DNA of 64,000 bases from Antarcticibacterium sp. 1MA-6-2 (GTDB lineage Bacteria > Bacteroidota > Bacteroidia > Flavobacteriales > Flavobacteriaceae). Made by a program: the position numbers and the translations under genes. Location: positions 1,798,001 through 1,862,000 of the forward strand of contig NZ_CP091036.1 in the NCBI RefSeq assembly GCF_021535135.1. Direction: 5' to 3'. This document shows positions 1-64,000 of the stretch, in pieces. The notes under the pieces were generated by a model that saw nothing but the letters and a program-made list of their open reading frames with translations, did no database searches and was not told where the DNA came from. Within the stretch, counting starts at the first letter, position 1; each line of letters opens with the position of its first letter.

Positions 1-1418
1 CGGAATTCAAATTTATTTCCAGTAAAGGCAAAAGGAGATGTTCTGTTCCTATCGGTATTATCCAAAAGGATTTCAGGAATTTTCCCTACCACGTTCAATT
101 TTAGATCGGTTTTTTCCTGTGGAGATAATTTCCCATCTGTTACCTTCTCTAATTCATCAAGAACTTCAGTTAATTGACTTCCGATAAATGCAGATATAAT
201 TGCAGGTGGAGCTTCGTTAGCACCAAGACGGTGATCATTAGATGCACTCGCAATAGTCGCACGAAGTAATTCCTCATTTTCCTGAACTGCCTTTATAGTA
301 TTTATAAAGAAAGTCAGGAACTGCAAATTTTTCATTGGTGTGGAACCAGGACCCAAAAGGTTTACTCCCGTATCTGTAGCCAGTGACCAGTTGTTGTGCT
401 TTCCACTTCCGTTAATTCCGGAAAAAGGTTTTTCGTGAAAAAGAACTTTAAAATTGTGTCTTTCAGCCACCTTGTCCATTAGATCCATAATTAAAGAGTT
501 ATGATCTACTGCAAGGTTTGCTTCTTCAAATATAGGTGCAAGCTCAAATTGATTTGGAGCAACTTCATTATGCCGGGTCTTAACCGGAATTCCAAGTAAC
601 ATACATTCCTTTTCAAGATCCATCATATATGCCAGGACACGTGAAGGAATAGATCCAAAATAATGATCATCTAACTGTTGTCCTTTTGCAGGAGAATGTC
701 CAAGTAAGGTACGACCTGAAAGTTGTAAATCTGGCCTTGAAGCTGCAAGGGCAGAATCAATTAAAAAGTATTCCTGCTCCCATCCAAGGGTAGCAGTTAC
801 CTTGGTAACGTTTTTATCAAAATATTTTGCTACAGCAGTCGCAGCCTGGTCAACAGATTGTAATGCACGTAGTAGTGGGGTTTTATAATCCAGAGCCTCT
901 CCTGTGTAAGAAACAAAAACTGTAGGAATACAAAGAGTCGTTCCATATATAAAAGCAGGTGAAGTTGGATCCCATGCAGTATAACCTCTGGCTTCAAAGG
1001 TATTTCTTATACCACCATGTGGGAAACTTGAAGCATCAGGCTCCTGTTGAACCAATTGGTTACCGCCAAATTTTTCAATTGCCAGTCCATCCCCTATAGT
1101 TTCAAAAAAGGCATCATGCTTCTCGGCAGTAGAACCAGTTAATGGCTGAAACCAATGTGTATAATGAGTAACTCCTTTAGAAATGGCCCATTCTTTCATA
1201 CCTGTAGAGATGTGATCTGCAACCACACGACTAATTTTTAAGCCGGATTTATTTGCATCAATAACACTCTGGTAGGCCTCCTTGGTAAGGAATTGCCTCA
1301 TGACCGTTTCGTTGAACACATTTTTTCCAAAGAGGTCTGAACGACGTTCGTTCTCTTCGATCTTTACTAGTTTACGGTTTAAAGTTTCTTTTAAAGCCTG
1401 GAATCGCAATGTTGACAT
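1..1418 (-). CDS. glnN: Glutamine synthetase type III (GSIII), N-terminal 472 residues; cut by the window edge
   Basis: Makes glutamine from glutamate, ammonia and ATP in the cytoplasm. The frame is open from an ATG at 1416-1418 through to base 1 with no stop; GSIII proteins are about 700-730 residues, so roughly a third of the gene lies outside. Visible GSIII-type stretches include GYTAWDP near residue 145, SGKHNNWSL near residue 330 and the run around NEVAPNQFELAP near residue 285, which carry ATP/glutamate-site residues in this family. GSIII is typical of Bacteroidetes and cyanobacteria. The family call is firm from the sequence; a nitrogen-responsive role is inferred from the family. No frame break was seen in the visible part. 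Confidence 0.95.
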   Translation of the reverse strand, partial: MSTLRFQALKETLNRKLVKIEENERRSDLFGKNVFNETVMRQFLTKEAYQSVIDANKSGLKISRVVADHISTGMKEWAISKGVTHYTHWFQPLTGSTAEKHDAFFETIGDGLAIEKFGGNQLVQQEPDASSFPHGGIRNTFEARGYTAWDPTSPAFIYGTTLCIPTVFVSYTGEALDYKTPLLRALQSVDQAATAVAKYFDKNVTKVTATLGWEQEYFLIDSALAASRPDLQLSGRTLLGHSPAKGQQLDDHYFGSIPSRVLAYMMDLEKECMLLGIPVKTRHNEVAPNQFELAPIFEEANLAVDHNSLIMDLMDKVAERHNFKVLFHEKPFSGINGSGKHNNWSLATDTGVNLLGPGSTPMKNLQFLTFFINTIKAVQENEELLRATIASASNDHRLGANEAPPAIISAFIGSQLTEVLDELEKVTDGKLSPQEKTDLKLNVVGKIPEILLDNTDRNRTSPFAFTGNKFEF

Positions 1419-1449
1419 TTTGTGCTGTTTAATTTAAAATTACCAGGAA

Positions 1450-1491
1450 CAAAAATAAACTTTTTTCGCAAACACCCCCTAAGTTTTAGGG
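1450..1491 (-). promoter_or_regulatory. Putative glutamine synthetase promoter with a CCCTAA dyad
   Basis: Reading the minus strand, a TAnnTTTG-like -7 box (TATTTTTG) lies at 1457-1450, about 30 bases before the ATG. About 20 bases upstream is a perfect dyad, CCCTAA-N3-TTAGGG (1477-1491), placed where the -33 element would be. No clear TTG is present there. The position suggests an operator overlapping the promoter, but this is inference. Confidence 0.4.
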
Positions 1492-1532
1492 TAAAAATCC
1501 GAAAACGATATAAAATTTTTTGAAGCCCCTCC

Positions 1533-2477
1533 CTAATTTATAAAGGTTAAAGCTATATAAACGGCATATGCAGCAAAAAGCACTATTCCTTTGTACCTGC
1601 TCAAAATGAATTTTTCGGGAAGAAAGGCCAGGGGAATTAAGATAAATGCAAATCCCATCATCCAAAAGATGTCTATATTGAGAATAGCATCAGAAGCTAC
1701 AAAAATAGGTTGGATGATCGCCGTTATGCCAAGAACCGAAGCTATATTAAAAATATTGGATCCTATAAGGTTTCCCAGGGAGATAGCTTTTTCTTTGCGC
1801 AAAGCCGCAACTACCGAGGCTGCAAGTTCAGGAACACTGGTTCCTATTGCAATAACGGTAACAGATATCACTCTTTCACTCACCCCTAACATTCCTGCTA
1901 CGTCTACCGCTCCCGACACTAATAATTCTGATCCTCCCCATAAAGCAAGACCTCCTATAATTAACCAGGCACCGATTTTAAAATTAGTAGTAACGGCGAG
2001 GGATTCATCTACCTCCTCTACTTCAATTTGCACTCTTCTGGCTCGCCTTATAAGTAAAAAAAGGTAAAGCCCAAGAGCAACGAGAAGAATTACGCCTTCT
2101 ATTCTGGAAAGTTCATCCCCTGTAGATAGTAAGAAATAAAGTGCAATTGAAAATAGCATCATAACTGGCCAGTTAAACCTGTAGAAATCCCGATCTACCA
2201 TTAAAGGTGAAATAATAGCTGTAATTCCCAGCACCAGTCCAATATTGGCAATATTGGAACCTATTACATTCCCCAGGGAGATATCAGAAAATCCATTAAG
2301 AGCTGCCTGCAGGCTCACCAGTAACTCAGGCGCTGAAGTTGCAAAGGAAACAACAGTTAAACCTATTACCATTTTAGAAATTTCGAACTTAAAAGAAAGT
2401 GCTACAGATGCTCTTACCAAAAATTCACCACCCACCACAAGTAGAGCAAGCCCAATAAGGATAAACAAAATACTCAT
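1533..2477 (-). CDS. Calcium/sodium antiporter (CaCA/YrbG family)
   Basis: Integral membrane exchanger of 314 residues that is expected to move Ca2+ out in exchange for Na+. The two signature alpha repeats are visible as GNVIGSNIANI near residue 70 and GNLIGSNIFNI near residue 230, one in each half of about ten predicted membrane helices, with an acidic loop in the middle. Length is normal for the family. The gene stands alone, convergent on nothing, downstream of nothing obvious, and about 115 bases from the glutamine synthetase start on the same strand. Confidence 0.93.
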   Translation of the reverse strand: MSILFILIGLALLVVGGEFLVRASVALSFKFEISKMVIGLTVVSFATSAPELLVSLQAALNGFSDISLGNVIGSNIANIGLVLGITAIISPLMVDRDFYRFNWPVMMLFSIALYFLLSTGDELSRIEGVILLVALGLYLFLLIRRARRVQIEVEEVDESLAVTTNFKIGAWLIIGGLALWGGSELLVSGAVDVAGMLGVSERVISVTVIAIGTSVPELAASVVAALRKEKAISLGNLIGSNIFNIASVLGITAIIQPIFVASDAILNIDIFWMMGFAFILIPLAFLPEKFILSRYKGIVLFAAYAVYIALTFIN

Positions 2478-2534
2478 CTAAAAAAATTTTGAACGAAGAT
2501 AAAGAACAATGATAGTATGGGCAATCAAAATAAT

Positions 2535-2570
2535 AACTATAAAACAAGTTGTAAAACTACATAAATAGTT
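2535..2570 (+). promoter_or_regulatory. Two tandem BlaI-type operator dyads
   Basis: Two 16-base dyads start exactly 20 bases apart: AACTATAAAACAAGTT (2535-2550) and AACTACATAAATAGTT (2555-2570). Both fit AACTA-N6-(T/A)AGTT. The same double arrangement with the same 20-base step occurs before the BlaI-like gene (3610-3645). The second dyad ends at the first base of the -7 box, so bound repressor would block the promoter. Confidence 0.6.
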
Positions 2571-2577
2571 ATATTTG
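2549..2577 (+). promoter_or_regulatory. Bacteroidetes-type promoter for the 2592 gene
   Basis: TTG at 2549-2551 and TATATTTG at 2570-2577, separated by 18 bases, match the Bacteroidetes primary sigma consensus (TTG / TAnnTTTG) exactly. The box ends 14 bases before the ATG, implying a very short leader. Confidence 0.7.
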
Positions 2578-2591
2578 ATTAAATTTCCCGT

Positions 2592-3608
2592 ATGAAGATA
2601 AAATTTGCGCTCCCCATTTTACTATTTCTATTCATATATAATTCAACCGAAATAAATGCGCAGGGACTTCTACAGGGAACGGTCTACAGCGCGAAAGATT
2701 CAACTGCACTCTTTGGAGCATCCATATATTTCGATGGTACAAGTCTGGGAGTTTCCACTAACCAAAACGGCGAATTTAAACTCCCTCTAAAGAATACAAC
2801 CACCAGTCCTTTAGTAATAAGTTCCCTGGGATATGAAACTATTATTTTAAATAATTATAATGCTGAAGAGAACGTACTGCTTAAAATATATTTGGACGAA
2901 AGTACCGAATCCCTCCCGGAAGTAGTACTTGAACCCGACCCCTGGAGCAGGGAAAGAAAATTACGAATATTTAAAAGAGAGTTCCTGGGTTCATCAATGG
3001 CAGCCAGCAGATGCAGGATAACAAACCCTGAAGTAATTACTCTCACTTATATTCCTTCAAAGGAAGTTTTAGTTGCTGAGGCTAAGGAACCTCTTACTAT
3101 AATTAACCGCCATTTGGGATACGAGGTGACCTACAACTTAACAGACTTTAGAGTAGAATTCAGCACCGGATCTTCAGGGTTACATCTGGCAAAGATGGTA
3201 TATTTTGAAGGCCTTAGTTTTTTCAAAGAGCTTAAAAAATCACCTTCTAGAAAATTTCTGAAAAACAGGAAATCAGCCTACTCAGGTTCAGCATTACACT
3301 TTATGCGGTCCCTTGCTGCCAGGACTCTAACTGAAAACAATTTCAGGATCTTCAGAAAAAGTTTCGAAGTGGCACCCTACGAATATTTTCAGTTGAATAT
3401 GGAAAACGGACTAATAAAGGTTAAGGTGGTGGAAAGCCCTATTACCATCCTCTATCGTGAAGTTGAGCAGAGTGCTTTAAACGCGGAGGATATTTTTTTT
3501 ATTGACGCCCTGGGAAACCATACTCCCCCATATGGCCTAACAGTCTCGGGGCATATGGGTGGAAAGAGAGCAGCTGAAATGGTGCCACTGGACTACAATA
3601 TAAATTAA
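2592..3608 (+). CDS. Exported CarboxypepD_reg-like domain protein
   Basis: 338 residues. A signal peptide (about residues 1-23, ending near NAQ) is followed by a carboxypeptidase-regulatory-like beta-sandwich (about residues 25-110, with GTVYSAKD and ISSLGYET), the same domain that starts SusC-type receptors. The remaining 230 residues match no catalytic family I recognise. It is probably envelope-located. It is transcribed from its own promoter, overlapped by two dyads that are also found before the downstream BlaI-like regulator, so it is likely part of that regulon. Function unknown. Confidence 0.8.
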   Translation: MKIKFALPILLFLFIYNSTEINAQGLLQGTVYSAKDSTALFGASIYFDGTSLGVSTNQNGEFKLPLKNTTTSPLVISSLGYETIILNNYNAEENVLLKIYLDESTESLPEVVLEPDPWSRERKLRIFKREFLGSSMAASRCRITNPEVITLTYIPSKEVLVAEAKEPLTIINRHLGYEVTYNLTDFRVEFSTGSSGLHLAKMVYFEGLSFFKELKKSPSRKFLKNRKSAYSGSALHFMRSLAARTLTENNFRIFRKSFEVAPYEYFQLNMENGLIKVKVVESPITILYREVEQSALNAEDIFFIDALGNHTPPYGLTVSGHMGGKRAAEMVPLDYNIN

Positions 3609-3609
3609 T

Positions 3610-3645
3610 AACTATTTTTATAGGTTTATAACTATATTTATCGTT
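3610..3645 (+). promoter_or_regulatory. Two tandem BlaI-type operator dyads before the blaI-like gene
   Basis: AACTATTTTTATAGGT (3610-3625) and AACTATATTTATCGTT (3630-3645) start 20 bases apart, matching the pair before the 2592 gene. A further small palindrome, TTTGTACAAA (3681-3690), overlaps the start codon. Placement right before a BlaI/MecI-type repressor suggests autoregulation, as is known for BlaI/MecI. Confidence 0.6.
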
Positions 3646-3689
3646 AATTTGAAATAATCATAGGTTTATTAAAAACGTTTTTTGTACAA

Positions 3690-4055
3690 ATGGAAAAATT
3701 AACTAATAAAGAAGAAGAGATCCTACATATTTTGTGGCAATTAAAAAAGGCCTTTGTAAAAGAAGTGCTGGCAGAAATTCCTGAGGAAAATTTACATTAT
3801 AATACCGTTTCCACAATTATTAGAAACCTGGAGGATAAAGGCTACGTCTCTCATAAGGCTTATGGCAAAACCCATCAATATTTCCCCGTGGTTTCAAAAG
3901 AAGAATACAGGAAACAATTTATGAGTACAGCCACCAAAAAATTTTTTGATAATTCCTATAAGAGTATGGTATCCTTCTTTGCAAAAGAAGAGAAGATTAG
4001 TGCTAAAGAGCTAAGGGAAATTCTCGAGATCATCGAGAAAAAAGATGAGAACTAA
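3690..4055 (+). CDS. BlaI/MecI/CopY-family transcriptional repressor
   Basis: 121 residues with an N-terminal winged helix (about residues 1-75; EEEILHILW, YNTVSTIIRNLEDKGYV) and a C-terminal dimerisation helix region. Proteins of this family bind tandem dyads as dimers and are inactivated by proteolysis signalled by a membrane M56 protease. The stop codon overlaps the ATG of the M56 gene by one base (TAATG at 4053-4057), so the two are co-translated. The presumed operators lie just upstream. In Bacteroidetes such pairs are usually not linked to beta-lactamase; none is present here. Confidence 0.92.
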   Translation: MEKLTNKEEEILHILWQLKKAFVKEVLAEIPEENLHYNTVSTIIRNLEDKGYVSHKAYGKTHQYFPVVSKEEYRKQFMSTATKKFFDNSYKSMVSFFAKEEKISAKELREILEIIEKKDEN

Positions 4056-6538
4056 TGGAAAGTTTTTTAATATATCTTCTTAAAAGTGTTGGCTTGTTGA
4101 GCGTGTTCTTCCTTTTTTATATCACAATGCTTAGAAAAGACACTTCCTTTAAAACAAACAGGAAATTTCTCGTTGGTGGGCTATTAGCTTCAGCAGTTTT
4201 GCCTGCAATTTATTTTACGCGAACAGTTCTAATAGAAGCTCCAAAAACTCAATATTTTTTTTCTGAAGGTAATTTTCCGGTTACAGAAGTAATTCCGGAA
4301 GAACCAGCTGTTTCACCTCTTCAAATTCTATTTTTAGTATACCTACTGGGTAGTATATTTATGGCTGTACGGCTCTTACTTCAGCTTATTTCCTTAAGAA
4401 AATTCTTTGTTTCTGGTAAAAAATCACAGTTTGACAACTCAATAGTAATTGAATCAAATCAAAAAATCGCCCCCTTTTCCTTTCTCAATTACATTGTTTA
4501 TAATCCCAGTTTACATTCGCCTAATGAACTAAGGCATATTTTAAAACACGAAAAAATTCACGTTGTACAGCTTCATACTTTTGATGTGATGCTGGCAAAT
4601 TTTAATCTGGTTTATCAATGGTTCAATCCATTTGCGTGGCTTTATCTAAAAAACCTTCAGCAAAATCTTGAATACATTGCAGACGATGAGGCCGTCAAAG
4701 AAGTATCCTGTAAAAAAGAATATCAAAAAGCTCTCGTCAAAATTTCACTTAAAAATCCAAACCTGGCGCTGACTAATAATTTTTATCAGTCTCTAATTAA
4801 AAAAAGAATAGTGATGCTAAATAAATCAAAATCTTCAAATAGAGCTTCCTGGAAAACTGTTCTTATCCTGCTTGTATTAGTTGCCTTTCTTGTTCTTTTT
4901 AATATCAAAACCGTTGCACAGGTCATTGAGAAAAACGACAGTACTTCCCAACCTGCATCGAATCTAAAGGTATCCGTCAACATCAACGAATCGACTACAC
5001 AAGAACAGCTTAACAGCTATACCAGCCTATTTGATAAATATGATGTGCAGTTGAACTTTAAGGAAGTGCAATATAACGACGCCGGATTACTAACCTCAAT
5101 AACTGCTGAATTTCTTGACCGTAGTACTAATAAGTCCGGAAGCCTGAAACGCAATAACTCTAACGGAATAAAGAGTTTTACTCTCTATTATAAGAAAGAT
5201 GGGGGAATAGGATTTGGAAGTGGAAAATCTTCAGACCCTTCTGATCATCAATCCTTATTATCTCAACTGGGAAAGGATCCATTAATTGTTTTAGAAGGAA
5301 AGACCTACACTACCACCAAACTCGCTGAGAAGACCATTAAAGTTCTTGGAAAAATAAGCAGCCTTACTCCTTCTGAAGCTGAAAAGATCTATGGAAACAC
5401 AGCAAAGGACGGAGCTTTGATAATAAATAAGGGAAAAATTTTAGATGATTTTGAAGCCGAATTAAATAAAATTGATAAAGACAATGCTACTTTGAGAAAT
5501 GATTATATTCAAATTAGCAAAGGAACAAGACCCAGCTTTATAAGCCTGAACAATAATCCTGAAGCCAATACTTTTAGTACGCATGCGGGAGTTAATAAAG
5601 GTAACGGAAACGTATTTATTGATAAGGATACGACACGAACCAGCAATCCTGTTTACATAGTTAACGGTAAAATTGTAAATGCCACTACATTAGACACAAT
5701 AAACCCATCTTTTATTGACAGTATCCAGGTTTTTAAAGGAGCTAATGCCACCAGCCTTTACGGCCGTTCGGGAAAAAACGGATTAGTTGCAATACATACC
5801 AGGAATGATACGGTAAAATCAAAACACTTTAAGAAGCAGGTGGTTTTTAGCACCAGTCCAACTGTTGTTAAAAACCAAAGTATTTCTATAACGTCATCCA
5901 GAGGAGCTGATGGGGATTCTACCCACTTTAATAGAACTACCTCCTACGTCCGGTATGAATCTGATGCACCTTTTGTTATCTCAGCTGATAGTGTAGATGT
6001 AAATGCTTACCAGTACACCACAAGATCATCTCCTGGTAACACTTTCCATTTAAACAATTCTGAAAAGGAACCTCTCTACGTAATTAACGAAAGAATAATG
6101 GGTAAGGATTACGATATGAATTCTCTGGACCCTCAAAATATTGCTTCCATAAATGTTTTACAAGGTAAAAATGCCACAGATAAATATGGTGAAAAGGCAA
6201 GGGATGGGGTACTTGAAATAACAACAAAAGAATTAGAAAAACTACGGGAAGGAACAAAACCTATTTTTACTAAAGTGAGTGCTTCTACTACCAAAGAAGG
6301 TTTAAAAATAACCCAAAAACAGTTGAAAGAGCAGGCAAATCTCGACGTCACTTTTGATGATGTAAAAAGAAATAATAATGGCCTTATAACTCATATCACA
6401 ATTAGTGCAAAAAGGAATGGCAGCAGTGCATCTGCAACTTACGAAGTTGAAAAAGGTATTCCAGATGTTTTTGTTGGGGTAAGAAACAATTCTGTAATTG
6501 TTACCTCCAATCCACCTGGAATTAGAAAAAATAAATAA
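4055..6538 (+). CDS. M56 (BlaR1-type) membrane metalloprotease/sensor with TonB-plug-like repeats
   Basis: 827 residues. The N-terminal third holds membrane helices (around residues 5-20, 35-55, 95-115) and the M56 zinc site HEKIH near residue 168, with the downstream acidic stretch YIADDEAVKE. A further helix lies near residue 275 (LILLVLVAFLVLF). The long C-terminal half is periplasmic in prediction and carries three segments resembling the plug domain of TonB receptors: EKIYGNTAKDGALII, a block ending SLYGRSGKNGLVAIH, and a block ending KYGEKARDGVLEITT. By family analogy it cleaves or triggers loss of the BlaI-like repressor when an envelope signal is sensed. The plug-like repeats are common to Bacteroidetes M56 proteins but their ligand is unknown. 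Confidence 0.9.
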   Translation: MESFLIYLLKSVGLLSVFFLFYITMLRKDTSFKTNRKFLVGGLLASAVLPAIYFTRTVLIEAPKTQYFFSEGNFPVTEVIPEEPAVSPLQILFLVYLLGSIFMAVRLLLQLISLRKFFVSGKKSQFDNSIVIESNQKIAPFSFLNYIVYNPSLHSPNELRHILKHEKIHVVQLHTFDVMLANFNLVYQWFNPFAWLYLKNLQQNLEYIADDEAVKEVSCKKEYQKALVKISLKNPNLALTNNFYQSLIKKRIVMLNKSKSSNRASWKTVLILLVLVAFLVLFNIKTVAQVIEKNDSTSQPASNLKVSVNINESTTQEQLNSYTSLFDKYDVQLNFKEVQYNDAGLLTSITAEFLDRSTNKSGSLKRNNSNGIKSFTLYYKKDGGIGFGSGKSSDPSDHQSLLSQLGKDPLIVLEGKTYTTTKLAEKTIKVLGKISSLTPSEAEKIYGNTAKDGALIINKGKILDDFEAELNKIDKDNATLRNDYIQISKGTRPSFISLNNNPEANTFSTHAGVNKGNGNVFIDKDTTRTSNPVYIVNGKIVNATTLDTINPSFIDSIQVFKGANATSLYGRSGKNGLVAIHTRNDTVKSKHFKKQVVFSTSPTVVKNQSISITSSRGADGDSTHFNRTTSYVRYESDAPFVISADSVDVNAYQYTTRSSPGNTFHLNNSEKEPLYVINERIMGKDYDMNSLDPQNIASINVLQGKNATDKYGEKARDGVLEITTKELEKLREGTKPIFTKVSASTTKEGLKITQKQLKEQANLDVTFDDVKRNNNGLITHITISAKRNGSSASATYEVEKGIPDVFVGVRNNSVIVTSNPPGIRKNK

Positions 6539-6562
6539 TATTTATTTGTTTGATTTGAAGGA

Positions 6563-6589
6563 GAGCAAAAAAATTTTGCTCTTTTTTTT
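6563..6589 (+). terminator. Rho-independent terminator after the M56 gene
   Basis: GAGCAAAA / TTTTGCTC form a stem of 8 pairs (6563-6570 with 6574-6581), followed by eight T residues. Confidence 0.85.
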
Positions 6590-6684
6590 ATACCTAAAAC
6601 GAGGTATTACCGGGACCAAAAACTCTAATGCAGTTTATACCATGGTTTTTGATATCTTTATGCTAACCAACCACTTTGCAAATA

Positions 6685-6837
6685 ATGAAAAAGAAGTTTT
6701 TTAGGCTATTGTCGAGATTCAATAAAAAATTTCTTCCCAGCTATTCGAAGCAGCGATTGGATCTTCAAAAAGCTACTAAAAAACAAAAAGCAATAATTGG
6801 ATGGAAACTATGGGTTACAAAAAATTCCCTCGAATAA
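6685..6837 (+). CDS. Conserved basic small protein (50 aa)
   Basis: An ATG at 6685 opens a 50-codon frame ending at TAA 6835-6837. The product begins MKKKFFRLLSRFNK and ends KAIIGWKLWVTKNSLE, with many Lys/Arg and few acidic residues. I recognise this as a small protein seen in many Flavobacteriaceae, sometimes mis-labelled SsrA-binding protein; its function is unknown. It ends one base before the stop of the convergent apt gene (6839). The tight fit between terminator and apt, and the recognisable sequence, support a real gene. Confidence 0.7.
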   Translation: MKKKFFRLLSRFNKKFLPSYSKQRLDLQKATKKQKAIIGWKLWVTKNSLE

Positions 6838-6838
6838 C

Positions 6839-7352
6839 TTAATATTTCAGCAAAGAATCTACAGGATGCGCCGTTAATTTGTCGCGCCCGCTCAGGAAAG
6901 ATATTTCTACAAGAAAGTTACAGTGAGCAACTTTTCCTCCCAGTTTCTCAATTAAATTACAGGCAGCAAAAGCAGTTCCGCCAGTGGCCAGGACATCATC
7001 GTGTAAAAGAACATTTTCTCCAGGTTTTATAGCGTCTTCGTGTATTTCCAAAATTCCTGTTCCATATTCCAGGGCATAAGCTTCTTTTACAGTTTTATAT
7101 GGCAGCTTTCCCTGTTTTCTCACCAAGTACAAAGCCAGCGTTTAATTTCTCAGCTAAAAGAGTAGCAAAGAAAAATCCCCGTGACTCAATTCCCACCACC
7201 TTATCTATTTTTATGTCGCCCAAATTCTTAAGAAACAAATTGACGGCAGTTCGCATTGCCTCCGGCTCTTGCAGCAAAGGACTAATATCTTTATATACAA
7301 CTCCTTTTTGGGGGAAATCCTGAATATTCCGGATGTAATTTTCTAAATTCAT
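6839..7352 (-). CDS. apt: Adenine phosphoribosyltransferase, frame broken once (probable sequence error)
   Basis: Converts adenine and PRPP to AMP (purine salvage, cytoplasm). Residues 1-80 (MNLENYIRNIQDFPQ...) and the rest (ending HPVDSLLKY) are in different frames. The PRPP loop is clear in VLLHDDVLATGGTA. The break is at 7122-7129, where the minus strand reads GTACTTGGTG; replacing it by GTACCGGTG gives the family-conserved FVPVRK and a 170-residue protein, the usual length. The 514-base span is one base over a multiple of three, as this predicts. Likely intact in the organism. Confidence 0.9.
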
Positions 7353-7387
7353 AGGTGCAATATACTCAAGCCCGGGATCTCCTCAAA

Positions 7388-8038
7388 CTATTCGCTCATT
7401 TTCTCTGCCCGTTCTTTCAGCTTCTTTACTGGCGTAGGATAAGGATTCATTTTTAACGTTTTTGCCATATGCACCATATTATGGACCATTAGCAGGATCA
7501 TATTATTTGTAAATTCATGTTTATTTCCTTCAGCTTCAATGTAACTTGGTCCTGGTCCTGCCTTTCCTACGTAGTAAGTGAAGCCGTTGACGGGAATTGT
7601 GAAACCCTGTTCACTAAGATCGAAAACAATGCTGGAAATCGCTTTTTTCGCACCGTCTTCATTACCATCTACCATTACACCTCCTACTTTGTTATAACTT
7701 AGATATTGTCCATTTTCAGCAGTATCCTCACTCATTACTCCATCGAATCTCTCATTAACGACTTTAGCGACAGAGCCCCTGTCTCCTCTCCAAATAGGAG
7801 TAGCAATAATTACCATGTCTGCAGCTTTTACTTTTTCCAGGATCATGGGCCAGTCATCTCCTTCTCCTTCATCGGAGGTGTTTCCAAATTTCACATTATG
7901 ATCTACTACTCTCACCGATTCGGTTTTTACTCCTAATTCATTGAAGATTTTTTCCGCTTCGTGTATAAAAGCTTCGGTATTTGAAGTTTCAGGTGATTTC
8001 TTTAGAGTACAGTTTAAGAAAAGTGTTTTCAGTTCCAT
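7388..8038 (-). CDS. Flavodoxin-fold NAD(P)H-dependent oxidoreductase
   Basis: 216 residues with the flavodoxin/FMN-reductase fold: N-terminal strand and FMN phosphate loop (LNCTLKKSPETSN), central strand ADMVIIATPIWRGDRG near residue 75 and a later GGVMVDGNEDGA strand. Such proteins bind FMN and reduce quinones, nitro- or azo-compounds with NAD(P)H; the exact substrate cannot be told. It lies 35 bases upstream of apt on the same strand and may share its transcript. Confidence 0.85.
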   Translation of the reverse strand: MELKTLFLNCTLKKSPETSNTEAFIHEAEKIFNELGVKTESVRVVDHNVKFGNTSDEGEGDDWPMILEKVKAADMVIIATPIWRGDRGSVAKVVNERFDGVMSEDTAENGQYLSYNKVGGVMVDGNEDGAKKAISSIVFDLSEQGFTIPVNGFTYYVGKAGPGPSYIEAEGNKHEFTNNMILLMVHNMVHMAKTLKMNPYPTPVKKLKERAEKMSE

Positions 8039-8175
8039 TTTTCAGCTATTTAAAATTATTTGATAATCAACTTAATGAAATATTTAATGATTTCCGGTTA
8101 AGACGAGGTTAAAACATACCTCCTGTTTTTAGAGCGGAATTGTATATCTTTAGATTTCATTTAATAATGTTTATT

Positions 8176-9463
8176 ATGCGGCACTTTCTTTTTATTCTTA
8201 TTCTGGCATTTGTTTCACCAACAGTGCATGCACAGGATCTAAATTGGAGAAATATGGAAGCTGCAAATGAACCCCTGGCAAGACACGAAAATGCCCTCGT
8301 AGCCGTAGGTGAAAAAATCGTCCTTATTGGTGGAAGAGGTGAAAAACCTGTAGATATTTACGATATTAAGGAAAAAAAATGGAGCCAGGGTGCACAGCCT
8401 CCTTTGGAAATGCATCATATGCAGGCCGTAAGTCTTGACGGGCTCGTATACATTCTGGGCGGTTTTACAGGTTCCTGGCCCTATGAGACTCCTTTAACCC
8501 ATATTTTAATTTATGATCTTAAAGAAGACACGTGGACAATAGGAAGTGAAATTCCACATGGCCGGAGAAGAGGCGCGGCAGGAGCTGTGGCTCACAATGG
8601 AAAGATTTACCTTATAAACGGGATCATCAACGGCCATACATCTGGCTGGGTAAACTGGCTGGACGAATATGATCCTTATACAGGCCAATGGAAGATTCTT
8701 GCCGATGCCCCCGTTGCCAGAGATCATTTTCAGGCAGTTGTTATAAATGATAAATTATTTGTTGCAGGTGGGAGAAGATCAGGAAGTGGAGAAACCGGGT
8801 TCTCGGGAACAGTTAAAGAAACCAATGTCTACGACTTCAAAAGCAATACCTGGAACACAATGGCCGATATTCCCACTCCCCGTGCTTACCGCTGCAGCTG
8901 TTTATAATGATACTTACCTGGTTATTGGCGGGGAAAGCGATACCCAGGAAGTAGCTCACAATGAAGTGGAATCCCTGGATCCTGTTTCCGGAACCTGGAA
9001 AGAATTAACTCCATTACAAACCTACCGCCACGGTACCCAGGCCGTTTATCTTGAAGATAATATTATTGTTGGTGCCGGAAGTGGAAATCGAGGCGGTGGT
9101 CCCGAACTCACTTCTTTTGAAATTCTCCCTGCTTCAGATAATTCTGATATAACTTTTGATGAATTTGAGGTTAGTTCCTTAAAAGCCTCTAAAGATTCCC
9201 TATCGTTTGGTTCAGGAAATCCTGTTCAGGAGTTAATTCTCACTAATCCCGGGGAAAAATCTATAGTTATAAGTTACCTGCAGCTTAATAATGCTGAAGG
9301 TTTTCAGTTAAAGTCAGAACTCTCCTCTCCTATTATAGTGGGTCCTCGTAAAACTGTAAAAATTCAGATTTCATCTTCCGGAACGGCAGGAAATTCTTCA
9401 GCAAAAATTCTAATTAAAACTTTGGGTGATTCTAAACCTCTCGAAATTACATTAAGCAGGTAG
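8176..9463 (+). CDS. Secreted kelch-repeat beta-propeller protein, frame broken once
   Basis: About 428 residues when joined. I start at the ATG at 8176, which gives a normal signal peptide (MRHFLFILILAFVSPTVHAQ). Kelch blades with GG followed by spaced Tyr/Trp are visible (LIGGRGEKP, YILGGFTG, LFVAGGRRS, LVIGGESD). The last 90 residues form an Ig-like/ASH-type beta domain (SLSFGSGNPVQELILTN). The frame breaks near 8880 in a run of four C; removing one C gives IPTPVLTAAAVYND and restores a blade. This one is an ordinary homopolymer slip, not the RCCGGY type. Ligand unknown. Confidence 0.8.
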
Positions 9464-9535
9464 TACTGCGGGAACAGATTGAGATTTTTAATTATATTGG
9501 CCGGAATTAAATTCTAAATTATTTCAGCTAATCAT

Positions 9536-11901
9536 ATGCAACTTACACTCAAGAAATTTTCTCCGTTTTTCTTTCTATTATTCTGGTTCCACATCTCCTT
9601 TTCCCAGCAGAGCGAATTGACTGTAGAGAAAATTATGCAGGATCCGGAATGGATGGGAACCTTTCCTTCTAATGTGCGCTGGGGGGAAGACAGTAAAACA
9701 ATCTATTTCAAATATAATCTGCAAAAAGATCCTGAAGATTCTCTTTACAAAATAGCTCTTTCTGATAAAAATAAAATTGAGAAAGTGGCGTATGCAGAAG
9801 AAAAGAGGCTAATCCCGGGATCTGGTGACTTTAATAAAAAACGAGATAAAAAAGTATATGTAAAGGATGATGCACTTATACTATACTCTCTGACGGACAA
9901 AAGCAGCAGGGAACTTATTGAATTAAGTGGTATTAATAATCCTCAATTTATGAGTGACGAAAATAAAATTTCCTTCAGTTTAGACGATAATATTTTTGTT
10001 TACAATCTGCAAAACGGAAGTATAAATAAGATTACAAATATTAGTTCAGGAGAAAAATCTGATAACGAGACTAAATTGAATGATAAGGACGATTGGGTGA
10101 GAAACGAAAATCTTGGATTACTGGAGGTCGTTCAGCAAAGGGAAGACAAAAGGGAAGCAAGCAAAAATTATCGGAGTCAGACTGCAGGAGAACCTTTTAC
10201 TTTCTATACCGGAAAAAGATCTGTTTCAAACCTACAGCTTTCTCCCGATGGTAAATTCGCAACTTTCAGTCTATTTACAAGAACCGACAATAAAAGAACC
10301 GATGTTCCTAACTATGTAGATGCATCGGGTTATACAGCAAATCTGCCTGCGCGAAGTAAAGTAGGCGACGATCCTACCAAAGTAGAACTTGCCGTCTACA
10401 ATCTTGAGAAGGATACCATTTATATGGTGCAAACCAATGAACTACCCGGAATAAAAGATCTTCCTGATTATACTGCAGATTATCCCGATAAGGAATGGGA
10501 AGAAAAGGAAAGGGAAGTCATTCCTTCTGGCCCATATTTTTCTGATAACGGAACACAGGCTGTGGTAAATGTTCGCTCCCAGGATAATAAAGACAGGTGG
10601 ATCGCGCTGCTTGATCTTGAAACCGGAGACCTCAAAAACCTGGACCGCCAAAGAGATGAAGCTTGGATTGCGGGCCCCGGGATAGGTTATTCTTTTAGCG
10701 GAGGAACAATGGGTTGGTTACCGGATAACAGGAACATTTATTTTCAAAGCGAAGAAACCTAGGTTATTCTCATCTTTACTTATTGGATGTGAATTCTGGA
10801 AACAAGAGGGCTTTAACAAGCGGAAATTTTGAAGTCTTTGATCCTTTTATTTCGAAAGATGAGAAGAACTGGTATTTAGCGACTTCTGAAGTTAATCCGG
10901 GGGAAAGGCATTTCTACAGGATGCCACTTATGGGAGGTAAGATGGAAAAACTTACGCAGATGGAAGGAAATAATGAAGTGAATCTATCTCCTGATGAAAA
11001 ACATATGGCCATCCTTCACTCCTACAGCAATAAACCGTGGGAGCTTTATCTGAAGAAAACTTCAGCAAAAGCTGAAGCAGAACAATTAACACAAGGTCAA
11101 AGTGAAGAATTTCGTGCCTATGACTGGAGAGAACCTCAGCTCGTGAAGTTCAAAGCAGAAGATGGTGCAATGGTTCCCGCCAGGTTATACAAACCTGAAA
11201 ACGCGAACGGAGCAGGGGTCATTTTCGCACACGGCGCAGGCTACCTTCAAAATGTGCATAAATGGTGGTCCAGTTATTTTAGAGAATATATGTTCCACAA
11301 CCTGTTAACAGATCTCGGGTATACAGTTTTAGATATTGATTACCGCGGAAGTGCTTACTACGGAAGGGACTGGAGAACAGGAATTTACCTTCACATGGGA
11401 GGAAAAGATCTAAGCGACCAGGTAGATGGTGCAGAGTATCTTGTTGCCGAACATGGTTTGGACGCAGAAAATATTGGCATCTACGGCGGAAGTTATGGCG
11501 GATTTATAACGCTGATGGCATTATTTACTGAAGCTGAAACTTTTAAAAGTGGTGCTGCATTGCGTTCTGTAACAGACTGGGCACATTACAACCATGGCTA
11601 TACCTCAAATATTTTAAATAATCCGGCTGATGATCCTATCGCATACCGCCGCTCCTCTCCTATTTATTTTGCTGAAGGCTTAGAAGGAAATCTTCTCATC
11701 GCCCACGGAATGGTAGATGTAAATGTACATTTTCAGGATGTTGTAAGGCTGGCGCAAAGGCTTATAGAATTAGGAAAAGAAGATTGGGAACTGGCCGTTT
11801 ATCCCGTAGAGGATCACGGATTTGTGGAACCCAGCAGCTGGACAGATGAGTACAGGAGAATTTTGAAATTGTTCAATGAAACCCTCCTGAAGAAAGATTA
11901 A
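9536..11901 (+). CDS. S9 family (prolyl oligopeptidase/DPP-IV-like) peptidase, frame broken once
   Basis: Signal peptide (about residues 1-22), long beta-propeller, then an alpha/beta-hydrolase domain. The nucleophile elbow GGSYGG is near residue 655, the Asp lies in [12 protein letters not shown] and the His in VEDHGF, so the triad is complete. Expected to cleave short peptides in the periplasm. The break is at 10757-10764 (ACCTAGGT); read as ACCGGT it gives [12 protein letters not shown] in continuous frame and a 787-residue protein. The span is 2366 bases, two over a multiple of three, as expected. Its stop overlaps the convergent rtcB stop by four bases. Confidence 0.9.
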
Positions 11902-13111
11902 TCTTTATAGGGATCAAATGTTTCTTCTCCTGCCATTGCAACACCTATCGGGTGGAGGCGGTGAAGTACTTCAATTGTTTCTCCCTGATGGCTTAGCACC
12001 TCATCAAGATTTTTATAGGCTTCCGGAGCTTCATCTGCACTTAGCACCTCTTAATTCGACTTTGTTTTTTAGCCTTGCTTTTACAGCATCAAAATCTACA
12101 GCTCCTTTTGACACGATTGTCGGTCTCTTTTTACCGTCCTTCCCTCTCATCCATTTAGTTTTTCCCGCAGCTTTTCGGCGGGACATTACTCTGCCTGCTC
12201 CATGCACTGTTGAGAAAAGTCCGTCGCGGGAAAGTGGGGTATCCTTAGCTTTTACTATTACAGAAGTATCCTCCATATTAGCACCAATAAATCCCATTTG
12301 CCCGGGAAAGGCGGGAGTACATCCTTTTCGAACTACCCAGTATTTCTCGCCGAAATGTTCCTCCTGCCATGCAAAATTATGATGGTTGTGAACTTCAAAA
12401 GTTGGTTTCCCTGCACCGAGAATTTCCAGTACTTTATCTACAACCACATCCCGACTAAGCATAAGCAAATTCTCCAGCCAGGTTCATCGCTGCAATATAG
12501 TCCTGTCCAATAGCTGAATTTATGTCGAACAAGATAGGTTTTGAATCCATTCCTCCTTCTTTGGCATGTTCAAAAAATCCTTTGTTCTGTGACATAGCAA
12601 TGAATCCGGTGGTGGTTTTATGTCCGAATCCGCGGGAACCAAAATGAACCCCTATCCACAAAAACCCATCATCATCTTCAAAAAGATCTACAAAGTGGTT
12701 TCCGGAACCTACTGTCCCCAATTGTTCTACAGAAAGATCCAGCAGGCGGCGTTGTGGGGCAAAGTCGGCTTTGGCAATCTTTTCAAAAACCGGATGATCC
12801 AGAGGTTCATTGTTCGTGCGACCGACACCAAAGGAGATCCTTTTAAAGATCTCATCCATTACTGCCGCTACATTAATTTCTGAAGCTTTGACAGTTGTTT
12901 TTACAGCTTTGTTTCCGCACGCAATATCAAAACCCACTCCGGAAAGGGAAATATGGTTTTTATAAGCCACTGCTCCTCCAATGGGATGGCCGTACCCGTA
13001 ATGAGCATCAGCAGTTAGAACAGCAATGTCTTCCGGTCCTACACAATTCTGAATTTGTTTTATTGAATTTTCATCTATTAATTCTTTTCCGAAGATTGTC
13101 AATTTCTGCAT
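11898..13111 (-). CDS. rtcB: RtcB-type RNA ligase, frame broken twice
   Basis: Joins 2',3'-cyclic phosphate and 5'-OH RNA ends with GTP and Mn2+; a role in RNA repair is known for the family. About 403 residues when joined. Metal/GTP residues are visible: Cys in GVGFDIACG, His in [17 protein letters not shown], and the guanylated His in [10 protein letters not shown]. The breaks are at 12454-12460 (restored AYA-GR-DVVVDK) and 12039-12045, where GCCGGT in place of GCTAAGT gives LRGAGADEAP, the conserved RtcB C-terminus. The true end, DPYKD followed by TAA at 11898-11900, lies beyond the apparent stop at 12031. The length of 1214 bases fits two single insertions. Confidence 0.92.
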
Positions 13112-13200
13112 AGCTCATTTCCTTTTCTTCAATTTAAGCAAAAATTCCACCAAAGTAGAAGTAAGCAGATGCTTTAGTTCTACACATTGACTGAAAAGTT

Positions 13201-13302
13201 TCACGCAAAGTTAAAACGCAAAGAGCGCAAAGGAAAAACCGGGATTTATATTCCTGGTTTCATCTCTGCGAGCTTTGCGAAATTCTTGGCGCCTTTACGT
13301 GA
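13201..13302. repeat. Imperfect inverted-repeat intergenic element
   Basis: Ends are TCACGCAAAG (13201-13210) and CTTTACGTGA (13293-13302), with inner arms AACGCAAAGAGCGCAAAGG and TCTGCGAGCTTTGCGA. This type of CGCAAAG-rich element is found between genes in many Bacteroidetes genomes. It lies between divergent rtcB and the oxidoreductase gene and could form a long hairpin. Confidence 0.6.
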
Positions 13303-13381
13303 ATACCGTTAACTCAGGAGGTTCTTCATTTCTGAAAAACTGTCATAATTTTCGTATTTTGGAACTTCAGAAAAATAAAAG

Positions 13382-14430
13382 ATGCAAAAAGTAAAGGTTG
13401 CTATAGCCGGATTTGGAAAGGGAGGGAGAATTTATAATTCACCAATTATCTCAAGTGTGGAAGGTTTGGAAATAACAAAAATACTCACTTCCAGTCCAGA
13501 CAATATAGCTGCCGCAAATGGAGATTTTCCAAAAGCACAGGTAGTTTCTTCTTATGAAGAACTTCTTGGAGATCCGGAAGTAGATCTGGTGGTAATTACC
13601 ACTCCTAACCATCTTCATAAACAATATGTACAAAAAGCATTAAATGCTAGAAACATGTAGTGGTTGAAAAACCTTTTACGCCAACTTCTGCCGAAGCTAA
13701 TGAGTTAATTGGACTCGCAAAGGAAAAAGACCTTATTTTAAGCATCCACCACAACAGGCGCTGGGACAGTGATTTCCTTACGGTGAGAAAATTGCTTCAG
13801 GAAAAGAAGCTTGGAAGTGTGGTAGAATATGAAGCTCATTTTGACAGATTTCGTACCGAAATAAAATCAGGCTGGAAGGAAGAACAGGAGAACCCGGGCA
13901 GCGGAATTCTCTATGATCTTGGCAGCCACTTAATAGATCAGGCTCTGGTCCTGTTTGGCTTGCCAAAAGCTGTTTATGCCGATATCAGGATACAGAGAGA
14001 TGGAGCCACAGTTCCCGATAATTTTGAACTTCTGCTATATTATTCCGGATTAAAAGTAACTCTGAAAGCCGGAATGCTGGTAAAGGAAAAAGGACCAACT
14101 TTTATTATTCATGGCACCAAAGGAAGTTTTGTAAAGTATGGCGACGATCCTCAGGAAGAAAAAATGAAAGAGGGATTAAAACCAAAAGATATTCAGGATT
14201 GGGGAAAGGAACCGGAGAATATTTTCGGAACCTTAAATACTGTTGAGGAAAAGACAAAGGTCCCAAGTGAAGAAGGCGCCTACATAAAATTCTATGAGAA
14301 TATTTACAGAGCAATAACGGAAAACGAAGAACTGAAAGTAAAACCTGAACAGGCCAGGGACGTCATTAAAGTTATTGAAACTGCGTTAAAAAGCCAGGCA
14401 GAGGGAAGAAAAATTGAATTTCCGGTTTAG
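13382..14430 (+). CDS. Gfo/Idh/MocA family NAD(P)-dependent oxidoreductase, frame broken once
   Basis: Rossmann domain with the nucleotide loop AGFGKGGRIYNSP at residues 9-21 and the EKP catalytic-lysine motif in VVEKPFTPT, then the usual C-terminal alpha/beta substrate domain (DLGSHLIDQAL). Substrate is probably a sugar or cyclitol but cannot be told. The frame is lost at 13646-13650 (GCTAG before AAACATG); GCCGGC there gives LNAGKHVVVEKPF, the canonical family sequence, and a 349-residue protein. This is the only break of the RCCGGY type that looks like a net loss of one base. Confidence 0.88.
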
Positions 14431-14455
14431 GAAGGGGTTGTTGGGTGTTTGTAGT

Positions 14456-14575
14456 GAGAAGTCTGAAGTCTGAAGTCTGAAGTCAGAAGTCAGAAGTCAG
14501 AAGTCAGAAGTTAGAAGTCTTAATTCTCATATCTCAATTCTCACTACTCAATACTCAATTCTCAATTCTCAACAC
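14456..14575. repeat. Two low-complexity tandem repeats between convergent genes
   Basis: 14461-14519 is a 7-base tandem (GTCTGAA three times, GTCAGAA four times, then degenerate). 14521-14575 is a TCAATTCTCA-type array with 10-base periodicity, reaching the stop of the symporter gene. Similar arrays are common between convergent genes in Flavobacteria. No function is evident. Confidence 0.8.
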
Positions 14576-15977
14576 TAACTCTTAACCTCTCTTCTTTCCT
14601 CTTTACCTGCTTTCATTCTGGAGAAATAGCTCTTAGCTTCTTTTAAAACCCTGGGCGCCAGAATGAGAGTTGAAATCATAGTTGGAATAGCCATTAAAGC
14701 GAAGAAACCATCTATAAGATTGATCATCATACTTAATGAAGTAGTGGCTCCAATAAGAATACTCAAAATATAAAAATAATTGTAGTAGTGTTTTTTATCT
14801 GCTCCCAAAAGAAAGGACAGGCATTTGGTTCCATAATAAGAATAAGAAAAGAGGGAAGAAATACTAAAAATGGCAATACATACCATCAAAAGATAATTTC
14901 CAAAAACCGGAATGGAAGCATCAAAAGCTGCGGCGGTAAGGCTTACACCATTTTCCTCAGTCGACTGCCACACACCTGTCACTAAAATCGCCAGGGCAGT
15001 TAATGTACACACAACAAGGGTATCTATTGCAGGACCGAGCATAGCAACTAATCCCTCTCTCATAGGTTCATTTGTCTTGGCAGCTCCATGTGCCATTGGC
15101 GACGTACCAATGCCCGCTTCATTTGAAAAAGCACCTCTTCTGATTCCCAGTATTATTAATCCTCCAACAACTCCACCCAAAAATGAATCTCCCCTGTAGT
15201 TGTTCGCCGCAAAAGCATCAGTAAAGATCAGAGAGAAATAATGCGGTACCTGCTCAAAATTGACAAAAAGAATAATAAGAACTGATACAAAATATAAAGC
15301 AACCATTGCCGGAACCAGCTTTCCTACAGTTTTGCTTATCCTGTTAAGACCGCCAAAGATGACCACAGATGTCAGGATGACTAAAACTACACCTATTATA
15401 AGGTTGGTTACAAATCCTGTTTCAATTCCGTTGGGTGCGAGGATGATGAAATTTACTGCCTGTGTTAATTGGTTGACATTAAAAACAGGTAGAGCGCCTA
15501 CTAATCCCGCAATACTAAAGAATACTGCCAAAGGTTTCCACTTTCTCCCAAGTCCTTCTACAATAAAATACATAGGGCCTCCCTGTATTTTACCTTCACT
15601 GTCTTTCCCGCGATACATAACAGCAAGTGTACAGGTAAAAAACTTTGTAGCCATTCCAATAATTGCACTTATCCACATCCAGAAAATAGCCCCGGGTCCA
15701 CCAATTGCAATTGCTACCGCTACACCTAAGCAATATTTCCCATACCTACTGTGGCAGCAAGTGCAGTGGCCAGAGCCTGAAAGTGACTGATCTCCCCCGG
15801 ATCATTTGGATCATCATATTTTCCACGCAAAACCTGCACCGCATGGATCAAATATCTAAAAGGTAAAAACTTCGAAATCACCAGGAGGTAAAATCCGCCG
15901 CCTATGAGTAATATTAAAAGTGGAAGGCCCCAAACAAAAGATGCAAATTGGGCAATGAAATTATCTACTGTAGTCAT
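14575..15977 (-). CDS. Alanine/glycine:cation symporter (AGCS), frame broken once
   Basis: Sodium-coupled amino-acid uptake in the inner membrane; about 466 residues with some ten membrane helices. I start at the ATG at 15975-15977 (MTTVDNFIAQF), since the extra 19 codons upstream look non-coding. Family signatures: ATVGMGNIA, GGPMYFI and FSNEAGIGTSPMAH. The break at 15724-15731 (minus strand GCTTAGGT) becomes GCCGGT and restores [22 protein letters not shown], one of the most conserved AGCS segments. The 1403-base span fits a two-base gain. Confidence 0.92.
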
Positions 15978-16326
15978 AAGCAAATATAAATAAAGGGAGG
16001 TATTAACCAAATATAAATACTTCCGGAGCCCCATTCTTTTATCTCAGACTTTAAGCCAAAAAATGAAACTTTGATTAGATAAAATCAGAAGAACGAATAA
16101 TACATTTTCCTATTAATTAGAAATTCCATAGGCACATATATCCTGAAATGAGACTAAGGAACACCTTCTTCAACTGTCAAATTTTCTTTTTGAATCTGAC
16201 AAAATTTCATGTTGCGGGGAGTGGCATTTCGTTTGTTTATGACGTAATGGAATCGCGGTTCTAAAAAGCTAACCTGTAAGGGTTTATGAAAAACTTATTG
16301 AATTGTTTAACTTAAAAATATTAGAC

Positions 16327-16764
16327 ATGAGCAATTTAGTAAAAGGAAATAATTTTTGGCCGTCAACATCTTCTGTTGATCAATTTTTAAACGACAGTAT
16401 CTTCAACTGGCGTAACGAGATGAACGGATTTAACAATGCTCCTCGTGTAAATATTGCCGAAACAGATGAGGAATTTAAAGTGGAAATGGCCGCACCAGGT
16501 ATGAAGAGGGATGATTTTCATGTAGAACTTGATAACGATATCCTGGTTATCTGGTCCGAAAGCTCAGATGAAAAAGAAGAACAAAATTCCTCTTACACCA
16601 GGAGAGAATTTAATTATGGATCTTTCAGAAGAATTTTCCACCTCCCGAACACAGTAGAAGCAGATAAAATAAAAGCTAAGTACCAGGACGGTTTGCTAAG
16701 TCTGTTAATTCCTAAAAAAGAGGAGGCAAAAAGAAAGCCCCCAAGAACAATTAAAATTTCTTAA
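16327..16764 (+). CDS. Hsp20/alpha-crystallin small heat-shock protein
   Basis: 145 residues from the ATG at 16327. A short N-terminal region is followed by the alpha-crystallin domain (about residues 40-135), including ETDEEFKVEMAAPGM and the RREFNYGSFRRIFHLP strand, and an IPKKE tail region (SLLIPKKEEAKRKPP). An ATP-independent holdase that keeps unfolded proteins soluble. Monocistronic, with its own terminator downstream. Confidence 0.95.
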   Translation: MSNLVKGNNFWPSTSSVDQFLNDSIFNWRNEMNGFNNAPRVNIAETDEEFKVEMAAPGMKRDDFHVELDNDILVIWSESSDEKEEQNSSYTRREFNYGSFRRIFHLPNTVEADKIKAKYQDGLLSLLIPKKEEAKRKPPRTIKIS

Positions 16765-16776
16765 ACAAGAATTGTG

Positions 16777-16806
16777 GAAGCGGCCCTCAGTGGCTGCTTC
16801 TTTTTT
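16777..16806 (+). terminator. Rho-independent terminator after hsp20
   Basis: GAAGCGGCC and GTGGCTGCTTC pair around a short loop, followed by six T residues. Confidence 0.85.
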
Positions 16807-16975
16807 AATAAGCAGAATTTGAAACAAATTTTTCTTCCCTGCTCCCTCCTATCTTTCCTTTTTTAAAAGTACAATTGATCTTCCTGTCTTACGGGAAATT
16901 ATCAATACGAGTGGTATTAATTGAAGATCTTCTATGGTTTAAATTTTAACCAGCTCAAGGGATAATCAGAATAAT

Positions 16976-18281
16976 TTAAAATTTAAAACTTAAGCCAGAA
17001 TAAACTCCGAAGTAATAAGGTTTAACATCAGATGTGTTGTTGAAGGTGTTAATCTGGTATTTAAAAATAGGCTCAACATTTATCTGGAATTTTGAGGAAA
17101 TGTTATAATCTAATCCCACTCCCATATTTGCGCTATAACTTACATTATTAAGGTTTCCGGCTTCACCAAAAGAAGTAGTGGCGGCTCCGGCCTCAAGTGT
17201 AACATTATTTTCGCTAAGAAAAAGAGTGCTGGCCCCACCAATAATGTTTAAACCAAATTTTTTATCAATAACCCCATATTTTAGTTCCACGGGAACCTCA
17301 ACAAAACCAAGATTTTGATTAATATTTCCCATAACAGGTGAAGCAAGGGTTACTGCCCGGGCATCGTTATTTTCCACAGCCATAGCACTTATGGCAGTAC
17401 CGTATGAGACATCCCTGGTGTTATAACTGAGATCAACTTTATTTATACCCGATCGTATTGAAAGTCTATTTGAAATTTTATATGCTACAGCGACACCGTA
17501 GGAAAAAGATATATCGCCTCTTCCCTCATTGCTTAGCCAATTGATCATCGATGGGACTACCCTTTCCCAGGTTATCAAAATACACAGCGGCGGCAGTAGT
17601 TCTAAACTGGAATCTTTTCTCCCCGGCAGCTTTAGAGTTAAGATCTTCAATTGATTCCTCTTTTTGAGCTTCTAAACGGAGGTCTTTAAGATCGCCTTCC
17701 AAATTTGCTACTTCAGTTTCAGGATGTAGCGGAACCTCTGGTTTTTCCGAAAGAAGTAATTGTTCTTGAGATAGTTCGCCAATTTCATTTTCCTGATAAT
17801 CTGAAGTGAGAGCAGAAGGATTTTCCTTTTGACCAATACTCTCTGTATTACTTTTTGCTACATATTTATAGCCTTCAGAAGAAGAAGAAGAAGAAGAAGA
17901 AGAAGAAGAAACCTGCTGATTGTTTTGCCGAACTAAAGTATTTAAACGCAAATAGTTTAAAAGTTCCCCGGACTCAAACATATTCTGCTCAAATTCTTCT
18001 GAAGTAATATTTACTTTCCTGTTCTCTTGTGGGATATCAAAATAAACAACTTTGGTAGCCGGGCTGCTGGTGGAATAGAAGTAATTATATCCAACAAGAG
18101 CTAAAAGTGATAGCACCGCAGCCACTCCTGCAAGCTGGTACCATAAAGGAATAATCCTTTTTTTATTTTCCTTTTCTGGTAAACGTGCAGCAATACCCGC
18201 CCACAAATCCTCACGGGGAATTGTTTCGAGATTCTCATATCTCTTCCTGAAGAGCTGTTCCAGGTTATCTTGTGGTCTCAT
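16976..18281 (-). CDS. Inner-membrane-anchored protein with C-terminal beta-barrel-like domain, partner of the ECF sigma factor; frame broken once
   Basis: About 434 residues when joined. Residues 1-45 are hydrophilic and resemble anti-sigma N-termini (MRPQDNLEQLFRKRYENL), residues 46-66 are one membrane helix (LAGVAAVLSLLALVGYNYF), then a low-complexity linker with eleven Ser in a row, then a C-terminal outer-membrane beta-barrel-like domain ending GVYSGLSFKF. It overlaps the upstream sigma gene by four bases. The break at 17531-17537 becomes GCCGGC to give QLAGNEGRGDISFSYGV. I infer that it controls or responds through the sigma factor; the barrel homology is from the alternating beta pattern and the aromatic C-terminus. 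Confidence 0.75.
17878..17911. repeat. GAA trinucleotide repeat encoding poly-serine
   Basis: About eleven GAA units on the plus strand (TTC/TCT on the coding strand) encode a serine run in the linker of the 16976-18281 protein. Changes in copy number would alter linker length without losing the frame. Confidence 0.85.
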
Positions 18282-18820
18282 ATAACTTTTGCAGATTTCC
18301 GGTCCTGATATGCCTGCAGTTTTTGTTTTAGTTTCATCCTTGCCCTTGCAAAATTAGATTTTGATGTACCTACAGAAATATTCAGCAGGGACGCAATTTC
18401 TTTGTGCGTGTAGCCGTCCAGCGCATATAAATTAAAAACGTGCCTGTATGCATCTGGCAACTCCTGGATTATTTGAGTTAGGTAATCGGTAGGGATTAAG
18501 TCTTCCTTAATTTCAATTTCGGGATCTTCTATATCTTTCTCTCCTATCGCTACGGTAAAAAACTGCTTTTTGCTTTTGCTTATAGCAGTATTTATCATGA
18601 TCCTGGTCATCCAACCTTCAAATGTTCCTTTTTCATTATACTGGTCAATCTTGCTGAATATTTTAATGAAGCCATCCTGCAGATTATCCTCCGCCTGCTC
18701 ATAACTTTCAGAATATTTAAGGCACAGAGTTAAAAATTTTCCTGCGTAAGCGTGGTAAAGTTCTTCCTGTGCCTTTCTATCCTGTTTCTTGCATCTAATT
18801 ATGAGTTTTTTTAAACCCAC
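18278..18820 (-). CDS. ECF-type RNA polymerase sigma factor (sigma-70 family)
   Basis: 180 residues, start apparently GTG at 18818-18820. Region 2 is at about residues 20-85 (AEDNLQDGFIKIFSKIDQYNEKGTF) and region 4 at about 115-170 with the helix-turn-helix GYTHKEIASLLNISVGTSKS. It directs RNA polymerase to a small regulon. The 3' end overlaps the ATG of the membrane protein at 18281 by four bases, the usual sigma/anti-sigma arrangement. Confidence 0.95.
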   Translation of the reverse strand: MGLKKLIIRCKKQDRKAQEELYHAYAGKFLTLCLKYSESYEQAEDNLQDGFIKIFSKIDQYNEKGTFEGWMTRIMINTAISKSKKQFFTVAIGEKDIEDPEIEIKEDLIPTDYLTQIIQELPDAYRHVFNLYALDGYTHKEIASLLNISVGTSKSNFARARMKLKQKLQAYQDRKSAKVI

Positions 18821-18859
18821 TGAGCTTTTTTATTAATTAATTCTTCTGCTATGAGTGGC

Positions 18860-19321
18860 TTACTCATTTGTAGCCGGAACACTACCTGGAGCTACAACGG
18901 GAACTTCCACCGTAATGTATTTACTCTCATTCTCGGCATCTAACCCATCCCAAAGATAAAACGTATATGGCTCATCTTCATCAATAGTTATGGTAAGAGT
19001 TTTTTCTCTTTCAAGATCATCAGATTCCACAGTACATTCGGTTATTTCCGGATTAATAGAAGAAATTCCAACTATAAAGATTTTCCTTCTATCATCGCCC
19101 GTAGAGTTTCCTCTTTTAGCCTCAATTCCTATGGGAGAATGGCAGGCACTAGGTAATAGGTAAGTAATTTCAAGTTGATAGGTCTTTCCCTTTTCAAAAG
19201 ACTCTGGTAATCCCGCATCTACAATTTTTGCGTATTCATACTTAATTCCAGGACCATCATCTTCAATAGAACAGCTACTCAACGTTAAGGCGAAAACAAA
19301 TAATAAAGCTAATTTTTTCAT
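18860..19321 (-). CDS. Putative lipoprotein, unknown function
   Basis: 153 residues. A lipoprotein signal is clear (MKKLALLFVFALTLSSC, Cys at residue 17), so the mature protein is expected to be acylated. The rest is a probable beta-sandwich with no family I recognise. It lies upstream of the sigma-factor gene on the same strand, 39 bases away, and may belong to the same operon. Confidence 0.8.
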   Translation of the reverse strand: MKKLALLFVFALTLSSCSIEDDGPGIKYEYAKIVDAGLPESFEKGKTYQLEITYLLPSACHSPIGIEAKRGNSTGDDRRKIFIVGISSINPEITECTVESDDLEREKTLTITIDEDEPYTFYLWDGLDAENESKYITVEVPVVAPGSVPATNE

Positions 19322-19603
19322 GTCAATTTGTAATTAATGTTTAGGTGAATATGTTTTATACTTATATGACCTTAAAAAAAGAAAAGGTTGCGTGGTAAAG
19401 AGTTATTTTAATAAAAATAGCAGTTCTGCAAACTGCATTATTTTTTTAACCGGGACAAGAAGCAACTTCAGAAGTAAAAACACTCCGAAAAGATTAAAAG
19501 CAAAAAGAGGCTTACTAGCAAAATTGCCAGGCCTCTAATTTAAAAAGGAAGTATGGATCTTTTAGAAGATACAGTGGTATTTTTGAAGACTCAGGTTTAG
19601 CTG

Positions 19604-20308
19604 TTATTTCTTTCTTTTCTTTTTATCCCACCACACATACGCAAGAAACAGAATTAAACTTATAATTGAACCCCAAATCAAACCCGTTTTTAAACCCTGT
19701 GTGGTTTTTCCTAAAACGGCAATGAAGATAGTAAGAGGTGCAATTCCAACCAGGGTCGCAGTTATAAACCGCCAGTAACCCATTTTTAAAATTCCTGCGA
19801 CAAAACTAATAGCATCGTTGGACAATAAAGGGTTAATACGCGTTACTATAACCGCCCAAAAACCATAGTCCTCCAGGAAATCCCTGATTTTTTTTTCAGA
19901 TTTTTCTCCAATTAACCTTTCAACAATAGCGGGTCCAAAATATCGTCCAATGAAGTATCCTACAGACGAAGCTGTAAATATGGATGCAAAAATAATTGCA
20001 CTACCCCAAATAGGACCATAAGCTAAAACTGATACTACCATTAAAAGCAGAGAAGGTATCACCAGTAAAAACATTTGAAGTACCATCGTAAGTACTAACA
20101 CCAATGGTCCTACCCAGCCAAACTGGCTTACCCACTGTTTTATTCGGGTCTCATCATCACTGGTAAGAACCTGCCAGGCTTCATTTAAAAAATTGTTTAC
20201 TGCCGGAATAAAAAAATATGCAGCAACTAAGGAAACAATAATTGCTGCAGAAATATATAAAGGTGCTTTACTCTTTTTTACTGATGTAGTCTCTATTTTC
20301 TCTTCCAT
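19604..20308 (-). CDS. TVP38/TMEM64 family (DedA superfamily) membrane protein
   Basis: 234 residues with about five to six membrane helices. The SNARE-associated/DedA core is visible in GYFIGRYFG near residue 115 and the RINPLLSNDAISFVAGILKM segment near residue 160. Related proteins are lipid scramblases or transporters; the substrate here is unknown. The start lies three bases from the stop of the upstream gene (20312), so it ends a five-gene operon that begins with the response regulator. Confidence 0.88.
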   Translation of the reverse strand: MEEKIETTSVKKSKAPLYISAAIIVSLVAAYFFIPAVNNFLNEAWQVLTSDDETRIKQWVSQFGWVGPLVLVLTMVLQMFLLVIPSLLLMVVSVLAYGPIWGSAIIFASIFTASSVGYFIGRYFGPAIVERLIGEKSEKKIRDFLEDYGFWAVIVTRINPLLSNDAISFVAGILKMGYWRFITATLVGIAPLTIFIAVLGKTTQGLKTGLIWGSIISLILFLAYVWWDKKKRKK

Positions 20309-20311
20309 AAA

Positions 20312-21165
20312 TTAATTTAATTTTACCTGAAGAATGTTTGCCTTCCCACCTTTTCCTTCATTAGAAATATAAATTTCGCCATTTGAGCCAAAAGTTAAGC
20401 CTTCAGCTTGACGAAATTGATTTCTGCTTAACAGCTGTAGGTTTTTTGACTTTCCTTCACTGTCTAAGATAACAATCTTAGGACTTACCCCTTCCAGGAT
20501 ATAAATATTTCCTGTAGTTGGATGAATATTAATTTCAGAAGGAAGTATTGTTTTCTCTATTTTCTTCTCTTTTATTTCACTAAAAACAGGATCATCAAAT
20601 AGAAGTTTAAAAGCTGGCTCCTTTTCAATTTTCCCTGCCTTAAGATCATAGGCAAAACCTACTTGTAATTTCCTTTCGCCTTTTCTTTAGCTGCAATTAA
20701 CAACCTGTTGTTCTTTTTATCGAAGCATAAACCTTCGAAATTATATTCACCTTTAATTTCAGTCTCTATTTCACGGGTTTGCCTGTTTTCTTCGTTAAAA
20801 TTAAGTACTTCAAAAATATTCCCATCACTTCTCAGGACATAGGCTGTTGATCCTGCCAGTGCGATCCCTTCATAATCACCCTCATCCCCAAATTCAATTT
20901 GCTTCTCAATTTTGGAATCTTTTAAATTATAAATGAAAATAATCCCATCTTCATCCTGCACCGCAGCAACCCTATCCTTATCCAATAAGGCAATACCTGA
21001 GACTTCATCCAGTATTTTAGGGAGATTCCATTCCTGAACTATCTCCAGGTTCTCTAAATCTTCCCTACTATTAACTATCTCTTTCCTGTCAAAGCTTATA
21101 TAGATAAACCCAATGACAGAAATTACTCCCAAAACTATTAATAAAGCCGCTTTTTGCACGTTCAT
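20312..21165 (-). CDS. SdiA-regulated-domain/phytase-like beta-propeller protein, frame broken once
   Basis: About 284 residues from the ATG at 21163-21165 (MNVQKAALLIVLGVISVIGF, an N-terminal membrane anchor). The body is a beta-propeller of the SdiA-regulated type (EVSGIALLDKDRVAAVQDEDG, YNFEGLCFDKKNNRLLIAA, then QAEGLTFGSNGEIYISNEG). Its catalytic role is unknown. The frame breaks near 20690-20700 in an A-rich tract (GCTAAAGAAAAGG); one extra A restores the downstream frame to the TAA at 20312-20314. This looks like a homopolymer slip. Part of the operon with the two-component system. Confidence 0.75.
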
Positions 21166-21181
21166 CTTTTTTAAATTAATA

Positions 21182-21628
21182 TTAATCGTAATAATTAATG
21201 TTCTGCATCTCCTCACCCTCCAAACTGTAAACCTTTTTAGCACCTGTAAGTGGCCCCTTAAATTCCAGTTGATAGTATGAAGTTTCACCTATGGTCAACA
21301 GGTGCGCATCATCAACTTTTTTAATTTCTTCCCTGCTGGTTAAACTGTTTCTAAGCATTTGAGGTAATTCTTCTATAGACACTTCTTTTATATACTTTAT
21401 TAAGGTCCCCGTCTCTTCTATTAGTGCCTCATGATCTACATTATTAACTTCAAATTCCACCTCGTAAAAAGCACCTTTTTTCTCCCATTCCACATTAGTA
21501 GCGTTTGAAAATTCTACATCTATCCTATTTAATACTACAGATGGAATTTCTGATTCCGGAATTTGCTGACTGCAACTTAGCATCGTGAAGAATCCTATTG
21601 TTATCGCCAGAATACTTGTCGACTTCAT
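21182..21628 (-). CDS. PepSY-like-domain lipoprotein
   Basis: 148 residues from the ATG at 21628. Lipoprotein signal (MKSTSILAITIGFFTMLSC). The mature part matches the PepSY-like (BLIP-like) pattern, with ATNVEWEKKGAFYEVEFEVN and a second repeat near the end. Genes of this kind often accompany OmpR-type two-component systems in Bacteroidetes. It sits between the sensor kinase and the SdiA-like gene, and probably acts in the periplasm as an accessory or target of that system. Confidence 0.82.
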   Translation of the reverse strand: MKSTSILAITIGFFTMLSCSQQIPESEIPSVVLNRIDVEFSNATNVEWEKKGAFYEVEFEVNNVDHEALIEETGTLIKYIKEVSIEELPQMLRNSLTSREEIKKVDDAHLLTIGETSYYQLEFKGPLTGAKKVYSLEGEEMQNINYYD

Positions 21629-21725
21629 TTTTTCAATTTTCACCAAAGTTGGGAACCAAAACTGAAATCAAATAGGAAAATTCCTCTGGCAGAAGAAGTT
21701 TAAGAGAGAATTAACAAGTTCTTTT

Positions 21726-22988
21726 TTAAATGTGTATACGGAAAATATGCCCTTCACTATAGTTATAATGAAGCTGAAGTTTATAGGATTCTGCAATTGC
21801 TCTTGCTATAGCCAAACCTAATCCGTTTGAAGGAACTTGAGAACCCGATCTATAAAACCTCGTAAAGATGGAATTCTCATCTAGAGGCGTATCTCCAGAA
21901 TTTGAAAAGCATACCGATGAAGAAGTTACTTCCACCTCCACTATTCCACCTTCAGGTGAATGAATAATGGCATTTTTTAGGAGGTTGGTAAATATAATTT
22001 GAGCTAGTTCCTGATTCATTTGTAGTTCAATAGATGCATGTTCAGTAAACCTAATTTCAACATTTTTTGAGTCTGATATATCCTTAAAATCCTCAATAAG
22101 ATTTTTTAAAATGTGGTTTACTTCTACCTTCTCCTGTTCAGGAAATTGTTCATTTTGAATCCTGGATAATAAAAGAAGAGATTTGTTATAGCGAGTAAGA
22201 CTTTCCAGTTTACCCATTGTTTTTTCTATTAATTCCATATGTTCTCTGCCTAATCCTTCAGTTTCCAATAATTGTTCAAGATTATTTAAAGCTATTGCAA
22301 GTGGAGTTTGCATTTCGTGAGAAGCATTTTCTATAAACTCTTTTTGGCTCTTATAACTTTCCTGTGCCTTGGATATAAATTTATTAATTCGGGAATTCAA
22401 TAAGTTAAACTCATCTACAGGAGTGGGTTGAAATTCCGGCTTTTTATTATCCTGAATTTTAAAGCTTTTTAATTGAGAAAGAAGCACATAAAAAGGATTC
22501 CAAATTCTTTTTAGCACTAAATTATTGAGCACCAGGATACTTATTATTAAACCTAAGCATATAGAAAAAGGAGGGATAGCAGCAAGTCCTCTATTAAGTC
22601 ATCTTCCTCTACCATGGAAGTAATGACCTTAATTTTATAATAGGAGCCATCCATCTCAAACACACTTTCAAGCAATCTCACTAAGCTCAAAATCTTCCTC
22701 ATTAAGCATATACATTAAAGTATCGCGGTAGGACTCAGTATAATTTTTATACTGCTCGTATTGTACTTTTTTAATGGTATAATAGCCTTCATCAAATGCA
22801 GTTTTTTCTAAAATACTTTTATTAGCTAGTGCTTTCTGGATCACCAGGATCTTTTGATTTTCCAGGCCATCATCCAGGCTATCGTAAATCTCATCCAGCA
22901 TCTGGTAGTAGAATATAACGGCCCATAGAGTGATTAAAACAAATAACAGGAATGCAAAATAGGAAGTGGAAAGATTGAGGAGTTTCAT
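21726..22988 (-). CDS. Sensor histidine kinase, frame broken twice
   Basis: Two membrane helices flank a periplasmic sensor of about 130 residues (first helix about residues 8-30). The HisKA box is NASHEMQTPLAIALNNL, and the ATPase shows N and G boxes (FTNLLKNAIIHS, SNGLGLAIARAIAES). Breaks at 22680-22686 and 22551-22558 become RCCGGY and give FEPVRLLESVFEMDG and LYAGLIISILVLNN (second helix). The net gain of three bases matches the in-frame 1263-base span, about 419 residues. Overlaps the response regulator by four bases. Confidence 0.9.
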
Positions 22989-23662
22989 TCAGTTATAATT
23001 TTGTACCCTATCCCATAGATTGCTTTAAGTTCCAATTCTGCACCGTTATCTATAAGTTTCTTTCTTAAATTTTTGATTTGTGCATAAATAAAAGAATAAT
23101 CATCAGATTGGTCTATATGATCGCCCCAAACGTGTTCAGCCAAAGCAGATTTCCTGATTAAACGATTTCTGTTCACACATAAATACAGGAAAATATCAAA
23201 TTCTTTCCGGTTAAGGATGACCTCCTTTCCGTTAATGTGCAGGGTTCGTTGCCGGGGATCAATACTTACATTTTCTATTTCAATAAAGTCATTCCCATCA
23301 AAACTCCGCCTGCGTAACACTGCGTTAATTCGTGCATTCAACTCGGCGAAGTGAAAAGGTTTAGGCAGGTAATCATCTGCTCCCAGATTAAGGCCAGATA
23401 ATTTATCGTCCAGAGAATTTTTGGCTGAGAGAATGATTACCGCACTGTTCTTTTCCGATTTTCTGTGAAATTCCAACAGATCCAGTCCGTCTCCATCGGG
23501 TAAGGTAATGTCCAGGAGAATACAATCATAGTCATATATAGCCAGTTTCTCCAAACCTTCGTCATAGGTACCCGCGGTTTCAACTGTATAATTTTCTTTT
23601 TCCAACTGGAACTGAATGTTTTGCAACATTTCAGGTTCGTCTTCAACAATTAGGATTTTCAT
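22985..23662 (-). CDS. OmpR/PhoB-family response regulator
   Basis: 225 residues. Receiver domain (about 1-118) with the acidic pocket EDEPE, phosphoacceptor Asp in CILLDITLPDGDG and the Lys in DDYLPKPFHF, then a winged-helix DNA-binding domain (about 128-225, RKEFDIFLYLCVN). First gene of an operon with the kinase, a PepSY-like lipoprotein, a SdiA-like protein and a TVP38 protein. The regulon and stimulus cannot be told. Confidence 0.95.
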   Translation of the reverse strand: MKILIVEDEPEMLQNIQFQLEKENYTVETAGTYDEGLEKLAIYDYDCILLDITLPDGDGLDLLEFHRKSEKNSAVIILSAKNSLDDKLSGLNLGADDYLPKPFHFAELNARINAVLRRRSFDGNDFIEIENVSIDPRQRTLHINGKEVILNRKEFDIFLYLCVNRNRLIRKSALAEHVWGDHIDQSDDYSFIYAQIKNLRKKLIDNGAELELKAIYGIGYKIITE

Positions 23663-23916
23663 TGGGAGATTTTACTGTTGCTAAAATACTGTCAAATTCT
23701 GAAATGAATTAGGAAAAGGAAAGGAAGCTATTAGATATAAATTTTGCTCTTATATTCCACAACCCTTTTCTGTATATCAATAATTAAAAAGGATTAGAAT
23801 CTTAAACAAAATAGCTCAATTCTCAATATACTTAAAATTGGTTCAACATCATTTATATTTTTTTTAAGAAAGAAAGGCCTCCTGCTGCTTAACTTGAGTA
23901 GAAAACTTTTCGTGAT

Positions 23917-25177
23917 ATGGATTTAATGCTAATTGTCTTCTTCATTAGCTTAATTATTATTCTCTCAGGAGCCGTTTATAAGAAACTACAATCCTATTCT
24001 ATTACTGAACCTTTTTTGGCCATAATTTTGGGTTTGATAGTAGGTCCGGATGTTTTTAATTTAATAGAATCTGCACCTGCTTCCGAAGAATTTAAAATTC
24101 TTAAAACCGTTTGTGAATTCACTATTGCGATGGCTCTAATGGCAACTGCACTAAGGCTGCCTCAAAAATTTTTCACAAAGAATGTACAAACTGCCTCTCT
24201 GCTGGTAATCTTTGGAATGCTGTTAATGTGGCTACTTGGTTCCACTGTCTTTTATCTCATCATTCCTGATTTATCTATAGGCCATAGTTTGCTTTTAGGA
24301 GCAATAATTTCTCCTACAGATCCTGTAGTTGCTTCCACCCTTACCAGCGGAAAAACTGCGGAAAAATATCTCCCGGGTTTCATCAGGAACAACTTATCCT
24401 TCGAATCTGGTATGAATGATGGCCTGGCCTACCCTATAGTTTTTCTGTCGTTGTTGATCGCGGGAATGGCAAATTTTGACTTGGCGGAATGGACAACAAG
24501 AATATTATTATATGAAAATATATTATGTGCTGTGCTTGCATATCTGGTAGGTTCCGGTGCTTAGCTATCTTTTTAAAAAAGCCCACCAGGCAGGTTTTAT
24601 GAACCTAAAAACCATACTCCCTTTTTCTCTGGCGGTCGCACTTTTCCTCTTAGCAGGATTTAGTGCTATAAAAATGAACGGAATTATTGCTGTTTTTGCC
24701 GGGAGCCTGGCCTTTGCGCAAGATATTACGGCTAGTGAAGAACTGGAAGAAAAGCACATTCAGGAATCTATGGAACGTTTAACAACCACTCCTGTTTTTT
24801 TCATTCTGGGGCTAATGCTGCCCTGGCAGGAATGGTTCTCCCTGGGCTGGAAGGCGATTGCTATTCCCATTTTGATCTTACTCTTTAGAAGGATACCTGG
24901 GATCCTGCTGCTAATGCCGTTCCTGCCAAAGCTTAAAAATAAAATTTATTCATCGCTGCTCGTGGGATGGTTTGGACCTATAGGCGTGGCAAGTTTATAT
25001 TATGCTATCTCAATGACAGAAAAATCGGGAATGGAGGATGCCTGGGTAATTCCCAGTTTAATTGTTTTTGCTTCTACTGTTGTTCACGGTCTTACAAGCA
25101 TACCTTTTGAAAAATTATACTATAACAAAGGTTCCAGGGCAAATGAACTGGAAAATGAGGATCGAAATCTGGATTAA
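23917..25177 (+). CDS. Cation:proton antiporter (CPA1/NhaP-type), frame broken once
   Basis: About 419 residues and roughly twelve membrane helices. The ion-site region SPTDPVVAS is near residue 135 and NDGLAYPIVFL near residue 168, typical of the NhaP group; exchanges Na+ or K+ for protons. The break at 24559-24565 (GCTTAGC) becomes GCCGGC and gives YLVGSGAGYLFKKAHQ. The 1261-base span is one over a multiple of three, as predicted. Confidence 0.9.
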
Positions 25178-25378
25178 ATTTTCTTTCCCTCATTGAATCC
25201 CCCTTAAATGCAAAATGGATTTTATATTTCATTTTACCATTAAAATCCTTTTTTACTTTTTAGAAAATATGGTTGATATTGCCAGCAACCTTGTTTATCT
25301 TAGAGTTAAATTCATTCTCCTTAAAAAAGACTTACTACCTTATTTTGAAAAGCAAGCTGCGGTTACTGCTATTATTCT

Positions 25379-25795
25379 ATGAAAAAATCGGAAAAATTAT
25401 TAACAGAAAAGAATATTCGTCCTACCGCTATGAGACTTCTGGTTTACGAGTTTATGGCTGAAAAAACCGTGGCAGTTACCCTGACTGATATAGAAAACGC
25501 CTTTACAAAATCTGACCGCACAACCCTTTACCGGACGATAAAGACTTTTGAAGAAAATTCGATAGTCCACCAGATTGAAGATGGTACCGGAGTTGCAAAA
25601 TTTGCTCTCTGTGCCGCCGGATGTAATTGTGATGTAAATACCGATTTGCATTTGCACTTTCACTGCACAAATTGTAATGAGACCCAATGTTTAACCGAGA
25701 GGAAAATACCGAATATTAAACTGCCTCCCGGATTTACTGCAACCGATGTTAATTTGGTTGTAAAAGGTATGTGCAGTAATTGTACCCAAAAATAA
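25379..25795 (+). CDS. Fur-family metal-dependent transcriptional regulator
   Basis: 138 residues. Winged-helix half (about 1-75) with RPTAMRLLVYEFM and DRTTLYRTIKTFEENSIV, then a dimerisation half with the metal motif HLHFHCTNC, the CNETQCL Cys pair and a C-terminal CSNC, fitting a structural zinc site. Two further Cys (CAAGCNC) lie at about residue 80. Just upstream of a zinc/cadmium-type ATPase gene, so a zinc-responsive (Zur-like) role is likely but inferred. Confidence 0.9.
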   Translation: MKKSEKLLTEKNIRPTAMRLLVYEFMAEKTVAVTLTDIENAFTKSDRTTLYRTIKTFEENSIVHQIEDGTGVAKFALCAAGCNCDVNTDLHLHFHCTNCNETQCLTERKIPNIKLPPGFTATDVNLVVKGMCSNCTQK

Positions 25796-25913
25796 TGCAC
25801 TTCCATTGCACGATAAATTCCAATAATTTTGAATTTATTAAACTCCTATGAGTGACTTGTCGACTATTTATAGGAGTTTGAAATATAAGGACCTTAAAAT
25901 TGACGGAAAATAT

Positions 25914-27900
25914 ATGAGCAGGAAAGAAGATGAGATTACATCAATGGAAATTAATTCTCCAAGAACCGCAGAACGACCGGGACCAACTCCTTCCCAAGAG
26001 AATGGATGTTGTTCTACTGATCAGCTAGGTTCACCATGGAGAAGAAGAAAAGGATTCATACATTCCTACCATTATAAGCTTAGTTTTATTATTAACCGGA
26101 ATTGCACTGGATTTCTTTGATGTGGAATGGTTTAAAGGCTATTTAAGGATATTAGTATTTGGTATAGCTTACGTTCTGGTAGGAGGAAAAGTTGTAAAAC
26201 ATGCCGTAACTAACATAGGCAGGGGAAATATCTTCAATGAATTTTTCTTAATGACCATTGCCACTCTTGGTGCGTTCTACATAGGAGAATTTGCCGAAGG
26301 TGTTGCGGTAATGCTGTTTTATGTAATTGGAGAACATTTTCAGGAAGCAGCAGTGGCCCGTTCCAGGCGTTCTATTAAAGAATTAATTGATAACCGTCCT
26401 GAAAAAGTAAGTGTGCAAAAAAATGGAAGGTTTGAAGATGTTGATCCAAAAAATGTAAACATTGGAGAAATAATTCAGGTCAAACCCGGGGAAAAAGTAG
26501 CTCTTGATGGAATAGTTCTTAATGAAGGTTCCTCCTTTAATACAGCCGCACTTACCGGAGAATCCAAACCCGACACCAAAAGAAAAGGGGAAGCCGTCAT
26601 GGCTGGGATGATTAACCTGGAAAAACTTGTAGAGCTTGAAGTGACCTCCCGCTATGAAGATAGTGCCCTCTCTAAAATTCTAAAACTCGTAGAAGAAGCA
26701 AGTGGCAGAAAAGCAAAAACCCAACAGTTCATTACAAAATTTGCCAAAATTTATACCCCAATAGTAGTGTTTATGGCTATTGGTTTAGCTCTACTACCTT
26801 ATTTTCTTGTAGAAACCTATGTCTTCGACGACTGGCTTTATCGGGCCCTGGTATTTCTGGTGATCTCCTGTCCCTGTGCACTGGTAATTTCCATACCTCT
26901 GGGATATTTTGGTGGAATTGGAGCGGCTTCACGTAATGGCCTCCTCTTTAAAGGTTCTAATTTCCTGGATCTTATTACAGAAGTGGATACTGTTGTAATG
27001 GATAAAACAGGAACATTGACAGAAGGGGTTTTTAAGGTACAGGAAGTAAGTGTTGAAAATATTTCAAAAGCTGAATTCCTCGCTTTAACTGCGGCTCTGG
27101 AAAGTAAATCCACTCATCCTATCGCCTCGGCAGTTGTAGAACATGCGGGAGATAATTATAAACAACTTGAAGTAAAGGAAGTAGAAGAAATAGCCGGACA
27201 CGGGCTCAAAGGAATAGTAGAGGGGAAAAAACTCCTTGTAGGGAATGCAAAATTATTGAGGAAATTTAATATTACTTACGATCCTGCAATAGATGAAATT
27301 GTCGAAACCATAGTAGTGGTTGCCATAAACGGCCAATATACAGGCTATATTACCATTGCCGATGCAATAAAAGAAGATGCCGCAGCGGCCATATCAAAAC
27401 TTAGGGAATATGGGATTATTTCTGTTATTATGCTCTCGGGAGATAAAGATTCTATTGTTCAAAAAGTTGCCGGGCAATTAAATCTCGATAAAGCTTATGG
27501 TGGACTCTTGCCCCAGGATAAGGTGACAAAAGTGGAGGAACTTAAGGAACAGGGTAAAAAAGTAGCATTTGTAGGAGACGGGATTAATGATGCTCCCGTA
27601 ATTACCTTAGCTGATGTAGGAATAGCTATGGGTGCTTTAGGATCTGATGCAGCGATTGAAACAGCCGATGTGGTAATCCAAACCGATCAACCTTCCAAAA
27701 TAGGAACTGCTATTAAAATTGGGAAGAAAACAAGGCAGATCGTGTGGCAAAACATAATCCTGGCCTTCGGTGTAAAAGCTTTGGTGCTCACTTTTGGAGC
27801 ATTTGGGGTAGCTTCTTTGTGGGAAGCAGTTTTTGCTGATGTAGGTGTCGCATTCCTTGCTATTTTAAATGCAATTCGATTGCAGAAAATAAAATTCTAG
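25914..27900 (+). CDS. Heavy-metal translocating P-type ATPase (Zn/Cd/Pb group), frame broken once
   Basis: Exports divalent soft metals with ATP. About 661 residues. I choose the ATG at 25914 (MSRKEDEITSMEIN); the upstream ATG at 25848 adds unrelated sequence. Motifs: TGES actuator loop, SCPCALVIS metal-site helix, DKTGTLTEG phosphorylation site, and GDGINDAPV. No N-terminal CxxC metal domain is seen, only a short CC-containing tail. The break at 26024-26030 (GCTAGGT) becomes GCCGGT and joins TDQPVHHGEEEKDSY to the first helix. The 1987-base span fits one extra base. Confidence 0.92.
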
Positions 27901-28088
27901 ATTTAATAAAACTCAGTTTTTAAATTTAGTAAGTTGAGATTGGTATTCCAGGCACACTTTTTTAGAAAAATTGCCCAGGTTTGATCCTGAGTATGGATTT
28001 AATTACTCGTGCAACTTAAAGCAAATCATCAGGTTTTCTTCTGAAACACTGAATATTAAGTTTCAGAATATTTCACCGAAAATCTCTA

Positions 28089-28822
28089 TTAAGCTGTGGA
28101 AATTTCCTGTAATTCTCTTTGAGTTAAATTTTTCCAGCTTGACTTATAATCATCCTGATCAATATTTTCATCTACTCGAAAAGTGGGATCTAAAGCCTTA
28201 AAGGCTTCCACAAGAACAGAGAATGGCCTAAGTATCCTGTAATTTGAACAGTTTTTCCCCTATAGCTAATAAGCATAGTGGGAAATCTTGTTATCCCTTT
28301 TAACTTCAGTTCCTCAAGATCTTTCCTAAATAAATCAGATGATTCATCAGATAAAAATGACACCTCAAATTTTTCTTTATTCAGAATATCTTCAGCTTCC
28401 AGTTCTTCAGCAATGTGCATTATAATATCTGTATCTCCTATGTTCTTTTTATGGATCATAACGGCCTCTCTCAATTCCCGCAGCATTGCTTCTCCGGCTA
28501 TCCAGGATTGTTGTTCTGCTGCCTTTACTGCCATACAAGCCAGGTATGAAGTATCCACAGGATTATTAACCCACATATGTTCTTCTATAGGCTGTCCTGA
28601 AAGATGTTTCGCCTCCACCCACAAGGGACCCATTTGAGAAGGTTTTTGGATGTTGTTTAACTGATCTGTAAAATGCTTCCAATCTCTTAGAAGTCCTCCC
28701 ATGACGTATTTAATTTGTAAACGTTCCCTAAGTAAATACCGCAGCTTTCGCATTTGAGGTTCGAGGCCCCAACTCCAACAACAAAGAGGATCTGTAAAAT
28801 ATACAAGCTGAAATTTATCCAT
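28089..28822 (-). CDS. DsbA-family thioredoxin-fold protein, frame broken once
   Basis: About 243 residues, cytoplasmic in appearance (no signal peptide). N-terminal active-site-like motif DPLCCWSWG at about residue 11, helical insertion, and a cis-Pro strand (ITRFPTMLI) near residue 190. This resembles the YjbH/FrnE-like DsbA branch; an adaptor or isomerase role is possible. The break at 28226-28233 becomes RCCGGY and gives TGYRPFSVLVEAFKALDP; the protein then runs to TAA at 28089-28091, about 100 bases past the apparent stop. Confidence 0.85.
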
Positions 28823-28881
28823 ACTATTTCTTGAAAAAGCTAGGTATTACTCCGGCTTTTACTACTATTTATTTTTAAGTT

Positions 28882-29814
28882 TTAATATTTGCTCCACTGC
28901 ATTTCTTTCTTATTATCGGGTAAGGCTTTTTTAATTTCCTGTACCTTCTTTTTACTCAGTTCCTTGTTCATTTTATCTACCTCCTTTTGAGTTCTTTTAG
29001 AAGTCTGTTCCCCATCAATCAATCCTTTAGTTTTTTTGACGTGCTCCACAGGGTCTGAAATATATTCCCAGGTCTCGCCAAGTTTTGGACTCTTACCTTC
29101 ATTCCAGGGACCCCGAACTTCTTCCCCATTAGAAAGGTTGAAATATTGGTTACTGTAACGAGGGTCGCTTTGCAGCACTCCGGGAGGGAAATTAGGTTCT
29201 ATAGTTTCCAAAGCTGCCTGGAACATTTGAAAATGTGCTACTTCCCTGGTCATTAAAAATCGTAAGGTGTCCTTCACATAAGGATCAGATGTGTGTTGAA
29301 GAAGGTATTCATATACAATTTTTGCACGGGATTCTGCCGCAATATTAGATCGCAGGTCAACGGTAAGATCACCGTTAGCTGTAACATATGCAGAGGTCCA
29401 GGGGTTTCCGTTACTATCTGTTAAGGTTGGACCACCTCCCGAGAGATTAAAGAATTGAGGATTGACCATGGCCTGGTGAATAAACTCCTCTTTGGAAGCA
29501 GTTCCCTGCATCAACGGCATTATTTCAGATTCATCTGCAGCATCTTTAAGGCTGCCGTGAACACCTTTTAAAAGCATCTGTATGGTTGCTCCCACAATCT
29601 CCAAATGGCTGAATTCTTCAGTAGCAATATCCATTAGAAGATCATATTTGTCGGGATGCACTTTTTCTGCTGCAAACGCCTGGGTGAAATATTGCAGGGC
29701 AGCTTTTAATTCTCCATTAGCACCTCCAAACTGTTCAAGAAGTAATGTGGCAAAAGCAGGATCTGGCTTTGAGACCCTCGCATTAAATTGAAGTTCTTTT
29801 ACGTGATAAAACAT
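28882..29814 (-). CDS. Manganese catalase family protein
   Basis: 310 residues. Ferritin-like four-helix core with the metal-ligand residues in LLLEQFGGANGELKAALQYF and IATEEFSHLEIVGATI, and the second pair in AAESRAKIVYEYLLQ and LMTREVAHFQMFQAAL. Breaks down hydrogen peroxide without haem. The Lys-rich C-terminal tail of about 60 residues is typical. It starts about 60 bases upstream of the DsbA-like gene and may be co-transcribed with it. No frame breaks. Confidence 0.93.
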   Translation of the reverse strand: MFYHVKELQFNARVSKPDPAFATLLLEQFGGANGELKAALQYFTQAFAAEKVHPDKYDLLMDIATEEFSHLEIVGATIQMLLKGVHGSLKDAADESEIMPLMQGTASKEEFIHQAMVNPQFFNLSGGGPTLTDSNGNPWTSAYVTANGDLTVDLRSNIAAESRAKIVYEYLLQHTSDPYVKDTLRFLMTREVAHFQMFQAALETIEPNFPPGVLQSDPRYSNQYFNLSNGEEVRGPWNEGKSPKLGETWEYISDPVEHVKKTKGLIDGEQTSKRTQKEVDKMNKELSKKKVQEIKKALPDNKKEMQWSKY

Positions 29815-30232
29815 ATGGCGTATATTAAAATGGTTAATAGGTAATGAAAGTAGAGCTTAATGAAATTACTCACAGTTAATTCTTTCAAAACATATTGTTA
29901 AGGGAGAGGTAAAATTAATGCTGCCTTAAGAGAACTAAAGAAAATTTAAAAAGTGTGGTTAAGAATTAAAAAAATGGATAGTGCTCCGTAGAAAAGATGC
30001 CAATTTTCAAGATTCCCAAACATTTAAATAAAACGTGGATCAGCAAGCAGGGAGATGCCCGGAGCAGTTTTTTTTAAGCTTTGAATATGGAATTAATTTA
30101 CCTTCCTTAAATACAACTTCCCTACTTTGTAAATTAACAAGCTTAGGAATTATGGAATCAGATTTAAATCGAATTTAAAAATGATGAAATATGGCTACCT
30201 ATTAGTGAGTCTATCTCTAATATTTAGATCCT
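29815..30232. other. Intergenic stretch without a recognisable gene
   Basis: 418 bases between the catalase start and the sialic acid transporter stop. It must hold the catalase promoter, but I could not single one out with confidence. No hairpin or repeat stands out. Confidence 0.6.
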
Positions 30233-32898
30233 TCAGTTGTTTTGTTTTATCGCCTTTTTACTGTAAACCAGGTTTTCTGTAATGTTATTCTGTACCGGGA
30301 TCAAAAGACTGGCTACATATCCACCTATGACACAAACCGGAATAGCTATGAGAGGATAAATATAGAAATTGAGCGGAGTATAATACTTAACCAAAACCAA
30401 TACGATTACACTAAGCACTGCTCCCACCAATGTTCCTGCCCAATTAGCTTTCCTAAAGAAGATCCCGAGAATAAAAATACTAGCTAGTGCACTACCAAAC
30501 AATCCTACGATTTCCTGAAAGAAGAAAAACAGGGAAGCTATGGGGAAGGCAGCCATAAAACAAGCCACACCAGTACCCAATACACCCACACCTATCGTCA
30601 CCCATTTAGCGACCCTCATCGCATTATCTTCAGAATAATTATTAGAAAATCTTTTGTAGTAATCAATGGTGACTACAGTAGAAACACTATGCATGCTGCT
30701 GTCCAGACTGGACATGGATGCTGAATAAATACCTGCAATTACCAGCCCTGCTACCCCTGGAGGTAGGTGGTTTGCTATAAACAATGGAAAAATCCCATCA
30801 TTTTGCATCCCCACGGCAATAAAATCGGGATTATCCTTAAAAAACACATAAAGGAAGGTACCCATAGCAAAAATGAGAAGTCCTGCCGGAATAGAAATAA
30901 TTCCGTTTAACCAGATACTTTTTCGGGAAGCTGCCTCATCAGCTGTAGTAAGATATCGCTGTACCACGGCCTGATCTGTTGTATAAGGTGCAAAATTAAG
31001 GGCGAAGGAACCAAGGAAGAGTGACCAGGTTACAACTTCGGTCCAACTCCATCTAAAATCAAAGAGTTTTAATTTCCCGTCTTCCAAAGCTGTATTAAAG
31101 ATATACCCCAAATCTCCAATGTCCACGGCTATATAAATAAGACCTAAGATTAGGCCTCCTATAAGTACTACTACCTGAATAACATCAGTCCAAATAACCG
31201 CTTCAATTCCCCCTAATACAGTATAAAGAATGGCTAAAACTCCCATAAGGACAATTGCAAGGTAAATGTCTATCCCAACGACCGTTGAAAGTGCCAGCGC
31301 CGGAAGGTAAAGGACCACTCCCATCCTTGCAAGCTGAAAAAACAGGAAGGAGGCACTGCCAAAAATTCTTATAACAATATTGAAACGCTTTTCAAGATAT
31401 TCATAAGCGGTGGTAATATTAAGTTTTCTAAAAAATGGCAGATAGTAAGTAATGACAATTGGTACAATTAAAAGAATGGTAAAGTAACCTAGATACGCCT
31501 GCCAATCATAAGAATAAGCCAGGGCGGGTTGTGAAAGATAGGTAATGGCGCTAAGCATGGTGGCATAGATACTCAAACCTGCTGCCCACCAGGGAATACG
31601 ACCTCCTGCCAGAAAAAAATCTGAAGTACTGTTATTTCTTCGGGAAAAATACCAGCCTATACCTATAACTAATGCTAAATAGGTTATTAAAGTTATATAA
31701 TTTACCAATCCAAAATCGGCCCTCTGGGGTTGAATGTTAATCTTATTAATTTGGGGTGTTCTTATACCCGGAGCAATTTCCCCATAAGCAATAATTATTT
31801 GATCTCCCCATTGTTCAGCATCTGCAACTAGTTGAGTAGATCCCGGGATTTCACCTCTGCGACTCCAGGTATCTGTTATTGTGTGGTAAGCCCAGATCGT
31901 TCTTGAAAAATTGGTATTTTGAAAGATCCTGGTAATTTCCATTTGCAGGGAATCTATCTTTTTTGAATCTTTTGTCTGCTCAAGTTCCTGCAGTTCATTT
32001 TGAAGTGCCAATCTTTCTTTCCATAGCTGATTTTCTCCCCCTGCTCCTCCAAAAATTACAATGTGGGCATCTCCCAGCTCTAAAGCTAAGTGCAGCTCCT
32101 ATATATCCTCCCGTTAAACCCGGGGTGCCATTATTTGGAATAGAGGATTTTTGAATCCAGTTGTTACGAAGGGGATTGTACTCATATACATCATCCAAAA
32201 ATTGATTTGGATCTTTTGCATCGGGATTAAAATATGTGCCGCTGAAAACATATACACAGTTTGTTTTTCCATTATTTTGACTTACAACCACTTAGCTGTA
32301 TCCTCCCGGGTCCCGGTAATCCTGGAAGTTCTTCCCATTTGTCATTTCTATATCTAAAAAAATATTTGCTGGCTCTTCCTCCACTTTCTTCCTGACCACC
32401 TACTACATAGATATCTTTACCAATGCTGGTGGCCTGCATGTTTGCCAGCGGAACCGGGAGCGGAGCCTGCTCTTCGATCTCTACCCGTTCACTCACAGGA
32501 TTCCATTTTAACAGAAAAACATCGTTATAAGTCCCGTCCTCATTATTTCCCCCAATACACAGAACCCCCTGTGGAGTACTGACTGATGCTCCATAAGCCA
32601 AAGGCCGTGGAAGCTGATTTTCTATACCTTTAACCCATTCAAAGGTCTCACGATTCTTCTTTAAGACTGCAATAGAATTATACCAGGCCTTATTACCTCC
32701 ATCCCAAACCGGGGTTCCGGGAAAATTTGCACCTCCTGCTATTATGAATACATCGTTATGTACACCAGTATAAGCACCATTGACTCCTTTTATATCCTGC
32801 AGTTGGGCAATTGAATCCCAGTTGAACTGAATCTTCTCTTCAACCTGTGCAAAAGAAAAGGAGAACAATAAAAGAAGACTAAACTGAAGTAGTTTCAT
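30233..32898 (-). CDS. NanM-like kelch mutarotase fused to a sodium:solute symporter (sialic acid uptake), frame broken twice
   Basis: 887 residues when joined (2666 bases, two over a multiple of three, fitting two single insertions). Residues 1-18 are a signal peptide; about 20-340 are a kelch propeller like N-acetylneuraminate epimerase (FIIAGGANFPG, GVLCIGGNNEDG, YVVGGQEESGG, VFGGAGGENQLW). The C-terminal 500 residues are an SSS transporter with some 13 helices (RRNNSTSDFFLAGGRIPWW, LLSAITYLSQPA-type segment). So the mutarotase sits on the periplasmic face of the transporter. Breaks at 32290-32296 and 32085-32091 become RCCGGY (restoring GRIQPVVVSQNNG and APALELGDAHIVIFGG). A GntR-type operator lies upstream at 32935. 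Confidence 0.88.
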
Positions 32899-32934
32899 TA
32901 TAGAGGATTTTGGCTCAAGATAATAAAAATTGGT

Positions 32935-32951
32935 ATTATGTATGACATATT
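32935..32951 (-). promoter_or_regulatory. Putative GntR (NanR-like) operator before the transporter gene
   Basis: ATTATGT-ATG-ACATATT, 13 of 14 arm positions matching the perfect copy at 46960-46976. It lies 37 bases upstream of the transporter ATG. Confidence 0.7.
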
Positions 32952-33177
32952 AAAATGAAAAACTTTTTTGGTCTTAAATTATGAGTTATTCCTAAAGCCA
33001 AGTGTGATTATTAGCTATTCTAACTATCAAAGAAAATGACCTATTATTCTGGTCACGTTATTCATTCCCGTTTGACCAAAAAGAAAGCTGATGGACAGAG
33101 CGAGAACGATTCATCAGTAACCACGTATCAATTATCCTAAATTTTGGGACAGTTTTTTTCCGAAAGTAATCACTGCT

Positions 33178-34278
33178 TTATAAATCTGAAATTTCCATTA
33201 GCTTTTTATAATAGGCCTCAGAGTACTTTTCCATACCCGCATCATTAGGATGAACACCATCTATATAATCATCTACACCAAGGTTTAAATCTTTTTTCTT
33301 TAATAAATAAAGTCCTGGAACTCCCTCTTGAGTCAGGTGATCATAAACTTTTTGGTTTATTTCGTTTAGATCCATGTAAATTTTTCTTACTAGTAAGTTT
33401 ACTTCCCCGTGCGCATATCCTGCATGATCGGTTATAATTATTGGCGTTTCTGGTTGAGATTTCCGGAGTAACCCGATGCTCTCAATAAGCCTCTTCTCTG
33501 CCTCCTCTGCATCTAATCCCTGCCCTGAGCTAAAATTAGCCAAACAATCCAATATAAAGGCCTTTGCTTTTAATCTGCCAATATACTGCACTACTTCCTT
33601 TTCCAACCTCCCATTTCCTGAAAAACCAAAATTTAAAACAGGAGTATGGATCATTCGCGATAGTCTTGCGGTCCAGGCTGTTCCAGGTCTTCCGGCACAA
33701 GCTCCCTGGGTTATGGAAGTTCCATAGGCAATTATTGGCAGTTCGTTCTCATCGGGTAAATCCACCTCTAATTGAGATCCTTTATTAATGCCAATTTTCA
33801 TCCATTTTACAGTAGCATATAACGGGAGGTACAGCATATAATCCTTAATTAAAGATTCTCTGCTTCCGGTATTTATCTGGAACTTATAAGTAATTGTATC
33901 ACTAAAATTAAACTGCCCCCTTACCCACTTCCATTCTTCGGCTTTCTCTTTCATATATAGATCTACCCCACTCACCCCTGTAGGTGGCATATGGGGAAAA
34001 CCCTGGTCACCGCTTACTTCATAGGAAACCACTATCCTGGAAGCATTAGTTTTAAAGTTCAAATTTAAACCTGCAGGATTCTTTGACAGCTCCCATACCT
34101 TTTCACGCACAAGTTCTTGCATAGTATCAGGAAAACGTTGAAAAGGATTGGATACCTCCCCCCCAGGCTGCCCAAAAATTTTCATTTTACCCAGATCGTA
34201 CCATACAAGAGAGTCAGTTTCCTGAGCTTTTGAATATCCGCTGGAAAGGATCAATATTAAAAGAATGAAATACCTCAT
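33178..34278 (-). CDS. Secreted SGNH/GDSL-family hydrolase with GxDLY-type N-terminal domain
   Basis: 366 residues. Signal peptide (about 1-18), a beta-sandwich with VSGVDLYMK (GxDLY-type) up to residue 175, then the SGNH domain with the nucleophile Ser in YGTSITQGACAG and the C-terminal Asp-His pair in DDYIDGVHPND. In this locus it is likely to remove acetyl or other esters from sialic acid or host glycans. It lies between the O-acetylesterase gene and the transporter gene. The specificity is inferred from context. Confidence 0.88.
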   Translation of the reverse strand: MRYFILLILILSSGYSKAQETDSLVWYDLGKMKIFGQPGGEVSNPFQRFPDTMQELVREKVWELSKNPAGLNLNFKTNASRIVVSYEVSGDQGFPHMPPTGVSGVDLYMKEKAEEWKWVRGQFNFSDTITYKFQINTGSRESLIKDYMLYLPLYATVKWMKIGINKGSQLEVDLPDENELPIIAYGTSITQGACAGRPGTAWTARLSRMIHTPVLNFGFSGNGRLEKEVVQYIGRLKAKAFILDCLANFSSGQGLDAEEAEKRLIESIGLLRKSQPETPIIITDHAGYAHGEVNLLVRKIYMDLNEINQKVYDHLTQEGVPGLYLLKKKDLNLGVDDYIDGVHPNDAGMEKYSEAYYKKLMEISDL

Positions 34279-34389
34279 TTAATTTATATTTTCTAATCTT
34301 AAATAAAATTTTTTAATCCAATTTTTAATTAAATCTCAATGTGGTCCAGCCCAAAAAGTTTTTATAGCTGATTAAAAGCACAAAACAGT

Positions 34390-35899
34390 TTATTCAATCT
34401 CCACTTTAAATGTAGATGCTTAAGTAAACCTTCAGAATTTATTAAATTTCCAATGGCGTAAGGTTGCCAGTTATAAAATAGGTATTCTGGTTTTTCTGAA
34501 GATGGAAATATAAGTTTCTTACCTGCTATTTCACCCTTAATTCCCGACTTTCCATCAAATGAAAACCCGCTTAACGTTTCACCATCTGAAGTTTCCAGGC
34601 CACCGCTAAGCATATTTAAATTCCACGACAATATTCCCACCCTTATATATGACTTTTTTAACAAGAGGACCGGAAGGTAAAACATCTCTACCGTATTCAG
34701 TTTTTAAGGCCCAGCGCGCCAATCTTTCCCCCACAACCTTTTTATTCCGTGGATGTACATCATTTTTATTTCCTATATCACTCGATACCGCCATTCCTAC
34801 GTTTTTAATTTCATCGAGAAACCGCCGCTGGCCATCTCTAAACTCAGGCCAATAATGTGAGTCATATTTAGCCGTATCTATGGAAGATAACTGCACATAG
34901 TAAAAAGGGAGATTCTTATTATTCCATCTTTCACGGTAATCTTCCAGCATTAGTTTTTGTAATTCCCTATATTCTTTCACCCGTTCCATCTCCTGGGCAT
35001 TACTTTCTCCCTGGTACCATAGAACACCTTTTACAGGCATTTTTAGAAGAGGTTCAATTGCTGAAGAAAAAGCAAATCCCGGCTTATAGGCGTGGTTATC
35101 AGTCGTTTTATCTTCTGCGGAATTATTCCCAATATTCTCCATTCCCCGTTCCCTTATCCAAATGGGAAGGAAATTATTTTCAAGCCATGTTTCACTTATT
35201 TTGGTAGAAAACTTTGGATTTTCTTTTAAAGTTTGGGTATCGATAAAAGTTTCCAATGGCGCTCCACCTATAGATAAATTAATAAGACCAATGGGAATAT
35301 TTTCGGAATTGATAATTGCCTTTCCGAAATAATATCCTATTGCACTCATTTTTTTAATAGAAGAAGTGTCACTTACTTCCCACTTTCCGTCGTAAAAAAG
35401 TTCTCCATCTTCTAATTTTTCTACCTGCTCCTTATTGAAAGGGCTACCATAGATATTTTTACCCACATATTTGGGATTATAAAACCGAAGCTTACTATTT
35501 TTTGCATGTGGCAGTTCATTTTCATAATGCATCTCTGCCTCCATAGGCCATTCCATATTAGATTGGCCAATTAACAGCCATAGATCGCCAATAAGTATAT
35601 TTTTTAAAGTAGTTTCATTTTCTCCTGACTGCACTCGAATAGTTTGAGGTGTGGTATTATATTTCTGTTCCCTCAGTTTTACTTCCCATGCTCCGTTATC
35701 ATTGACCTTTGTTTTATACCTCCTTTTCGAGAAGTCAATAATAACTTCCTCACCAATAGTACTCAGTACCCCAAATTTTGATGGGTTTATTTTGTTGAAG
35801 CACAATATTATCAGTAAAAATTTCAGCTATGGTTAATTGTGAAAATACAGATTGAAATATTAAGCTCATCAGTAAAAAAACAGGGATCTTTTTATTCAT
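34390..35899 (-). CDS. Sialate O-acetylesterase (SASA domain), frame broken three times
   Basis: Removes O-acetyl groups from sialic acids so that sialidase and lyase can act. About 501 residues. The real start is the ATG at 35897-35899 (MNKKIPVFLLMSLIFQSVFS, a signal peptide). SASA motifs: nucleophile Ser in LLIGQSNMEWP, and LWYQGESNAQ, with the Asp/His region KNDVHPRNK. Breaks at 35761-35767, 34605-34611 and 34418-34425 all become RCCGGY, giving IKIWGTGTIGEEV, EFKYAGGGLETS and NSEGLPASTFKVEIE with TAA at 34390-34392. The 1510 bases fit a gain of four. Confidence 0.88.
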
Positions 35900-36091
35900 A
35901 CTTAGATTTTTGATTTCTTAAAAAATATTTCAGTCCCAGGAATCTTACTCAGAATTACTTCTTCTTAAATTCAAAGTCATACATTACAATTTAAACTTAA
36001 GATCTTCTATTCACGATGTCCTACTTCTTCAATTGACTTTAACTTCAGCAATATTTAATTCTTCTTATTCTCTATTTTTGTCAAAAAAGCC

Positions 36092-36165
36092 AAGTGTTAT
36101 AAGCGAAACTCTTCACTCCTATAAGGGTGTCTAAGATCAAAATAAATATTATTCCTATAACACTT
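36092..36165. promoter_or_regulatory. Nested inverted repeat in the 35900-36250 intergenic gap
   Basis: AAGTGTTATA (36092-36101) and TATAACACTT (36156-36165) are perfect complements 54 bases apart; within lies a smaller stem, CACTCC / AGGGTG (36114-36129). It lies between the epimerase stop and the esterase start, so it could be a leader structure, processing site or weak terminator. The remainder of this 350-base gap holds nothing I recognise. Confidence 0.45.
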
Positions 36166-36250
36166 AGGACATTAAATACTTCTGCCACAAAGGTTCTGGA
36201 AACCCACTAAGAGAATTTCATTTTCTGCAAAAGCTAATCTGAAGTAATTA

Positions 36251-37408
36251 TTACCTCTTAGCTTCTATTGCTTCAAAGCTTTTCCAACATTGAAACATAG
36301 CCCGGGGAACATGAAAACAGCCTTTCCACTTTCCACCTTTCAAATTAAGATTAACCTCTCCCCTTCGATTTAAATACCCTAACCACTCTCCATTTATGGG
36401 ATCGGCAAAATGTTTCCAGGCATAGTCGTGAACCTTTTCATACCAGTCCCATACATCTTTTCTGCCCGTATATTGGTATGCTTTGGCTAATGCTACTAGT
36501 GTCTCAAGATGTACCCACCAGAGCTTCTGGTCCCATTCCAGCTGTTGAGGTGGATTCCCTTTTATGTCGAGAAAGTAAAATATTCCACCAAACTCCCAGT
36601 CCCAACTATTCTCGAGGATACTAAGAACTACACCCGTGGCTTCATCTATTAATTTTTTATCGTTTCTCCTGGTGGCAATGTCCACCATAAACCACATAGC
36701 CTCAATACCGTGACCGGGATTTATTAGACGTCCCTCAAAACTATTATTAAAACTGCCATCAGGATTTAAATTTTCAAGCACCAGGGCTTTATCCCGCTGA
36801 AGAAAAACATTCATCACCTCATCTATGCTTTTATCTATAGTAGACTCAACTTCTTCTGAAGTAAGAACCTCTTCAAGCTCAAGTACCAGATTAGAAAGAA
36901 TCATAGGGAGAGAAAAGCTTTTTAATGGTCTTTCTCCAGTAGATTTTTCATATTTCCCTTTGGGATTATTACTTTTTTGCAGAATATTAAAATATGTTTT
37001 CCTGGCCAGCTCCCGGATCTCTCCATCTCCTGATGCCTTTGCGTATTGACCAAATGCCATGGCTGCAAAGCAATCTGAAAAAATATTGTATGGCTGAACA
37101 AGTGGCCTTCCCTCCCGGGTGGTAGAAAAATAGAAATTTCCATTACTGTCCATTGCCTTATTCTTCAAAAAATCAACTCCCGACTTAGCTATCTCCAGCC
37201 AGGACTGCTTCTGTTCCACCTTATTATAAAGAAAAGAGAACATCCACGCCTGCCTCCCCTGTAACCAAATAAACTTATCTGTATCGTAAACTTTTCCTTC
37301 ACGATCAAGGCAGGTAAAATATCCTCCATGGTCCTTATCCAGGGAATGTCTTTCCCAAAAGGGAATAATATCTTTTAAAAGACTATTTTTGTACAGTTGT
37401 GAATTCAT
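36251..37408 (-). CDS. N-acylglucosamine 2-epimerase family protein (GlcNAc/ManNAc epimerase)
   Basis: 385 residues in an (alpha/alpha)6 barrel; interconverts ManNAc and GlcNAc, which follows the lyase step in sialic acid breakdown in Bacteroidetes. Family residues: [15 protein letters not shown] near 50, [12 protein letters not shown] near 230 with the catalytic His, and [15 protein letters not shown] start at the ATG 37406-37408 (MNSQLYKNS): the longer frame from 37432 would read through the palindromic operator at 37412-37428, which argues against it. Divergent from the GntR gene, sharing that operator. Confidence 0.92.
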
Positions 37409-37411
37409 ATA

Positions 37412-37428
37412 CTTATGTATAACATAAT
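37412..37428. promoter_or_regulatory. Putative GntR operator between the epimerase and gntR genes
   Basis: CTTATGT-ATA-ACATAAT, 13 of 14 arm positions matching. It abuts the epimerase ATG and lies about 85 bases before the regulator ATG, so one site could control both directions. Confidence 0.68.
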
Positions 37429-37512
37429 ACAAATATAATAATTTAGCTCTTTCTTTACATACCTGAAACGGATTAAATAGTGGAACAATAACAATTGAAA
37501 AATATTCAAAGA

Positions 37513-38223
37513 ATGCATAAGATCAAACCTGTAGAAAATCTATCCCTCGTCGATAAGGTAGAAATCAATTTACTGGAATATTTTAAAAGCAATAAACTGC
37601 AACCAGGGGATGCAATTCCAAAAGAAATAGATTTCGCCAATTCCCTTGGGGTAAGCCGCACTGTAGTGAGGGAAGCATTACTTCGCCTGCGTACCCTGGG
37701 ATTAATCGAATCTAAGAAACACCGGGGGATGGTGTTAACTGAACCCAATATTATTAACAGCTTTGAAAGAATCATGGATCCTACATTATTGGGAATGAAT
37801 ATCCTGAAAAATCTTTTTGAACTTCGGCTTATTCTCGAGATGGGAATGGCAGATTTTCTTTTTGCACGCAAAACTCAAAAAGATCTTGATGAGATGGAGG
37901 AGATTGTAGAGGCCGAGGAAAGAAGTGATGCAGACAAACATTCCTTTAGCCTGGACAGAGAAATAGCTTTTCACGGAAAGCTTTATCAAATGTCTAATAA
38001 TAAGACTTTACAACGTTTCCAGCACCTCTTGTTACCTGCTTTTGAATATGTCTACCTTAAGAATAAAACAGAGGATTTGTCCTTTAAATATTCTACGGGA
38101 AAATTCACTACTCACAGAATGTTATTAGATAATATTAAAGTAGGTACTCCTGAAACCTTCAGAAATGCCATGCGCCAACATTTGGAGCCTCATTTCGTGG
38201 CTGTTTTAGAAAATGGGAAATAG
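37513..38223 (+). CDS. FadR-type GntR regulator (FCD domain), likely regulator of the sialic acid locus
   Basis: 236 residues from the ATG at 37513 ([13 protein letters not shown]); the in-frame TTG at 37495 is less likely. Winged helix at about 15-85 ([32 protein letters not shown]) and an FCD ligand domain with the metal/ligand residues Asp in LDREIAFH, His in FHGKLYQ, and His in the C-terminal MRQHLEPHF. NanR in enterobacteria is of the same family and is released by sialic acid; the same effector is inferred here from the locus. Four palindromes nearby are its likely sites. Confidence 0.88.
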
Positions 38224-38498
38224 TAATTTTCATTTGTACGAGTATCCGGTAAAATTTAACCTGCACTCACAAGCCTGCTAAACTTTATTGACCAGGAAAT
38301 ATTTCACTGGAAAAGGAAAATGAAGTTCGGCAGCAAAAGAACTTAAATTTCATTTTCATTAGAAGAGACGGTAAGTATTTTTTGTTCCAAAAGCTGGTTG
38401 ATGTGAAGGTATTCCATCCAGGAAGAAAAAATATTACAAGGAACAACAGGCGTGGTCACCGTCTCCAATTCAAGCAACCTCAACTATTTTAGCTAATT

Positions 38499-39401
38499 AT
38501 GCTTAACATAATCCTCATAAGTATTTGTTTACTCTCCGGCTTTTTAGTCCGAAAGTACAAAGCCTTACCCGAGGGGAGTTATAAAGCAGTAAATGCCTGG
38601 GTAATTAACATCGCATTACTAGCAGTGGCTTTGAAATACATTCCACACATCGAATGGGATTTTTCTCTTATGCTACCTCTCCTTATGCCTATAATGGTAT
38701 GGACGGGAAGCTACCTACTCGTCACAATACTTGGAAAATTTATTTCAATAGGGCCGGGTACCAGGGCAGCCCTCATTCTTTCATCAGGACTTAGTAATAC
38801 TTCATTTTTAGGTTTCCCTTTAAGCGAAGCATATTATGGCAAGGAGGGTCTGCAAATTGCAATTTTATGCGACCAGGCCACTTTTATAGTAATGGCAACC
38901 CTGGGGATCATCACTGCCAGCAAAGCTTCTAATGGTGGAAGCTTTGAAATTAGAACAATCCTTAAAAAAGTTTTTACCTTTCCTCCTTTTATTGCTTTTT
39001 GTCTTGCTTTCATCCTCCCACTCTTTATTTCTCTGGATCCCATAGAGCCCCTACTTGAGAATTTTGCTCTTACACTCGTTCCTCTTGCACTATTTTCAGT
39101 AGGAATGCAATTCCGGCTGCAATCACTTAAAGCAGATGCTAAACTTTTAAGTGTAGCTTTATCCTATAAACTATTGCTGGCCCCGCTCCTTATCTTCCTT
39201 ATTTGTATCGCTCTGGGATTAAGTAGTCTGGTCGCCAGGATAAGTATTTTTGAAGCTGCCATGGCTCCTATGGTGACGGGGACAATAATTGCAACCGAAT
39301 ACAACCTGAACCCTAAATTAGCAAACATCATATTAAGTATTGGAATACCTGTTTCATTACTTACCACTTTTCTGTGGTCGCTCATTTTACAGCTACTGTA
39401 A
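38499..39401 (+). CDS. AEC (auxin efflux carrier) family permease
   Basis: 300 residues with about ten membrane helices. The family's two-half structure is visible, with SSGLSNTSFLGFPL near residue 90 and MAPMVTGTIIATEYNLNP near residue 255. Members export or import organic acids and similar solutes; the substrate is unknown. About 275 bases after the GntR gene on the same strand, with no recognisable gene between. Its place inside the sialic acid locus suggests, but does not prove, a related substrate. Confidence 0.87.
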   Translation: MLNIILISICLLSGFLVRKYKALPEGSYKAVNAWVINIALLAVALKYIPHIEWDFSLMLPLLMPIMVWTGSYLLVTILGKFISIGPGTRAALILSSGLSNTSFLGFPLSEAYYGKEGLQIAILCDQATFIVMATLGIITASKASNGGSFEIRTILKKVFTFPPFIAFCLAFILPLFISLDPIEPLLENFALTLVPLALFSVGMQFRLQSLKADAKLLSVALSYKLLLAPLLIFLICIALGLSSLVARISIFEAAMAPMVTGTIIATEYNLNPKLANIILSIGIPVSLLTTFLWSLILQLL

Positions 39402-39487
39402 ACATAGTAAAATTGACCTATTGATCTTTACTTTTATGATAAGGGCTAAAAAACCTTTTTAGCTCCCTTTCGAATACAAAAAAATTA

Positions 39488-40273
39488 TTAATCGAGTTGT
39501 TTTATCATTATCTCCCGGAATTCCACTCCCTGGCCTTCTGCCTGAAGACCAATATATCCCTGGTTTAAAACTTTTCCGTCAACTTTAAGTTTTGGATCAT
39601 GTCTATTGACTACTCCTCCTCCTATTTGGGGACTGGTATATTGCAACACGGTTGTTCCATTCACCTTGTGGATCACCAGGGAATCTTTTACAATTATTTC
39701 TGCACTCACCCATTCGTTCCACAAATAGGTTTGAGAAGAAGAATTTATACAGTGCCGGGGATCTATTTTTCCCTCATACACCACATCTGTCCCCGGGGAG
39801 CACATATTACCCGTAGGCCTCGCATTTCCGTCGGCATCTGCCAACATTTGATATTCCACCGAAATTGGCCAGTCCTGCTCTTTTAAAATAGTGTTAGGGT
39901 CCTGGGAATGAAACATTACACCACTGTTCCTGTATGTATATCCGGGAGCATCTTTCATCCATTGATCTGTAAACCTGTATTCAAATTTTAAATGAAAAGA
40001 GGAAAAGGGTTGTTTGTAAAATAAATGTCCGTACCGCTCATTAAAATTATCATATCCATCATAATTGACCTGGATTATTCCGTCTTGGACTCTAAAGGTA
40101 TCAGCATAATTATCACCTACTTCGTGGTGATGAATTTTTACTACCCAATCCTCCAGATCTTTTCCGTTGAAAAGCCTTTGCCAATTTGATTCATCCTGGT
40201 TTGTAACTTGCGACCCGCAGGAAATAAAGGTTAAACCCATAACTAACAGCAGGACATATTGTATTCTAATCAT
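39488..40273 (-). CDS. DUF1080 (3-keto-disaccharide hydrolase-like) lipoprotein
   Basis: 261 residues. Lipoprotein signal (IRIQYVLLLVMGLTFISC), then the concanavalin-like DUF1080 fold: WQRLFNGKDLEDWVVK near residue 32, FHLKFEYRF near 95, and a C-terminal IGLQAEGQGVEFREIMIK strand pair. Family members act on glycosides or 3-keto sugars, or only bind them. It follows the sialidase gene on the same strand with a 340-base gap. Confidence 0.88.
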   Translation of the reverse strand: MIRIQYVLLLVMGLTFISCGSQVTNQDESNWQRLFNGKDLEDWVVKIHHHEVGDNYADTFRVQDGIIQVNYDGYDNFNERYGHLFYKQPFSSFHLKFEYRFTDQWMKDAPGYTYRNSGVMFHSQDPNTILKEQDWPISVEYQMLADADGNARPTGNMCSPGTDVVYEGKIDPRHCINSSSQTYLWNEWVSAEIIVKDSLVIHKVNGTTVLQYTSPQIGGGVVNRHDPKLKVDGKVLNQGYIGLQAEGQGVEFREIMIKQLD

Positions 40274-40616
40274 ATTTAATGTAATTATAGATGAAAAAGT
40301 TGTATGAAATTTAATAATGTCTACGAATTTAATATTTCTCAGCTTATTGCCATTATTAAATTCGATTCATTCACCTTCTTATTCAATTAAACTTTCCATT
40401 GATTCTCTATCTAGAAGTGTAACAAGAAAAGGGATCGAAAATTCGACCCCTTTCCAATATTTTGCATTCAAACCAGAGATTCTAATTTTTAGCTGGCAAG
40501 TGTGTTTCGTATTTTGAACCAGCTTTGAAAACCTTCTAAGTTTTCATCCTCCTCGTTTAATATAGAATTTTTAACAGCGGCAGAGAATTTTCTCTATTTA
40601 ATTTTCTCCAAAACAG
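40274..40616. other. Intergenic stretch without a recognisable gene
   Basis: 343 bases between the DUF1080 start and the sialidase stop. AT-rich; no gene, terminator or repeat I can support. Confidence 0.55.
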
Positions 40617-41779
40617 TTATTCCTTTCGATCCTGTTGCTTTAATTCATCCTGCCCATCGGTTAGCCATTCAAGAGAAAAACTGGTGAATAAATTTCTGGA
40701 GTAATCATCGGCTTCAAAAAAAACGCCTATCTCTCCATTGGCTAAAATTGTAAGATCTGAATAAGCTGCTCCTCCCGGATAAATTGTCTTTCCCTCACTC
40801 CAGGTTTTACCTTCATCGTAACTTATACGCACTGTCAGGTTCTTTCTTGCATCGGCACTATTGGAATTCGAAAACAACAACTAAGGTCTTTTTCATAGCC
40901 ATCTTCTTTGGCTGTATATCTAATTATGCTTGCATTATTTCCAGGATCGGTTAATTCAGAAGCCGGATTGGTTTCCCAGGTTTTTCCTTCATCTTCAGAA
41001 ATATGAACATAACGATGCCCTTCCCCAGTATTTACGCGTGAGTTTATCATATACCTGCCATCACTTAACTCAATCACCTTAGACTCATCTGCAGGCTTTA
41101 TTGGAGTATCAATGAAAAACCAGGTTTTACCGTGATCATCACTACCAAACAAATGAAGACCACTATCAAGATTTACCAAAGTGTGTAGAAGCCTGCTGGT
41201 ACTTGTTTGAATTCCCCGACCAGATGTAATAAATTTAAAATCTTTGTGCCACTCTGGTTTAGAGATTTGCTGTGTAATATCCATAAGCTCGGTCCAGGTT
41301 TTACCATTATCAGCACTCTTGACAAACTGGAGGTAATACACATCTTTTTCACTGTCGAGATTCATAAAATTGTAGAATAAAAATATTTCTTTAGTTTCTT
41401 CATCTACTATCATCGAAGGATCTGAAGCTGACTCGCCTAAGGGAAAATCTACAACTGTTTCAATATCGCTCCAGGTTTTTCCTCCATCTGTACTTCTACG
41501 TTGTACAATATTAATATCTCTACTACCCCTTAAATCTGCACAAGAAGGCACCCGTTCATCAATAGCTGCTATAAGATCTCCATTTGGAGCAGTTATTAGG
41601 GACGGGATCCTGTAACAGGCAATTTCGTCATTTTGTTGCGCGTTGAATAAATCCTTAAAAACAAGATCTTTATTATTCTTTTCATTTCTCTCCTGGGCAA
41701 TTTCAGGTTTTTCACTCTTCTTTTCATTGCAACTTATAAAAAGAGCACTGAACGTAATTAATAAAAAATAATTCTTCAT
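40617..41779 (-). CDS. Sialidase (GH33 exo-alpha-sialidase) lipoprotein, frame broken once
   Basis: Releases terminal sialic acid from glycoconjugates. 386 residues from the ATG at 41777-41779 (MKNYFLLITFSALFISC, lipoprotein signal; Cys at 17). The YRIP motif carries the first triad Arg, and five Asp-boxes are visible (STDGGKTW, SADNGKTW, SDDHGKTW, SEDEGKTW, SYDEGKTW), as in six-bladed sialidases. The break at 40880-40887 becomes ACCGGT and gives EKDRLLFSNSNSADAR with another conserved Arg-region strand. The 1163 bases fit a gain of two. Probably surface-exposed next to the SusCD pair. Confidence 0.93.
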
Positions 41780-42114
41780 TTTATATATTTTTAAAAGGTT
41801 TAGGGTGTTAATTTTCATTTTCCTGTTCAGAAATTTGTTTTAGGTTAAACTTCCGCAATGCGGTAAGGTGAAAAATTGCGTGTCAGGATTTTTGTAAAAC
41901 AGGTTTTATAGGTAAAACTAAATTTTCTTCTTCCGTATAAAGTTATCAGTTATCATCCAAACCCGTTGATAAAATATTCAGGTTTCTGAAGCTCATAAAA
42001 ATCAGCAGTGAGAAATTTTCAGAAGCCATTTTTTCAGCAAAAATAATCTAGAAACTTAGCTAAAAGGACCACATTCCTGTGATCCTTCAGCTAATTACAG
42101 AAAAACAAAATGTG
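41780..42114. other. Intergenic stretch without a recognisable gene
   Basis: 335 bases between the sialidase start and the SusD stop. No copy of the GntR palindrome was found here, so the sialidase may be read from the susCD transcript. No clear terminator. Confidence 0.55.
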
Positions 42115-43597
42115 TTATTCGTAACCTTCAGTTTGTTCTAATAATAGATTATTTGCTATCATATCCAGCGTAATAGGGAGTTCAAGTTTATAACTTGTGG
42201 ATTGGTCCAGATTTTCAATTTCCTGAAAAACAAAATCATCCCCTGCACGTCGAAGATCCCACCAACGCTTTCCTTCTCCTATAAATTCCTTTAGCCTTTC
42301 CTCAAGAATAGCATTCATATTTTCAGTTTGTGAACCTGAAGCATAAGCATGTTGTGCCGGGTCATAATCCTCTCCATAGGCTCTTTGGCGGATTAGATTT
42401 ATTTCTTCTGAAGGATCTTCGCCCAAATGATTTTTGGCCTCAGCCAGAAGTAATACTACATCTGCATACCTGTAAATTGGGACGTCATTGTTGCTAAGGC
42501 GGCTACCAAGCCTCGGTACTTCCCAGGAACTTGTTCAAAACAGAGGTTACATAATTGCCATCGGCGTCAAATAAGGTAATAAATGTGGCATTACCCCGAT
42601 CATCAAGAGGGTCTTCTAATTCATTTAAAATTTCAGAAGTAGGGCCATAACGATTCCCACCGTTTGTTATAAAATCTGCCATTGAGTTGCCGTCTTTATC
42701 ATACAGGGCATTTATCTCGGTAGACCTGCCCGTGAACTGTCCACTATAAAAGTTCCCAGCCTGATCCTGGGTATAATCAAATTTGAAGATAAACTCCTGA
42801 TTGTTTTCATTTTCCTCACCCCAAAGCGCATCATAATCCTCTACAAGACTAAAGCCCATATCCTGCACTTCCTGAAGCGCAATTTTAGCCTCTGTGAAAT
42901 CGGTAGTACCACCGCCCAAAAGATTTCCAGACCAAATATAAGTATCCCCTTTTAAAGTAAGGGTCGCAGCTTTAGACCAATAGGTTTTCTTTCCGTTCCA
43001 GAAACTGTTGTTTTCACCAAACGCAGTAAGAGAATTCTCAATATCAGATTTGATCAGGGACATGACCTCTTCTTTAGAAGCTCTTTTCCTGGCTAATTCA
43101 CCTGGATTTACATTGAGCAAAGGCTCGGTGGTAATTGGAACGCCTCCCCATGTTTTTAACATGGTATAATACACGTAGGCCCGCATTCCATATACCTGGC
43201 CAATCATATGCTGCTTTTCTGTTTCCTCAATAAATCCTACGTTTTCAATATTGTAAAGAAAATCGTTAATTCTATGGATTAGGACATAAAAATTTGCCCA
43301 GTTTGCATAAGGCACATTAGTGGAACTGATATTTTGATTAATTAAGTCCAGACTGGATGGAGATTCCACAGTAGGACCTCCCCATATGTCAGATCTTACT
43401 TCTCCAAGGCCCCACAGGGTAAAGTGATATCCCCTGAAGCTGGCATACAAGCCCACGTGGGCTGCTCTTGCAGCTTCTTCTGTATCCCAAAAACCATTAT
43501 AGGTAAGAATACTCTCAGGCTTAAGATCCAGTTCGTTATCACAGGAACCTGTAAATGCAACTATCAACAGCAAGAAAATAAATTTATATTTTTTCAT
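42115..43597 (-). CDS. RagB/SusD-family nutrient-binding lipoprotein, frame broken once
   Basis: About 493 residues. Lipoprotein signal from the ATG at 43597 (MKKYKFIFLLLIVAFTGSC), then the SusD helical TPR region (ESILTYNGFWDTEEAARAAH, MRAYVYYTMLKTWGGVPI) and the C-terminal VPIYRYADVVLLLAEAKN, all typical. It binds the glycan at the surface and hands it to SusC. The frame is lost at about 42521-42528 (TTCCTGGGAA); removing one C gives LNKFWEVPRLGSRL. This is a homopolymer slip rather than an RCCGGY case. It starts 21 bases after the susC stop. Confidence 0.92.
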
Positions 43598-43617
43598 AAT
43601 CATAAAATTTTTCAGTT

Positions 43618-46600
43618 TTAAAAGGTAAAGTTTACGCCAAGGGTTAAGGTCCTTGGAAGCGGATATCTTCCATCATCAATCCCTCCATTTTCGGGCGAAT
43701 TACTGGTATAATCATTGAAATAGGCCAAATTTCCACCAGTGGCATAGACCCTGATATTTTGGAAATATTCTCCCAGAGTTTCACCTGTAAGGTTATAACT
43801 TAATGTCACTTCCCTTAATGCGAGGTAATCGCCTTTTTCCCAGTACCGGGAACTACTATTGTATTGCCCCCCGTAAGGATGGCTAAGATGATTCCTTTGT
43901 GGATCGGTAAAGTCAAACCTTGGAACATTGCTATTGGAATTTTCCGGCGTCCAGGTTTCAAGAAGTTCCGTGGTCCAGTTTTGATTCCCCTGCACCTGGC
44001 TCATTCCTCTAACCCGGGTGTTGTTCAGGATAAGGTGTCCCATTGCAAAGTCAGTTTTGACGAACAGGTTGAAATTACGCCAGGTTAGATCTGATGTAAA
44101 TCCTCCAAAGAAATCAGGAGTAATCCTTCCAAGAACTTCTCTATCGCGATAGTCAATTATATTGTCGCCATTTCGGTCTTTCCATCTGGAATCCCCTAGC
44201 TGCTGCAGGTTTGGGTTAGTTGCAAAAGCCACTGTTCTCCCCTGATATTCCTGGAGGTCTGCCTCAGTTTGATAAACTCCTTCCTGGACATAGGCCACTA
44301 CGATATCTGTTCCCACTCTTTGTCCTTCCTGAAGCCCTCCCACATACTGAGTTTCTCCGGTTTGAGGATCATAAATTTCAAGTCCCCCCTGTCTATTATT
44401 CTCAACACCATTATCAGGAAGGGAATGAGCATAGTTCCTTTGAGTAAAATAAGTACCTCCCACACTCCAGTTCCAGTTCTCCGTGCTTATAATCCTTGCA
44501 TCGAGTTCCAGTTCAAAACCTTTGTTTCTTAGAACTCCATTATTAATAAGAATAGATCCAAATCCTGTCCATAGAGGTAAAGTTAAATTTGATAATTTGT
44601 CCTCTACATCCCGCACATAATAATCGGCCAAAATGTTAACTCTATTTTTAAATAGTCCTATGTCCAGCCCAAAATTAGAAGTAGTTGCGCGTTCCCATTT
44701 AAGATCCAGGGTAGGCAATCCTGTATTAGCATACCCGGTTTTAGTATCGTATACTCCAGTTTCACCATAAACTCCAAAAACTCCAAAATTACTTAAGACG
44801 TCAATGTTTCCATTAACTCCATAACTTATTCTAGGTTTTAAACGACTTATGTAGTCAGAAATGCCGGATGTTTCATAAAAGCTCTCGTTATGGATATTCC
44901 ATCCAAAGGAAATTCCGGGGAAAAAATCATATTTATTGTTTCCCAGCCTGGAAGTTCCATCTCTTCTAAAAGTCAGTCCAATTAAATATCTGTTGTCATA
45001 ATCATAATTCACCTGTCCAAAAACCGAAGCTATAGTGTAAAAGTCATTAAAAGAATAAGGTACACCGTTAGCCTCGGCACCAGCGTTTAACGTAGGAATT
45101 AAATCTGTTGGGGAAAGACGCGTACCTGCAGATGAATTAAAAAAATCTTCCTTAAAATACTCACCTCCTAAAAGAGCGCTCAAATTGTGCTTTTCAGCAA
45201 AGGTATTATTATAGCTAACGATTGAAGTTAGCTGATTTCTAAGGGTGCGCGCGTGACTAACAGAGGCTGCTCTGGAAGTATTGAGATTCCCTCCATCTAT
45301 ATAAGCTCTATTAAAATTTTCGTTGGAGTTATTAACGGTGAAGTGAGAACCCCTCAACATAAAATTAAAGTTTTTTGCAAACTGCCAGTCGAACTGGACA
45401 GAAGAGGTAAGTCTTTGCTCCAAATTTTCTCTTACTAGTTTATCCTTGTAATAAAGAGGATTACCAAATGATAGATTTGTCCCTGGGTTTGGAATATCCG
45501 AAAGACTTCCGTCAGGATTATTATTATAAATTCTTGATGTGGGAGGCTGTCCTGCCGCACGTTGGAACACGAAATAATCATTGTCTAAATAAGTTCCTGA
45601 AATACTGGAGTGCGCATAGATTATGTTTGAAGAAACTTTAAAATTATCGGTAATATTATAGGAGGCGTTGAACGTACCGGAATATCTTTCAAAACCAGAA
45701 CCTAAAACCAGCCCCTGGTCATCAAGATATCCAAGTCCTAAATAAAAAGTGCCGTCTTCGTTACCACCATCAAATGATAAACTATGATCCTTGGAAAAGC
45801 TATCCTGAAAGAACAGGTCACTCATTTCGTTCTCCTGAAAAATTAAAGTGGTAGCAGGATCGAGAGGATCAATCATTGTTTGCCAACCCTCACTATCGAG
45901 CAAATATCTGTTATCATCTGTCAACACCATGGTTGTAAAAGGAGAAGTGGTTGTATTATTACCAGTACCCATTGCCTGAGGTCCTGTTAGGAAATTATTA
46001 AAGGCACCTGCTCCCAATACCCTTTGTGTGTTTTGTATCCCTAACCTGTTGTAACGGATAAAATCTTCAGCTCCCAGATAATTTTTGGTTTCCCTTCTTT
46101 CGTTCACAGTGTAACGGTGCCGATAATTTATATTGGTTTTACCTGCCTGTCCACTCTTGGTAGTAATTAAAATCACTCCATTTGCTGCCCTGGCACCATA
46201 AATAGCTGTAGAGGCTGCATCTTTTAATACCTCCATGGATTCTATATCATCTGAATTCAGAGCATAAAATGATCCCGGCACTCCATCAATAAGAACCAGC
46301 GGACTTCCTCCACCGCCAAAATTTGTTCCTCCCCGAAGAGTAATAGAAGGTGTGCTTCCCGGCTGACCCGTATTTTGAGATACTTTTAATCCCGCTATAG
46401 TTCCCTGTAAAGCCGTAGCTGGATTGGATCTTGGCGCACTTTCAAGAACTTTGGTATCTAATTTTGATACTGATGTTGCCATATTGCTACGCAACTGCGT
46501 AGTATATCCAGTAACCACAACCTCATTAAGAGTAGAAATATCCTCCTGTAATATTACGTTGATCTCAGGATCTTCTCCAACCGCAATCGATTTAGTTTGA

Positions 46601-46908
46601 AAACCAATAAAGCTGAATACAAGTATATCCCCCTCACTTGCAGATATAGTGTAGGCACCATCAAAATCTGTTTGCACTCCCTGGGTTGTTCCCTGTAAAA
46701 TTACGTTTACTCCCGGCAATGCAATCCCATCTTCACCTGTTACCACGCCCGACACTTCCATTTCCTGAGCATAAGAGGTAGCCCCAAAAAGTAAGAAAAG
46801 GAATGTGAAATAGCTTTTCAAACTTTTTTTGTTTAAGCAGCAAAAGCCACTCCCCGAAACTGCTGAATTTCGATCAGCCAGTTTTAATTGTTTGATAATT
46901 TGCTTCAT
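43618..46908 (-). CDS. SusC/RagA-family TonB-dependent outer-membrane transporter
   Basis: 1096 residues, uninterrupted. An unusually long N-terminal lead (about 45 residues, helix KSYFTFLFLLFGATSYAQ) is followed by the CarboxypepD_reg domain (VSGVVTGEDGIALPGVNVIL), the plug (ATALQGTIAGLKVSQNTGQPG, SIYGARAANGVILITTK type) and the 22-strand barrel ending in LGVNFTF. It imports sialylated or deacylated oligosaccharide across the outer membrane with TonB energy. Paired with SusD. A perfect palindromic operator lies 52 bases upstream, so it probably starts the susCD(-sialidase) transcript. Confidence 0.95.
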   Translation of the reverse strand: MKQIIKQLKLADRNSAVSGSGFCCLNKKSLKSYFTFLFLLFGATSYAQEMEVSGVVTGEDGIALPGVNVILQGTTQGVQTDFDGAYTISASEGDILVFSFIGFQTKSIAVGEDPEINVILQEDISTLNEVVVTGYTTQLRSNMATSVSKLDTKVLESAPRSNPATALQGTIAGLKVSQNTGQPGSTPSITLRGGTNFGGGGSPLVLIDGVPGSFYALNSDDIESMEVLKDAASTAIYGARAANGVILITTKSGQAGKTNINYRHRYTVNERRETKNYLGAEDFIRYNRLGIQNTQRVLGAGAFNNFLTGPQAMGTGNNTTTSPFTTMVLTDDNRYLLDSEGWQTMIDPLDPATTLIFQENEMSDLFFQDSFSKDHSLSFDGGNEDGTFYLGLGYLDDQGLVLGSGFERYSGTFNASYNITDNFKVSSNIIYAHSSISGTYLDNDYFVFQRAAGQPPTSRIYNNNPDGSLSDIPNPGTNLSFGNPLYYKDKLVRENLEQRLTSSVQFDWQFAKNFNFMLRGSHFTVNNSNENFNRAYIDGGNLNTSRAASVSHARTLRNQLTSIVSYNNTFAEKHNLSALLGGEYFKEDFFNSSAGTRLSPTDLIPTLNAGAEANGVPYSFNDFYTIASVFGQVNYDYDNRYLIGLTFRRDGTSRLGNNKYDFFPGISFGWNIHNESFYETSGISDYISRLKPRISYGVNGNIDVLSNFGVFGVYGETGVYDTKTGYANTGLPTLDLKWERATTSNFGLDIGLFKNRVNILADYYVRDVEDKLSNLTLPLWTGFGSILINNGVLRNKGFELELDARIISTENWNWSVGGTYFTQRNYAHSLPDNGVENNRQGGLEIYDPQTGETQYVGGLQEGQRVGTDIVVAYVQEGVYQTEADLQEYQGRTVAFATNPNLQQLGDSRWKDRNGDNIIDYRDREVLGRITPDFFGGFTSDLTWRNFNLFVKTDFAMGHLILNNTRVRGMSQVQGNQNWTTELLETWTPENSNSNVPRFDFTDPQRNHLSHPYGGQYNSSSRYWEKGDYLALREVTLSYNLTGETLGEYFQNIRVYATGGNLAYFNDYTSNSPENGGIDDGRYPLPRTLTLGVNFTF

Positions 46909-46959
46909 AAAAATAATAATTGAATTAATGGTAAATTAGGTATGCAACTTCCTCTTTGT

Positions 46960-46976
46960 ATTATGTATGACATAAT
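46960..46976 (-). promoter_or_regulatory. Perfect GntR-type operator palindrome before susC
   Basis: ATTATGT-ATG-ACATAAT, a perfect 7-base inverted repeat with a 3-base spacer. It is the best of four matching copies in the locus. Confidence 0.75.
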
Positions 46977-47008
46977 TATTGATTAAAATTTTTTTATTCT
47001 TTTCTGGC

Positions 47009-47908
47009 TTATATTTTTGATAAATATGGGGTAAGACCTATGGAATTAAATCTTTCTTCAATTTGTTTCAATTGTTCAATTGTAAGACTTACGTGTGGGT
47101 AACGGGATGGTCCACAGTCCACTCCAAGGATCTTCATATAACTTTTTCCAGCACCGTTAAAACCACCAAACGAGGCAAGAGTTTCCACAAACTGGATTCC
47201 CAATCCCTGGAGCCTGTTGGCTTCTTCAATATCATTAGCTTCAAAAGCTTTCTTTATAGCAAGATATAGTGGAGCAAGATGATTATAGGTACTTCCCACC
47301 CAGCCTTTGGCACCTAAAGACAAGCTTGAAAGAAAAGCCTCATCTACACCAAAGAAGACATTTAGATCCTTAGCGTCTGCATTTACTTTTTGAAACTCTA
47401 CTACATTATTCTCTGTAAATTTTATACCAGCAAAATTGTCTATTCTTTCCTTTGCTTTTGCCGAAAATTCCAACATTGAAAATTGAGCCCCTGTAAGAGC
47501 TTAGCAGATGGTAATAAAAAAAGGGAGACCTCCTGCATTCTCTGCAATAGCAGCACAATAATCTACCAGTTGATCCATCCTTCCAGGAACAAAATAAAAA
47601 GGAGCTATAGCAGCTATAGCATCGGCTTTGTCTATGGAATAACGGGCCATAGCCGTTGCTTCCCTTAAATTATTGTGACCAACGTGATTAATAAGGTACA
47701 GATCGTTAGATTTTTCCTTTGACCACTGTTCCAATAGTTGGTTTCGTTCTTCTGTACTTAAGGAAACAAAATCCCCGGTTGACCCATTTATAAATACGCC
47801 GTGTACTTCATTCTGTTTAAGAAAATTGGAATAAACTCCTATTATTCCCAAATCTAATTCTCCATCTGCTTTCATAGGAGCGTAGGTGGCTGCAAATAAA
47901 TTATTCAT
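47009..47908 (-). CDS. nanA: N-acetylneuraminate lyase, frame broken twice
   Basis: Class I aldolase that splits Neu5Ac to ManNAc and pyruvate. 299 residues from the ATG at 47908. GSTGDFVSLSTEERNQLLE is the GSTGE-type pyruvate site and the Schiff-base Lys is in GIKFTEN near residue 165. Two compensating breaks (7 T instead of 8 at 47514-47522, and GCTAAGC for GCCGGC at 47499-47505) hide the catalytic Tyr segment; corrected it reads PFFYYHLPALTG, the conserved YYH.P motif. The total of 900 bases is in frame, as predicted by one loss and one gain. Confidence 0.92.
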
Positions 47909-47917
47909 CAATTTTGT

Positions 47918-47934
47918 ATTATGTATTACATATT
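47918..47934 (-). promoter_or_regulatory. Putative GntR operator before nanA
   Basis: ATTATGT-ATT-ACATATT, 13 of 14 arm positions, ending ten bases before the nanA ATG. Confidence 0.7.
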
Positions 47935-48493
47935 CAAAGAAAAAGAAAAAAATTAGAAAATCAACTATAGAAAAGGAAAATTTTTTTGTGCTATAAATAA
48001 ATAGTCCGGAGAAATTGAATTACATCAGAAATTATTAGGATGATTCAATTTTAACGGACTAAATGCAAGTAGTATGGAGGTGATAATCAGAAATAACACT
48101 TAACAGTTATGAAAAACTTTGACCCTATTTGTTTTGCTGAAAACACATTTTTAACGCAATGATGGAAGGTATTGGGTTTTATGAACCACAGGGAAATATC
48201 TCTAGACCCCAATATAAAAACATTCACTTTCTTATGGTGGTGCGCTTGCAATTTCAGAAGGCTAATATCTAATTTAGAGCTATTTTTTTGCAGAATTGTG
48301 TAGCTATGGTAGTCAGGAAAATCATTAATTAAAAAGATGCAGATATTTGGACAACGAATTGTAAGGCTTTTGCCTCCTGTTTCAATTCATACAACTTTCA
48401 GTCCTGGCTAAAATCCATTTTTGCGGGAAATATGGAACATAACAAATCAATAGAGCTAAGAGATTTCTATATGTTATGGCAGCTTTATCTAAC
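47935..48493. other. Intergenic stretch without a recognisable gene
   Basis: 559 bases separating the sialic acid genes from the sulfatase/galactosidase block. Stops in all frames; I see no gene, repeat or clear terminator. Confidence 0.55.
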
Positions 48494-49908
48494 TCAAAAA
48501 TTAAAGTTAGCATTTGGTACCCGAACCTTATCCAGAAGGAGTGTCATTTCTGCTGCTTTTTCAGGATATTTTTCAGCCAAATTATTGCTTTCTTTAGGAT
48601 CTTCGCTAAGGTTGTATAGTTCAATTGGTGCATTCCTGTTTTCATTTACTCCTAACCGAACCGCCTTCCAGTTTCCCTGAAGAACTGCTTGTTTTCCTCC
48701 AGATTCGTGAAACTCCCAATACAAATATTTATGTTCCGGTTGTGTTCCCTTTTTCAACAGCGTGGGAAGAAAAGAGAGTCCATCGATATTTTCTTCCGTA
48801 TAAGAAGTTTTTGTTATTTCCGCCAAGGTGGGGTAAATATCCCAAAATGCCGCCTGATGATACGAAACAGTCCCGGAAGCTATTTTCGAGGGCCATTTTA
48901 TTATAAAAGGTTCTTTGATACCACTAGTATAGAGATCTCTTTTAATGCCTTTATATTTACCACTGCTTTTAAAAAATTCTACATCTTCCAGCCGTCTTCC
49001 TCCCTCTACGTGAGTTCCATTATCACTGGTGAAAATTACTATGGTATTTTCCTCCAGTCCTTTTTCTTCAAGAACATCCAAAACCCAGCTCACATAATCA
49101 TCAACACTTTCCACAAGTGCAGCATAAGCTGCTTTTGGATGCTGCTGGGAACCATAATGCATACCTTCAGGATGAGCTCTTTCAGGTTTGTATATGCTTT
49201 CACCCTTAGAATTAAGATGCTTTTTGAGATAACGAGGTGGCACCAAAAGTTCAGCGTGAGGTACGGTAAAAGACAGATAAAGAAAGAAAGGCTGATCAAC
49301 TGGCTGCTCTCTAATGAAATTTACTGCAGCTTCTGTAAAAAGATCATTGGCAAAAGAGCCTTTTTCGATATTTTCCTTTACAAGCTTTCCATTTCTAATT
49401 ACATCCAGCGAATCGGGTTTTTGAAAATGAGCGTCTACGTGATGCAGGTGTCCCATAAATTGGTCCCAGCCACGAGTTTCAGGAGAGCCTGTGGTTCCTT
49501 TTAACCCTAATCCCCATTTCCCAAACATAGCATTAGTATATCCTATTTCCTTTAAAATTTCGGGGAGGATTTTTTTATTTGCAGAAAGAGGAAATTCCCC
49601 GTTCCCACGAACTTCCGTGGTCCCGGTATGTTGTCCTGTTAACAGAGCAGCACGGGAAGGTGCACAAACCGTACTTCCGGCATAGAAATTATCAAATTTC
49701 ATTCCCTCACTTGCCAATTGGTCTATTACGGGAGTTTTAATGATCTCCTGTCCATATACTCCTATATCGCCAATTCCAAGATCATCAGCCATTATAAAAA
49801 CAATATTGGGTTGTCTTTCAGGAGTGGGTGATTTTTTGCCTGCACAGCCTATTGATCCTGCAATAATACTATGAGAATTAACTTATAAAGCATCTTTTGT
49901 AATCTCAT
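48494..49908 (-). CDS. Sulfatase (arylsulfatase family, FGly type), lipoprotein; frame broken once
   Basis: Removes sulfate esters from sugars or aromatics. About 471 residues from the ATG at 49906-49908. The FGly Cys is in TVCAPSRAALLTGQ, metal ligands in ADDLGIGD and FTSDNGTH. The N-terminus is a signal followed by AGSIGC, a lipobox. The frame is lost at about 49858-49875 (TATTATTGCAGG), where one missing T in a T run would restore it; this is not an RCCGGY site. It follows the beta-galactosidase stop by ten bases, so they are co-transcribed. Needs a maturase not in this window. Confidence 0.9.
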
Positions 49909-49918
49909 TTTTACTTTT

Positions 49919-53498
<3,580 letters not shown>

Positions 53499-55169
53499 TT
53501 AATTCCTCTGTCGCTCTTCATAAAGTTGAATATAATAATTATCAAGTTCTTCTGAGTCTTTGTATTTTTTCCTGATCTCTTTAAGCTTTTTCGTCATTTC
53601 TTCCCGCACTTCTGCGTATTGGGGATCGTAGTATACGTTGTGTAGCTCCTGGGGATCTTTCTTTTGATCATATAGCTCCCATTCATTAATATCGTAGTAA
53701 AAATGAATAAGTTTATAATCCTTTGTTGCTATTCCATAATGCCGTTTTACCGCATGTTCTCCGGGATATTCATAGTAATGGTAGTATACAGCATCCCTAT
53801 CCCACCTCTCTTTCTTACCTTTTAGAAGAGGAACCATACTTTTTCCCTGCATATCTTCAGGAGCATGTATTCCCGCTATTTCAAGGAAGGTTTGAGCAAA
53901 ATCCAAATTCTGCACCATTTCTTCTTCGGTGGTTCCCTCAGTAATTACATTGGGCCATTTGATTAACAGTGGAGTCTTAAAAGATTCATTGTACATAAAA
54001 CGTTTATCAAACCAACCGTGCTCTCCTAAATAAAATCCCTGGTCGGAGGTATAAACTACTACTGTATTTTCCTCCAGATCATGTTCTTCTAAATAATCCA
54101 GCAGTCGACCTACATTTTCGTCAACCCCGGCTATCGTACCTAAATAATCCTGCATGTATCGTTGATATTTCCATACCATTAAAGTAGAATCATTCATCCC
54201 GGGAAATTTTTCTTCAAACTCTTTTATAATAGGATCATAAACTGAATCCCAGGACCTGCGTTGTTCCTTATCCATCCTGTCAAGGGGGCCAGTGTTATAG
54301 AACATGTCCTCTAAACCAAATTTCTCTATAACTTCACGGGAAAGTTTATTGTCATACCCCAAAGTCATGTGCTTATAAATATTCATCTCAGCCGTTTTTG
54401 CAGCAGTACTGTAAGGATTGAGATTCCCCTGCTTATTAAGTTCATCGCCAGAGGAAGGGCTAGTGATGGAAATACGTTTATAATCATCAAAAAGGGTGGC
54501 GGGTACCGGAAATTCTTTTTGGGTGAACTCTTTATAATGTTTTTCCGCAGGTAGCCAGGATCTATGTGGAGCCTTATGAAGATACATAAGTAGAAAAGGT
54601 TTATTAACGTCCCGGCGGTTATCAAGCCAGTCTATTGTAAGATCGGTGATAATATCTGTAACATACCCCTTTATTATAGTATCTCCCTTTTCTGTAATAA
54701 ATTTAGGGTTATAATAATCCCCCTGCCCGGGTAAGATCTTAAATTCATCAAAACCTTTAGGATTGTTCCCAAAGTGTAATTTTCCAAACATTGCAGTTTG
54801 ATAACCCGCCTCCTGGAAGAGCTGCGGGAACGTAACATTGGTAGTATCAAATTTGCTAATGTTATCAATTTTCCCGTTGAGGTGAGTGTGTTTTCCCGTC
54901 AAAATAGTGGCTCGTGAAGGGGCACAAATTGAGTTCGTGACAGAGGCATTGGTAAATAACATTCCGCCTTCTGCAATACGGTCAATGTTTGGTGTCCTGG
55001 TGAGTTTATCACTGTAGGCACTAATCGCCTGATAAGCATGATCATCAGACATTATGAAAACTATATTCGGCTTTTTAGAGAAGGCAACCTCCTTCTTCTC
55101 TGCTCTGCCGCAGGCAGTTACAATTGTAATTAATAAAAATAGGATGAAGAAAATTTGGAACCTTGACAT
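53499..55169 (-). CDS. Sulfatase (FGly type), lipoprotein
   Basis: 556 residues, intact. Lipoprotein signal (FILFLLITIVTACG). FGly motif NSICAPSRATILTGKHTH near residue 82, metal site FIMSDDHA near 41 and the later YTSDQGFYLGEHGW. The sequence around HLNGKIDN and the long inserted region resemble sulfatases acting on host-type sulfated glycans such as GlcNAc-6-sulfate or heparan-derived sugars; this specificity is inference. Same orientation as the galactosidase/sulfatase pair, 450 bases away. Confidence 0.92.
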   Translation of the reverse strand: MSRFQIFFILFLLITIVTACGRAEKKEVAFSKKPNIVFIMSDDHAYQAISAYSDKLTRTPNIDRIAEGGMLFTNASVTNSICAPSRATILTGKHTHLNGKIDNISKFDTTNVTFPQLFQEAGYQTAMFGKLHFGNNPKGFDEFKILPGQGDYYNPKFITEKGDTIIKGYVTDIITDLTIDWLDNRRDVNKPFLLMYLHKAPHRSWLPAEKHYKEFTQKEFPVPATLFDDYKRISITSPSSGDELNKQGNLNPYSTAAKTAEMNIYKHMTLGYDNKLSREVIEKFGLEDMFYNTGPLDRMDKEQRRSWDSVYDPIIKEFEEKFPGMNDSTLMVWKYQRYMQDYLGTIAGVDENVGRLLDYLEEHDLEENTVVVYTSDQGFYLGEHGWFDKRFMYNESFKTPLLIKWPNVITEGTTEEEMVQNLDFAQTFLEIAGIHAPEDMQGKSMVPLLKGKKERWDRDAVYYHYYEYPGEHAVKRHYGIATKDYKLIHFYYDINEWELYDQKKDPQELHNVYYDPQYAEVREEMTKKLKEIRKKYKDSEELDNYYIQLYEERQRN

Positions 55170-55768
55170 AGTTTTAATTTAAGGGGAAGAATTTTAAAAA
55201 ATCGATATACTCACAAACTTAATTTAGATACGATCATATTAATATTACTTAAAATTTGCTTTTTATCTCCCTGTTATCCAATACTGAAGTCCTCCCGTTT
55301 ACTCAGTGGACAACACATTTTAAAGTAAGCCAGCTTTCTCTTCACAATCCTTCCGCAGGAAAAATATTTTGAACAAAACCCTCTACGCATTCATCCACAG
55401 AAACTTGTTTGCTGCCTCATTCCTCACATCTTCTGAAACTGATTTAACACCACCACTTCATCTTTTCTATAACAGCATTATTAACTTTTCTGTCTTAAGA
55501 CTGCTCTAACTCCCGATACTTGTATCAGGAAATTTTTGGTGAATCCCTAAAATTTTCAGAAGCAAATTTTATTAGAGTGAAATAACTAAAAACTTTTGTT
55601 TTATAAACTATGCCTGGCAGTTTTTTTCCTTTTAAAAGAAAAACTGGTATTTAAAAAAAGAAAATAGTTATACTTTTCTAATTTTATAAGCATTGAGAAC
55701 TGCTTCAACACAAATTTACACGAACAGTTATAAGAACAGTGGCGGCGGAGTATTTATGATAAAATACT

Positions 55769-55808
55769 GATTTAGCACAAGTTAGTATTGTTTTTATTAT
55801 TGTTACCC
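55769..55808 (-). repeat. Degenerate attC-like half-site, copy 1
   Basis: Plus-strand ends GATTTAGCAC and GTTACCC. On the minus strand it begins GGGTAACAATAATAAAAAC, like the left arms of the hairpin units at 58259-58345 and 63649-63726. About 80 percent identical to copy 2. Confidence 0.45.
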
Positions 55809-56279
55809 ATCGTTATTTTAGCGTATAACTTAAGTGCAACAGAAAACTTCTTGTTATCAAATCATATTTATCGCACTTGTATAATTCGGTTATAGTTGTA
55901 TGGTAGTTATATCCAATTTTCGCAGATAATTTTTCAGTAAATTCATACTTTCTTGAGGACCTATGATAGCTTTTAAAAATTATTTATTACTATTTCCTCT
56001 TGCATTATTTTGAATTTCAAATTATTTTTAATTCCTCCTTAAGTATCGGTTTGAGTTATCTGTCAGCAAGGAATATTTATTTGAGAGGAGAGCGACTAAA
56101 AATCTTTGTTCTATTACTTCCAGGTTAGGTACAGAAGTAATATTACAAATATGAATTAAAAGTCGCCTTTTAAGTCCTTATTAAAATAAAGAATTCCAGA
56201 AGATACACCCACTCAATTTCCAAAGAATTAATTGGTCTGGAGTCCAAAGGTGTAATTTATGTCGCGAACAGAATGTTTC

Positions 56280-56318
56280 GATTTAGCACTAATTTAGTAT
56301 TTTTATATGTTGTTACCC
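56280..56318 (-). repeat. Degenerate attC-like half-site, copy 2
   Basis: Plus-strand ends GATTTAGCAC and GTTACCC; minus strand begins GGGTAACAACATATAAAAA. It lies about 100 bases beyond the stop of the 56415-56849 gene, where a cassette's recombination site would be expected. Confidence 0.45.
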
Positions 56319-56414
56319 TCAGGCATTATTTTCTCAAAAATTATATCATAGACCTCATTTCCTGCACATATGATGGGTATTAAGACTAAAAATCCACATC
56401 CACCAAATTCATAG

Positions 56415-56849
56415 TCAGCTGTCAGATTCCCGTTTGGCAATAGTGCGATCCTCGAATTGCTCGTTTAAATAGAAGGCAGGAACTTCAAATCGTCCCTTAA
56501 TGATGAAATAATTTTTCCTCATTTTTCCTTTAACTATTTTTGTTTCTATAAGTAGATCCTTGGAAAACAAATCGGCTTTAAGTGTTTTTTCATCCAGCAT
56601 TTTAATTTGAACCAAATGAGTAGAATCAAGCCTATTTTCATTATCAAAATCTGTTTTGAATTTCAAAATATTATCTAACGAATAGCTGTATTTATTTGCT
56701 CCATTTCTAAATAGACTATAGGTTCCATTGAACTTTTCAGCATCCTTAAAATTTTGAATTTCCTGCACTTCCTTGTCTGTAATTTTTTTTAAACCGGAAC
56801 AACTTGTCAGGAAAATAAAGAGAATAAATAGGACAAATAATTTTCTCAT
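56415..56849 (-). CDS. Small putative lipoprotein, unknown function
   Basis: 144 residues from the ATG at 56847-56849 (MRKLFVLFILFIFLTSC; Cys 17 as lipid anchor). The mature part is hydrophilic, with YSLFRNGANKYSYSLDN and a likely small beta-rich fold. I do not recognise a family. Its upstream flank GTGCCTTAACGAACA is shared with the gene at 59894-60409, which suggests both belong to the same cassette-like set. Confidence 0.75.
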   Translation of the reverse strand: MRKLFVLFILFIFLTSCSGLKKITDKEVQEIQNFKDAEKFNGTYSLFRNGANKYSYSLDNILKFKTDFDNENRLDSTHLVQIKMLDEKTLKADLFSKDLLIETKIVKGKMRKNYFIIKGRFEVPAFYLNEQFEDRTIAKRESDS

Positions 56850-56980
56850 ATTTTTGTTTTTTAGCTGTTCGTTAAGGCACAATATAAATTAGCGGAATTT
56901 CATTAACTGCTAAACCACATATAACAGTAAAAACCTCTTAAAGTGATTTTTTACAATTCAATGTATCAAGGATTACCACA

Positions 56981-58266
56981 GTTGTGAGCTGATACTTTTT
57001 TAATGAAAAATAGGTTCCTTTATTAGTTCCTGATTAAATATTTTCCCTCGATGTTTAATCCTTAGTTCAAGAGTATCGCTACTTCTATACCTTAAAGAAT
57101 TTTGAATGGAACAGAAATTATCCCGTTTTAGGCTAACACCGTTAATTGCTAAAACTTCTGAACCCACTACCAAATTATGCTTGTCCGCTGCAGATCCTTC
57201 TATTACTGCTACAATAACTGCTTTATCTGTAAAATTCATTGCAAAACCAACTGTTTCCCATATAAAAGATGGAGCTTTTGAATATGGCTCCAATATTAGA
57301 CTCTTGTCTTTCCAGCTAATGGTGGTTTTGTACTTATTTAGGATCTCTAAACCTAAGAGATTGATATTTTGAGAATTAGCGTAGGCCGGAACTTGATTTA
57401 TTTGATATTCGGATCTGCCCAGTATTAATGTATCTAAAAGATAGTATTTCGAGACTTCTGAAGACTTATCTGTATCTCCCAATCCTTCTGAGGATTTGCC
57501 TTTTATTGTTTTGTAATCCGGAATTACAGAACTTTCTCTTATGTAAGATTCCTTTAAAGATAAAGATGTATTACTTCCTAAATCCAGTAAAACATCAATA
57601 GGTTTATCCTGGTTAGAAATCTTTACAGGAACTTTTAAGTGGTGGCTAATTCTATTTTCGGAAAGTGGTAATTCTATTTTAGAATCGCTGAAATTTAGAT
57701 TGTTCATTTTAGTGGAAACAACAATTATCTTCTTTTCGAAATCTATTTGCCAAACCAACTGGCGCATAATCCCGATTCCTATTACTCCATAAACATAGTC
57801 CATACATGAAAAATTAAACTCAGTTTTCTTTAAACCAATATTCTTAAACTCCAAATCTCCTATTTTTATACGGTCAAGTTGATTGACTGAGGCAAAGAAA
57901 TAACGACTATTTGAACCAAAACTCAGGCTTGCACCTCGCTCCTTCAAATTAAATTGCGAAGCATGTTTACTGAATATCAGGTTTGAGGCACCACTGTCCA
58001 AGATGAAAGGATAAGATTTGTCGTTTTCGTTGATTTTAATCTTTATCAATATATGACCAGACGGCGAATAATCGAAAGGAATGGTGTCAGTCACTAACGC
58101 TCCTGCAAGTTCAGCTGATTCTAGAATTTTCTTATTGGAAATAAAATTATATATTGATACACAGAAAAGAATAAGAATTATAACAAACACCAGGATTACA
58201 ACTCGTTTTGTTTTTCTCTTCATTTACCTTTTGAACATTTTATTATTTTTTGTAATAACTCACAAC
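56981..58266 (-). other. Cassette-like unit bounded by complementary 8-base ends
   Basis: On the minus strand it opens with GTTGTGAG (58266-58259) and closes with CTCACAAC (56988-56981), exact complements of each other, enclosing the single PDZ-protease gene. The neighbouring units use different but again self-matching ends, which is what integron cassettes show. Confidence 0.5.
57000..58223 (-). CDS. Retropepsin-like aspartyl protease with C-terminal PDZ domain
   Basis: 407 residues. N-terminal membrane anchor (VVILVFVIILILFCVSIYNF), then two aspartyl-protease-like lobes: the first has the catalytic FILDSGASNLIF at about residue 75; the second has LLDLGSNTSLSL, with Asp-Leu-Gly in place of Asp-Ser/Thr-Gly. 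A PDZ domain fills the last 90 residues (MNFTDKAVIVAVIEGSAADKHNLVVGSEVLAINGV). Likely membrane-anchored and facing the periplasm. It forms a one-gene unit between attC-like hairpins. Confidence 0.88.
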   Translation of the reverse strand: MKRKTKRVVILVFVIILILFCVSIYNFISNKKILESAELAGALVTDTIPFDYSPSGHILIKIKINENDKSYPFILDSGASNLIFSKHASQFNLKERGASLSFGSNSRYFFASVNQLDRIKIGDLEFKNIGLKKTEFNFSCMDYVYGVIGIGIMRQLVWQIDFEKKIIVVSTKMNNLNFSDSKIELPLSENRISHHLKVPVKISNQDKPIDVLLDLGSNTSLSLKESYIRESSVIPDYKTIKGKSSEGLGDTDKSSEVSKYYLLDTLILGRSEYQINQVPAYANSQNINLLGLEILNKYKTTISWKDKSLILEPYSKAPSFIWETVGFAMNFTDKAVIVAVIEGSAADKHNLVVGSEVLAINGVSLKRDNFCSIQNSLRYRSSDTLELRIKHRGKIFNQELIKEPIFH

Positions 58267-58345
58267 GCTTCGTATAAAAACGTTGCTCGCACTGAGTTTC
58301 AAATCAAGACAGGGTAGAGCATTGTTTTTATAAGTTTGTAGCAAT
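58259..58345 (-). repeat. attC-like hairpin unit between the CPBP and PDZ-protease genes
   Basis: Outer arms CTACAAAC (minus, 58341-58334) and GTTGTGAG (58266-58259); inner arms TATAAAAACAATGCTC and GAGCAACGTTTTTATA pair at 14 of 16 positions, with a 30-base apex. The R-L-loop-L-R order resembles an integron attC site. The right arm TTTTTATACGAAGCGTTG recurs, slightly varied, at 61733 and 63656. Confidence 0.55.
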
Positions 58346-58347
58346 AG

Positions 58348-59040
58348 TTAATTTGCTATTACTAATACTAAGAATGGTATAACATTATTTTTACCGTGTA
58401 GTAAATAGCTTGAACTAAAGCTATACTTCGATATTATAAATGCAAAATAGAAACCGCCTATTGTTCTTCCAATAATCGATATAAAAGTCTGAACATTTAT
58501 TGCTTCATAATTTAGCATATGGAGTAATCCAAAACTTATAGATGTTAGATAGATTAGTGCTAAATAATATTTTTTAATAAAATCATTAATGATTAAGCAT
58601 ATTTTACTGTTGAATAAATATAATATTTGAATTATAATTACTAATATTATTAAAACGGCACTCGCAATTTCATTTTTTAAATAAATTATACTTGAGAAAA
58701 TTAATACTAGACTTATCAATCCTGAATAAATTTTTGATCTTGGAATTACCAACGGAGCTCTAAAAATAATTTCCTCAATGAAAGGAACAACTATGACGTA
58801 ACTAAAAAATGTTCCCCAATTTAAAGAATCAAAATCTTCTTCATCAATAATATTTAAATCATAAAAATATGCCTTTACAAGACTGATTAAAATTCCTATT
58901 GTAAAAACAATTAAAAATAAAATGAAGAAATCTTTAAAATAATTTTCTTTATCTGTGGTTTTGCCTGTTTTTAAAAACCCAGAGAATTCCTTTAGCATTT
59001 TTATAAAATAGTTAATACCTTTTGAAATTATCAGTCCCAA
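58348..59040 (-). CDS. CPBP-family (type II CAAX-protease-like) membrane protein
   Basis: 230 residues with about six to seven membrane helices. The family motifs are EEIIFRAPLV near residue 88 (Glu-Glu-x3-Arg) and SFGLLHMLNY near residue 170 (His and downstream Asn). Bacterial members act as intramembrane proteases, often in bacteriocin immunity or stress. Its codon use is more AT-rich than the chromosomal genes. It is the distal gene of the unit that starts at 61735 and was later split by two insertion sequences. Confidence 0.88.
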   Translation of the reverse strand: MGLIISKGINYFIKMLKEFSGFLKTGKTTDKENYFKDFFILFLIVFTIGILISLVKAYFYDLNIIDEEDFDSLNWGTFFSYVIVVPFIEEIIFRAPLVIPRSKIYSGLISLVLIFSSIIYLKNEIASAVLIILVIIIQILYLFNSKICLIINDFIKKYYLALIYLTSISFGLLHMLNYEAINVQTFISIIGRTIGGFYFAFIISKYSFSSSYLLHGKNNVIPFLVLVIAN

Positions 59041-59094
59041 AAAAAACTGATTTGTTACGATAATTTCAAAAATGTTGGTTAAAGCATATATTTT

Positions 59095-59190
59095 TCAAAG
59101 TTAAAGTCACATGCTTTACACTAGATGCTAACTTAGTCTATTTGATACTTCCGATCTCTTATTTTTCTTTTCCCTAAAGTAGCCTAAACT
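59095..59190 (-). mobile_element. Remnant of an IS481-type left end
   Basis: Bases from CAAAGTTAAAGTCACAT through about 59190 closely match the left end of the complete IS481-type element (60434-60530): same terminal repeat, then ACTAGATNCTNACTTAG and GATACTT...TCTCTTATTTT. No transposase of that family follows; the rest was lost. Confidence 0.75.
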
Positions 59191-59785
59191 AAAAGTCCTG
59201 AATAAAGGTCTTACCACTTTCATTCCTCCAAACGGAACTTATAAAGGAGGACCTGAAGGATTCCAATATCTCAAAGATGGTAATTACTGGCTGTGCCCCC
59301 AGGGAAAAAAATCACCTTCCGCAATCAAAACGAAAAAGGGAAACCTATGGAATAACTATTTTACTACCAGATTCGACCTTATTGGTTGCCCTAAAGAAAA
59401 ACCCGTATCGGGAAAAGTCACGAAAAAAGGATCAACATCACTACATTCCGGGAAGAATGCCAGCGGAATATCCAACGGTAAAAAGCAGGCGTGGCCGCTA
59501 TGTGAAGAGCAAGCGACAAAGCACCGTAGAACCTGTTTTTATGACCCTTAAAGAATTCCTGGGCTTAAGAAAGGTAAATATCTCCAGGCCAACAAATGAA
59601 TGCACTTTGCCTCCATTGCTTATAACCTGAGGAAGTACCTGAAGTTTACCACCAGGAAATTCAAGTCCGGGGCCAATTCCCTGCGAAATAGCCAAAACGC
59701 CGATCCTTCTTTTTTAATGGCTGAATTATTTACTTTTCAAGTTTTTTTAAGGCCTCTTTTTTCTCCACCTGAAGTTCAGTTATAA
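59190..59785 (+). pseudogene. IS1182-like transposase C-terminal remnant
   Basis: Three frames together resemble the end of an IS1182-family transposase: NGTYKGGPEGFQYLKDGNYW and CPQGKKITFRNQNEKG (59235-59350), then RRGRYVKSKRQSTVEPVF-type sequence (59485-59545, the conserved Glu region), then FASIAYNLRKYLKF (59600-59645). The N-terminal two thirds are missing and the frame shifts at least twice. None of the shifts sits at an RCCGGY-type string, so this one is probably a true decayed element. Confidence 0.75.
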
Positions 59786-59893
59786 AAAACAGGACTCGCT
59801 TAAAAAGCGGCAAATTTTCTTGAAAATCTAGTTCAGAGAAGAAACTTACAGGCTTGTGCAACGGTTACTATTGTTGATCATAGTGCTTTTTTT

Positions 59894-60409
59894 TTAATCA
59901 ATTGCTTCCCACTTTTTTATAGATTCCACTTTACTATTTTTAAATTTTATAATCATTGAGTGGAATTTCCAACCTATTCCATGACCTTCCCTACCTAAAT
60001 TGTAATTCCAAATGGATGAAGTGTCCTTTTCTAAATCGAATGGATTGTAAGGTTCTCCAAGTAGGTTAAAAATTTCATTTTTTGTTCTTCCAATTAAGGT
60101 GTCGCTTTGAACTAAATTGGTAAACATCTCATGTCTATCATGAATGTTTTCACTCCAACTCCTCTTATTAAATTCTCTTGTTGGGTGATATTCATAGAAG
60201 AAGAAAGCTAAAATTGTCAGAATTATTAAATTATATATGAAAGGTGTTAAAATTAGCGTGGATAAGGTTGTCAGGAGAATTTTGATTTTTCCATTTTTAT
60301 ACCATCTGCTCAGTACTCTATAGATAAAATAGAATATCACGGATCCTAAGATCAGAAGGTAAAACCAATTCTTTAAAAAATCTATATGGGTTTCAAACAT
60401 TTTTATCAT
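59894..60409 (-). CDS. Membrane protein with BamE/SmpA-like domain, unknown function
   Basis: 171 residues. Two hydrophobic segments (about residues 14-30 and 46-70), then a soluble domain with LIGRTKNEIFNLLGEPYNPF, the typical BamE/SmpA-type helix-loop pattern (Gly-x-Thr/Lys ... Leu-Gly-x-Pro). Start taken at 60409, though the ATG at 60400 is equally possible. Lies directly next to the IS481-type element, which may have separated it from its original promoter. Confidence 0.75.
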   Translation of the reverse strand: MIKMFETHIDFLKNWFYLLILGSVIFYFIYRVLSRWYKNGKIKILLTTLSTLILTPFIYNLIILTILAFFFYEYHPTREFNKRSWSENIHDRHEMFTNLVQSDTLIGRTKNEIFNLLGEPYNPFDLEKDTSSIWNYNLGREGHGIGWKFHSMIIKFKNSKVESIKKWEAID

Positions 60410-60415
60410 GTTCGT

Positions 60416-61716
60416 TAAGGCACATAGTTTACAAAGTTAAAGGCACATCCTTTACACTAGATTCTGACTTAGCCTAATTGATACTTGTTTGTCTCTTATT
60501 TTCTTTTCGTTAAAGTAACCTAAAAATACTTCTCTGTAAAATACCCTCCAGATTCCGTTTCCCTGGTCTTCTACTCCAATGTATTTTCCCTTAAGTCCTG
60601 AGGTTAAAAATACCCAGTACACCGACTTCCACCTTAGTGATCCGTTTTGACATACTTTCATCACTTTCATGGTTGCAGGATAGTCATAATTGCGGACTTT
60701 TTCAGGGTACGGCCTGGTAGAAAAATCATGGCAATCGGCAGGTGTTTTCATTCCTAAAGATTCATGAGGCCTAACGTGGTTGTATTCTTTTACAAAGCGG
60801 TTTAAACTACGTTGTTGAGCCTTCAGATCGAATGATGAAGGTTTTGCGCAAGCTGCCTTTAAATCACGGTGCATACGCTCGTGACGCCCATTTTGATCTG
60901 GTCGTGCCGGGTCGGAATAAACCGGGTCAATTCCTAACTCGATAAACCAGTAGGACAGCCTGGTATATCTTTGAATAGCAGACACAGATCCAAAGGGACT
61001 TCCATTGTCGGTATGTATTTGTTTTGGGATGCCATACTTTCTGAAAACCTTTGTAAACTCTTGCTTGACAGACTGAAAGTTCTCTTTATAATGTCCTTTC
61101 GCTGTAAACAAAAACCTGCTCTTAGAATCAGCAATGGTAAGTGGATGACAGTATATTTTGTTGCCCATTAAAAACTTTCCTTTATAGTCTGCGCTCCAAA
61201 CTTCATTGCACTTCTTGGGATCAAAAATGGGGAATACTTACTTAACTCTGCGGCTTCTCTTTTGAGATTTAACCAGGCCATTTTTAAAGAGGATGTTATG
61301 GACAGTGACCACACTTGGAATAAGTTCTGCCGGATGCTCTTTAAACAACAAAATGCGGATCTTTTTAGCACCCCAGAGCATATGTTTGTCCTTGAGTTTC
61401 AGTATCGAACTTTCAACTTTAGAATTGGTCCTGTTGGGATGATTAATTGGCGCTCTTTCTTGTTCAATTAATCCTGATAATCCCATTTTTTCATAGCGGG
61501 AAATCAACTTGTAAGCAGTTGGCCGGGATATATTAAATGACCTACAAAGTTCTGTGATGGTGTAATTTTGAGTTAACCATTCGTGAATGAATTCTACCTT
61601 TTGTTCCATTTTAGTTTTTGCTTTCCAGACCATGATAAATCACTTTTTCAAGTAATTTATGAATCTTAAAAGTGTAAACTATGTCCCTTTAACTCTGTAA
61701 AGGATGTCCCTTTACC
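60416..61716 (-). mobile_element. Complete IS481-type insertion sequence
   Basis: About 1.3 kb. Each end carries two 22-base copies of a TAAAGG-N-ACAT-N2-TTTACA motif (60416-60460 and 61671-61716), inverted with respect to each other, around one transposase gene. I cannot see a clear target-site duplication. A remnant of a related copy lies 1.3 kb to the left. Confidence 0.85.
60452..61633 (-). CDS. IS481-family transposase with one in-frame TAA (probable miscall)
   Basis: 393 codons, single frame. N-terminal helix-turn-helix (TITELCRSFNISRPTAYKLISRYE) and an rve-type DDE core: Asp in VWSADYKGKF, Asp in IHTDNGSPF, Glu in RHERMHRDLKAA. The only interruption is TAA within GTAAGT (minus strand, 61241-61236) after RRVK. 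Read as GCCGGT it gives RVKPVFPIFDPKKCNEVW, the usual IS481 sequence. So the transposase is probably intact. This is the one RCCGGY-type error without a length change. Confidence 0.88.
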
Positions 61717-61726
61717 GTACCTCATT

Positions 61727-61804
61727 ATCTACAACGTCTCGTATAAAAACTGTGTGAGCTTGCGAGCTTGATTGTCCGCAGGACAATCCGCTAAGCAAGC
61801 AAGC
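61727..61804 (-). repeat. attC-like right arm with a strong hairpin, before the IS110-type gene
   Basis: TCTACAACGTCTCGTATAAAAA (61729-61750 region) matches the right arm of the other units; ATCTACAAC is complementary to the GTTTGTAG-type end at 58334-58341. Next comes a perfect stem GATTGTCC-GCA-GGACAATC (61770-61788), enclosed by GCTTGC/GCAAGC (61758-61763, 61795-61800). The matching left arm is absent, presumably displaced by the IS110-type element. Confidence 0.5.
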
Positions 61805-61900
61805 AGGAAGTTTTGATTCAGACTGATTTAAGCATTATTTTTAGCATCAATGAAAAAGCAGTAATCGAGTATCTTTAAAATTCACCATAAATCTAAAGAT

Positions 61901-62956
61901 ATGAAAACCCGAATTACTGCTTTACCAAAGCTATTCATTGGAATTGATATCCACAAGAGAAGCTGGAAAATACACTGCAGCACAGATCTTTTTTCCGGTA
62001 AATCTTTTACTATGCCTCCCGATCCTGAGAAATTACGGGAATATGTTCAAAAACATTTTCCAGGCCACCAGGTTTCCACTGCTTATGAAGCTGGATGCTG
62101 TGGTTATTCAGCTCACCACAGCTTTGAAAGCTTTGGCTGGAAATCTCTTGTGGTGAATCCAGCCGATATTCAACGAAAGGGAAAAGAACGGTATACCAAA
62201 ACCGACCGAATCGATGCACAACTCATTAGCAGGGAACTTAAAGACGGTCGACTCGTAAGTATCATTGTCCCTGATAAAAAACGCGGAGAACTTAGAAGCC
62301 TATTCCGTCGTCGCAATGAACTGGTGAAAGATCTGCGACGGATTAAATCTGTGATTAAAATGCAATTGCTTTACTACGGAGTTAAGGTTCCACCGGAGTT
62401 TGATAATGATCACTGGAGCCACCAATTCCGCCAATGGGTAGATACCCAGGAGTTTTTGTATGGCACTGCCAGAGAATGTCTGGCCAGTAAGATGCGAAGT
62501 TTTCGATTTATAGATAAAGAACTTCGTGATGTTTCAAGTCACTTAAGAGCCTACTGTCGCAAACATTTTAAAAAAGATTACTACCTGCTAAAAAGCATCC
62601 CCGGTATTGGAGGTATCGTAGCAGTTGGAATTATTGCAGAACTGGGAGATTTAAGACGTTTCAGTAATCTAAAACACCTCTCAGGGTATGTAGGTCTGGC
62701 TCCCGTCATACATCAAAGTGGAGCTAATTCAAAGTCTCCGGGAATGAATCCTCGGTGCCACAGGCTTATGCGTTCCTATTTCGTTGAAGCTGCCTGGCAG
62801 GCAATAAGAACAGATCCAGTAATGCAGGCTTACTATCGCCAGCACCTGGGAAAGGATGTCAAGAAAATAATAGTCAAGGTAGCTCACAAGTTATTGAGCA
62901 GAACTTTAGCCGTGATTAAAACTGAAACCCCATACGAAATTGGGGTCGTAGCATAA
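61901..62956 (+). CDS. IS110-family transposase (DEDD type)
   Basis: 351 residues. RuvC-like DEDD domain at the N-terminus (FIGIDIHKRSWK with the first Asp, YEAG, KTDRIDAQL) and the C-terminal transposase_20 domain with the Ser region (IPGIGGIVAVGIIAELGD, HQSGANSKSPG). Members cut and join DNA guided by a bridge RNA encoded in the element's non-coding end. No terminal inverted repeats, as usual for the family, so I do not fix the ends of the element. The only plus-strand gene in the 55-64 kb region. Confidence 0.95.
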   Translation: MKTRITALPKLFIGIDIHKRSWKIHCSTDLFSGKSFTMPPDPEKLREYVQKHFPGHQVSTAYEAGCCGYSAHHSFESFGWKSLVVNPADIQRKGKERYTKTDRIDAQLISRELKDGRLVSIIVPDKKRGELRSLFRRRNELVKDLRRIKSVIKMQLLYYGVKVPPEFDNDHWSHQFRQWVDTQEFLYGTARECLASKMRSFRFIDKELRDVSSHLRAYCRKHFKKDYYLLKSIPGIGGIVAVGIIAELGDLRRFSNLKHLSGYVGLAPVIHQSGANSKSPGMNPRCHRLMRSYFVEAAWQAIRTDPVMQAYYRQHLGKDVKKIIVKVAHKLLSRTLAVIKTETPYEIGVVA

Positions 62957-62990
62957 TCTATTAAACTAGTGACCAAGCTCAAAATATTAA

Positions 62991-63057
62991 AAGTCTATAC
63001 CACAGAACAACATAGGTGGCCATTGTGGATCACATTTTTTAGCTAGTGGATAGACTT
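62991..63057 (+). ncRNA. Candidate structured RNA (possible bridge RNA segment) downstream of the IS110 transposase
   Basis: AAGTCTAT-A-CCAC (62991-63003) pairs with GTGG-ATAGACTT (63046-63057): twelve pairs with one bulge around a 42-base apex that itself contains CCAC/GTGG-type pairings. It lies 35 bases after the transposase stop, where IS1111-type members carry their guide RNA. Identity as bridge RNA is inferred from position and folding only. Confidence 0.4.
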
Positions 63058-63167
63058 ATTTAACCAATCAAAGAGATGCTGGTGGCACTGATTAGAAGTG
63101 ACCACATATAGGATGCGGAGCGGGTTATTTTGCATAGAATTTCTACTGAAGCCAAGCTTCATCAAAA

Positions 63168-63271
63168 ATTCAACGCGCGAAAAATATAAACTATTGAAAT
63201 AAAGAGAATTAAATATTAAATTTGGAAGAGAAGCCGATTATTGCTTTTCATAGGATATGTTGTTGGCTGTA
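63168..63271 (-). repeat. Probable attC-like unit after the 63274-63600 gene (weak)
   Basis: Minus strand: TACAGCCAAC (63271-63262) opens it and GCGCGTTGAA (about 63178-63168) may close it, with TATATTTTT as an L-type arm. The inner pairing is poorer than in the other units, so the right boundary is uncertain. The 305 bases 62957-63261 otherwise hold the candidate RNA and no gene. Confidence 0.35.
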
Positions 63272-63273
63272 GT

Positions 63274-63600
63274 TTAATCTAACATTAATACTCTATCCGC
63301 TATGCCCAGTGCGGTTTTAAAATAGAAATAAGAAATAGGAATATTAATTAGTAACATTAATATTGTTATAAAAATCTGATTTCGGTAACCATTAGAGGTA
63401 AAAACCTTATATAAAAGTCGGATCAGGTATATAATGTTTACCGGAATGGCTATTAAAAGAAAAAGCATTCCAACCAGAGTAAATACCATTAATTCTGTCC
63501 GATAAAACAACAGGAAAATAATCGTCCCAATAATGAAGGAACCAATTGCTATTTTCTGACTATTATTAGTGAGATCCAAATGTTCTTTACTTAAAATCAT
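63274..63600 (-). CDS. Small membrane protein (108 aa), unknown function
   Basis: Three predicted membrane helices (about residues 17-32, 38-60 and 75-95) and no recognised domain. The gene is framed by GTTGGCTGTA (63658-63649 on the minus strand) before it and TACAGCCAAC (63271-63262) after it, a perfect 10-base complementary pair, with almost no spare sequence at the 3' side (three bases from stop to repeat). This compact one-gene layout is typical of integron cassettes. AT-rich like its neighbours. Confidence 0.75.
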   Translation of the reverse strand: MILSKEHLDLTNNSQKIAIGSFIIGTIIFLLFYRTELMVFTLVGMLFLLIAIPVNIIYLIRLLYKVFTSNGYRNQIFITILMLLINIPISYFYFKTALGIADRVLMLD

Positions 63601-63648
63601 TTAAATATTTTTTAAAATTAGCCTTTCTAATTAATAGTTCTGCCGTAT

Positions 63649-63726
63649 TACAGCCAACGCCTCGTATAAAAATCGGTTGCCTTATTCATAAAGTTGCTTG
63701 GCAACTGTTTTTTATACATGGTTGCC
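63649..63726 (-). repeat. attC-like hairpin unit between higA and the small membrane protein gene
   Basis: Minus strand: GGCAAC / GTTGGC outer arms, then TATAAAAAACAGTTGCC and GGCAACCGATTTTTATA inner arms (TATAAAAA/TTTTTATA and GTTGCC/GGCAAC pair perfectly), apex about 18 bases. Right arm TTTTTATACGAGGCGTTGG is shared with the units at 58259 and 61733. The fold has the R-L-apex-L-R order of attC sites. Confidence 0.58.
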
Positions 63727-63749
63727 TTTAGTGCTTTCCGCACAATTGC

Positions 63750-64000
63750 TCAATAATCCTGGATCAAAACCTCAGTTGGGATATGCAATTTGGCGTTCAG
63801 TTTTCTTATCATTTCCAGAGTCAGTTTGCGCTTTTTGTTCATTATTTCACTAACCCGACTTTTAAAACCAATCATCTCAACCAAATCCTTTTGTTTTAAG
63901 CCCATTTGCTCCATTCTGAAATTGATTGCCGAAATTGGGTCAGGCATTCCAATCGGGAAATTCTCATTTTCATAGTTGTCAATAACGATTGCTAAAATTT
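63750..64000 (-). CDS. higA: HigA-family antitoxin (HTH), C-terminal part; cut by the window edge
   Basis: The frame stays open to base 64000, giving 82 residues of an expected 120 or so. It reads LAIVIDNYENENFPIG, then a XRE-type helix-turn-helix (RMEQMGLKQKDLVEMIGFKSRVSEIMNKKRKLT) and the typical end LHIPTEVLIQDY, as in Bacteroidetes HigA. It neutralises the HigB mRNA interferase and represses its own promoter; higB should lie just upstream, beyond the window. Toxin-antitoxin pairs are frequent cargo of integron cassette arrays. Confidence 0.88.
   Translation of the reverse strand, partial: ILAIVIDNYENENFPIGMPDPISAINFRMEQMGLKQKDLVEMIGFKSRVSEIMNKKRKLTLEMIRKLNAKLHIPTEVLIQDY

Follow-up and report, generated by a model that had tools for sequence, protein, structure and literature searches.

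The window analysed here, a 64,000-nucleotide stretch of the chromosome of Antarcticibacterium sp. 1MA-6-2, carries genes whose reading frames appear broken at short strings of the CTTAG type. The assembly comes from a marine flavobacterium, and an Rfam search of the window gave no matches. The preliminary description had listed 22 such breaks and proposed that replacing each string by RCCGGY restores the frame. Using eleven forms enclosed as R(...)Y (CTTAG, CTAAG, CTAG, CTTGG, CCAAG, CCTAGG, CTTAAG, CTTAGG, CCTAAG, CCTAG and CTAGG), we found one of them at 18 of the 22 places; the exceptions are GCTAGA (13646..13651, plus strand), ACTCAGT (35761..35767, minus), ACTAAGGT (40880..40887, minus) and ACTTACTTAAC (61236..61246, minus). 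The window holds 62 strings of these forms, so 44 lie at unlisted places and are a mixture of in-frame miscalls and natural occurrences.

All six listed places in the first 16 kb are frame breaks when compared with intact genes of congeners: ACCAAGT at 7122..7128 (minus) in a phosphoribosyltransferase (apt-like) gene, where congeners G011 and G003 have RCCGGY; ACCTAGGT at 10757..10764 (plus) and the string at 13646, each broken relative to three congeners; ACTTAGC at 12039..12045 (minus) and ACTAAGC at 12454..12460 (minus) in RtcB, the latter opposite GCCGGC in G011; and ACCTAAGC at 15724..15731 (minus) in a Na/alanine symporter. In the same region ACTAGT at 1366..1371 stands opposite the RCCGGY of three congeners as a substitution that leaves the frame unchanged. 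The other 16 places, where congeners are unaligned, were judged by the geometry of open frames. The frame switches at eight: GCTTAGC at 17531..17537 (minus), ACCTAAGC at 22551..22558 (minus; a histidine kinase piece lies on its lower-coordinate side), ACTAAGC at 22680..22686 (minus), GCTTAGC at 24559..24565 (plus; ahead of the site a Na/H exchanger profile of 375 positions is matched up to position 176, with no Pfam match after it), GCCTAAGT at 28226..28233 (minus), GCTAAGT at 32085..32091 (minus) in a kelch-SSF gene, ACTTAGC at 32290..32296 (minus) in the kelch part of that gene, and GCTAAGC at 34605..34611 (minus) in a SASA esterase. Different frames also flank the pair GCTTAGT at 50787..50793 (minus) and GCTAAGC at 50860..50866 (minus) in a single beta-galactosidase gene, the former separating the small-chain domain from the remaining gene. 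Geometry gave nothing clear at four places: GCTAGGT at 26024..26030 (plus), at the open-frame start of a P-type ATPase, GCTTAAGT at 34418..34425 (minus), and the strings at 35761 and 40880. Frame restoration does not apply to the last two, GCTTAGC at 47499..47505 (minus) in a DHDPS-family gene (profile positions 3-130 before, 138-284 after) and the string at 61236 in a transposase; at each, the string is flanked by one and the same open frame and thus amounts to an in-frame stop, and the transposase may be a real pseudogene.

The intact hexamer RCCGGY is absent from the window, as had been described, while CCGG occurs in other contexts at 164 sites (66 YCCGGR, 60 RCCGGR and 38 YCCGGY). With independent flanks, 34.5 RCCGGY would be expected in the window, against none seen, and 147.6 in a 224-kb region, against two; the same formula predicts 160-377 in three congeners where 159-284 are seen, and thus overshoots by up to a third. 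Intact sites are not common elsewhere in the assembly either, with 62 in the whole chromosome of 4,383,004 bases; 32 of these 62 were inspected, and 28 of the 32 entered the flank count, array L125 being excluded. Chromosomal ACCGGT numbers 42 here and 282-1166 in all 15 congeners. The hexamers most depleted relative to three congeners are the three RCCGGY words, at ratios of 0.00, 0.008 and 0.016, with the next word at 0.27. We estimate that roughly 97-98% of RCCGGY sites fail.

Frame-aware protein alignment with congeners across the 224 kb distinguishes RCCGGY from control sites. The alignments cover 89,540 of the 224,000 bases, 13,366 of them within the window; the count of retained sites used alignments of at least 60% identity and sites with at least five of eight identical flanking codons, and 32 of 160 events were excluded from the count of breaks for flank identity below 50% or fewer than eight aligned codons on a flank. 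None of 197 congener RCCGGY sites in aligned genes is retained here, compared with 138 of 620 other CCGG sites, and frame breaks lie at 21 of the 197, compared with 6 of 352 YCCGGN sites. No break lies opposite the remaining 176, most of which are expected to reflect ordinary divergence, as a general expectation rather than a site-by-site assignment. Among 58 frame breaks in this region, 34 fall on strict strings of the reported kind (background 1.5%) and 42 on loose strings (background 4.8%); by indel score, 35 carry one added base and 16 carry two. Such a string is missing at 16 of the 58, some of which sit in homopolymer runs and others of which may be alignment noise. The genes hit include RtcB, a DnaJ protein and, with four such breaks apiece, a methylmalonyl-CoA mutase and a PurM-like gene. 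The excess of known strings over congeners in the 224 kb is smaller than the approximately 148 missing RCCGGY. Genome-wide, RCTTAGY occurs 1550 times and its reversed pattern 932 times (ratio 1.66), a weak sign given that congeners range from 309 versus 755 up to 967 versus 603 (1.60). When the first 16 kb were aligned with three congeners simply as nucleotides, indels showed no excess at RCCGGY (4 of 39, versus 0-11% in seven control classes with at least 18 sites each); this comparison is uninformative on indels because the conserved sites are too few.

Multi-copy sequences provide an internal view of the same sites. The three 16S genes differ from one another in three blocks over 1531 columns, and two of these blocks are RCCGGY sites of congeners. 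The first, RCCGGY in all 10 copies from four congener genomes, is spelled ACTAAGC, ACTAAGC and ACTGAC here; the second, RCCGGY in 6 of the 10, is spelled GCTTAGGT, GCTAAGGT and GCAGGT here. In a 12-unit tandem array, 10 of 19 variable columns fall in two spots with seven spellings at each, and an RCCGGY origin of one spot is an inference, since no unit reads RCCGGY there. Ordinary variation is present as well, accounting for one of the three 16S blocks and 9 of the 19 array columns. Variable spelling among copies of one sequence argues against real mutation in the living cell, whether through deamination of 5-methylcytosine or through mutagenic repair or nuclease activity. 5-Methylcytosine is mutable, and the pattern does include the transitions C to T and G to A (CTAG for CCGG), but most of the 58 breaks carry one or two added bases, which are not transitions. 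Moreover, the changes strike 16S positions conserved among congeners as well as housekeeping genes, a Vsr repair gene is present, and both the congeners and the genomes that have a related system are normal. We therefore regard real mutation as extremely improbable, although the mutability of 5-methylcytosine is also raised in the available text of PMC7973814.

A candidate source of the modification lies outside the window, at 3.945 Mb. In a search whose scope was the C5 family, a single C5-methyltransferase was found, intact (PF00145, 164.4 bits) and clustered with a Vsr nuclease gene (matching PF03852 and TIGR00632) and a type II endonuclease gene that overlaps the methyltransferase gene (PADLOC REase_II, 437.8 bits). 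The preliminary description had suggested looking for such a methyltransferase gene, and the arrangement found resembles that of NmeDI. A 65% identical methyltransferase is called 'modification methylase NmeDIP' by its source, and specificity for RCCGGY is predicted from this homology and name. As far as the available text of PMC7973814 and PMC4081073 goes, NmeDI of Neisseria meningitidis likewise unites a C5 methyltransferase, Vsr and an endonuclease, with RCCGGY as target and 5-methylcytosine as product, and the endonuclease cuts on both sides of RCCGGY (PMC4081073). Here the host is instead a flavobacterium, and the putative link of its system to NmeDI runs through the name of the homologue. 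RCCGGB is also cited for M.NmeDI in the text available from PMC7973814; RCCGGG is frequent in our window, at 22 sites, so only RCCGGY is affected here. The endonucleases Cfr10I and Bse634I share the target RCCGGY, according to the part of PMC4081073 available, whereas the endonuclease here has no match in the Pfam copy used. It also had no match in the PDB at E up to 1, and none of 155 plasmid records covered 80% of it. The Cfr10I/Bse634I family PF07832, which would fit the earlier label, was found in 0 of 16 genomes, a result that says little because 0 of 14 control genomes gave a match.

The presence of a restriction-modification system of fitting type is what would be expected if the host restriction enzyme had led to true avoidance of RCCGGY, with the frame breaks being unrelated pseudogenes or ordinary errors. 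However, two genomes with a related methyltransferase-endonuclease pair, G394 and G336 (methyltransferases 63% and 61% identical), have 492 and 607 ACCGGT, which are ordinary counts, as five family members without the pair have 100-1096; avoidance thus does not explain the loss. Nor would it place the breaks where RCCGGY was lost, or produce divergent spellings among the 16S copies and among the array units, and we consider it highly improbable.

Observed directly are the depletion, the break sites that match lost RCCGGY, the copy-to-copy variation in spelling and the gene cluster. We conclude, with a probability of about 0.92, that the CTTAG-type strings are errors of the published consensus at modified, miscalled RCCGGY. 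The proposal that the strain methylates RCCGGY and thereby disturbs its reads is supported by the genome-wide scarcity of the motif and by the fitting methyltransferase with its Vsr and endonuclease partners, and methylation itself is what we infer. A cytosine in RCCGGY would be modified by the cell, and the product is very probably 5-methylcytosine made by the methyltransferase of the Vsr-M-R cluster. Native DNA would then have been read by a long-read method, presumably nanopore, with a base caller untrained on this modification, so that CCGG would be called as CTAG, CTTAG, CTAAG, CCTAGG, CTTAAG and similar strings, with one or two bases changed or added around the central CpG and frames broken as a result. 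With nearly every RCCGGY site seemingly misread, many of the gene disruptions, and portions of the 16S copies, would be sequencing errors, not real mutations.

That this enzyme and 5-methylcytosine lie behind the miscalling is likely, at somewhat lower confidence than the miscalling itself. The sites might be miscalled owing to another modification (for example N4-methyl, phosphorothioate or a bulkier cytosine, produced by another enzyme), as the enzyme search was limited to the C5 family and the error pattern does not tell the chemistry; against this stand the one intact C5 enzyme, whose named family relative reads RCCGGY, and the Vsr gene, as expected for 5-methylcytosine, and we judge it unlikely. 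A bulkier or second-step cytosine derivative in particular, proposed because nearly all sites fail and frame breaks usually show one or two added bases around the central CpG, a pattern that looks harsher than the Dcm errors described in the available sources, seems quite improbable.

Methylation-induced nanopore consensus errors of the same kind are described for Dcm CCWGG sites in the available text of PMC6591954, and, according to that of PMC11389150, amplifying the DNA by PCR lessened strain-specific motif errors in other strains. As in those cases, errors here are concentrated on one short motif, which the host methyltransferase would set, and the DNA would be normal though genes look altered. 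Unlike them, the motif here is RCCGGY, nearly all sites are hit and the frame breaks mostly carry added bases, whereas the errors of PMC11389150 are described as purine/pyrimidine ambiguities. None among the titles listed in our literature searches on RCCGGY, NmeDI, nanopore errors and Antarcticibacterium reports such an error at RCCGGY; the type of artefact is familiar, and for this motif we found no earlier report.

By our estimate, about 2,000 or more sites are altered in a chromosome that looks finished but will yield spurious pseudogenes and erroneous gene counts and 16S sequences. The same patterns may allow a restriction target to be proposed from an assembly alone, the missing word giving the motif and the break strings the places, followed by the gene cluster, with multi-copy genes serving as built-in controls. 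Public long-read-only assemblies could be screened for such patterns.

Our findings support the proposal of the preliminary description that RCCGGY is modified and miscalled in this strain, through depletion of the motif, frame breaks where it has been lost, spelling that changes from copy to copy, and a C5 methyltransferase accompanied by Vsr and an endonuclease. The genome of Antarcticibacterium sp. 1MA-6-2, whose genus belongs to the Flavobacteriaceae and for which we know of no link to disease, is a single contig of 4,383,004 bases. The window indeed holds no RCCGGY against 164 other CCGG sites, and the whole genome holds 62 (ACCGGT 42, ACCGGC/GCCGGT 19, GCCGGC 1), while ACCGGT by itself occurs 282 to 1166 times in related genomes (n=15; here called congeners, among them A. 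flavum, A. arcticum and Gillisia limnaea). When hexamers with an expectation of at least 15 were ranked in 224 kb around the window against 640 kb of three congeners, the most depleted were exactly the three RCCGGY words, with 0, 1 and 1 occurrences for 33, 123 and 62 expected; the next hexamer had a ratio of 0.27. Computed from other CCGG contexts, approximately 148 sites are expected in the 224 kb and two are seen, by a formula that runs up to a third too high in congeners. Scaled from this region, we estimate some 2,200 to 2,900 sites genome-wide, so that about 97-98% would be missing. The depletion is real and private to this genome. Counted over both strands of the genome, RCTTAGY gives only a weak indication, with 1550 occurrences versus 932 of the reversed pattern; congeners range from 309 versus 755 to 967 versus 603.

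Frame breaks coincide with the places of lost RCCGGY. A frame-aware search of the 224 kb with congener proteins yielded 160 break events, of which 128, at 58 places, passed the quality filter. Within 11 bases of the break, 34 of these 58 places carry one of eleven R..Y strings (RCTTAGY, RCTAAGY, RCTAGY and the like) taken as miscalled RCCGGY, compared with 1.5% of random covered positions; a looser form accounts for 42 places against 4.8%. When no strings were specified in advance, breaks were richest in the 5-mers CCTAG (8 places, 35-fold) and CTAAG/CTTAG (24 places, 25-fold). One added base was scored at 35 places, two added bases, which by frame alone are not separable from one lost base, at 16, and other shifts at seven. 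Congeners have 197 RCCGGY sites whose flanks align well; none of these is kept here, 21 show a frame break and five read RCTAGY, whereas 138 of 620 RCCGGR, YCCGGY and YCCGGR sites are kept. Breaks at congener RCCGGR sites (16/268) exceed those at other controls, as we would expect if some of these sites had been RCCGGY in this genome. Away from the motif, breaks also occur at C/G and A homopolymer runs near chromosome positions 1764054 and 1741260 (window -33946 and -56740); these belong to another, ordinary type of error in long reads.

Within the window, the CTTAG-like strings had been described at 22 breaks. The string set, which has 62 matches in the window, fits 18 of these places; six breaks were verified against congeners and a frame switch was found at eight of the remaining 16. 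The description does not hold at 47499, a stop with the open frame unchanged on both sides, or at 61236, a stop in unchanged frame within a transposase that may be a true pseudogene. Two neighbouring transposase genes at 60455-62956 belong to different families; a stop interrupts the one of integrase-core type, and the other, of IS110 type, seems intact. The stretch 43618-55169, perhaps a polysaccharide utilisation region, holds genes for a SusC-like receptor and for sulfatases together with a beta-galactosidase and a DHDPS-like gene; among the eight loci listed, the closest to the receptor are from Capnocytophaga (59-60%).

Repeated sequences of the genome serve as internal controls. Over 1531 aligned columns, copies of the 16S gene (n=3) agree except in three blocks, at two of which congeners (four genomes) carry RCCGGY in 10/10 and 6/10 copies. 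The former block here reads ACTAAGC, ACTAAGC and ACTGAC, and the latter GCTTAGGT, GCTAAGGT and GCAGGT. The third is an ordinary CC/TT difference unrelated to RCCGGY, with TT in copy L156 and CC in copies L155 (position 2178) and L157. The 23S genes differ in five columns, of an ordinary kind, and those of A. flavum and A. arcticum lack RCCGGY. A tandem array at 2400900-2403700 has a 220-base unit, encoding a repeated domain, in at least 12 units; variation is confined to 19 of the 222 columns, 10 of which fall into two spots. At the first, four units have CCGGC, which together with the preceding base is RCCGGY, and the others have CCCGC, CTGGC, CCAGC, CAGC, CTCGGC or CCGGA, the last of which may be a true variant, given the other differences of that unit. 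At the second, CTAAGT appears in six units, the rest having TAAGGT, CTTAAGT, CTAGGT, TTGAGT, CTAGAGT or TTAGGT; we infer that this spot was originally RCCGGY, though no unit reads so. Such copy-to-copy changes placed on one motif are a signature of miscalling, which mutation would hardly produce.

A candidate modifying enzyme is the one C5 methyltransferase gene found in the genome (3,944,957-3,946,141, minus strand), with a Vsr gene (3,946,515-3,946,934, minus; both families over cut-off) and an overlapping gene for a 359-residue endonuclease (3,943,900-3,944,979, minus; PADLOC REase_II, 437.8 bits), all coordinates being computed from locus L057. The methyltransferase is 65% identical to one named NmeDIP by its source. 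PMC7973814 describes NmeDI of Neisseria meningitidis as a system in which Vsr accompanies an endonuclease whose predicted target is RCCGGY, m5C being the modified base; the M.NmeDI target is also given there as RCCGGB, but this misfits here, RCCGGG being frequent in the window. According to PMC4081073, NmeDI cuts on either side of RCCGGY, outside the site. Loss of the sites through avoidance was rejected, since two genomes with a related methyltransferase and endonuclease pair (G394, one contig; G336, 140 contigs), assumed from similarity to share the target, have 492 and 607 ACCGGT; five family members lacking such a pair have 100 to 1096.

Outside the array, 26 of 28 surviving RCCGGY sites examined have at least three A/T among four flanking bases, compared with 134/284, 108/179 and 88/159 congener RCCGGY sites, and the motif seems to be called correctly mainly where A/T-rich sequence surrounds it. 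ACCGGT makes up 23 of the 28, a share without meaning alone as the sample was drawn mainly from the ACCGGT list; over the whole genome the share is 42 of 62. Five of the 62 survivors lie in a stretch of G+C 0.43 (875400-887000) that encodes, by eye from translations, two putative metal-type P-type ATPases and an NhaA-like antiporter.

Errors of this kind are described at Dcm sites (PMC6591954) and at strain-specific motifs, where they are fewer after PCR (PMC11389150); among the matches listed, no title reports such miscalling at RCCGGY. In summary, the RCCGGY pattern is an artefact of the assembly whose cause is biological. The motif concerned, and the fact that almost all of its sites are lost, make this a strong new case of a known kind, and the tandem array could calibrate errors at the motif.
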